Assembly (NCBI GenBank): GCA_947480055.1
Contig: CANKBX010000006.1
Span: 1-37,102, forward strand
DNA from: Planctomycetaceae bacterium
GTDB lineage: Bacteria; Planctomycetota; Phycisphaerae; Phycisphaerales; SM1A02
Direction: 5' to 3'
Length of the DNA: 37,102 nt
Positions 1-37,102 of this stretch are shown here, one piece after another (the stretch's first letter is position 1; the number at the start of each line of letters is the position of its first letter). A program made the translations under genes and the position numbers. Under the pieces are notes generated by a model that saw only the letters and a list, made by a program, of their open reading frames with translations, ran no database searches and was not told the origin of the DNA.

Positions 1-477
1 AACAACCGGCCATTTCGCATGATCGCAAATCTGCCGTATCAAGCGGCCACTCCGCTGATCGCCATTTTGCTCAATGACTTTCCAAATTGCATGGGAATGC
101 ATGTCACCATTCAGCGCGAAGTTGCGCAGCGGCTGAATGCCGCGCCCGACACCAGCGAGATGGGCTTGCTCAGCGTAATGGCGCAATTTTACGCGCGCAT
201 AAACATGGTCGCCGAAATTCGACCTGGAAGTTTTTGGCCCGAGCCGGAAGTCACCAGTTCTATTATTGAGCTTGCGCCGCATCAACCGCGCCCCGCGCTG
301 CCCGAGCACCTTCATGCGCTGTTGGAGTGCGCCTTTCAGCATCGACGCAAACAGTTGGGTTCCAGCCTTGCGACTCACTTTCAATTACCGCCAGACTTTG
401 ACCGCACGCGTCGCCCTGAAACTCTTTCATTGCAAGAGTGGATCACCCTGGCCAACTTTCAAATCGCCGGCAAGTGA
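1..477 (+). CDS. rsmA: 16S rRNA (adenine1518/1519-N6)-dimethyltransferase, C-terminal part
   Basis: This is the 3' part of a reading frame that is already open at base 1; its start lies outside the window. RsmA/KsgA dimethylates two adjacent adenines in the 3' end hairpin of 16S rRNA using S-adenosylmethionine. The first residues include NLPYQAATPLI, which matches the NLPY catalytic motif (motif IV) of this family, followed by the usual C-terminal portion: IQREVAQRLNA, a proline-rich VTSSIIEL-like strand and the FQHRRKQLGSSL segment typical of the RNA-binding end. The N-terminal SAM-binding motif is missing only because the window begins inside the gene. It is convergent with the anti-sigma-like gene on the other strand, with a 48-base gap in which no convincing terminator was seen. 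Identification is firm from motifs. Confidence 0.9.
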   Translation, partial: NNRPFRMIANLPYQAATPLIAILLNDFPNCMGMHVTIQREVAQRLNAAPDTSEMGLLSVMAQFYARINMVAEIRPGSFWPEPEVTSSIIELAPHQPRPALPEHLHALLECAFQHRRKQLGSSLATHFQLPPDFDRTRRPETLSLQEWITLANFQIAGK

Positions 478-525
478 TTGAATAATTACATCCGCCGGTA
501 TACGCCGCACAATCCCAGCGCTGAT

Positions 526-954
526 TTATTGCGCGGGATCCGGTCCGTTTTTATATTTCATGCGAATCATGTTGCCTGGCGCAACATGCTCAACCTCGCT
601 CATGTACGCGCGCATCAACATCAAGCCGCGGCCCGAAGGAATTTCTAAATTTTCCTCCGCGGTGGGATCGGGCACGCCCGCGGGATCAAATCCAACGCCT
701 TCATCTTGGATTTTAAACTCCGCGCTTTCGCCGTCAATTTTGCAATGAAACTGAACCACCTTGCCTGGCTCACTACGGTTGCCGTGGCGAAACGCGTTCA
801 CGATCGACTCTTCCAAACACAAGCGAATCGCGAATTGCGCGAAATCCGTGTAGCCATTCTGAATCAAAGCCAATGCAACGCCCTCTTGCACCTTCTGCAG
901 ATCAGTGCGAAGGTCCGTGAGCGTTTTATTTTGAATGTATGGTTCGCTTCTCAA
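526..954 (-). CDS. Serine kinase / anti-sigma factor, RsbW/SpoIIAB-like HATPase
   Basis: A 142-residue stand-alone GHKL (HATPase_c_2) domain. The N box reads EESIVNAFRHGN, the G1 box DEGVGFD and the G2 box GRGLMLM, so the ATP and magnesium site looks intact. In this family the protein binds a sigma factor or other client and phosphorylates a STAS antagonist on serine, so that client binding is controlled by partner switching. Its probable partner is the STAS gene just upstream on the same strand, about 30 bases away. No sigma factor or PP2C phosphatase gene lies next to them, so the client and the phosphatase must be encoded elsewhere. The secretin gene further upstream points the same way and may share the transcript. 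The domain call is secure; the role as anti-sigma factor rather than another switch kinase is inferred. Confidence 0.85.
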   Translation of the reverse strand: MRSEPYIQNKTLTDLRTDLQKVQEGVALALIQNGYTDFAQFAIRLCLEESIVNAFRHGNRSEPGKVVQFHCKIDGESAEFKIQDEGVGFDPAGVPDPTAEENLEIPSGRGLMLMRAYMSEVEHVAPGNMIRMKYKNGPDPAQ

Positions 955-984
955 CTGGATTGATCCACGAGATGCAGAATGCGA

Positions 985-1344
985 TCACTTAAAATTTTTC
1001 ATGGCGGATTCCGAAGTGTCCGCAATTTGAAACATTTTATTCAACTTGGTGATCTTGAATATTTCAAAGATGGGCTTGGAGATATCGCTCAAGTAAAGTT
1101 GGCCATTCTTCACGCGCACTCGATTGTGGCACGTGATCAGCACACCAAGCGCGGCCGATGACAAATGGTCCACTCCATTGAATGAAATCAACACCTTTGG
1201 CTGGGCAACGCCATCAATCACCGCCACAATTTCCTTGCCAATCTGATGGATCACAACTTCATCAATGATACTTTTCTGCATGAACGTGATTTTTTTCACG
1301 CCAGCTTCATCTGAAATATTAAGGACGCTTGTTGGGTTGCTCAT
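985..1344 (-). CDS. STAS-domain anti-sigma factor antagonist-like protein
   Basis: A 119-residue single STAS domain (RsbV/SpoIIAA fold). Recognisable elements are the central VLISFNGVDHLSSAALGVLI strand-helix segment and the C-terminal helix IFEIFKITKLNKMFQI, which corresponds to the familiar LxxVFxLTxLxxxF pattern. Such proteins bind an RsbW-like kinase when unphosphorylated and release its client. By eye the motif DSSG-LG of classical antagonists is replaced by SSAA-LG, which would put alanine at the usual phospho-acceptor position and leave only the preceding serine. This is discussed as a finding. The gene lies 52 bases downstream of the secretin gene and 30 bases upstream of the RsbW-like gene, so the three are probably cotranscribed. 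Confidence 0.85.
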   Translation of the reverse strand: MSNPTSVLNISDEAGVKKITFMQKSIIDEVVIHQIGKEIVAVIDGVAQPKVLISFNGVDHLSSAALGVLITCHNRVRVKNGQLYLSDISKPIFEIFKITKLNKMFQIADTSESAMKNFK

Positions 1345-1396
1345 GATGACTCCGTTTGTAAGAAAGACCTGAGAGACGCGGTGGATTCAAATCCGA

Positions 1397-4300
1397 TCAC
1401 ATGCCCGCGTCGCCATTGGCTCCGTTTAATTGATTGCGCAGACCTGGAAAGAGAACGTCTTCGGTTTCTTGTTGAATCAAAATTTCTGGCCGAAGCATCA
1501 TCAACAAAGTTTGTTCAGTCTTGTTGTTGATTCGATTGGTGAAGAAACGGTTCACAACAGGAATCTTGCTCAACACTGGAACGCCAACTTCCACTTCGTA
1601 GTCACTGGTCAAACGCTGTCCGCCAAGCACTCCTGTTCCTTTGTCTGGAACGGTGATCGTGGTTCCAATGGAAGTATTCAAATACTTTGGCGTTTGGAAT
1701 GTATTGGTGGATGTTGTGCCGATTGGAATTTGACTTCCGCCCGCCACTGATTGCTGGAATTGAACGGTGTCAAATGTGACTGGTCCTTGCAGGGAAAAGT
1801 TCACGTTCAAAGTGACGTATCTGCGATCCGCGCTGATCACGCCTTGCAAGCCAAGCGCAAAACCCTCGGAAATTGTGCTGATAATTGGGGTTCCAGTAAC
1901 GCCCTGTGTTTGGGGTTGCGTATAACCAGAAACATAGGAGGTAGTGTTCTGTACTGTGATGAACGAAATCTGACCATTCTGCATGGTCAATCGTGGCGAT
2001 GTCAGAAGAACATTTCGCTGATCCGCTTGTGTCGCGCGAACCAACAAATCCACCTGCACATCGTCCAAGAACGTCATACCAACAGTCATGGCTGGATTCA
2101 GCAACGCTGTCGCGCCGAACGCACCCTTGATACCTGCGGCACCAAGTGCGTTCACAAGCGGCAAGCCTTCTTGCTGAACGTTGACCGCGGACAATCCGTT
2201 GCTGACGGAACCGTTGGCATATGTGTCGCCATTTTTGACCACTCCAACTGGTACACCAACGGGCTGCGTTCGATAGCCAATTTCTCCTGGAGTTGCATTC
2301 GGCAAGCCAATTGCCTGTCCTGTAGCCACAGCATTCGTTGGAGCAAGAGAGTTGCCCGATGTGCCACCCACGCCGCCAAATACAACCGGGTTCTTCATCA
2401 TGCCAGTCCTAGCATCACTCGCCGAGGTCTGGGCGTTATTTTGAAAGAAGAAATCACGCAAATTAAAGTTGGGATCCGCAGCTCTGGCATTTTCATATTG
2501 AGCGTTGTTGGTGTTGAAATACATGTCAAAGTCCAAGCCAATTTGCTCAAACCAATCACTATCGATCTTTAATACTCGAACTTCAATGTTGATTTGCAAC
2601 GCAAGATCCGCGCGAATTTGCTGCAATAAATCAGCAATGTTTCTGTGCGTGTCTGGCCGAGCCGTAATGATCAACTTGGTGTCGAAGGGCTCCATGCTGG
2701 CACCCAAATTCCATGCGTCAGGATCAACGGTTTTCTGAATGAGATCTTTAATAAATTGAACGCGTCCTGCGGATCCATCGGCAGTGATAAATGGAGTCAA
2801 TGGGAAAGTTCCACCCGTAACACCGCCACCGCCACCGCCACCGCCGCCACCACCGCCGCCACTACCGCCGCCACTACCGCCGCCACTACCGCCGCCGCCA
2901 CCGCCACCGCCACTCGAGGAAAGGGTTGGAACCGTAACGGTATCTGGGTACTTAAACACCAAATCAGTGAGGTCATACACACGTGGCCGCTTTGCTTCTG
3001 GCAGAGCCTGAAGAGCCGTGAACGTGGTCACTGCAACTTGTCCATTCATGATTTCAGAAACAGCTCGTCCGCTGTCCGAACTTGGATTACCAACTTGCTC
3101 CAAGATACGACCAAGCATGACGCGCGCGCTTACGGTCGCCTTTTCCAACAGAATGCCTTCGGTTTCTTGGGTGATATCAATTTCGCCCAGAGCTTTCCAA
3201 TTCACGTACATCGGAATCTTGGTGATCTGTTGCCAGAACGCAAGAATCTCGCTCAATTTCTGATTTGAGGTTGTCTCAGGAAATGGAAACTGCTGATCAA
3301 ACTGCTTTGCGATGCTGGCATCTTCAGGCGTTCTTGCCCAACCAGCCGGCGCGAATTTTTCGTTATCCAAAGACAATCTTGGCCAATCTTCTGGATAAGT
3401 AATCATTGCATTGGTGCTCTTTGGGCCATCTCCCGCAAGATTGATCTTGGGTGGAATTGTGGCCTGCATGTCTTGCAACTGCATTTGACCAAACGCCGCA
3501 TTGCGTTGACGCTGCGCATCGGACCATTGTCGATACATCTTTGTGCTTTCAAGCACGTCGCGCAGGGCGAGCGCCGCTGGATTGGTTGGATCCATGAACA
3601 AGATCTGGTCAATCACTTGCAACGCTTCGTCGTACTTTAATTCCATCTGCAACTGGCGAACCCGCATCAGCATTTCACTGATCGTGGCAAGTCGTTTTTG
3701 TTGCGCCATGCGTTGCGCGTCGCTTGAGGACTTTTGCGCGTCGGCACGTTGCTTGGATTGATCAAGCGCTTGCCCCACAATTCGCGATTCATTGATCTGA
3801 TCAATCAATCCGCCAACACGGGCGTTCATTGCATCAAATTCGCTCGCAGGAATGATGGACTGATCGCGATCCAATAATTGCTTGGCGGTGCTCGCATCCA
3901 TATTTGCGCCGGCATAATCGCCACGATTCAATTTCTCATTGGCGCTGAAAAAACTATTTTCAAAATTCACGCGGAGACTTTCGCGCCGAACCGTCATCTC
4001 GTCGCCAACTTTGTCCAACAAACTTCCACTGCGTTGATCGAGTTGAATTTGAGCCGTTTGCAAGCCATTTCTAGCTTCGGCATTTGCGGGATTAGCGCTT
4101 AGAACCGTGGTCCATGCGTCAATCGCCGTGCGCCACTGCGAGGCGGCCATTGCGGTACGCGCTTTCGTGAGTGCTTGCGCTGGATTTGTTCCGCCTGCGA
4201 GTGATGGCGGCGTGGCTGGCTGACTAGAAGATGAATTTAAAATATCGTCTGAAGTATTTGGATTTGATTCAGTGTTTGCATCCGCACCTTGTGGAAATTC

Positions 4301-4828
4301 TTGAGGAGTTCCTGCGGCGTTCTGCATTTCTGGCAATTCTTCAGACATCTCAATTGGCTCTTCGACTCCTGAAGAAGTCCCGGCCGCATTTGCTGGATCT
4401 GGCTCGGATTGATTTGGTTCGACAACAGGCGTTACCGTTGGATCTGGCTCGGCGATTGGCGCTGGTTCTGATTGCGGAATTGGTGCAACTACTGGTACCG
4501 AAACTGGCGCTGGATCAGATGGATTTGGGTCCGTCACGGGCTCGGCGATTGGCGCGGGCTCGGCAGTTGGGTCCGTCACGGGCTCCGCGGTTGGCGCGGG
4601 CTCTGATGCTGGCGCTGGCTCAGAAGTTCCACGTTTTCCTGGAGCAGTTGGATTTCGCGGAGTCTCTGTTGGTGGCGGCTCAATCGGATCGTCTTGCGCG
4701 GCGGCAACTTGCGTGGATCCGTTGGTGAGCAATGGAAGCACCGGGGCCCAAGCCAGCAGTGCGGCTCCCGCGAATAGATAGAAATTCATTGCGCGGAAAT
4801 ATTTGGATTCCGTAATTGGTCGAGACAT
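1397..4828 (-). CDS. Type II/III-type secretin (GspD family) with long low-complexity linkers
   Basis: A 1143-residue outer-membrane channel subunit. The ATG at 4828 is preferred because GGAG lies nine bases upstream and it is followed directly by a signal-like hydrophobic stretch (about residues 15-42); the frame stays open to a GTG at 4990, but that extension has no signal character. After the signal comes a Pro/Ala/Glu-rich region with imperfect 14-residue repeats (about residues 50-155), a TPR-like segment with AMAASQWRTAIDAW, a helical region, a polyglycine linker (about 639-670), an N-domain (IEVRVLKIDSDWFEQIGLDFD-like, first half seen clearly) and a C-terminal secretin domain ending in VPVLSKIPVVNRFF and LMMLRPEILIQ. 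The secretin signature is clear. No other type II secretion or pilus gene is nearby, so the machine it serves is unknown. Downstream genes encode a STAS/anti-sigma pair. Confidence 0.88.
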   Translation of the reverse strand: MSRPITESKYFRAMNFYLFAGAALLAWAPVLPLLTNGSTQVAAAQDDPIEPPPTETPRNPTAPGKRGTSEPAPASEPAPTAEPVTDPTAEPAPIAEPVTDPNPSDPAPVSVPVVAPIPQSEPAPIAEPDPTVTPVVEPNQSEPDPANAAGTSSGVEEPIEMSEELPEMQNAAGTPQEFPQGADANTESNPNTSDDILNSSSSQPATPPSLAGGTNPAQALTKARTAMAASQWRTAIDAWTTVLSANPANAEARNGLQTAQIQLDQRSGSLLDKVGDEMTVRRESLRVNFENSFFSANEKLNRGDYAGANMDASTAKQLLDRDQSIIPASEFDAMNARVGGLIDQINESRIVGQALDQSKQRADAQKSSSDAQRMAQQKRLATISEMLMRVRQLQMELKYDEALQVIDQILFMDPTNPAALALRDVLESTKMYRQWSDAQRQRNAAFGQMQLQDMQATIPPKINLAGDGPKSTNAMITYPEDWPRLSLDNEKFAPAGWARTPEDASIAKQFDQQFPFPETTSNQKLSEILAFWQQITKIPMYVNWKALGEIDITQETEGILLEKATVSARVMLGRILEQVGNPSSDSGRAVSEIMNGQVAVTTFTALQALPEAKRPRVYDLTDLVFKYPDTVTVPTLSSSGGGGGGGGSGGGSGGGSGGGGGGGGGGGGGVTGGTFPLTPFITADGSAGRVQFIKDLIQKTVDPDAWNLGASMEPFDTKLIITARPDTHRNIADLLQQIRADLALQINIEVRVLKIDSDWFEQIGLDFDMYFNTNNAQYENARAADPNFNLRDFFFQNNAQTSASDARTGMMKNPVVFGGVGGTSGNSLAPTNAVATGQAIGLPNATPGEIGYRTQPVGVPVGVVKNGDTYANGSVSNGLSAVNVQQEGLPLVNALGAAGIKGAFGATALLNPAMTVGMTFLDDVQVDLLVRATQADQRNVLLTSPRLTMQNGQISFITVQNTTSYVSGYTQPQTQGVTGTPIISTISEGFALGLQGVISADRRYVTLNVNFSLQGPVTFDTVQFQQSVAGGSQIPIGTTSTNTFQTPKYLNTSIGTTITVPDKGTGVLGGQRLTSDYEVEVGVPVLSKIPVVNRFFTNRINNKTEQTLLMMLRPEILIQQETEDVLFPGLRNQLNGANGDAGM
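2819..2914. repeat. GCC/CCA-type trinucleotide tract encoding polyglycine in the secretin
   Basis: A nearly pure run of glycine codons, read on the minus strand, interrupted by serines at regular spacing. The plus-strand text shows three consecutive 12-base units of ccgccgccacta type within a longer gcc/acc repeat. It separates the N-terminal region of the secretin from the membrane-embedded part. Such tracts are prone to slippage, so length may vary between strains or assemblies. The opposite strand reads as polyproline, which produces a spurious open frame that was not annotated. Confidence 0.85.
4525..4603. repeat. Two direct 37-base copies, period 42, in the Pro/Ala-rich part of the secretin
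   Basis: Copies at 4525-4561 and 4567-4603 begin ttgggtccgtcacgggctc and differ at two positions. They encode successive 14-residue blocks of the type EPAP(T/I)AEPVTDP. More degenerate relatives continue to about 4440. The pattern shows recent tandem duplication inside a predicted disordered periplasmic linker. Confidence 0.75.
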
Positions 4829-4840
4829 CTTGTAGGGCTC

Positions 4841-4856
4841 CGAGCGTTCGTGCTCG
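4841..4856 (-). promoter_or_regulatory. Small inverted repeat in the secretin leader
   Basis: CGAGC and GCTCG arms (five base pairs, six-base loop) lie immediately upstream of the GGAG that precedes the preferred secretin start at 4828. In the mRNA this would form a short hairpin touching the ribosome-binding site, or it could be a weak operator. The match is short enough to occur by chance. The rest of the 237-base divergent gap to carA (4829-5065) shows no strong promoter match that I can defend, though promoters for both genes must lie there. Confidence 0.25.
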
Positions 4857-5065
4857 CTAGTTCTTGATATAGGTGTGTGGAGAAAGAAATTAGAGGGTCG
4901 TAAAAAATCGTTTCGGAGAACCCAACCACACGGTTCCTTACAAGTAGAAGAAGTTACCTGCCGCCCCAAAAACCCGCAACACGTCAGCACGCTCTTGGGA
5001 CCTGTTTGGAATTGTGGATAAACGCCTAGATTTGATTACGCGTCCGCATCGCTACACTCGCATTT

Positions 5066-6292
5066 ATGGCGCAAGAACCCCATCAAACTGCTCGGTTGGC
5101 ATTGGAAGATGGAACAGTCTTTCACGGCAGTGGGTTTGGTGCTTGTTCGCCCTCCAATATGGCCCTTGGCGAGGTGGTTTTCACAACGGCCATGTGTGGT
5201 TATCAAGAGGCGCTGAGCGACCCAAGTTTTTCGGGGCAAATTCTGGTCATGACTCCAACGGAAATTGGCAACTACGGTGTCAACGAGGAGGATGTTGAAA
5301 GCGGCAAGCCGCAAGTCGCAGGGTTTGTCATTCGCGAACTTTCTGGGAGGCGTTCCAATTACCGCGCCACGCAAAATTTAAGCGAGTGGTTGGCGGCGCA
5401 CGGCGTGCCTGGGATTTTTGGAATTGACACCCGCGCGCTTGTTCGCAAGTTGCGCACTCAAGGCGCGCTGCGCGGCGTGATCAGTGGTGATCCGAAATTG
5501 AGCGATGAGCAACTTATGGCCAAGGCAAAATCAATTCCTTCAATGGCTGGACAAAATTTGGCGGCGTGCGTGAGTCCCAAGTCGCAAGGAACATGGACGC
5601 AAACTCTTGGCGCATGGGCCGACGCCAGTGATGATGGAAAATCTAGTGGCGCGAAAAGATTCAAAGTGGCGGCGTTGGATTGTGGCGCCAAGCGGAATAT
5701 TTATCGACATCTTGCGCAGCGTGGATGCGAAGTACTCACGTTGCCGCACAACGCAAGCGCGGCCGATATTCGCGCGCTGAAGCCTGACGGACTTTTCATT
5801 TCAAACGGTCCAGGCGACCCCGCCGCCGTCGCGGCCACCGTGGCTACTTTGCGTGAAATTGCGGGAGAAATACCCACTTTTGGCATTTGTCTTGGGCACC
5901 AATTGTTGGCGTTAAGTTTGGGCGCGACAACTTGGAAACTCAAGTTTGGCCATCGCGGCGCGAATCAACCGGTGCGAAATATATTGACGGGGCGCGTGGA
6001 AATCACAAGTCAAAATCATGGATTCTGCGTTGATGAAGATTCACTGCGCGCGGTTGGCGGCGAGCCCACGCACATTCATTTAAACGACGCAACGTTGGCG
6101 GGATTTCGCCACACGACCAAACCAATTTTCTGCGTGCAGTACCACCCAGAGGCAAGCCCCGGTCCGCACGAGTCGGCGTATTTGTTCGACTGCTTCATTG
6201 ACATCATGCGCACGCGCGCGCCAGTGACGGCTCAACAAATGGAAACGCACCAATCAGCGTCCGCTCGCGTTGCCGCGGCGGCCACGGCGTAA
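5066..6292 (+). CDS. carA: Carbamoyl-phosphate synthase small (glutaminase) subunit
   Basis: CarA hydrolyses glutamine and channels ammonia to CarB to make carbamoyl phosphate for pyrimidine and arginine synthesis in the cytoplasm. The 408-residue product has the N-terminal small-subunit domain (ARLALEDGTVFHGSGFGA) and a C-terminal class I glutamine amidotransferase domain: the oxyanion segment SNGPGDPAAV, the nucleophile Cys275 in FGICLGHQLLALSLGA, and the His360/Glu362 pair in QYHPEASPGPHES. The length is a little over the usual 370-390 because of an Ala-rich tail after the last conserved block. carB is not adjacent; pyrB, which uses the product, is 25 kb away on the other strand. The frame ends ten bases before the preferred priA start, so the two may be cotranscribed. 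Confidence 0.95.
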   Translation: MAQEPHQTARLALEDGTVFHGSGFGACSPSNMALGEVVFTTAMCGYQEALSDPSFSGQILVMTPTEIGNYGVNEEDVESGKPQVAGFVIRELSGRRSNYRATQNLSEWLAAHGVPGIFGIDTRALVRKLRTQGALRGVISGDPKLSDEQLMAKAKSIPSMAGQNLAACVSPKSQGTWTQTLGAWADASDDGKSSGAKRFKVAALDCGAKRNIYRHLAQRGCEVLTLPHNASAADIRALKPDGLFISNGPGDPAAVAATVATLREIAGEIPTFGICLGHQLLALSLGATTWKLKFGHRGANQPVRNILTGRVEITSQNHGFCVDEDSLRAVGGEPTHIHLNDATLAGFRHTTKPIFCVQYHPEASPGPHESAYLFDCFIDIMRTRAPVTAQQMETHQSASARVAAAATA

Positions 6293-6302
6293 GCGGCGCA
6301 GC

Positions 6303-8711
6303 ATGCGCGGCCTTTACGACGAACCTGTTTGCAAACACATTCTTGTGGCCGTGGAGCGCGGGGTGGATCGCTATCCAGATGGCTTGACCTACGGCGTGCC
6401 GCGGTCGCTGATTCACGTTGGCGTTGGCCATCGGGTAAGAGTTCCACTGGGCCGTGGCGACTCGTCCACATTCGGCTGGGTGGTGAAAGAAATTCCGCCA
6501 GAGCAAGCCGCTTCCATTACCCCGGAGCGCATGAAGTCAATTATTTCCATAGAGGACACCGCCCCGCTGCCCACGCAAATTGTTGAATTAGCCCGCTGGA
6601 TTAGCGTGTATTACTGCTGCCCACTAGGGGTTGCTCTTGCGGGAGTGCTGCCGGCGGCGGTTAAAAATGCCATTGGCCGGGTGGAAACCACTTGGATTGA
6701 TCAGACTGAATTAGGCGTGGGCGCGCTCACTACGCCTAGCGGCAATGCGAAGCGGAACAAAAATTTGGACGCGGCTTCAGACGAAGGAGACGGGGCTGGA
6801 AAAATTTCATCTGCCCCGCCAAAACCAATTCGACTTTCCGTGGCGCATAAAAGAATTTTGCAAGTGCTACGCGATACGCCGCCGGAACTTCGACCGATTG
6901 AGTCGCGTGAACTTTTAAAGAAGGCCGCGGTGGCAACGCGCGCTCCGTTAACGGCGCTTATGAAGGTCGGGTTTGTCAGCGCGACGAAACGTTCCGGCGT
7001 GGAGGCCGCATCGCTCACTCCAGAAAACGCGCCACGCGATTTTTCCAAAGACCGCCCCGCTTTGACAGCGTCGCAAAGCGCGGCGGTGAATTCCATTCAC
7101 GCCACAAGCTCCTCTGGTTTTTCACAGCATCTTTTATTCGGCGTCACGGGCAGTGGAAAAACAGAGGTGTATTTACAACTGATAGAATTGTGCAGAAACA
7201 CGGGCAAAACTGCCATTTTACTGGTTCCGGAAATTTCTCTCACTCCGCAAACCACGGCGCGCGTGTTGCGCAGGTTTCCAAATGACCGCGTCGCTATTTT
7301 GCATTCGGGTCTCACGGCGGCGCAGCGCAATCAACAATGGACCATGGTGGCGCGCGGCCAGGCTAAAATAATTGTCGGCGCGCGCAGCGCTATCTTCGCG
7401 CCGGTTCCAGATGGCGAGCTTGGCTTGATCATGGTCGACGAGGAGCATGATTCATCTGGTTACAAACAAGATCAAGCGCCGCGCTACCATGGACGCGATG
7501 TGGCTATTCGCCGCGCGCAAATGTCGGCGTGTCCGGTGGTGCTTGGCAGCGCAACACCCAGTTTGGAAAGTTGGTTCAACGCAACCGAGCGCGGCATCAG
7601 CACGCTGCATCGCCTGCCAGAGCGTGCGCCTGGGTTGGTCACGCCCACCGTGGAAATCATTGATTTTTCCCAAGATATGAAGCACTTTCGCGACAAGCGC
7701 GTGCACTTGCTTGGAGCGCGCTTGGCGGATCGCTTGGCGTATGTGATTGAAAATGGTGGACAAGCGCTGATGCTTTTAAATCGCCGCGGATACGCCAACT
7801 GGATTTCCTGCGCGGCTCGTTGCGGTTGGATGATGCGCTGTCAACATTGCGACACGGGAATGATTTGCCACGCTGGACCGCGTTCACGATTTGTGCGTTG
7901 CCATCATTGCTTAACCGAGCAACTTCTTCCGCAAACATGTCCGTCATGCAAAATGGGCGTGACCGTATTTGGTTTGGGAACGCAACGCGTGGAGGAAGAA
8001 TTGGCGCATGTGCACCCCGCGCTTGCGAAAGCTGGCGCGGTGTTGCGGGTGGATGGCGACACCATGCAGAACAGCCACGACATTTATCAAGCGCTCGCGC
8101 GCTTCGCTTCGGGTGAGGCGAAAGTTTTGGTTGGCACGCAAATCATCGCAAAAGGCCTTGATTATCCCAATGTTCGACTTGTTGGCGTGGTCAACGCCGA
8201 CACGGCGATCAACTTGCCTGACTTCCGCGCGGCGGAAAGAACCTTTCAACTTGTCAGCCAAGTGGCGGGCCGTTGTGGCCGTGGCGCTGGCGTGGCGCAG
8301 GCGATCGTGCAAACATTTCAACCCGACGCGCTTCCCATTCGCTTGGCGGCGTCCCACCAATTTGAGGAGTTCGCAAAACAAGAACTTGCCTCGCGCAAAC
8401 AATTTGACTTGCCTCCATATCGGCGCATGGCGCGCATTGTTGTGCGACATGAAACTCTTGCGAGCGCGCAAAATATTGTTTCGGAAATCCGCCGCGCGCT
8501 TGAACAATTGCCGGAAGCCGCGGGGGCGAATTTTCGTGGGCCATTGCCCTGTCCCATCGCGCGTATTGCCGATCGCTTTCGAATTCAACTTGAAATTCTG
8601 GCAAGCGACGCCAACGCATTGCAACGCCTTATCGCCGCGGCTCGAAATCGGGCCATCTTTCCAAGCGGCGAACTCTGCGCCGTGGATATTGATCCAGTCG
8701 CGTTGCTCTAA
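6303..8711 (+). CDS. priA: Primosomal protein N' (replication restart DNA helicase)
   Basis: PriA recognises stalled forks and reloads the replicative helicase. The 802-residue product has an N-terminal DNA-binding domain, the Walker A motif GVTGSGKTEVY (about residues 279-289), the DEEH box in VDEEHDSSGYKQ (about 378-390), eight cysteines of the zinc-binding insert (about 500-550), and the helicase motifs GTQIIAKGLDYPNV and QVAGRCGRG (about 615-660). The ATG at 6303 was chosen; an in-frame TTG at 6270 would overlap carA by 23 bases and adds only basic residues. Neither start has a clear Shine-Dalgarno sequence. Two small departures are seen: the first cysteine pair is spaced CX3C, and the usual alanine in the AGRAGRG box is cysteine. 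Both look compatible with function. Confidence 0.93.
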   Translation: MRGLYDEPVCKHILVAVERGVDRYPDGLTYGVPRSLIHVGVGHRVRVPLGRGDSSTFGWVVKEIPPEQAASITPERMKSIISIEDTAPLPTQIVELARWISVYYCCPLGVALAGVLPAAVKNAIGRVETTWIDQTELGVGALTTPSGNAKRNKNLDAASDEGDGAGKISSAPPKPIRLSVAHKRILQVLRDTPPELRPIESRELLKKAAVATRAPLTALMKVGFVSATKRSGVEAASLTPENAPRDFSKDRPALTASQSAAVNSIHATSSSGFSQHLLFGVTGSGKTEVYLQLIELCRNTGKTAILLVPEISLTPQTTARVLRRFPNDRVAILHSGLTAAQRNQQWTMVARGQAKIIVGARSAIFAPVPDGELGLIMVDEEHDSSGYKQDQAPRYHGRDVAIRRAQMSACPVVLGSATPSLESWFNATERGISTLHRLPERAPGLVTPTVEIIDFSQDMKHFRDKRVHLLGARLADRLAYVIENGGQALMLLNRRGYANWISCAARCGWMMRCQHCDTGMICHAGPRSRFVRCHHCLTEQLLPQTCPSCKMGVTVFGLGTQRVEEELAHVHPALAKAGAVLRVDGDTMQNSHDIYQALARFASGEAKVLVGTQIIAKGLDYPNVRLVGVVNADTAINLPDFRAAERTFQLVSQVAGRCGRGAGVAQAIVQTFQPDALPIRLAASHQFEEFAKQELASRKQFDLPPYRRMARIVVRHETLASAQNIVSEIRRALEQLPEAAGANFRGPLPCPIARIADRFRIQLEILASDANALQRLIAAARNRAIFPSGELCAVDIDPVALL

Positions 8712-8854
8712 ATCCCACCGCTCTTACACTCGCTTTCATGGGCAAATATCCCTAGAATGGCTCTGTTTCACGGGCAATGCGTCAATTCGTTTTTCACACG
8801 TTTGCCGCGCCATAAAAGCACTATCTTTGAAAGCGACATTTGGAGCATTCTTCA

Positions 8855-11752
8855 GTGAGCAACACTCCCTCTTCCAATCCTTCCCCCTCGCCTCAATCCG
8901 CCGCAGCATCGGTGAATGGTCTTGACCCCGCGTTGCTTGAAGCGCTCTACGCCGATTGGCAGCGCGACCCAACAAGCGTGAACCAAGAGTGGCGTAGTTT
9001 TTTTCAAGGCTTTGAACTTGGGTTTGAACGCTCGCCAAATCCCGCCGCCGAAACCGCTTCGACCGTCAACGAAAAATCATCTGCGCCTGCCGCCGCGCCA
9101 ACTGCGATCACAAATTCGCGCGGCTCGCAAAGCAAAGTCGACGGCCTCATAGAGGCTTATCGAACACTTGGACATTTGGCGGCGGCTCTTGATCCGCTCG
9201 GCGTGGAGCGACCATTTCCAGAAGAGCTGCAAATTGAATCGTTCGGTCTCACCGACAATGATTTGGCCGCCTCGTTTGATCCAGGAACGCTGCCACTTGC
9301 AAATCCAAGTTCGCTCACTGAAATTATCAATCTGCTGGAAGAAACATATTGCCGACATGTTGGTGTTGAGTATCAACATATTCAAGATCGACAGAAGCGA
9401 CGTTGGTTGCAGCAACGCATGGAAAGCGTGCGCAATCAGCCAAAATTTGATGTTTCTGTGCGCAAGCGATTGTTGGAGCGCTTGGTCGCTGCTGAAGGCT
9501 TTGAATCATTCCTAGAGAAGCGCTTCATTGGCAAGAAGCGATTTGGTCTAGAAGGTGGCGAAAGTCTTATCCCGCTGCTCGACTCCATCATCGACCAAGG
9601 TCCCGCGCTTGGCGTGCGCGAGTTTGCATTTGGCATGGCGCACCGCGGCCGCCTGAATGTGCTCAACAATATTTTAGAAAAACGCTTTGACCAAATCTTC
9701 ACTGAGTTTGATGAAGCGTGGACTGAGGACTTTCTCTCCGGCGGCGGCGATGTAAAATATCACCAAGGCTATTCAAGCGATGTGAAGACCACCAGCGGCC
9801 AGCCGCTGCACATCACACTGGCCGCAAATCCAAGCCATTTGGAATTTGTTTCCAGCGTGGTCCTTGGTCGCTGCCGCGCCAAGCAACGACTTGCCAACGA
9901 CACAGAGCGCCGCAAAAGCGTTGTGCCAATTCTTATTCACGGTGACGCCGCTCTTCCAGGCCAAGGCGTTGTCGCTGAATGTTTCAACATGATGCTGCTG
10001 CCTGGATTCACGGTGGGCGGCGCCATCCATGTGGTCATCAACAATCAAGTGGGTTTCACCACGGATTCCAAGGATTTGTTCAGCGGCCGTTACTGCACCG
10101 ACATCGCCAAAATGGCCAATGCGCCCATCTTTCATGTGAATGGCCAAGACCCGGAAGCCTGCGCGTGGGCCGCTCGACTTGCCATTGAATGGCGTCAATC
10201 TTTTGGCACCGACATCCTGGTGGACATGTGGTGCTATCGAAAGAATGGCCACAACGAAACCGACGAGCCGTCATTCACGCAACCGCTGATGTACCAATTG
10301 GTGCGCAAGCAAGTCACCGCCATGACGCACTACGCGAACCGCTTGCAACAAGAGGGAGTGATCACCGCCGATGAGGTCGAGCACCTCAAGAGCGATTTGT
10401 TCGCGCGCATGGATGAGGCGCAGACCCGCACCAAGAAGACACCGGTGGTTCCAGGCAAAAAACCGTTCGACCATATTTGGGCCGGGCTCACAGAGGCCTA
10501 CTCCGACGCGCCGATTGAAACCGGTGTGAAAGAAAGTCGTCTGAAGGAAGTGGCGACCGCGCTTGCAAACGTTCCCCAAGGATTTGTGGCGCACAAAAAT
10601 GTCACGCGCCTTTTGGAAATCCGCGGCAAACTTGGCGGGGATGTTGGCGTGGATTGGGGACTTGCGGAAATGTTGGCGTACGGAACTCTGCTGCTTGAAG
10701 GACACCCCATTCGACTCACGGGCCAAGATGTGGAGCGCGGAACATTCAGCCACCGTCATGCGGTTGTGGTGGACCAAGAAACAGGCGCGCCGCACATTGC
10801 GCTCAATGAACTCGGCGCGAATCAAGCTAAATTCTGCGTGCACAATTCGCCACTCACCGAGCAAGCAGTGGTTGGTTACGAGTACGGCTACTCGCTCGCC
10901 GATCCGCGCATGTTGATTTTGTGGGAGGCGCAATTCGGCGACTTCTGCAACGGCGCGCAGATCATCATCGATCAATTCATCGCGAGCGCCGAAACAAAGT
11001 GGCAACGATCAAGCGGACTTGTTCTTCTGTTGCCTCACGGATACGAAGGCCAGGGACCAGAGCACAGTTCATCGCGCGTGGAGCGCTTTCTGCAATTGTG
11101 CGCCGTCAACAATATGGTTGTGTGCCAGCCGTCCACCACGGCGCAAATGTTCCACTTGCTGCGTCGGCAAATGAAAGTGAAGTTCCGCAAGCCATTGATC
11201 GTGCTCACGCCAAAGAGCATGCTTCGATCGGCCGCGGCTTCAAGTGCCCCGGTTGAATTCACAAAGGGAGCGTGGCAACGCACAATGTCCGACACCGCGC
11301 CTGAAGCGGCGACCAACGCGCAGCGATTGCTGTTCTGCAGTGGCAAGATTTATCACGAACTTGTGGCGCAACGCGCCAAGAGCAAGGACGGCAACATTGC
11401 CATTGTGCGCGTCGAACAATTGCATCCGTTTCCCAGCGATGAAATCAAAAATCATTTGGAGCAGCACCTCAAAGCCGATGTGTTCTGGGTGCAAGACGAG
11501 CCGCGCAACATGGGTGCATGGCGATTTGTGCAGAGCCGCATGATCGATCTCTTCGCGGATCGACCTGTGAAATATATTGGTCGACCCGATGGCGCCAGCC
11601 CCGCGGTTGGAAGTTTAAAAATGCACGGACACCAACAAGAAGTCATTCTTGCCGAAGCGGTGGGCGCAATTCCTATCACCGACGGCGCCGCCAAAAACGA
11701 CAAGAGCGACAAAGAATCATCTGACAAATCGCCCGCGGGCACAAAGCACTGA
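8855..11752 (+). CDS. sucA: 2-oxoglutarate dehydrogenase E1 component
   Basis: This thiamine-diphosphate enzyme decarboxylates 2-oxoglutarate and passes the succinyl group to the E2 lipoyl arm in the TCA cycle. The product is 965 residues, near the usual 930-960. GTG at 8855 is chosen because GGAG ends nine bases before it; a TTG at 8840 is in frame but would absorb that site. Family landmarks in order are the N-terminal LYADWQRDPTSV segment that docks the E2, the substrate-binding FGMAHRGRLNVLNNI, GDAALPGQGVVAE, INNQVGFTT, the ThDP-binding region around MANAPIFHVNGQDPEA and NGHNETDEPSFTQP, and LPHGYEGQGPEHSS in the pyrimidine-binding domain. A Pro/Ser-rich N-terminus and a Lys/Asp/Ser-rich tail extend the core. 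sucB follows after 35 bases. No E3 (lpd) gene lies in the window. Confidence 0.95.
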   Translation: MSNTPSSNPSPSPQSAAASVNGLDPALLEALYADWQRDPTSVNQEWRSFFQGFELGFERSPNPAAETASTVNEKSSAPAAAPTAITNSRGSQSKVDGLIEAYRTLGHLAAALDPLGVERPFPEELQIESFGLTDNDLAASFDPGTLPLANPSSLTEIINLLEETYCRHVGVEYQHIQDRQKRRWLQQRMESVRNQPKFDVSVRKRLLERLVAAEGFESFLEKRFIGKKRFGLEGGESLIPLLDSIIDQGPALGVREFAFGMAHRGRLNVLNNILEKRFDQIFTEFDEAWTEDFLSGGGDVKYHQGYSSDVKTTSGQPLHITLAANPSHLEFVSSVVLGRCRAKQRLANDTERRKSVVPILIHGDAALPGQGVVAECFNMMLLPGFTVGGAIHVVINNQVGFTTDSKDLFSGRYCTDIAKMANAPIFHVNGQDPEACAWAARLAIEWRQSFGTDILVDMWCYRKNGHNETDEPSFTQPLMYQLVRKQVTAMTHYANRLQQEGVITADEVEHLKSDLFARMDEAQTRTKKTPVVPGKKPFDHIWAGLTEAYSDAPIETGVKESRLKEVATALANVPQGFVAHKNVTRLLEIRGKLGGDVGVDWGLAEMLAYGTLLLEGHPIRLTGQDVERGTFSHRHAVVVDQETGAPHIALNELGANQAKFCVHNSPLTEQAVVGYEYGYSLADPRMLILWEAQFGDFCNGAQIIIDQFIASAETKWQRSSGLVLLLPHGYEGQGPEHSSSRVERFLQLCAVNNMVVCQPSTTAQMFHLLRRQMKVKFRKPLIVLTPKSMLRSAAASSAPVEFTKGAWQRTMSDTAPEAATNAQRLLFCSGKIYHELVAQRAKSKDGNIAIVRVEQLHPFPSDEIKNHLEQHLKADVFWVQDEPRNMGAWRFVQSRMIDLFADRPVKYIGRPDGASPAVGSLKMHGHQQEVILAEAVGAIPITDGAAKNDKSDKESSDKSPAGTKH

Positions 11753-11787
11753 CCACTTCCTAAACACTCAAGCATGGAGCCACTGGA

Positions 11788-13056
11788 ATGATTGACATTG
11801 TGATACCGAGTCCTGGAGAAAGCATCACCGAAGTTCGTCTTGGCGCGTGGAAACGCGGCGATGGCGAGTGGGTTGAAAAAGACGATGTCATTACGGAAAT
11901 TGAAAGCGACAAGGCCACGCTGGACATTTTGGCAACGGCTTCCGGCGTGTTGAAAGTTTCGGCGCAAACTGGCGATGACTTGAAAGTTGGCGCAGTTGTG
12001 GCGCGAATTGACGAGAAGGCCACGCGCCCCGCCGGTGCAAGCGCAAAGCCCACAAGCAACGCCGCCCAACCAGCGGCGATCCAAGCCACCAAAGAAAATG
12101 CGCACGCACAAAAGGAACTTTCTGGCTCCGCCGTTGTTGAACCCAAAGTCACCAGCGTGGCACGCAAGATGGCCGTGGACAAAGGCGTTGATCTTGGAAA
12201 AGTAGAAGGCTCTGGTCCAGGTGGACGCATCACTAAAACAGATGTCGAACACGCGCAGACAGCGCCCGCACCAAGTGCCGCGCCAACTGCGCCGCAACTT
12301 GGCGCTGGCGCCGCAAAAATTTCTTCCATGCCCATGGCTAACAGCGCGCGTGGAATTCGCCGTGAGCGCATGACAAAATTGCGTCAGCGTATTGCCGAGC
12401 GTTTGGTCAGCGCCAAAAATACCGCCGCCATGTTGACCACTTTCAACGAGGCCGACATGAGCCAAGTCATGCGCCTGCGCTCCGAGCACAAGGAGGCCTT
12501 TGAAAAACGCCACGGCACAAGCCTGGGCTTCATGGGTTTCTTCGTGAAGGCCGTGGTTGGCGCGCTGGAAAAATTTCCGCGCCTCAACGCCTTCATCATT
12601 GGCGACGAGGTTGAATACCACGACTACATCGATGTCTCCGTGGCCGTTGGCACCGACAAGGGACTCATGGTTCCTGTGCTGCGCAACGCCAATCGTTTGT
12701 CCATCGCCGAAGTGGAGCGAACCATTCGCGAACTTGCCGTGAAGGCGCGCGACAACAAACTCACCGTTGATGACATGACCGGCGGCACATTCACCATCAC
12801 CAACGGCGGCGTGTACGGCAGTCTTATGAGCACGCCAATTCTCAATCCGCCGCAGTCTGGAATTCTTGGCATGCACGCCATTAAAAATCGCGCGGTTGAA
12901 GATCCAAAAAATCCCGGCCATGTGGCTATTCGCCCAATGATGTATCTGGCTCTGAGCTACGACCACCGCATTGTGGACGGTTCTGAAGCTGTGGGATTTC
13001 TAGTGGATATCAAGAACGCAATTGAGAATCCAGAGCGCTTGTTGTTGGATGTCTAA
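11788..13056 (+). CDS. sucB: Dihydrolipoyllysine-residue succinyltransferase (2-oxoglutarate dehydrogenase E2)
   Basis: The 422-residue E2 core protein transfers succinyl from its lipoyl arm to CoA. The N-terminal lipoyl domain carries the lipoylated Lys42 in [12 protein letters not shown] flexible Ala/Lys/Pro linker leads to the peripheral E3-binding domain ([13 protein letters not shown] ... [13 protein letters not shown]), a second Ala/Pro linker, and the catalytic domain beginning near [15 protein letters not shown] and ending with SYDHRIVDG, where His393 and Asp397 are the expected catalytic residues. The final PERLLLDV is the canonical E2 terminus. GGAG sits eight bases before the ATG. 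The gene is the last of the plus-strand block and is convergent with ftsI. The [20 protein letters not shown] block identifies the substrate class as succinyl rather than acetyl transfer, by resemblance only. Confidence 0.95.
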
Positions 13057-13076
13057 GTAACAACCCACGTCACTGC

Positions 13077-13098
13077 TTGTCAATTTCAAATTTGACAA
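13077..13098. terminator. Possible weak bidirectional terminator between sucB and ftsI
   Basis: Seven-base arms ttgtcaa and ttgacaa flank an eight-base loop in the 69-base gap between two convergent genes. The position is right for a shared terminator, but the stem is AT-rich and no long T tract follows on either strand, so the call is tentative. Confidence 0.3.
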
Positions 13099-13125
13099 TT
13101 CAAATTACAAATGCAAATCGCGTGT

Positions 13126-14988
13126 TCAATGTCGATCGGCTTGGTCGCGTTCATGCAAAGCAAGTTTGGCTTGCTTCTCCAGCTGATCCGGCTCAACGCC
13201 CATGTAATTCAGCGTGGCGTCAATGATGTCGCGGCACACGGGTCCCGCGATTGAACCGCCGTAATGTCCCCTGGATTTATCTGGGTCATCAATAACAACC
13301 AAGCACACGATCCGAGGATTCACAAATGGCGCGCCCGCGATAAATGAACTCACATAGCGATCATCAAAGTAGCCCTTGCCTTGACCCTTTGGTTTTGGCA
13401 ATTGCGCGGTGCCCGACTTGCCAAACATTCTGTACATTTCGCTCTGCGCTTTGCGGCCCGTTCCCTCGGTCATCACGCCCTCCATCGCTTCGCGCGCCGT
13501 CAACGCGATCGCCTCTGAAATGACGCGCTTGCTGGGAATTGAATATTGATTGTCGGCGCCTTCGGCTCCAAGAGTCAACCGCGCGGGAACCAAAGTTCCA
13601 TCACGGCAAAATGCCGAGAAAGCCTGCACCATTTGGATTGGCGTCACGCCAATTTCGTGGCCCATGCACACGCTGGTCTGGGTGTACACCGACCATTTTT
13701 TAGGCGACGTGACCAAGCCTTCGCTCTCGCCAGGAATTCCAACACCGCTCTTCTGTCCAAATCCAAATCGTTGCAACATGTTCTGCATGTCTTTAAATTT
13801 CATCCGCTCCGCGGCCGCCGCCATGCCGCCGTTGAGCGACTTCACAAGAACTTTTTGCCACGACACGGGTCCTGGATATTTCACGTCCTCAATCTTGCGC
13901 CCAAACTTTGTGGTGTATGGACCGAAAGGCAGGCGCACAATCGTCTCTGGTTTAAACACGCCAAGTTCCGTTGCGGTGGCCCACACAAATGGCTTGAATG
14001 TGGAACCCGGCTCATACGGATCGGTGACATTGCGATTGCGTCCAAGAGAAGCGCCAAGCGCGCGCGATGGATCGGTGGTGATTTCCTTCCAACCCTTGCG
14101 CGGATTCAGCACGTCGGCCATGGCAAGAATGTCGCCGGTCTGCACATCCATCACCACGGCTCGCCCACCGCCGGCGTTCCATTGCTTCACGGCGGTTTTT
14201 AAAAGTCTCTCGGCAATTTCTTGCGACACCAAATCAATCGACAAGCGAACATCAACTCCATCGCGCGGCGGTTGGTAATCATTTCCCTCAATCCAAAGTG
14301 GCTGGCGTTTTACATCGCGAAGAAACACAAGTTGTCCGTCTTTGCCACGCACTTGCGAGTTGTGCTGCAATTCAGCGCCCGCTTGCCCGCTTTGCTCCAA
14401 ACCAACACGTCCAATCACCATGGCCGCCAAATCTCCAGCGGGATATTCGCGAATTGGTCTGGACTCAATTCCAATTCCAGAAATTTTAAGTTGACGAATC
14501 GCGTCCACTTGCACTGGCGTCAACATGTCCGCGAGTTGCACATAGCGGTCGTCCGCGCGCTGTCGCAACATGGCTTCAAAAGTTTTTGACGACACACCCA
14601 TCGCGCCACCAATCGCACCAGCCGCGTCCCGAAATGGATCTCCAACTGCTTTTGATTCCGGATCCTCGATGTTGCCTTGACGAACGCGCTCCCACCCACG
14701 CTCCCAAATCATCGCGGGATCCGCGAACAATCTGCGCCCCATCAAACTCGCCGCAAGAACGCGTCCCCGACGATCAACAATTTGTCCACGCGAGGCAAGT
14801 TCCGGCGCGGTGCTTCGATGCACGCCCGCCGCGGCCGTAAGTTTGGGATCATCAGTGGTCTTCAACCACGCGACACGCGCGGAAATCGAAAACAAAAGCC
14901 CCGCGGTCGCAAAAATAAGCACGCGGCTCCAAGCGCGAATTCGGCTTGATTGCGACTCAGAAATATTTGAAATACTAAATTGATTCAT
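13126..14988 (-). CDS. ftsI: Peptidoglycan D,D-transpeptidase FtsI (penicillin-binding protein 3 class)
   Basis: A 620-residue class B penicillin-binding protein that crosslinks septal peptidoglycan. It has a short cytoplasmic N-terminus, one membrane helix (about residues 22-42), a dimerisation domain with SRGQIVDRRGRVLA, and the transpeptidase domain with all three active-site motifs: Ser329 in GSTFKPF, SLN starting at Ser384, and Lys524 in KSGTA. No PASTA repeats follow. The start codon overlaps the stop of the FtsL-like gene in ATGA, which suggests translational coupling. It is the last gene of the long minus-strand run; the usual next genes of a division cluster (murE, murF, mraY) are absent, and the next gene is sucB on the other strand. 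Acting as a division-specific rather than elongation enzyme is inferred from rsmH and the FtsL-like neighbour. Confidence 0.92.
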   Translation of the reverse strand: MNQFSISNISESQSSRIRAWSRVLIFATAGLLFSISARVAWLKTTDDPKLTAAAGVHRSTAPELASRGQIVDRRGRVLAASLMGRRLFADPAMIWERGWERVRQGNIEDPESKAVGDPFRDAAGAIGGAMGVSSKTFEAMLRQRADDRYVQLADMLTPVQVDAIRQLKISGIGIESRPIREYPAGDLAAMVIGRVGLEQSGQAGAELQHNSQVRGKDGQLVFLRDVKRQPLWIEGNDYQPPRDGVDVRLSIDLVSQEIAERLLKTAVKQWNAGGGRAVVMDVQTGDILAMADVLNPRKGWKEITTDPSRALGASLGRNRNVTDPYEPGSTFKPFVWATATELGVFKPETIVRLPFGPYTTKFGRKIEDVKYPGPVSWQKVLVKSLNGGMAAAAERMKFKDMQNMLQRFGFGQKSGVGIPGESEGLVTSPKKWSVYTQTSVCMGHEIGVTPIQMVQAFSAFCRDGTLVPARLTLGAEGADNQYSIPSKRVISEAIALTAREAMEGVMTEGTGRKAQSEMYRMFGKSGTAQLPKPKGQGKGYFDDRYVSSFIAGAPFVNPRIVCLVVIDDPDKSRGHYGGSIAGPVCRDIIDATLNYMGVEPDQLEKQAKLALHERDQADRH

Positions 14989-15317
14989 CCGCCAAATTCC
15001 ACTGGGATTGCGTCAGGATCTTTCACGCCTGGCTTTGTTGCCAAGCGCGGTTGCGTTGGTGGCGCGGGCGCGTCCAATCTGTGGGGGATCGGTCTCCATT
15101 GAACCTTCATGGATTCCAACGCCATACGAATGGCGTCGGGTCGAACTTTGGATGCGACCTCCGCTCGAAATCTCCAAATATCCCGTTGTTGTTCGATCAA
15201 TCTCCAATGGGTCCTGGAAATCTTCGCGGCCACTTCATAGCGCTTCTGCCGCATGGCCAGAAGCGCGGTGGACATGATTCCAAGACCCAACAATATGGCG
15301 ATTGCTTTTCCGAACAT
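14985..15317 (-). CDS. ftsL: FtsL-like cell division protein
   Basis: A 110-residue bitopic protein: a very short N-terminus, one membrane helix (about residues 4-21) and then a helical segment rich in charged heptads (RTHWRLIEQQRDIWRFRAEV) ending in an IRMALESM-like helix. This is the architecture of FtsL/DivIC-type proteins, which scaffold the septal synthase and whose sequences diverge widely. Identification rests mostly on position, directly before ftsI and after rsmH, as in many division clusters. AAGGA sits seven bases before the ATG. The stop overlaps ftsI by four bases. A Pro-rich C-terminal tail of about 35 residues extends past the coiled coil. A homology search would probably give only weak hits, so the name should be taken as likely rather than proven. 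Confidence 0.7.
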   Translation of the reverse strand: MFGKAIAILLGLGIMSTALLAMRQKRYEVAAKISRTHWRLIEQQRDIWRFRAEVASKVRPDAIRMALESMKVQWRPIPHRLDAPAPPTQPRLATKPGVKDPDAIPVEFGG

Positions 15318-15333
15318 GGTCCGGTCCTTGAAC

Positions 15334-16344
15334 TCAGTTTGTTTTTGGAAGTTTGATGGTCATTCCGGGCGACAGCGCTGCGGGATCCGAAAGAGAGGAT
15401 CCGTTGGCGGTAGCGATATCTTTCCACTTGCTTGACTTGCCCAATTTTTTCTTGGCGATTGAACCAAGCGTGTCGCCTTTTTCCACAACGTACAAGTCAT
15501 CGGTCGATCCCGCATTATTTTCTTTGCTGGATGATTTTGTGAACGCGCTCTTTGCGCCAGCGCCACTCTTGGACATCGAAACTTCAATCACGCCAGTCGG
15601 ATTGGCCGTGGCGCGTGGACTCATTTCAACACTCGCAATATCCGCCGCCGCAAGCAGCGGAATTTCTTGAGCCGGCTTGGAAGTCTGCGTGTTCAATCGA
15701 AGCGCCGCATTCTCCTGCTCTTGTGGAGTAGTACTCACACGCGCGCCCTTTGTTGTTGAAGCCACCACCGCACCGTGGCGAAGTTGCTCCACTGGGGGCA
15801 GGCGCAATGTCACGCCTTTACGTAATTTTTCAGGGTTTGGCAGCGCTTTTTTGTTGTATTCAGCCAGTGCCTTCCATAAAGAACTATCACCATATGCCGC
15901 CGCGCAAATGGAATATAAAGTTTCACCCACGGCAATCGGGTGAAGCTTCACGCCAGGTTCGCCTTCTTGCACTTTTACAGTGTTGGCAATTTCAACAGTG
16001 GCGGGAGCGATTCCCTGATCAACGTACGGCACATTTGAAATTGGGCGAACGCTTGGGTTGGCCGTGGGCGCCACAGTCTCTGATGTATTTTTATTTGAAA
16101 CCGTGCGAAGATCGCCTGGCGCGTTTACCGCGATCAATTCGGCTGGTTGCACTGCGGTCACGCCAGCAATTGGAACCGCCGTGATAGAGATGGGTCTACT
16201 CCCATGTTCTCTTACTCGATCCTTGCTCGCCAGATTCGCAGTTTCTTGTCGTTGCGCGGTGCTGAAGTGATCGCTCACCAGAATGCCCACAAAAAGAAGC
16301 AAGCCGAATCCAACAACCATCGCCAATTTATTTTCTCGTGTCAT
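15334..16344 (-). CDS. Membrane-anchored protein with two LysM domains
   Basis: A 336-residue protein with one membrane helix near the N-terminus (about residues 7-25), a long polar and Thr/Ala/Pro-rich linker, and two LysM domains: residues about 133-185 (VGETLYSICAAAYGDSSLW) and 282-333 (VEKGDTLGSIAKKKLGKSS). LysM domains bind N-acetylglucosamine-containing glycans, mainly peptidoglycan, so the protein probably sits in the periplasm holding the wall. The ATG at 16344 is chosen because AAGGA lies six bases upstream; an upstream ATG at 16404 is in frame but lacks such a site. It lies between rsmH and the FtsL-like gene, where most division clusters have no extra gene. No catalytic domain is seen, so a scaffold or adaptor role is the best guess. 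Confidence 0.85.
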   Translation of the reverse strand: MTRENKLAMVVGFGLLLFVGILVSDHFSTAQRQETANLASKDRVREHGSRPISITAVPIAGVTAVQPAELIAVNAPGDLRTVSNKNTSETVAPTANPSVRPISNVPYVDQGIAPATVEIANTVKVQEGEPGVKLHPIAVGETLYSICAAAYGDSSLWKALAEYNKKALPNPEKLRKGVTLRLPPVEQLRHGAVVASTTKGARVSTTPQEQENAALRLNTQTSKPAQEIPLLAAADIASVEMSPRATANPTGVIEVSMSKSGAGAKSAFTKSSSKENNAGSTDDLYVVEKGDTLGSIAKKKLGKSSKWKDIATANGSSLSDPAALSPGMTIKLPKTN

Positions 16345-16468
16345 TTCGCATCCTTGCGTTGTGGCAATCTTGATTTTTTGAGTTCTTGAAAGCCCGTTGT
16401 CCATTTACAAACTTTTTTCAACACCTGTGATCGGATCTCCATCCGATATTCAATCCCAACCAAGCAAC

Positions 16469-17515
16469 CTATATACCAACAATCCGAATCGATCGAAGCT
16501 TGGCGGAGCGAGCTCTTGGATTCGCTTCGCATTCCACTTCGCTTGCAACCAAAGGCTTTCGCGCACATCGGGTCGCCCATCCTTGGCGTTCCCAATCAGT
16601 GAAAGCCCTTTTAATCAATCGGTCTTCTAGGCTGTGGAACGCCAAAATTGCTATGCGAGTATTTTTGGCCAGCCAGTTGCTTGCTGACTCGGTTGCGACA
16701 GGGTTTTGAATCCCGCCATGTACTGCATGCGGATGGCCTGCCACAAACCTAGATTCATTCCCCGAATCCGCATTTGGCACTGGCCAAAAAGTAGCGATTT
16801 CCCGCTGAAATACAGCCAAAAGCGTCTCTAATGACTCCAATTCTTTATTCACCGCAATGCGCAACGCCATAAAGGTGCGAGTAGCAGGATGCATGCGACT
16901 TTGGCGGGCCTTGCCCCCATAGGCGGACACCACCGCTTTGGCTAGATCCGCCGTGGTTTTGAGCAACCCGAGGTCACGAACATAGATAATTCGCCGCGCA
17001 ATTCGCCTAGAAAATGGATCTTCACCCAGTTGAAAGATCAAATCGGCCAATTCGGACTCGGAAACGCGAGCCAGCAACGCGTGGGCGCTTTCGCCTTTAC
17101 TTTGATCCAGTCGCATATCCAAGGGACCAGCCGTTGCGAATGAAAAACCACGCGCTGGATCGCTCATTTGATTGCTGGCAAATCCAAGGTCCGCCATAAA
17201 AGCATCGGCGCGCAATGATTCACCACGCAACACCTCAGCCACGCTGGAAAAGTTGGCGTGAGCCGCGATCACGCGCGGCGCGTTTGGCAGACTTCGAACG
17301 CGCTCGCTTGCAAAGGCAAGATTATGTTGATCCAAATCCAACAGCACCAAAGTTCCCTGGCTCCCAATCACTTTGGCGATGGCTTGTGCATGACCGCCTC
17401 GACCGGCAGTGGCGTCAACCACGGTGTTGCCAACTTCAAGCTCAAGCCCCTGCACAATTTCTTGCAACATCACCGGCTGATGATCAATGATGTCGCCATC
17501 CGAGTGATCCAACAT
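16469..17515 (-). CDS. rsmH: 16S rRNA (cytosine1402-N4)-methyltransferase
   Basis: RsmH (MraW) methylates C1402 in the ribosomal P site. The 348-residue product shows the family landmarks: HQPVMLQEIVQGL, the SAM-binding VDATAGRGGHAQAIA, the segment DLGFASNQMSDPARGFSF leading to GPLDMRLDQ, MHPATRTFMALRIAVNKEL, and ILAFHSLEDRLIKRAF. ATG at 17515 is preferred over an in-frame ATG at 17587, because it overlaps the stop of the WecA-like gene as TGATG, a standard coupling arrangement, while the longer form would overlap that gene by 73 bases. The normal leader gene mraZ is missing, and its place is taken by polysaccharide genes. An insertion of about 30 residues before the last helix makes it longer than the 313-residue E. 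coli protein. Confidence 0.94.
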   Translation of the reverse strand: MLDHSDGDIIDHQPVMLQEIVQGLELEVGNTVVDATAGRGGHAQAIAKVIGSQGTLVLLDLDQHNLAFASERVRSLPNAPRVIAAHANFSSVAEVLRGESLRADAFMADLGFASNQMSDPARGFSFATAGPLDMRLDQSKGESAHALLARVSESELADLIFQLGEDPFSRRIARRIIYVRDLGLLKTTADLAKAVVSAYGGKARQSRMHPATRTFMALRIAVNKELESLETLLAVFQREIATFWPVPNADSGNESRFVAGHPHAVHGGIQNPVATESASNWLAKNTRIAILAFHSLEDRLIKRAFTDWERQGWATRCARKPLVASEVECEANPRARSAKLRSIRIVGI

Positions 17516-18822
17516 CACGCGTTCTTTTGCTCTTGAGCAATCTTCATCTTGCCAGCTTGGCTTATGGCATGTTGTTTTTTCATCCACTCATGGCGCCGCG
17601 CCCGCTTGAGTGCGAATGTCACAACAAGTAAATACGCGGCAAGAACGCCAGCCATCACAACAATGCCCTTGACGTTGGTCAGCAACAACATGGCTGACAA
17701 ACCCACACCCACAATTGTGAAGCCGGCGGCTATGGCATACAAAGCAAGCACAGTCTTTCGAACATTCCCGCCAAAATACCGCTTTAATCTGTGGTGTATA
17801 TGGTTGCTATCCGCGTCGGACATGGAAAGACCGGCGGCTTTCCTGCGAATAATCGCCAGGGTGGTGTCCAAAATTGGCAATCCAAAACAAATCAACCCCG
17901 CCACGGAATACTTTGTGGTTCCATATTCGCCAAAAGTCATAATAATCACAACACTTAAAAAGCCAATCAACAGGCTTCCACAGTCGCCAAGAAAAATAAT
18001 GGCAGGATTGAAGTTGTAGGGCAAAAATCCAAGCGTAACGCCTACTAGAATTAAACTAAGAATAATCCTCGTTCCAGCCAGGCTTGTTTCTGGATTTTCC
18101 ACGGGCAATGTATACGCCATTATTAAACTAATCGCCAAAAATCCAAGCGCCATGATTGTGGTTGTTCCCGCCAGAAGGCCATCCAAACCATCGATTAAAT
18201 TGGCCGCATTACAGCCGCCAATCACAAATACTGCGGTGATACCAGTGCCAATCCAGTAATAGAGTTCTGAATTTGGAACACTGAATGCTCCAATGGAAAA
18301 TAAAATATCCTTCGGCTCGCCGCAAATTGCCGAAAGAACTCCGGCGGCCAATTGCGGACCAACATCCTCTATAGCCAACGCGGCGGCGGCAATAAGTTGG
18401 CCAGCAATTTTAAGCCGGGGATCCCATTTCCAAATATCATCCGCAAATCCAGTGAACATAATCGCGAACATTCCAATCACAATACTGATTGGAATACCCT
18501 GCAAGAGCGCCGCTTGGCCGCTGGAAAAAATGGCGCTTACCCCAATGCCAACCAATGTTCCAACGAATATCGCCAATCCGCCCAAATACGCGATTGGATA
18601 TGCGTGCTGCTTCCGTCCTTGATCTGGATGATCAATAATATTGGTGGCAAGTGCCACGCGCCTGACAATAGGCGTGGCCACAAGAGTAGCCACCAGCGCA
18701 GCAACAAATGCGGGCATGTATGCGGACAGAAGTTCAAGCGGCTTCAGAACCGTCCATGTGGAAATATCACTACCTTCTGGGGCGATCGGAATAACAGCGA
18801 ACATGGAGATTCCTTGCATCAT
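17515..18822 (-). CDS. WecA/TagO-like polyprenyl-phosphate glycosyl-1-phosphate transferase
   Basis: A 435-residue polytopic membrane enzyme of glycosyltransferase family 4, which loads a sugar-1-phosphate (commonly GlcNAc-1-P) onto undecaprenyl phosphate to start an exported polysaccharide. Motifs are the GFADDIWKWD magnesium/diphosphate site (Asp128 and Asp129), NLIDGLDGLLAG, FLGDCGSLLIGF, and the C-terminal cytoplasmic HIHHRLKRYFG. The HIHHRL form separates WecA/TagO-type enzymes from MraY, so despite lying next to rsmH this is not the lipid I synthase. The start ATG overlaps the epimerase stop as ATGA; a second ATG follows at once. The stop overlaps rsmH as TGATG. It is probably the initiating enzyme for the glycan exported by the Wza/Wzc-like pair upstream. 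Confidence 0.9.
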   Translation of the reverse strand: MMQGISMFAVIPIAPEGSDISTWTVLKPLELLSAYMPAFVAALVATLVATPIVRRVALATNIIDHPDQGRKQHAYPIAYLGGLAIFVGTLVGIGVSAIFSSGQAALLQGIPISIVIGMFAIMFTGFADDIWKWDPRLKIAGQLIAAAALAIEDVGPQLAAGVLSAICGEPKDILFSIGAFSVPNSELYYWIGTGITAVFVIGGCNAANLIDGLDGLLAGTTTIMALGFLAISLIMAYTLPVENPETSLAGTRIILSLILVGVTLGFLPYNFNPAIIFLGDCGSLLIGFLSVVIIMTFGEYGTTKYSVAGLICFGLPILDTTLAIIRRKAAGLSMSDADSNHIHHRLKRYFGGNVRKTVLALYAIAAGFTIVGVGLSAMLLLTNVKGIVVMAGVLAAYLLVVTFALKRARRHEWMKKQHAISQAGKMKIAQEQKNA

Positions 18823-19820
18823 GCTGCGCGCTCCCCTTTACATACAACGCCCAACAGGGCCGCAATATCTGCGATCGTTATGTCCAATGCGATTCGTGGC
18901 GTGAAATGAATCGCACTGCGAATGCGTTCCAAATTGGGTTGTCGCACCTGGAGATCTTCAAACCCTTTTCCAAAAATTTTCTCGTGCGGCACGTTCAGTA
19001 TGCGCGAAGAAGACTCGGTCACGCGAATCACGTGTTGCGCCAAAGCCTGCATTGAAATCATTTGGTCGGATCCAATGTTGAACACTCGGCCCAAACATTC
19101 ATCAGCCGCGAGTAATTTCACAAGAGCGGGCGCGATATCCCGCACATCACAAAAACAGCGCTGCTGCGTGCCGTCGCCATGCACTTCAAGGGGCTTGCCC
19201 GCCAGTGCCGCCTGAATAAATCGTGGCAACACCATGCCCCAATCTCCTTTTTGGCGTGGTCCCACTGTATTAAAAAACCGAATTATCACGGCTTTCAAAT
19301 TCGATTCTTTTATGGCCGCAAACGTTAGGAATTCATCGAGCGCTTTGGAGTATCCATAACTCCACCGGGAAGAAGTTGTTGGCCCAAACACAACATCATC
19401 GGACTCTGAAAATGGAATACGAACGCCTTTGCCATACACCTCGCTGCTCGAAGCCACCAAAAACTTCGCCTGATCCCGTACCGCCCACTGAATTGCGGCG
19501 CTTGTCTCAAGCACGTTGGTTTCTATTGATTGGCTTGCTCGCTCCACAATCAATCGCACTCCAACAGCCGCGGCCAAGTGATATATCTCTGCAAAGCGTG
19601 GCAGTTTAGATAATTGAGAAGCCGCAGAAACTGTGGCGTGAACAAATTCCAGCCGATCAGCAAACAGCCGCTTGGCATGTTCTAAATTTTCCAAGGCTCC
19701 AGTCGACAAGTCGTCGACAACCGTAACGCGGTCTCCGCGCAGCAGTAATTGCTCCACCAAATGGCTTCCAATGAATCCCGCACCACCCGTTACAAGAATG
19801 TGTTGCGGGTTTGTATTCAT
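18819..19820 (-). CDS. NAD-dependent nucleotide-sugar epimerase/dehydratase
   Basis: A 333-residue extended short-chain dehydrogenase. The Rossmann motif TGGAGFIGSH is at residues 11-20, the acidic NAD-ribose contact in VDDLST follows strand 2, SSSEVYG gives the catalytic serine region at about 124-130, and Tyr155 and Lys159 form YxxxK. Relatives include UDP-glucose 4-epimerase, dTDP-glucose 4,6-dehydratase and UDP-glucuronate decarboxylase; the sequence seen by eye does not settle which sugar is made. It lies eight bases after the Wzc-like gene and overlaps the WecA-like gene by four, so it most likely supplies the activated sugar for the same polysaccharide. Confidence 0.88.
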   Translation of the reverse strand: MNTNPQHILVTGGAGFIGSHLVEQLLLRGDRVTVVDDLSTGALENLEHAKRLFADRLEFVHATVSAASQLSKLPRFAEIYHLAAAVGVRLIVERASQSIETNVLETSAAIQWAVRDQAKFLVASSSEVYGKGVRIPFSESDDVVFGPTTSSRWSYGYSKALDEFLTFAAIKESNLKAVIIRFFNTVGPRQKGDWGMVLPRFIQAALAGKPLEVHGDGTQQRCFCDVRDIAPALVKLLAADECLGRVFNIGSDQMISMQALAQHVIRVTESSSRILNVPHEKIFGKGFEDLQVRQPNLERIRSAIHFTPRIALDITIADIAALLGVVCKGERAA

Positions 19821-19828
19821 GGATTTCT

Positions 19829-22093
19829 TTATGTTGCGCTCGGTTTCGCACCATCACCTGGCAACAATTTATCTTTCGCCACGCCGCTTGCTGACATCTG
19901 AAATGCGGATGTGGAAATTGCGTATTGCGCGATCGCTTCGGCGTTCTTTTTAAAGTATCCACCCGCCGTGTTCTTGGGTCTATTTAAAATTGTGCCCAAG
20001 AAAATACATTTGCATTCCATTAATTGATACGCCAACTTTGCGACCAATCCTTTTTGATCTTGCCAAGCTCGAACCACAAGGATTGCGGCATCAACTTTGT
20101 TGGCAAGGGCCAAGCCTTCACCAGCCACAACGCTTGGCGGCGTATCTAAAAACACGCGGTCATAATTCTGATGGCACCAATCAAGAAATGCGTCCATTTT
20201 ATCCGTGTTTAGAAGTTGGAATGAACGATTGGACGGCACGCCCGCTCCAATAAAGTGCAATCCATTTCCAATATCAACCACTGTGTCGGCAGGATTTGTG
20301 CCATTTAAAATATCACCTAGGCCCGGCAATAACGGATTCAACCCTAGCGCCTTGGCCAAACCAGGTCTGCGAAGATTGGCGCCAACGATCAAAGTCTTTC
20401 GCCCCACGGCCGCTTCACATGCGGCCAAGTTGATCACAATCGCAGTGGTGCCAGAATCAGGCATGGGGCTGATCACCAGAACAATTTTTGCATTGGTTGG
20501 AGCGAGCCCCTTGGCAATCAAGGCGCTGGCTTGCCTAAAATTCTCCGCGGTCATTGAATGCGGTTCTTCAAGCACAACAGACTCCGCCCGCTTTGGCTTG
20601 GTTGGATCATCGGCAATATCAGGAATGACGCCAAGAATCCTTCCCGGCAAGGCGACTAAATCACCGGGGTATTTCACGCGCTGATCCAGCAATTCACGAA
20701 TGAACAAAATAAACACATACAAACCGCAAATCACAACGGCTGTTCCAGGAATCATGAACTTTAATTGCGGGAAAGTAATTTCACGGGGCTTGATGGCTTT
20801 CTGAATAAATTCGACACGACGAGATTCGTCGCGCAATCGAGCCAGTTCTAGATTATTTATGGTTTGACCAACTTCTTTGCGCTGGGCTTCGACTTGGCTT
20901 AACTGCTCGCGCAATGTGCCAAGTTCGGCCATGTTGGCGGTGAATTCCTCTGTCTTTTTTGAGTCTGAATTAAATTCCTCAATTTGCTTTTTCAGCAAGC
21001 TCTTCAAAGACTCCACTTTATTGATGGCGCCACGTAAATCTGAAAGTTTATTACGGCTAATCACCTCGTCACGTTTGTTGTTGCGCTGAGTCACAATCGA
21101 ATCGCGCGCGGCTTTTAATTGCAACACTTCCGCGTGCGTGTCCTCAAATTGAAGCTTGGCTGCTTCATAGCGACGCGACAGATCCTCTAAATCGCGATTT
21201 AAATTAATCATCACCGTGTCATTATCCGCCTCACGCAAATCTTCTTCGGATAAACTTTCAGCGTTGCTTTGTTTTTTCTTCGCCTGATCAAGGCGGGACT
21301 CAGCCACAGAAAGTTCGCTGGTCGTGCCGGCAATGCCATCCCGCATTTTTTCCAGAGACCTTGTATTTTCACTCGATACCTCATTCAGACTTGTCATACC
21401 CTTCTGCTTGACAAAATCCTGGATTTCAAGTTTTTTTGCCATTGTTTGCTTATATAAAGCGTCTTCATTATTTTTAAACACATTCAACGTTGCCGCAAAC
21501 CGACTATTTTCGCTATTGCGTGTTTGTTTGATATAAGAATCCGCGATGGCATTCAACACCACGGGCACATCCTCTGGGACATTCGCAGTCCAACTGATAT
21601 AAAAAATCTGGGTGCCACGCTTGTGCCCGGCGCGCAAGTCCTTTTCGAGTTGAGTGGCGGCTTCATCAATATTAAATAAATTATTCTCGTCCCGATACCA
21701 CGAAGATTGGCTCCATTGTGTCTTTTGCACATCGTTATTTTCTAGGGCCTTCTTCAAATTCTCCCGACTCATCATTCTTGCCACTTCGGTTTGAGCCAAT
21801 CGAATCACTGATTCTTCCGTACCCAATTCCTTAGCGTTTAAATCAGACGCGGACTCCAATTGGCTTCGAATTTCCAAATAAGCCGTACCGCTCCAAATGG
21901 GATACACATAAAGAAATACATAATTTAAAATCACACCAAGAATCGCACCGCCAAACAAGGCAACAACAATGCCAATCGTGTTTTGCCGTATCAGGCGAAT
22001 CGGATCTATTGATATGGCCGCCGCACGCTGCCGTGGTTGGGCGGCATTGGGCTTTGCGGGTGTGTTTGGTGTTGGAGATAGGGCTCGACTCAT
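19829..22093 (-). CDS. Wzc-like chain-length determinant with a degenerate BY-kinase domain
   Basis: A 754-residue inner-membrane protein of the polysaccharide co-polymerase class. It has a Wzz domain with membrane helices at about residues 39-62 and 446-466 and a long coiled coil between them (about 240-435), then a cytoplasmic P-loop domain from about 505. Where tyrosine autokinases have a Walker A of the GxGKT/S type, residues 542-551 read SPMPDSGTTA, with threonine for the lysine; Walker A' (TLIVGANLRRPG, about 567-578) lacks its aspartate; Walker B (DRVFLDTPPSVV) is kept. Only two tyrosines, 713 and 724, occur near the C-terminus, not a Tyr cluster. The fold is therefore clear, but kinase activity is doubtful. 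It lies 17 bases after the TPR gene. Confidence 0.88.
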   Translation of the reverse strand: MSRALSPTPNTPAKPNAAQPRQRAAAISIDPIRLIRQNTIGIVVALFGGAILGVILNYVFLYVYPIWSGTAYLEIRSQLESASDLNAKELGTEESVIRLAQTEVARMMSRENLKKALENNDVQKTQWSQSSWYRDENNLFNIDEAATQLEKDLRAGHKRGTQIFYISWTANVPEDVPVVLNAIADSYIKQTRNSENSRFAATLNVFKNNEDALYKQTMAKKLEIQDFVKQKGMTSLNEVSSENTRSLEKMRDGIAGTTSELSVAESRLDQAKKKQSNAESLSEEDLREADNDTVMINLNRDLEDLSRRYEAAKLQFEDTHAEVLQLKAARDSIVTQRNNKRDEVISRNKLSDLRGAINKVESLKSLLKKQIEEFNSDSKKTEEFTANMAELGTLREQLSQVEAQRKEVGQTINNLELARLRDESRRVEFIQKAIKPREITFPQLKFMIPGTAVVICGLYVFILFIRELLDQRVKYPGDLVALPGRILGVIPDIADDPTKPKRAESVVLEEPHSMTAENFRQASALIAKGLAPTNAKIVLVISPMPDSGTTAIVINLAACEAAVGRKTLIVGANLRRPGLAKALGLNPLLPGLGDILNGTNPADTVVDIGNGLHFIGAGVPSNRSFQLLNTDKMDAFLDWCHQNYDRVFLDTPPSVVAGEGLALANKVDAAILVVRAWQDQKGLVAKLAYQLMECKCIFLGTILNRPKNTAGGYFKKNAEAIAQYAISTSAFQMSASGVAKDKLLPGDGAKPSAT

Positions 22094-22110
22094 AGAATTT
22101 GTCTTTCAAT

Positions 22111-25100
22111 TCAGTTCAATTTTAATTCCAACACTTTAATTTCTTCCATTTGCTCATCCGTGACTTTTTGTTTTTTGGCTTTCTCCAAATACTCTTTCGC
22201 GTCCATGGGTCGCTTGAGTTCAATAAATACCTCCGCCAAATGAATCATTGAACTCGGCTTCTGCCCAATCAAAATTGCTTTTTGCAAAGAGTCCATTGCC
22301 TCTGATGGCTTGCCCGCCCGCAGAAGCGCGAATCCCAATGTGTCTAGAAAGTCATCGGTGCTCGGGCTCATTTCAACGCACTTGCGCGCCAAATCCACCG
22401 CCCGTTGGGAATTGCCGCCAGATTGGGCGATTATAAACGCGGCATTATTCATGGCGCCTGCATTATTTGGGGCAAGCTGTATAGCCTGCTCAAATAGCGA
22501 AATGGATTTTGTAAAATTTTTGCTTACATACAACAGATTGCCCGCCTGAAGAAGAGCCGCAGATTGCAATTGATTTGAATCCTTTGCTCCTGAACTCTTG
22601 GCCAATTCCACGGCTTTTTCCAATATCTCCACCGCTGCGGCAAGGCCCGTCTCACCCTGCAGTGTGTACAAGGTTGCTAAACCGAGGCAATTCCAATAAT
22701 CAAATTGATTGTTGGTCGCGAGCGCCTTTATGAAAGCCTCGGATTCCTGGGGCTTTTTCTCAAAGCAACTATTAAGACCTGTGTACCACATACCCCACTC
22801 ATCCGTGGAGAGGGTGCCTGCGGCGATTCCATCTTGAATATTCTTATAGTTATTTCGCATTGCTAAAAGACCTGAATCACGTTGGCCGTTGTTGACCAAG
22901 GCAACCGCCAATAAAATTTGCAACTTGATTGACGTCGCGACAATTTTGGCATTCGTTCGTAAAAGCTGCATGGCAGCGTCCCAATCTTTTTTGTCTGAGC
23001 GAATGCGCTGCATGACAGCGGTGAGCAACTGAGTCGCATCGGGCTGAATAATAAACGCCGCGTCAAAAGCCGCGGTTGCATTCGGCAGATCATTTTTACG
23101 GGAATATAAATTGCCTATAAGCGTCTGCCATTCCGCATCACGGGGATTTATGCGCGCGCCGTCCTGCGCAACTTCGATCGCTCTTTGCAAATTGCTCGCC
23201 CGCGTAAGCAATTCAATCAACTCTTTACGGGCGTCTAAATTTTTGGGGGCCAAAGACAAGTACCGGTCGACCAAAGCGATGGCGTCGTTCATTTTGTCTT
23301 GCTCTAAATACACCAACTCTTTATTTCGAATTCCGGGCCAATAGCCCACCGAAATTTCAATCACGCGATCCGCGGCCTGCTCAGCGGCAACAAGCCGCTT
23401 GGGATCGTGGGTGCGTTGATACATTCGTCTTTCAAAATCTGAAAGCGACACCCACGCCAACGGTGAGGCTGGAAGAATTTCGGTTGCGCGCTGAAGCGCG
23501 GCTCTTGATGCGTCAAAATCTTTTTCGCTCTGCGCAACATCGCCTTTGACAATGGCAGACTCTCCGCGTCCCTGAAGATTCATTGCCCGCAACATTTCAA
23601 TTGTGGCCAAGGTTTCCGGAGTTGCGCCCGCGCTCTCCGCCTTGGAGAGGCAATTTTCAGCCGCGTCATAATCCCGTAAACGATTACAGATTTCAGACAA
23701 TCTCATCCAACCGGAGGCGTTGAACACCAATCCAGCCTTGTTCGCGTCCTCCAAGGCTTCGCGCGCCTTGGCCCACTCGGATTTTGAAAACCAATAATCC
23801 GCAATCTGTACGTTCGAGAACATGATTTTTGGATCTTGATTTTTCTTTGCCTCATCAAACGCAATCTGCGCGGCTTCTGGTTTGCCGCATTCATCCAAAT
23901 ACACGCCAAGAGAAATCCATAGCCCAACACATTTTTCGGGTGGCACACGGGCAATATCCCTGCGAAGCGCGGCTTCGCCTTCTTTCACTGATTTATATTT
24001 TTTCAGCGCCCTGGCGTTCATAAGCGCAAGGACAGAGTCATTCGGGGCGGTCTCTTGCAAAAATTTAAGAATGTCCAATCCCTCATCCACATTGGCGGTG
24101 GCGGCAATTCCAAGGGCCTGTTGCATCTTTGGAGTATTCGCATCGCGAAGATCTTGATCTGAGAATTTCCTCACCCCCTTGCTATCGAGCATTAAATTTG
24201 GGTCGCCTGGTGTATCTAAAAGCATCTGCGCCAAAGCGAAGGAATTTTTACTTAAGGCTGGATTTTGCTTATAAAGTTGCTTGCGTATTCCGAATGCTTT
24301 TGTCCGCTCACCCACATCGCTTTCAAGCTCCAGCAAAGACAATAAAAGTTCGCGATTTTCTGGATTGACAGCGGCCGCTTGCTGAAGGATTTGCAAAGCC
24401 TTCTTGCGATCGCCAGTTTGCTGTAGAAACTGCGAATAAACGCTCGCGGTCGTGACGTCATTGGGTCGACGGTCGTAACTTTCACGAATCAATTCCAACG
24501 CGGCCTCCATGTTGCCGGTCTTTTGCATCAGCATTCCAAGCTGTCGAAGCATGATTGGATTCTGTTCGCCATTTTGACGGGCGGCTTGCAACAAGGCGAT
24601 GGCTTCCTGGAACTTTTCCTGCTCGACAAGAATTCGTGATTGAATTGTGAGCGCCAAGCCCGGTTCGCCGGCGGATTGAATTGCTTGCGCATACTTCTGC
24701 GCGCCCGCGTAATCCTTTCGCATGGTGGCGTTTGCCGCGGCCATTTCAAGAACCTTCACGTTGTTTGGACTGATCGCCATCGCCGCCTCAAAGGCTGAAT
24801 CCATCAACTTTTCACAACGTTGAATTTGCGCTTTGGATTCGGGTTGAATTTGATCCGCTGGAATTTGCGCGTTCGCTTGGCGCAGTTGCTCAAGGGTGGA
24901 TGCCAGACCCAAATACGTTTGCACCGCCTGATCCTTGGGGTCCGGATACATTGAACGAATTGCATCTAATACCCGATCAATTGGATCGGTATTATTTAGA
25001 AGAACTTTAAGCCGCAAGCATTCCGTGTTGTTTGGATCAAGGGCGAGAGCCTTATTGAGAAAAACCAGCGCCGAAGCAGTGTCATTTTTAATATAATAAA

Positions 25101-26883
25101 TTTGGGCGAGAGCTTGAATAATTAAAACCGTGTTTGGGTTTGCCGCCAAGTCTTTCGCGAGTACTGCGATTGCCCCGTCATAATCCTTCTTCATCATCGC
25201 CCGCTCCGCCACGCCTATCACGGTGCTGATTCTGGCGTAATCCAATTCAGCGGCGTCTTTTGTTTTGTTATTGATTCCCCTACTTAATCGCTCAAGAGAG
25301 TCCTTGGCGGTTTTGTCATCTGGATTCAATTCCAACAACTTCGCCAGGGATTTGCGGGCGTCGTCCAATTTTCCAATGCCTTCGCTTAATCTTGCGCTGA
25401 GATTGATGAGTGGCGGGTAATTTGGATAGCGCTCAAGGCCACGGTTCACAAGCGACAAGGCTGTTCCAGGTTGATTGCGTAAAATATTTGCGAACGCGGC
25501 GTAAAAATACAACTCTTGAGTTGGATCTGGATTCTTTTTCAGCAGCGCTTCAAAGCGCAATGCGGCGTCATTGGCGTTGCCTTGAGCGAGGGCTGTGCGC
25601 GCCTCGATGTCTTCAACCATCAAGGGAAGAGCTTGCGTGTTGAAAAACTTGACCACCTTGTCGCGCATCTGAAGAACAACCGCAAGCTTGTCTTTTTTTT
25701 CCGTTTCATCGACCGACTTGCGCCAATCTTCAAAGGCAAGCGTGTATAACAAATCAGCCGCGGATTCACGGGCGCCCTGCTGAGACAATGACTCAATTGA
25801 AGTTGGCAAATTGGGTTGAATAAAAACTGTTTCCGCTAATTCCCTACCAATTCCCGTAGACATGCTTCGCGCGAGATTCAAATAGATCTGCTGCGTGACC
25901 GCATCATTTGGAAATTTCTTGAGATAATCCTCAATTAATTTCATGGCCTGCATGTTCGATTCAAACGACGCGCCACTAAACATTGCGCCCGCGGCGGCAA
26001 GAGTTAATTTTCGATCGTTTGTGATGCGGGGAGCCGCATCCAATATAGTTTTGTAGGCGGCGTCCAAGTCGACCTTGTTCACTGTGCCTTCGCGGCTCAC
26101 CACCATCTCCTTGAGTCGTTTCACCAACGCCACGGACGCGGCAATTCCGTCGGGATTCGTCTTCTTGCTGGCCACCAAGGCGTTGTCAAATTGGCGGTAA
26201 GTTTCACCCGCCAAAACTTTTTGATTGCCGCGCTCTTGCGACTGCGCCTTGTTCAGGAGATAGTCCAAATACGCAATCCACATCCGATCATTCGTTGGCA
26301 AGAGTTGGACAACTTCTAAAAATTCCTTGTCGAGGGCTTGTTGCTCCTCGATTGTCAATGTGGAAAAACGCTCCGATGCGCCAAGCGCGCTCCAAAATTT
26401 CGCCAATGCGCGGGCTGGATCTTCGGGGGCAAGCGCTTTATCCATTTGACCCGCGGTGTTGGAAAATTCGCGCCACAACACCTCCGAACGCGCAAGTTCG
26501 CAACGATCGCGCAAGGTTTCCATTGCCTCGATCCAAACCGCGGGATCGGTTTTTGTCGCACGCGTTCTCGCAAGCCGAAGCGTGAGCAGTCTGCCGTAAT
26601 TTTCGTTCGCTTCACTTTCGGATTTAGGAACCAGTTTGACCAATGCTTTATTCAGGGCATTGAGATAGGTGATGTTGTTGGGTTTCTTGGAAACGGCGCG
26701 TCCGTAGTAACTGACTGCCTTCTCTATATTTCCGGATTCCATATATTGGTTGCCGGTATTAAAATTACGCTCAGGACCGAGAACAATTTGGTAATAGTAA
26801 ATACCGCCAATAAATAGCGACCCGAAAACAGCGACCGACATAAAGAGCAGGAAAAATTTAGAGTTGAATTTGCGCTTTGCCAT
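22111..26883 (-). CDS. Giant membrane-anchored TPR protein of the exosortase locus
   Basis: A 1590-residue protein with a basic N-terminus, one membrane helix (about residues 10-31) and then almost continuous tetratricopeptide repeats to the end. Repeat signatures such as GNIEKAVSYYGRAVSKKPNN near the start and NFTKSISLFEQAIQLAPNNA near the end follow the alternating small-residue pattern of the 34-residue unit. With the positive N-terminus inside, the TPR solenoid would be in the periplasm. TPR proteins named PrsT occur in PEP-CTERM/exosortase loci; this one is in the matching neighbourhood but is longer, and I cannot confirm membership. TPR solenoids bind partner proteins, so a scaffold for export, assembly or sorting is plausible. 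It starts two bases after the EpsI-like stop. No catalytic motif was seen. Confidence 0.85.
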   Translation of the reverse strand: MAKRKFNSKFFLLFMSVAVFGSLFIGGIYYYQIVLGPERNFNTGNQYMESGNIEKAVSYYGRAVSKKPNNITYLNALNKALVKLVPKSESEANENYGRLLTLRLARTRATKTDPAVWIEAMETLRDRCELARSEVLWREFSNTAGQMDKALAPEDPARALAKFWSALGASERFSTLTIEEQQALDKEFLEVVQLLPTNDRMWIAYLDYLLNKAQSQERGNQKVLAGETYRQFDNALVASKKTNPDGIAASVALVKRLKEMVVSREGTVNKVDLDAAYKTILDAAPRITNDRKLTLAAAGAMFSGASFESNMQAMKLIEDYLKKFPNDAVTQQIYLNLARSMSTGIGRELAETVFIQPNLPTSIESLSQQGARESAADLLYTLAFEDWRKSVDETEKKDKLAVVLQMRDKVVKFFNTQALPLMVEDIEARTALAQGNANDAALRFEALLKKNPDPTQELYFYAAFANILRNQPGTALSLVNRGLERYPNYPPLINLSARLSEGIGKLDDARKSLAKLLELNPDDKTAKDSLERLSRGINNKTKDAAELDYARISTVIGVAERAMMKKDYDGAIAVLAKDLAANPNTVLIIQALAQIYYIKNDTASALVFLNKALALDPNNTECLRLKVLLNNTDPIDRVLDAIRSMYPDPKDQAVQTYLGLASTLEQLRQANAQIPADQIQPESKAQIQRCEKLMDSAFEAAMAISPNNVKVLEMAAANATMRKDYAGAQKYAQAIQSAGEPGLALTIQSRILVEQEKFQEAIALLQAARQNGEQNPIMLRQLGMLMQKTGNMEAALELIRESYDRRPNDVTTASVYSQFLQQTGDRKKALQILQQAAAVNPENRELLLSLLELESDVGERTKAFGIRKQLYKQNPALSKNSFALAQMLLDTPGDPNLMLDSKGVRKFSDQDLRDANTPKMQQALGIAATANVDEGLDILKFLQETAPNDSVLALMNARALKKYKSVKEGEAALRRDIARVPPEKCVGLWISLGVYLDECGKPEAAQIAFDEAKKNQDPKIMFSNVQIADYWFSKSEWAKAREALEDANKAGLVFNASGWMRLSEICNRLRDYDAAENCLSKAESAGATPETLATIEMLRAMNLQGRGESAIVKGDVAQSEKDFDASRAALQRATEILPASPLAWVSLSDFERRMYQRTHDPKRLVAAEQAADRVIEISVGYWPGIRNKELVYLEQDKMNDAIALVDRYLSLAPKNLDARKELIELLTRASNLQRAIEVAQDGARINPRDAEWQTLIGNLYSRKNDLPNATAAFDAAFIIQPDATQLLTAVMQRIRSDKKDWDAAMQLLRTNAKIVATSIKLQILLAVALVNNGQRDSGLLAMRNNYKNIQDGIAAGTLSTDEWGMWYTGLNSCFEKKPQESEAFIKALATNNQFDYWNCLGLATLYTLQGETGLAAAVEILEKAVELAKSSGAKDSNQLQSAALLQAGNLLYVSKNFTKSISLFEQAIQLAPNNAGAMNNAAFIIAQSGGNSQRAVDLARKCVEMSPSTDDFLDTLGFALLRAGKPSEAMDSLQKAILIGQKPSSMIHLAEVFIELKRPMDAKEYLEKAKKQKVTDEQMEEIKVLELKLN

Positions 26884-26885
26884 GA

Positions 26886-27743
26886 TTATAAATTTGCGGT
26901 GACTGGGATTGAGGATTTATTCTCAAGCGAAGGCCAATCTGGAAGACTTCGCATGAGTTGTGGAAGAAGTGACTGAAGCAAATCACTCGAAAGCTGATCG
27001 AACATCGTGATGGCTTTTTGAGGCTGCTCATTCACCCTGTAAGAAAACTGTACCTTGCAATAGTATGCGTAACGATCCGTGAGTCTGAAGGATAAATTAC
27101 GCACGGCCAGGGCCGATGGCGTAAGCGATCCATTTGCGATGAAGAAATAACCGCCAATAAATGTCATATTAGGTTTTTTAGGATCTTGAAAACATGTCGT
27201 GGTCATGACGATGTCGCCAAGCGGAAGATTGACTTTCACCTCCCGGCGCGTCACGGGTTCTTTGACCGTGACCTGTGGATATCTCGCGCCACTGGCGGGC
27301 TGGGTCGGGCCGTTTTGTAAATCCCATTTGGAAGTGTTTAGTTTCTGCGGGCGCAGTTCCGGCTCTCCCCAAATGACTAATCCAGCCGCTCCCCAGCAGC
27401 GCTCCGGCACGTGCGGAACCGTGTCGATCATTCCCGTGTAGTACGCGATATGAACTTGCAGCACTCCACTATTGATATTGTTTTGAAAGACGTAATTGCG
27501 ATCAAGAAATTGACTCGTCCCCAATTCCTCTATTATCGCATCTGAAAATTGCTGATCCTTTCCAGCCTGCTTCCACTCCCCAAGAGTGCTTGGCAATTCA
27601 TCAATTGGCGCTCGCAGCGCGACTGGCTCTTTTTGCAAATACACTTTGAGTTCGGCCATCGCCATTCTGAAACCCAAGCCGCCGATGACCAAGCACAAGC
27701 AGGCCGCGACGAAGGCTTTTTTCTCTTTCATTTCAACTCGCAT
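26886..27743 (-). CDS. EpsI-family exosortase-associated protein
   Basis: A 285-residue protein with an N-terminal signal or membrane helix (about residues 9-30). It carries the EpsI family block: LPSTLGEWKQAG, a YYTGMID-like strand and HVPERCW, with His111 and Cys116. EpsI proteins are often fused to or next to exosortases; their function is not established. The ATG at 27743 is preferred, with AAAGG eight bases upstream, giving an 11-base overlap with the exosortase gene; an in-frame ATG at 27731, just after that gene's stop, is possible. In many bacteria EpsI is the C-terminal part of the exosortase polypeptide; here it is separate. It is followed two bases later by the TPR gene. Confidence 0.85.
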   Translation of the reverse strand: MRVEMKEKKAFVAACLCLVIGGLGFRMAMAELKVYLQKEPVALRAPIDELPSTLGEWKQAGKDQQFSDAIIEELGTSQFLDRNYVFQNNINSGVLQVHIAYYTGMIDTVPHVPERCWGAAGLVIWGEPELRPQKLNTSKWDLQNGPTQPASGARYPQVTVKEPVTRREVKVNLPLGDIVMTTTCFQDPKKPNMTFIGGYFFIANGSLTPSALAVRNLSFRLTDRYAYYCKVQFSYRVNEQPQKAITMFDQLSSDLLQSLLPQLMRSLPDWPSLENKSSIPVTANL

Positions 27744-28674
27744 GAATCTTGCCTTTCATTGGATCCTCTTCCACAAGAAACTTGGAAAGAATCCACAACG
27801 CGGCCAAGTACGAGAAAAATGCGGGGAGCAACCAGACCAAGCCAATCATGTGATGGAATTCTCCAGACATGAAATTCTGATCAAACATTCCCAAAATACC
27901 CAATGAAGCCACGCGCAGCACATTTACAAATATGGAAATGGGAATACCCAAAGCAACCAATAAAATTTGCTGCCACAACTTTGGCAACGACAGGTACGCC
28001 ATTGCGACGCCGAGGGCCAAGAAAGCCACCAACATGCGCATGCCACTGCATGCCTCGGCCACATTCAATTGCATTGGATTACCGTCTTTGAAAATGGTCA
28101 GCACATTTCCAGAAAGATCTGTCTCAATTCCAATCAGATTGAGAAAAACATACGCGCCCTTGGCGGAAATATCCTGCATGCGGTAGGTCACGATATTCAT
28201 CAGACGCTCGCTGACGGTCTGGAAAAAGGCCAACATATAAAAGAGTGGGAACCAAATATATTTCATCCCCGCCCAACCCAGAAGCAACACGCCAATCCCA
28301 ACAAGTGTGATCCCGAAACCAGACGCCCTGATGTTGTGATGGGCCAGCGCGGATGGACCCAAATTACAAATCATGTACCAAGCGATTCCTACAATCATGA
28401 TGGCCAAACCCCACCAAGACGGCCGAAGTGGTTTGGCTAAAATCAATTCTCGTTTTATCCATACAAAGTAGCCACTGGCCAATGGAATAATGAGCGTGTG
28501 TCCCCAATCGGAAGGTTCTCGAAATGCCCACGCCACTTGGTGGACAATCCATTCCCAAAAAACTCCGCCGATGAGAATCAACAGCACGCCGCCCGCGATC
28601 ACCAAAGTCTTTCGAGACACTTCGACCACGCCTTGCGCGCCCGCCAAAAGGGTTGTGTTTGGAATCGAAGTCAT
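27733..28674 (-). CDS. Exosortase (membrane cysteine transpeptidase-like)
   Basis: A 313-residue polytopic membrane protein (about eight helices) with the exosortase/archaeosortase active-site triad: Cys209 in AEACSGMRMLVAF, Arg254 in NVLRVASLGIL, and His274 or His275 in GEFHHMIGL. Exosortases recognise a C-terminal sorting signal of the PEP-CTERM type, cleave or process it, and work with exopolysaccharide genes. No PEP-CTERM protein was found in the window, so substrates are encoded elsewhere. ATG at 28674 is chosen; a TTG at 28713 is in frame, four bases from the Wza-like stop, and would add 13 residues. Neither has a convincing Shine-Dalgarno sequence, so translation may depend on the upstream gene. 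The gene lies between the polysaccharide exporter and EpsI genes. Confidence 0.9.
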   Translation of the reverse strand: MTSIPNTTLLAGAQGVVEVSRKTLVIAGGVLLILIGGVFWEWIVHQVAWAFREPSDWGHTLIIPLASGYFVWIKRELILAKPLRPSWWGLAIMIVGIAWYMICNLGPSALAHHNIRASGFGITLVGIGVLLLGWAGMKYIWFPLFYMLAFFQTVSERLMNIVTYRMQDISAKGAYVFLNLIGIETDLSGNVLTIFKDGNPMQLNVAEACSGMRMLVAFLALGVAMAYLSLPKLWQQILLVALGIPISIFVNVLRVASLGILGMFDQNFMSGEFHHMIGLVWLLPAFFSYLAALWILSKFLVEEDPMKGKIHAS

Positions 28675-28716
28675 AGTTTGAATCACGCAATGAAAGGCAG
28701 CTACTTCATCCAATAA

Positions 28717-30624
28717 TTAATTGATATTCACGCCAGTCGGCGGAGCTCCAAAGACGTCGTTTCCAAAGTTGCGATCCAGTTGAAAGCCGACCGAATTTGG
28801 GAAGGACAAATCGCGACGGAAACGCGCCAACGGCAAGGCCCAGAAGTTGGTTCCAACAATGACGTGGTCGTCTGGCTTTAGAAAAAGATCGGGCTCGGCG
28901 CGGTTGCGAATAGCAGCCAAACTAATGCGAACGCAGGCTTCTTTGTCACTTCCAAGTCGGCGAATTAAATCGCATCGCTCAGGAATTGCAAGTTCGCTTA
29001 CGCCACCCGCCGCCGCAACCAAGCGGCTTAAAGTCAATCTTCCGGATGTTGGCAAATTATAAACTCCGGGGCGACTAATTTCACCGTCGATATACACCAC
29101 TCCAACTTGTCCCGAATCACAATAAATTAAATCGCCGGGTCGAATCACGATATTTAAATTTGCTTGGCCCCGGACTAAATCGTTGTATGAAATGTCAATC
29201 ACGACGGATTTTTCTTGCTTGGCTATCACGCGCTTCGTGCGTAACTCTTGCGCAGCCTCGTTGGATTTTAATTTGGCGCCCTCGTCATCTGGCGATGTGA
29301 TGTTGCTTGTGTTGGTTGATGTTGCTGACCCAGTTGCGTTGACAGGCTCGGAATGATTAGGTATTGCCGTGACGGCGGATTTTCGAACCCATGATTGCGA
29401 GGCGTTATCAAAAATATATTGATCCCCAGTTGTGGCGTCCAAATTATTCACAGCGGGTGGCGTGTCACCATTTTGGCCGACACGGTCATCGGTTTTGGCT
29501 TGCTCAAGTTCATCAATATCCACTGGCGGAGCCTGGCGACTTTCCGAACGCAGCAATCCCAATTGCGTTCGTCGTTTCGACGGCTCATTTGCGGGATCTT
29601 GTACCGGCGGCGCGGTTGGTGCTGGTGTCGCCGTTGGATCCGCGCTTGCAGGATGTGAAATTGGCGGCGAGGTTGGTGCTGGCGTTGCCGTTGGATTCGC
29701 GCTTGCAGGAGCTGAAGTTGGCGGCGCGGTTGGTGCTGGTGTCGCCGTTGGTGCTGGCGTTGCCGTTGGATCCGCGCTTGCAGGAGCTGAAGTTGGCGGT
29801 GCGGTTGGTGCTGGAGCGCTAGCGCTGGGCAATTCATTAATCAACTGATCAATATCGCTTGCGGTTGGAATTGCTGGAGCTGGGTTTGCAGTGGGGGTTG
29901 GACTTGTTGCTGCTGGAGCGACCAAATCCTTGGAAGCTGTTGGCGACGCGGTTACCTCCGCAGCGTCCACCGGTTTTTTATTATAAAGCGCTTTGTTTTC
30001 TTCAGCGATAATTTCTCGAGTCACTAAAATTCTAGTGGTACTTGAACTTGCTCCCCGAGCAGTTGCTAAAGCATCCAGCAGCCGAAGATCTGGCTTGTTC
30101 AGCGCATACAGTCCAGGTTGGTCAACGGAGCCGAGAATGCGAAACTGAAATGCGCGACCTTCCGTCAACGCCACAAAGGCCTTTGGGTTTTTAATAATTC
30201 CCTGTAACTTTTCCTCAATACTTTTCTGAAGCTCTTCCGTGGTCCTGCCCGCGGCGCGAACTTTATTGATCACGGGAAGTTGAATATCTCCAGTTTGATC
30301 CACCACTCGTTCGGCGATTTCTGTTTGCCCGGTTTGCATTAGGCTTGGAATTTGAACCTTCAGCACATCGCCTGGAGCGAATCGATATGACAAGTCGCCA
30401 GGCTTTAAATCCGCTGGTGTTGGATTGACGAATTCGGGACCATCACTCGCCTGCTCTATGACATCAATGCGATTCAAAATCGGCATTGCCGATGGCGTTG
30501 TTTCAAAGTAACCAGTGCGGCTTGGATCGACAAAACTGTCCGTTTCGCAGCCGCCGAGAATGGTCAATGCCACCAAGGAGAAAATAGGAAAATAAATGAG
30601 GGACTTTAGCAATGGATGGAACAA
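28717..30624 (-). CDS. Wza-like polysaccharide export lipoprotein with a disordered insert
   Basis: A 635-residue outer-membrane polysaccharide exporter. Residues 9-25 are a signal peptide ending in LTILGGC, a lipobox with Cys26. The polysaccharide export domain follows (about 76-155, with FAPGDVLKVQIP and GDIQLPVINKV), then SLBB1 beginning at ILGSVDQPGLYAL (163). SLBB1 is broken after VTRE (203) by about 260 residues rich in Ala, Pro and Thr, and resumes at KSVVIDISYNDL (472) through IRPGDLIYC. A second SLBB (VYIDGEISRPGVYNLP, 510-590) ends the protein. The frame begins with TTG at 30624, with no Shine-Dalgarno seen; another TTG lies four codons on. It is the first gene of the eleven-gene minus-strand run. 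Export role is by family; the insert is discussed as a finding. Confidence 0.85.
   Translation of the reverse strand: MFHPLLKSLIYFPIFSLVALTILGGCETDSFVDPSRTGYFETTPSAMPILNRIDVIEQASDGPEFVNPTPADLKPGDLSYRFAPGDVLKVQIPSLMQTGQTEIAERVVDQTGDIQLPVINKVRAAGRTTEELQKSIEEKLQGIIKNPKAFVALTEGRAFQFRILGSVDQPGLYALNKPDLRLLDALATARGASSSTTRILVTREIIAEENKALYNKKPVDAAEVTASPTASKDLVAPAATSPTPTANPAPAIPTASDIDQLINELPSASAPAPTAPPTSAPASADPTATPAPTATPAPTAPPTSAPASANPTATPAPTSPPISHPASADPTATPAPTAPPVQDPANEPSKRRTQLGLLRSESRQAPPVDIDELEQAKTDDRVGQNGDTPPAVNNLDATTGDQYIFDNASQSWVRKSAVTAIPNHSEPVNATGSATSTNTSNITSPDDEGAKLKSNEAAQELRTKRVIAKQEKSVVIDISYNDLVRGQANLNIVIRPGDLIYCDSGQVGVVYIDGEISRPGVYNLPTSGRLTLSRLVAAAGGVSELAIPERCDLIRRLGSDKEACVRISLAAIRNRAEPDLFLKPDDHVIVGTNFWALPLARFRRDLSFPNSVGFQLDRNFGNDVFGAPPTGVNIN
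29599..29823. repeat. 57-base minisatellite in the Wza-like gene
   Basis: About four imperfect copies of a 57-base unit encode the 19-residue block APTAPPTSAPASADPTATP, including one shortened six-residue copy (APTATP) and a truncated end copy. Third-codon-position differences and an Asn for Asp change separate the copies. The block is part of the disordered insert of the exporter, and copy number is likely to vary. Confidence 0.8.
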
Positions 30625-30797
30625 GTTTTATTGTTGCAATGTGGCAAACTCGGGTTAGTAATTATCGACTGAATAAGACTGCCGAATTTACACAAATAGA
30701 AAATTTATGTTTGCGCGACATGCAAAGACTTAAGATGAAAGTGAGCATTATTTCACTTCAATTTTGAATTGACCCATTCGAAAATTTACGGTGAATT
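30625..30797. other. AT-rich gap between pyrB and the polysaccharide run
   Basis: This 173-base AT-rich stretch separates pyrB from the Wza-like gene on the same strand and is the largest gap within the minus-strand series. It is the most likely site of the promoter for the eleven-gene run. I see no clean -35/-10 pair to point at. A six-base palindromic arm pair, tcaatt and aattga with a three-base spacer, lies near 30758-30772 and could be a weak terminator stem for pyrB or chance in AT-rich DNA. Confidence 0.3.
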
Positions 30798-31742
30798 TTA
30801 TAATTGAAGTCTTATAACTTCTTCCAGAACCGCCATTCGCGCCGCGACTCCGTGAGTTACTTGGCGTAAAATTCTGGTTCCTCCAAATTCATCAGCTACC
30901 GCGTCATCAATTTCCACGCCTCGATTAACTGGCCCTGGATGCAGAACAACAGCCCCAGTTTTCAATCTAAGCGCGCGTTCCATTGTGAGCCCATACAGAG
31001 TCCTGTAATCCGAAGAAACCCCGTAAGATGCGGCTCTTTCAGTTTGAAGTCTTAACATCATAATTGCATCAAGATCACGTAAATTAGAATCAAGATCGTG
31101 TGATATCGTGATAAGTTTATGAAATTTAATCATTTCTTGGTGGGACTTATTTACCAATGTTGGCGGTCCAATGAGAACAACATGGCAACCAAGAATCGCT
31201 AGGCCGTGTGCTGCCGACCTGGCTACTCGACTATTGGCAATATCCCCCACAATGGCAACTCGTCGCCCTTCAAGTGGCCCTAGGGATTCCTGAAGGGTTA
31301 AAAGATCCAGCAGCCCCTGAGTTGGGTGTTCATGGCGACCGTCCCCTGCATTGATCACTGGAATAGAAACCCGCTTTGCCACCATTGCCGGTCCGCCAGA
31401 AATTGTGGATCGAATAACAAGCCCGCTTACGCCCATGGCTTCGATATTGAGGGCGGTATCAACCAAACTTTCGCCCTTGCTAGCGCTGGAACCACTCGCG
31501 GCAAGGGTAAATACCTCGCCGCCAAGGCGATGCACAGCGGTTTCAAAGCTGCAGCGAGTTCGGGTGGAATCTTCAAAAAACAAATTGGCAATTACGCGGC
31601 CAGCAAGCGTGTCTTTGCGCGCCACTCGCTGATCGGCCACCGCCAAATTATTTTTGGCTGCCGCCAGCAAACTTTGAAGATGTTCACGGGACAAGCCTTC
31701 AATTTGCAGAAAGTGCTTGGTGTTGGACAAGCCTATGGACAT
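30798..31742 (-). CDS. pyrB: Aspartate carbamoyltransferase catalytic subunit
   Basis: The 314-residue enzyme condenses carbamoyl phosphate and aspartate into carbamoyl aspartate, the committed step of pyrimidine synthesis. It has the carbamoyl-phosphate loop FFEDSTRTRCSFETA (Ser59-Thr-Arg-Thr-Arg63), the HPTQGLLDLLTL motif, and the C-terminal HPGPVNRGVEID. Length is normal. No pyrI or pyrC is adjacent. Downstream on the same strand is the 173-base gap before the polysaccharide run, which contains a short inverted repeat (tcaatt / aattga) but no good terminator. The gene is divergent from the metallophosphoesterase across 71 bases. carA, which makes its substrate, is 25 kb away. Confidence 0.95.
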   Translation of the reverse strand: MSIGLSNTKHFLQIEGLSREHLQSLLAAAKNNLAVADQRVARKDTLAGRVIANLFFEDSTRTRCSFETAVHRLGGEVFTLAASGSSASKGESLVDTALNIEAMGVSGLVIRSTISGGPAMVAKRVSIPVINAGDGRHEHPTQGLLDLLTLQESLGPLEGRRVAIVGDIANSRVARSAAHGLAILGCHVVLIGPPTLVNKSHQEMIKFHKLITISHDLDSNLRDLDAIMMLRLQTERAASYGVSSDYRTLYGLTMERALRLKTGAVVLHPGPVNRGVEIDDAVADEFGGTRILRQVTHGVAARMAVLEEVIRLQL

Positions 31743-31813
31743 GAGGATAGTTATAGCGAATTCGTGGCGACGGGTCGTGCGTGTCCACGAGAACCTTGAG
31801 TTAGCCTATTGGC

Positions 31814-32446
31814 ATGGCGAAGACGATCTGGATTTCGGGCGACACCCATTTTGGCGATGCCCACGCACTCACCTTGTTTGAAAGACCCTTCGCGGATGTG
31901 TCCACAATGGACGCCCACTTTTTGGAGGCGCTGAATCGCCAAATTGGCAAACGCGACGTGTTGATTCATATTGGTGATTTTTGCGGACCCATGCCTGATG
32001 GCCAAGACGCTCAAATTGAACATGCGCGCAAAATCCGCCAGCAAATTCGCTGCAAAAAAATCCACTTGATTCGTGGAAACCATGATCCTAAATCAGAGCA
32101 ATTCGCTTCGCTGTTTGATTCCGTCAAAGATCAAATGAACTTTCGCCGCGAGATTGGAAATGAACGAGTGATTGTTTCTCACTATCCACTTCGCGCTTGG
32201 CGCGGGCAACTCGGTGGCGCTCTGCATTTGTATGGACATACGCATGGAGCGCTGGAGGAAGTTGGCCGCAGCATGGATGTTGGGGTTGACTGTTGGAAAT
32301 ATGCGCCGCTTCAACTTGACCACGCGCTGAGCATATTGGTCGCGCGGCCTGTGACGCCGCCGAGTGGCTGGGTTCGCCGGCAAGAAATTCGTGAGGACAT
32401 TGTGAAGGGCGTGGATGATCCCTCCGCCATGAATGTGCGCTTGTGA
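31814..32446 (+). CDS. Calcineurin-like metallophosphoesterase
   Basis: A 210-residue single-domain protein with all metal-binding motifs of the family in order: GDTHFGD near the N-terminus, IGDF, RGNHD, SHYP and YGHTHG. It should hold two metal ions and hydrolyse a phosphoester; the short, self-contained form resembles small bacterial and phage phosphoesterases whose substrates are mostly unknown. No signal peptide is seen, so it is probably cytoplasmic. It is the first plus-strand gene after pyrB; the lipoprotein gene follows after 69 bases with its own ribosome-binding site. The substrate cannot be told from the sequence. Confidence 0.88.
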   Translation: MAKTIWISGDTHFGDAHALTLFERPFADVSTMDAHFLEALNRQIGKRDVLIHIGDFCGPMPDGQDAQIEHARKIRQQIRCKKIHLIRGNHDPKSEQFASLFDSVKDQMNFRREIGNERVIVSHYPLRAWRGQLGGALHLYGHTHGALEEVGRSMDVGVDCWKYAPLQLDHALSILVARPVTPPSGWVRRQEIREDIVKGVDDPSAMNVRL

Positions 32447-32515
32447 CGAGATGATGGCGGGCAAGAGATGAATTTGTCGCGGCCACGCAATAAAATTATG
32501 TGAACCGGAGATACC

Positions 32516-33223
32516 ATGGACCATATGAAACTTATAAAAAATATCGCTCTTGCTTGCGCCATTGGTGTGAGCTTGCTTGGGGTTGCTTGCGCTTCGGGAG
32601 CCCCAAAAAGCGGAACCATGACCACTGAAATCACGCGCGATGTGGCCGAGGGAACCTGGGCGCTCACCGACGGGGAAAATGCTTTGTTTAATGTGAATCT
32701 GCTTAACGACGGGGTGGCCATAAGCAATTGGTGCAAAGGTCCCGACGGCGCCAAGGGCGAACACGGCACTTGGAAAGTGGAGGATGGCGTGTTGCTATTA
32801 AATTGGACTGATGGCTGGCTGGATGTGATTCAGTTGGGCCATATTGGATTTGAAAAATATTCTTACGCGCCGCGGGCGAATCGCCAAGGACCGCCGACTT
32901 CATTTGGCCAAGCGATGAAAGTTCTCAACTACTCAACTCAATGGGCGGGCGTGTGGAAAACGCGCAGCGCCGATGCGAAATTGAAAAATCAAGAATTTTA
33001 TATATGTCTACAAAGCAACGGCGTGGCTATGAAAAGCATCGACGCCATCGACACCGGCTGTTGGCAGAAACAACAAGGCGGCATCGCGATTTATTTCAGC
33101 GATGGTTGGTACATGTTGATCGCGCGTGATGGCGACTCGGTTGAAGCGCGCAGTTGGGCGCCCGGCGCGGACAGAGCCGGCGTTCCCACGGGAATCACAC
33201 CCATGGCGCAGGTGCTAGAGTGA
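32516..33223 (+). CDS. Unrecognised lipoprotein with two homologous halves
   Basis: I do not recognise the family of this 235-residue protein. It has a signal peptide with a hydrophobic core (about residues 9-24) and a likely lipobox ending at the cysteine of LLGVAC (about residue 25). The mature part is a tandem duplication: each half starts with a (EGTW / AGVW) strand, has an NDGVA or SNGVA turn, a WTDGWLDVIQLG or FSDGWYMLIARDG segment, and ends in a matching YAPRANRQGPPT or WAPGADRAGVPT motif. Repeated short beta-type blocks with DGW suggest a small beta fold, perhaps ligand-binding. ATG at 32516 is preferred, with GGAG five bases upstream. A second ATG is three codons on. It overlaps nothing and ends six bases before the small lipoprotein gene, so the two are likely cotranscribed. 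Confidence 0.75.
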   Translation: MDHMKLIKNIALACAIGVSLLGVACASGAPKSGTMTTEITRDVAEGTWALTDGENALFNVNLLNDGVAISNWCKGPDGAKGEHGTWKVEDGVLLLNWTDGWLDVIQLGHIGFEKYSYAPRANRQGPPTSFGQAMKVLNYSTQWAGVWKTRSADAKLKNQEFYICLQSNGVAMKSIDAIDTGCWQKQQGGIAIYFSDGWYMLIARDGDSVEARSWAPGADRAGVPTGITPMAQVLE

Positions 33224-33228
33224 CATCC

Positions 33229-33489
33229 ATGATTTACGTTCCATCAAATGCCTTCAAGTTGCTTGTGTTGAATTTGGGAATTCTTTGTGGATGCCAAAGT
33301 CAGCCGTCACTGTGGCAAGGCGATCGATCCCCCACGCAATATCAAACGCAACAAATGGACAGGGGTGGTCAGCCCGTGACGTATTACGATTTGGACGATG
33401 GCGACAATGAGGATCCAAATGTTGATCAAGGCAACTATCCAGAGATGAGCGAGCCTTGGTGGAATTCACCGGGCTACATCGGCGGGTGA
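33229..33489 (+). CDS. Small predicted lipoprotein
   Basis: An 86-residue product with a hydrophobic segment and the sequence LNLGILCGCQSQ, which fits a lipobox (LCGC) and a mature protein of about 70 residues. The mature part is acidic, polar and rich in Gln, Asp and Tyr, with no recognised domain. The ATG at 33229 lies six bases after the preceding lipoprotein's stop; a GTG at 33220 that overlaps it is also in frame. The 3' end overlaps the PQQ-type dehydrogenase gene on the other strand by 24 bases. Coding status is supported by the signal peptide and tight spacing, but no function can be assigned. Confidence 0.6.
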   Translation: MIYVPSNAFKLLVLNLGILCGCQSQPSLWQGDRSPTQYQTQQMDRGGQPVTYYDLDDGDNEDPNVDQGNYPEMSEPWWNSPGYIGG

Positions 33490-34728
33490 TTGCTGCGCGC
33501 CCGTGATTTTCCAAAGCGAGCCGGGGCCGCGATCGCCACCGTCAAAGGAACACAACACAAGTTCTCCGTTGAGCATCTCGCCAAAACTGCTCCACAGATT
33601 TGCGCTGCGATGGATTAATTTTCTGGGCGTACCAAGTTTTAAATCCTGACAGCGCGCGCCCCAGATGATGCCGTATCCAAAGTCGGCAAAAAAATAAATG
33701 CCGTTCAATTGTGGATATTGTTTTCCGCGATACACATAGCCACCTGTCACGCTCACGCCATCGCTATGCGAATATTCGAACGCGGGATCTTTATAGGTGT
33801 CGCCAAAATCGCCTTTGTGCCCGGGAGCGAATACATGCAGCCCCTCGCGCACATTCCAGCCATAATTGCCGCCTTTTACAATGACATCAATCTCCTCATA
33901 TTGGTCTTGACCAACGTCCCCCGCCCAAAGCAATTTGGTTTCGCGATCAAAGCCCATGCGCCACACATTGCGCAATCCGTAGGCCCAAATTTCTTTTCGC
34001 GCGCCCTTTGTGTCCACAAATGGATTGTCGGCGGGAATGGCGTAGGGAGATTCCTTGGTGCACTGGCTGACATCAATGCGAAGAACGGATGCGAGAAGTG
34101 TTTGAAGATTTTGCCCGTTTCCATGCGGATCATTGGCGGCGCCACCGTCACCCAAACTGAGATACAGCATGCCGTCTGGGCCAAATAGCGCGGTGCCGCC
34201 ATTGTGATTTGAATAAGGCTGGGCCACTTCCAGAATTTTTATTTCACTGTCCACGTCCACGGATTTGCGATCGCTACTCACGTGAAACCGGCTCAGAATT
34301 GATCGCCTTGGTTTGTCGGCGCTGTAGTACATGTAAAGAAATCCATTCGCGGCGTAATTTGGATCAAAGCAAATCGATAACAGTCCCTCCTCGTTATTTT
34401 TGGAATTCACTTGCGGTCGAAGATCCACGAAGACGTCGCCTGATTTCACTTGATCATTTTTTTCATCCAGTCTGAGAACGCGACCAGCTTGTTCCACCAC
34501 GTACAAATTGTCTGGTTCGCCGGGCGCCTGAACAGCTTGCACTGGTCGCCGCAGAGTTACGTTGGGAAACAATCTTGTGAGCTGTATCGCAGGCACGGAA
34601 TTTGGATCCGCCGGCGTTGGTGATTGGGCGACAGCGAATACGGAAAAAGCCGCGAGAAGAAAAATAATCAGCGAATGTGGATTTGGAATTTTTAACTGAC
34701 ACCTGGTTGGGATTCTTGGGGCTGACAT
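33466..34728 (-). CDS. PQQ-dependent sugar dehydrogenase-like protein (Gdh/HHIP beta-propeller)
   Basis: A 420-residue secreted protein. Residues about 20-35 form a signal peptide likely cleaved after AVA. The rest has the beta-propeller landmarks of soluble glucose/sorbosone dehydrogenases: GEPDNLYVVEQAGRV, NNEEGLLSICFDP, NHNGGTALFGPDGMLYLSLG, GLRNVWRMGFDRE, AGDVGQDQYEEIDV and GGNYGWNVREG. The His in NHNGG corresponds to the catalytic base region. These enzymes oxidise sugars or related alcohols using PQQ in the periplasm; the substrate is not evident. The ATG at 34728 was chosen since the longer frame to 35046 runs into the AI-2E-family gene on the other strand and lacks a signal peptide at its start. 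The 3' end overlaps the small lipoprotein gene by 24 bases. Confidence 0.88.
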   Translation of the reverse strand: MSAPRIPTRCQLKIPNPHSLIIFLLAAFSVFAVAQSPTPADPNSVPAIQLTRLFPNVTLRRPVQAVQAPGEPDNLYVVEQAGRVLRLDEKNDQVKSGDVFVDLRPQVNSKNNEEGLLSICFDPNYAANGFLYMYYSADKPRRSILSRFHVSSDRKSVDVDSEIKILEVAQPYSNHNGGTALFGPDGMLYLSLGDGGAANDPHGNGQNLQTLLASVLRIDVSQCTKESPYAIPADNPFVDTKGARKEIWAYGLRNVWRMGFDRETKLLWAGDVGQDQYEEIDVIVKGGNYGWNVREGLHVFAPGHKGDFGDTYKDPAFEYSHSDGVSVTGGYVYRGKQYPQLNGIYFFADFGYGIIWGARCQDLKLGTPRKLIHRSANLWSSFGEMLNGELVLCSFDGGDRGPGSLWKITGAQQSPADVAR

Positions 34729-34795
34729 TATAAATTGACTGTAGTCCTGCCGCTTGCAAATGTCTTGCGCCGCGGGATCTCGTACGATTCGGAGC

Positions 34796-35839
34796 ATGAC
34801 TTTGATAAACCCTTCGATGAACCAGACAGGTCGTGGCGCTCGAATTTTATTTTGCGCGGCCGCGGCGGTGATTATTCTGGCGGGTCTGAAAGCGGCGGCT
34901 CCATTGGTTGTTCCTATTTTGGCGGCGGTATTTCTAGCCGTGGTGAGCTTGCCGGCGCTGGCATTTTTATGCCGGACCGGAATGCCGCGATGGCTTGCCG
35001 CAACGTGCCTTCTGATTGTGATCGTGTTCCTTATTTTGTGGGCCACAGCAATCGCAACCCAAAACGTGGCTGTTCTCGCGCATCAAATTCCGCAATATCG
35101 AACCATTCTTGACGCCAAACTTCTGGAGTTCAATACGGATCTTGCCGCGCGCGGCATTCATCTTGACTTGGATACTTTGATTTCAAAAACAAATCCCAGC
35201 GATGTGCTGGGATACGCCAGCGATTTTGTGAAGGCGTTGGCCAACTTGGCGCAAAGCGGATTGTTCGTGATTCTTACGCTGGCATTTTTATTGGGGGAGG
35301 CGTCCGTGCTGCCAAGCAAAATACGCATGATCACCGGGCGGCCCGAGGATGATCTTGGGCGATATCGAAAAATCATGATCGATATCCAAAGCTACTTGGC
35401 CGTGAAATCACAAACAAACTTTTTAACCGCGGTGTTGGTCACGCTGAGTTGCTACGCGCTGAACACTCCCTACGCTTTATTTATTGGGCTGGCTGCTTTT
35501 TTTCTAAATTACATTCCAACATTTGGCGCCATCATCACGGCAATTCCAGCCGTGTTGCTATGCTTGGCGGTGAATACTTGGCAAACCGCGCTGATTATGT
35601 TGGTGCTGCAAGTGTTCATTAATTTGGCGATTGGAAGCTGGTTGGAACCAAAATTGTTTGGTCGCAAACTTGGCTTAAGCGCCGCGGTTGTATTTCTAAG
35701 CCTGGTATTTTGGGGCTGGATACTTGGGCCCGTGGGCATGTTCTTAAGCGTGCCGCTCACCATGCTGGTGAAAATCTTGCTGGACAACACCGAGGAATTT
35801 AAATGGATTTCAATTTTGCTTGGGCCGGGGAAGTCTTGA
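34796..35839 (+). CDS. AI-2E family (PerM-type) membrane transporter
   Basis: A 347-residue polytopic protein with about eight membrane helices and the typical AI-2E pattern: an N-terminal pair of helices, a soluble periplasmic region, then a C-terminal block with NYIPTFGAIITAIPAV and the SWLEPKLFGRKLGLSAAVVF-like segment ending in a GMFLSVPLTMLVKILLDN helix. Members include autoinducer-2 exporters, sodium-proton antiporters and proteins of unknown cargo; nothing here points to one. ATG at 34796 is used because GGAG lies just upstream, although only one base separates them; ATG at 34817 and upstream TTG/ATG are alternatives. Its 3' end overlaps an HD-GYP gene remnant by 41 bases on the opposite strand. 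Confidence 0.85.
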   Translation: MTLINPSMNQTGRGARILFCAAAAVIILAGLKAAAPLVVPILAAVFLAVVSLPALAFLCRTGMPRWLAATCLLIVIVFLILWATAIATQNVAVLAHQIPQYRTILDAKLLEFNTDLAARGIHLDLDTLISKTNPSDVLGYASDFVKALANLAQSGLFVILTLAFLLGEASVLPSKIRMITGRPEDDLGRYRKIMIDIQSYLAVKSQTNFLTAVLVTLSCYALNTPYALFIGLAAFFLNYIPTFGAIITAIPAVLLCLAVNTWQTALIMLVLQVFINLAIGSWLEPKLFGRKLGLSAAVVFLSLVFWGWILGPVGMFLSVPLTMLVKILLDNTEEFKWISILLGPGKS

Positions 35840-36083
35840 CAACGTGCTCTTGTAATTTTTCCACGGGAATGGACAAGAAAATTTTTCCAAGTTCTGGATC
35901 AAAGTGTTTGCCAAGACACTTCCGAATTTCATCCAACGTTTCGCCCACTTCGCGAGCCGGACGATAGGCTCGAGCGCTGGTCATGGCGTCAAAACAATCA
36001 GCGATACAAATAATTCGCCCAAGGAGCGAAATGTTTTCTCCCGCCAACTTTTGTGGATAACCAGATCCATCCCATATTGGTTT
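35799..36083 (-). pseudogene. Remnant of an HD-GYP cyclic-di-GMP phosphodiesterase gene (C-terminal part only)
   Basis: Reading from about 36080 the frame gives PIWDGSGYPQKLAGE, then RIICIADCFDAMTSARAYRPA and GKHFDPELGKIF, which are the GYP motif and following helices of an HD-GYP domain. The part before it, with the HD metal residues and the HHE that normally precedes WDGSGYP, is absent: the frame meets a TGA at 36114 and all DNA upstream of 36175 belongs to another gene. The only start codon in the homologous stretch is a TTG at 36047. Without metal ligands the product could not be an active phosphodiesterase. The 3' end overlaps the AI-2E-type gene. A short functional relic is possible, but a broken gene is much more likely. 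Confidence 0.75.
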
Positions 36084-36122
36084 GGTTGGTGGAAATAAGC
36101 CAGAAATCTGACATCATTAAAT

Positions 36123-36155
36123 CATAACTCAATATGAATTGCATATTGAATTATG
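36123..36155. repeat. Long AT-rich inverted repeat beside the broken HD-GYP gene
   Basis: Arms of 14 bases (36123-36136 and 36142-36155) with one mismatch and a five-base loop; the inner eight bases tcaatatg and catattga are perfect. It sits 20 bases after the stop of the phosphodiesterase-like gene, so it could be that gene's terminator stem, although no T tract follows. It also lies between the HD-GYP breakpoint and the neighbouring gene, so it could mark an old rearrangement. Confidence 0.6.
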
Positions 36156-36175
36156 CGCGGAGTGATTGAAGTGTC

Positions 36176-37102
36176 TCACGGCTTGGTCAAGCGCAAGTCT
36201 TGCGTGGCATTGACTGTGCTTTCGGGTATGGGCGGCAAGCCCAACAGCATCAGGCATGCGTTTGGCGCATCCGAGTTGCGAATGGGCGGAAGTTTGCCAA
36301 CGGTGAATCGCTCGCTTACCGCGGGTTGATGGCGGCAATTCATGTTGATGGAATAAAGATCCACTGGTGATTGATAGGCCGGACCCCAAACACAAAATGG
36401 AATTGTGAAATTGATCGACGCCTCGGGATCAATGTGGCTTATAAACGGCATTCCGCCGCCATGATCCGCCGTGAGAATAATTGCGACGCGTCCATGCAAA
36501 GTTGGTGACTTATTGATTGCAGAAATAATCTCGCCGATGGCCTTGTCAATCACGAGCAGTGATTGGCGATAGGGCGATCCGTCGGTGAGGTCCCAACCAG
36601 TTCCATGACCAGCGGCATCGGGCGCGCCGAAATGAACAAATGAAAAGGAGCGTTTTTTATTGCCCTCGGCGCTATGAAGAAACGTTATTTCTTGCAGGGT
36701 TTCTTCCATCGGGTGGTGCGTACAAATAAAGCAATCAACCTTGTCTTTTCCATAGTCGGGAGCCACGGCGTCCACGGCGCCAACGTCCACGCCATAACTC
36801 TGCTCGAACAATGCAAACTTCCACTTGCCCGCGATCAACGCGGTTTGCAAACCCTCGTCATGCGCCACATCAAAGATGCTGGAAATATATTTTTCACGCT
36901 TGGCATGCAGCGTTCCGCCCATCGCTCGCGAAGGCGGATCAATATTTCCAACCCAGCCATGGCCCTGCTCGCCCGCGGCCAATCGACCGGTGATCATGTC
37001 CGCGTGATTTGGAAGCGTGACAGAAATATCAGGATCGCAACGAGCCTGCGCGGTCCATGCGCCCTGCGTGAATTGCTTCAGGGCGGGATGCAAATCCACA
37101 AG
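36176..37102 (-). CDS. Alkaline-phosphatase-superfamily enzyme (type I phosphodiesterase/sulfatase-like), partial
   Basis: The reading frame runs off the right edge, so the N-terminus is missing. Seen here are a VTLPNHADMITGRL block that matches the nucleophile segment of nucleotide pyrophosphatase/phosphodiesterases (Thr before LPNH), a GAPDAAGHGTGW metal-binding motif, and TADHGGG with the C-terminal metal ligands, followed by a PFCVWGP segment. Proteins of this superfamily use two zinc ions, or calcium in sulfatases, to hydrolyse phosphate or sulfate esters. The TLPNH signature favours the phosphodiesterase side. The last residues include a short His/Pro-rich stretch. The substrate is unknown and any signal peptide would be outside the window. 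Confidence 0.85.
   Translation of the reverse strand, partial: LVDLHPALKQFTQGAWTAQARCDPDISVTLPNHADMITGRLAAGEQGHGWVGNIDPPSRAMGGTLHAKREKYISSIFDVAHDEGLQTALIAGKWKFALFEQSYGVDVGAVDAVAPDYGKDKVDCFICTHHPMEETLQEITFLHSAEGNKKRSFSFVHFGAPDAAGHGTGWDLTDGSPYRQSLLVIDKAIGEIISAINKSPTLHGRVAIILTADHGGGMPFISHIDPEASINFTIPFCVWGPAYQSPVDLYSINMNCRHQPAVSERFTVGKLPPIRNSDAPNACLMLLGLPPIPESTVNATQDLRLTKP

Follow-up and report, generated by a model that had tools for sequence, protein, structure and literature searches.

Probable in-place inversion of a four-gene wall/division block between a sucAB operon and an exosortase/polysaccharide operon

We found that one four-gene block, rsmH-LysM-ftsL-ftsI, lies between the same flanking genes in opposite orientations in related genomes. 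In the window (the whole 37,102-nucleotide stretch of DNA analysed here), rsmH directly follows a wecA-like sugar transferase gene near the end of an exosortase/polysaccharide gene run, whereas in sister genera the block is reversed relative to the window and sucB, not wecA, is upstream of rsmH. The wecA-rsmH junction is conserved, and candidate stop/start overlaps recur at it. We consider it likely, at a probability of roughly 0.7, that the block is a conserved cassette of these FtsZ-less planctomycetes that was inverted in place from sucAB and now forms the distal part of a polysaccharide operon, reached by read-through and reinitiation. The best reading of the gene orders is that this wall/division cassette is expressed from whichever operon adjoins it.

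The run consists of eleven ORFs on the minus strand (Table 1). The first-pass annotation had described them as lying head to tail with no gap over about 65 bases, and this was borne out: all of the ORFs are in place, and the largest gap, between rsmH and the LysM gene, is 64 nt. The overlaps that it had listed are likewise present, namely 11 nt between the exosortase and EpsI-like genes, 4 nt between the epimerase and WecA-like genes, 4 nt between ftsL and ftsI, and TGATG between the WecA-like gene and rsmH. The gene identities, which it had called strong, held on Pfam and NCBIfam profiles, except that ftsL is assigned by position (the protein had no family match among the Pfam and NCBIfam profiles) and that the WecA-like protein is below the equivalog cut-offs. 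The WecA-like protein is distinct from the MraY of the same genome, in which two further family members are encoded on contigs C1 and C4, the latter with MraY_sig1. For rsmH, the listed ORF opens at 17587, and the ATG at 17516 within TGATG is the likely start. The run need not start at the wza-like gene, because pyrB (30798-31742) lies on the same strand, 173 bp further upstream.

Table 1. Coordinates and profile evidence for the genes of the run, the wecA/rsmH junction, and the neighboring sucA and sucB genes.
Feature	Position	Strand	Evidence and remarks
wza-like polysaccharide export protein (Poly_export + SLBB)	28717..30624	-	Pfam PF02563, PF22461, PF10531; first in run
Exosortase (EpsH family)	27733..28713	-	PF09721, 155 bits; NCBIfam TIGR02602 above cut-off
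EpsI-like protein (DUF3485)	26886..27743	-	PF11984, 34 bits (cut-off 26); overlaps exosortase gene by 11 nt
TPR protein, PrsT-like, 1590 aa	22111..26883	-	TPR families; TIGR02917 209.5 bits, below cut-off of 312.2
Wzc-like chain-length protein/tyrosine autokinase	19829..22093	-	TIGR03018, TIGR01007, TIGR01005, each below cut-off
NAD-dependent sugar epimerase/dehydratase	18819..19820	-	PF01370, PF16363
WecA-like polyprenyl-phosphate sugar-phosphate transferase	17515..18822	-	PF00953; below WecA and MraY equivalog cut-offs
wecA/rsmH stop/start overlap (TGATG)	17514..17517	-	wecA stop codon 17515-17517; rsmH ATG begins at 17516
rsmH (mraW)	16469..17516	-	PF01795, 261 bits; TIGR00006 above cut-off; head of four-gene block
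LysM protein	15334..16404	-	PF01476 one stretch, NF008399 two stretches; hydrophobic stretch near N terminus (by eye)
ftsL-like small membrane protein, 110 aa	14985..15317	-	Position between rsmH and ftsI, size, one N-terminal hydrophobic stretch
ftsI (class B penicillin-binding protein)	13126..14988	-	PF00905, 193 bits; PF03717; end of block
sucB-like E2	11788..13056	+	PF00198, PF02817, PF00364; faces ftsI convergently in the window; precedes rsmH in sister genera
sucA (2-oxoglutarate dehydrogenase E1)	8840..11752	+	PF00676, PF16870; partner of sucB

Exopolysaccharide loci of the PEP-CTERM type usually comprise an exosortase, EpsI-like, Wza-like and Wzc-like proteins, a PrsT-like TPR protein and a polyprenyl sugar transferase. 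The window resembles these exosortase (EpsH) loci in that all of these gene types, the exosortase and its EpsI-like, Wza-like, Wzc-like/kinase and TPR partners included, are in one run. It differs in that several parts, including the TPR protein and the kinase, fall below equivalog cut-offs and in that four wall/division genes follow. A search of the window's own genome for PEP-CTERM substrates (PF07589) gave no match, in a search that had no match in any control either.

The block shares with the dcw cluster the order rsmH, ftsL (by position) and ftsI, head to tail on one strand with ftsL overlapping ftsI. Unlike in that cluster, a LysM gene separates rsmH from ftsL, the block is joined to a polysaccharide operon, and mraZ, mraY and the mur genes are encoded at other sites of the genome. 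The absence of mraZ noted in the first-pass annotation holds for the locus, where mraZ does not directly precede rsmH, but not for the genome, which carries it on contig C7 (32045-32425). Among relatives with both genes, mraZ and rsmH share a contig in 7, at least 144 kb apart, and are on different contigs in the others. Contig C4 carries mraY and two adjacent Mur ligase genes, and it is the convergent sucB, not murE, murF or mraY, that follows ftsI. FtsZ (TIGR00065) was found in none of 61 genomes, the 82%-complete genome of the window included, whereas 13 of 14 controls gave matches. Gene loss and splitting of the dcw cluster have been described in Planctomycetota (PMC5147048, PMC12283558, PMC8871954), and the inversion of a block is not among what the available parts of these papers describe; a literature search by titles and abstracts also returned no description of a block inversion or of a LysM gene in the cluster.

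Comparison of gene order with relatives, suggested at first pass as a check on the junction, showed that, within one 11-genus clade, wecA directly precedes rsmH in 77 of the 78 genomes that could be tested, among the matches listed. (An rsmH match was recorded for 171 genomes, of which 150 were tabulated, among the matches listed, and classing needed a listed wecA or sucB match.) At the level of loci, 41 including the window have orientation A, with the block behind wecA, and sucB is convergent behind ftsI in 33 of them. Orientation B, with the block behind sucB and wecA convergent, was found in 13 firm loci from six sister genera, the flanks being otherwise collinear with those of A. Among the matches listed, 17 genomes belong to the B genera, 11 without wecA on the rsmH contig and 6 with wecA convergent downstream. 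A further 31 loci, 30 of them from other genera, have the block behind sucB with no wecA in the stretch, and these other genera branch outside the A and B genera in the tree. G028 (genus g14), in which wecA gave no match, was counted as having the block behind sucB and is outside the 13 firm B loci; G202, placed in orientation A from its wecA and sucB match places, was rejected from that class when the locus itself showed B. Elsewhere in the family, 36 of 50 genomes have the block behind sucA-sucB, among the matches listed. Most likely, then, the wecA-rsmH junction is secondary and the block was earlier behind sucA-sucB.

The direction of change was also read from trees. On a careful seven-gene tree, orientation A required one change, and 78% of 200 bootstrap replicates gave it one origin (support 64/47), while a quick five-gene tree, in which the outgroup rows were split and not on one side, gave two changes. 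These trees lend modest support to one in-place inversion, possibly two, that would have moved the block from sucAB to the exosortase/polysaccharide operon. A further change is suggested by G034, in which an NtrC-type (sigma-54) regulator gene directly precedes rsmH. Fourteen other loci carry a homologue of this gene downstream of ftsI and facing it convergently, in 10 of the 14 no more than 330 bp away; in G035, the sister of G034, 3.7 kb separate the regulator gene from ftsI. The block may thus have flipped a second time, in this one genome.

The spacing around the block differs between its two sides. Of the 41 A loci, 40 have no more than 250 bp between wecA and rsmH, whereas ftsI and sucB lie that close together in only 15 of 33 and are more than 3 kb apart in 6. 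In B loci, however, the tail-to-tail side is not loosened (12 of the 13 have ftsI and wecA within 340 bp of each other), so tight spacing alone is no proof of an operon. Among readable wecA/rsmH junctions, the window included, 31 of 39 had a candidate rsmH start overlapping by -4 or -1, in 10 of 11 genera, these being candidate starts related by descent and not 31 independent events. After sucB, only 6 of 40 readable junctions had a candidate overlapping start; the 6 do not include the readable sucB junctions of G201 and G203, where the sole candidate is a TTG 11 nt inside sucB. Six of the 84 loci were unreadable: four after sucB and one after wecA that lacked the motif, and one after wecA with a misplaced match. 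The eight readable A junctions without a candidate overlap comprise six in the window's own genus and two in genus g50, where the nearest candidate starts are about 40 and 4270 bp behind wecA.

Taken together, the run has the traits of a single operon: one strand, short gaps or overlaps, and a wecA-rsmH junction conserved beyond close kin. Of the earlier claim that rsmH is translationally coupled to the sugar transferase, the conserved junction and the overlap stand as observations. We infer that one operon with coupling is likely, because the junction is conserved, the overlap is much more frequent after wecA than after sucB, and the last 40 codons of wecA have no synonymous-site dip (divergence of 0.42 there and 0.45 overall, a weak test; the 0.29 over the last 20 codons comes from 17 comparisons, too few to count either way). 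We consider it most likely that in the ancestor of the family the four-gene cassette stood at the end of a sucA-sucB operon, that the exosortase/polysaccharide cluster later arrived tail to tail with it, and that an inversion of exactly these four genes in place then put them behind the WecA-like gene. In the window, the block would form the downstream end of one polysaccharide operon of eleven genes. Transcripts that start before the wza-like gene, or at promoters inside the run, would extend through to ftsI, ribosomes finishing wecA would restart at the overlapping rsmH start, and the block would probably have no strong promoter of its own.

The block could instead be transcribed from a separate promoter, located within wecA or at the head of rsmH, its place being an accident of inversions; we regard this as possible, though clearly less probable than read-through from the adjoining operon. 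The gene upstream of the block varies by lineage (sucB, wecA or the NtrC-type regulator) while the block is kept, 1-3 kb separate sucB from rsmH in some genomes, and wecA contains one promoter-like site (17966-17939, 9 of 12), some 420 bp ahead of rsmH and at the noise level of the scan. That scan, however, gave fewer promoter-like sites than shuffled sequences did (12 versus 18.8), and a mere accident of place fits poorly with candidate overlaps in nearly every genus, with the lower number of insertions upstream than downstream of the block in A loci, and with the lack of a synonymous-site dip over the last 40 codons of wecA. Terminator-like sites numbered 30, versus 26.5 in shuffles; those on the minus strand inside wecA, the nearest to rsmH at 17650-17637, are at noise level and do not weigh against read-through, and the ftsI-sucB gap folded as a terminator no better than shuffles.

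Co-expression might also be functional, balancing undecaprenyl phosphate between polysaccharide and wall or sending exosortase substrates to the division site, as the first-pass annotation had proposed. WecA-type enzymes depend on polyprenyl phosphate, as does the wall pathway, and such a pairing is compatible with an inverted cassette read from the polysaccharide operon; the depth of the clade that keeps the junction and the excess of overlaps after wecA over those after sucB speak for it. We nevertheless consider it unlikely. The balancing is without specific support because the block's earlier neighbor is metabolic: in the six sister genera and beyond, the gene ahead of the block is sucB, for which there is no link of this kind. 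Moreover, mraY and the Mur ligases were found on other contigs and none is in the run, the rsmH product is an rRNA methyltransferase with no action on the lipid pool, and the polysaccharide cluster and the block also occur apart (45 of 79 wecA loci had no block in the stretch examined, and in 24 of these 45 wecA was still beside wzc or TPR genes). A programmed switch, by which cells of one population would carry the block in either of two operons, might explain why one set of four genes seems to have been inverted two or more times, with inward-facing neighbors in each case, but it is very improbable. Across 46 loci, the longest inverted match at the block edges was 8-11 nt, above the best of 20 shuffles in one locus, a Pfam scan of 28 ORFs of the window showed no recombinase, and orientation was uniform within every genus among classed loci. 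A perfect 16-nt inverted pair (sucB end and wecA start) was rejected as a switch element, as it is not at the block edges. Finally, the source assembly is 82% complete and in 195 contigs, as might be expected if the junction had arisen through misassembly or misbinning in a single MAG; this is scarcely credible for a junction shared, among the matches listed, by 77 genomes of different species, and 27 records with the junction come from several projects, many of them duplicates of genomes already counted that add no numbers.

Operons are often taken as evidence of joint function, and here one block is tightly joined to a polysaccharide gene or to a Krebs-cycle gene depending on the clade. With the flanks otherwise unchanged, the two orientations provide a clean natural comparison on whether operon partners matter, in bacteria whose division would be FtsZ-free. 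We offer as a tentative and rather doubtful idea that the inversion was a functional operon swap, in which the output of the cassette moved from sucAB to polysaccharide/exosortase control (elsewhere, to a place behind a sigma-54 regulator), coupling to wecA was then selected, and the LysM membrane protein is an unnamed part of an FtsZ-independent machine for wall growth or division.

The LysM gene was also followed in its own right. As a class-specific trait of the cluster it was rejected, since 4 of the 28 loci from outside the class likewise have a LysM ORF behind rsmH. Within the order, a LysM ORF was present in all 111 readable loci with rsmH and ftsI placed, as judged with a profile built from the window's LysM stretch and matches among the very ORFs later counted, and the LysM protein is a candidate wall-growth or division protein there.

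The first-pass annotation had described an eleven-gene minus-strand run in the window, and the run is present as described, with neighboring open reading frames spaced from overlap to 64 nt. Scans against Pfam and NCBIfam backed the proposed identities of ten products: a Wza-like exporter, an exosortase, an EpsI-like protein, a 1590-residue TPR protein related to PrsT, a Wzc-like kinase/chain-length protein, a sugar epimerase, a PF00953 (WecA-like) transferase, RsmH, a LysM protein, and a class B penicillin-binding protein. The ftsL product (110 residues, a single hydrophobic stretch) had no family match in these scans and is named by its place; assigning ftsL by its place between mraW and ftsI is a practice described in the relevant portion of PMC8871954. 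Behind ftsI lie a convergent sucB and then sucA, priA, and carA. Because pyrB precedes the run closely on the same strand, the transcript of the run might start further upstream.

Positions of the features discussed (G000, source genome; C, contig; L, locus)
Feature	Position	Strand or place	Remark
Eleven-gene run	window 30624-13126	minus strand	
pyrB (aspartate/ornithine carbamoyltransferase family)	window 30798-31742	same strand as run	173 bp upstream
rsmH start	window 17516	within TGATG	most likely start, judged from sequence
LysM gene	window 15334-16404; loci L033-L090, L099-L158, L271-L278, L280	between rsmH and ftsI or beside rsmH	
Inverted repeat	window 12974-12989 / 18741-18756	sucB end / wecA start	perfect, 16 nt
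mraZ	G000:C7:32045-32425		Pfam-confirmed
Second rsmH copy of genome G367 (L279)	G367:C1:2492807-2493709	9-kb stretch	

The survey for rsmH, the WecA-like protein, and SucB covered 181 genomes of the family, and we tabulated the 150 with a listed rsmH place out of the 171 with an rsmH match. Among the matches listed, a WecA-like gene immediately preceded rsmH, in the same direction, in 77 of the 150 genomes, sucB took that position (within 1 kb) in 37, and neither was found there in 36, a class that mixes contig breaks, unlisted matches, larger gaps, and true differences. The 77 genomes represent 11 genera among the matches listed; these genera include 83 genomes with a listed rsmH place, and in 78 of them rsmH and the WecA-like gene lie on one contig. 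The wecA>rsmH junction was retained in 77 of these 78, again among the matches listed, the exception being genome G114 with about 4.4 kb between the two genes. Conservation in relatives had been proposed as a check on the junction, and because the junction is conserved, the observation is stronger than the first-pass annotation could know.

We classed 94 family loci by the surroundings of the four-gene block rsmH-LysM-ftsL-ftsI: 41 in orientation A (window included), 13 in orientation B, 31 with sucB only, eight unclassed, and one special case (G034). Within the extent of each stretch, the gene order of the A loci is TPR-wzc-(epimerase)-wecA>rsmH-LysM-ftsL-ftsI, and in 33 of the 41 a convergent sucB follows ftsI. 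The B loci, from six other genera (g3, g7, g14, g43, g56, and g61), read sucA-sucB>rsmH-LysM-(ftsL)-ftsI, followed by a convergent wecA, then (epimerase) and wzc; in the 31 sucB-only loci, sucB is upstream of the block and the stretch contains no wecA. The flanks of A and B loci are otherwise collinear, and therefore the four-gene block alone was inverted. Named records, many from the same genomes as the family survey, gave 79 wecA loci, 27 in orientation A, seven in B, and 45 without the block in the stretch.

In a five-gene FastTree, the sucB-first order spans the genera branching outside the A and B genera, some of them unclassed. In a careful seven-gene tree with both orientations and outgroups, a single change was enough, as it was in 78% of 200 bootstrap trees (branch support, 64/47); a quick five-gene tree, whose outgroup is not on one side, needed two. 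Taken together, the trees lead us to one inversion, or less probably two, with sucB-first as the likely ancestral order. A further in-place inversion of the block apparently took place in the lineage of G034 (locus L065; one genome of about 20 contigs). Here, rsmH is directly preceded by an NtrC-type sigma-54 response regulator gene and sucB is convergent behind ftsI; the reading follows from 14 other loci, in which ftsI is followed by a convergent gene for a homologue of this regulator, at no more than 330 bp in ten and at 1.1 to 3.7 kb in four, including G035, a near relative of G034 in the trees. There was no sign of a programmed inversion switch, as edge-to-edge inverted matches in 46 loci were 8 to 11 nt and exceeded shuffles in one. 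The window has an inverted repeat off the block edges, one arm in the sucB end and the other in the wecA start.

We favor a mechanism in which the block is expressed from the adjoining operon: it would draw expression from whichever operon it abuts, and inversion would have swapped that operon. The first-pass annotation had suggested a balance between polysaccharide and septal wall synthesis by way of their common lipid carrier, which is possible but not needed; as the origin of the arrangement it is disfavored by the partnership of the block with sucAB elsewhere in the family. A candidate start overlapping the wecA stop (-4 or -1) was found at 31 of 39 readable A junctions, in 10 of 11 genera, and the same overlap behind sucB at 6 of 40. 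The co-directional wecA-rsmH gap is at most 250 bp in 40 of 41 A loci, and the convergent ftsI-sucB gap in 15 of 33 (more than 3 kb in 6 of 33). Such a pattern would fit an operon junction maintained by selection, although the rows share descent and the convergent side of B loci is not loosened (at most 340 bp in 12 of 13). A promoter and terminator scan gave noise-level results, with one promoter-like and several terminator-like sites inside wecA, and the last 40 codons of wecA showed no fall in synonymous divergence.

The source genome is 2.22 Mb and 82% complete. The nearest named records of its WecA-like protein are lake bins and Phycisphaerales, with 95% identity to L162 (CAIKXA010000067.1, 'uncultured bacterium') and 80% to L163 (Phycisphaerales bacterium Baikal-deep-G174). 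The supposedly missing mraZ is not lost but lies on contig C7; in seven relatives a single contig carries both mraZ and rsmH, at least 144 kb apart, and the remaining relatives having both genes carry them on separate contigs. Contig C4 carries two adjacent Mur ligase genes with mraY, and a second class B penicillin-binding protein gene adjoining an FtsW/RodA gene. With mraZ on C7 and the Mur ligase genes and mraY on C4, the division and cell wall (dcw) cluster is therefore long split, rather than one whose usual leader has been replaced. FtsZ (TIGR00065) was found in none of 61 genomes of the family and its order and in 13 of 14 control genomes, an absence expected for Planctomycetota according to the passages concerned in PMC5147048 and PMC12283558.

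A LysM open reading frame lies between rsmH and ftsI in all 111 loci of the order with both ends placed (89 family, 22 outside it), as detected with a profile built partly from the same reading frames. In the class outside the order, it adjoins rsmH in 9/9 main rsmH loci, six of which have ftsI within the stretch; the second rsmH copy of G367 has neither LysM nor ftsI in its 9-kb stretch. Outside the class, a longer LysM reading frame follows rsmH in four of 28 longer loci (L293, L294, L295, and L282; family f26, 3/3; f54, 1/5), and none was near rsmH in 29 short loci, with seven genomes common to both sets. Since it also occurs there, the gain of the LysM gene may be older or repeated. The LysM protein carries an N-terminal hydrophobic stretch and is a candidate for a role in wall growth or division without FtsZ. 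In close relatives, the first 40 codons of its gene have low synonymous divergence (0.20 versus 0.34 for the whole gene), possibly marking a regulatory element.
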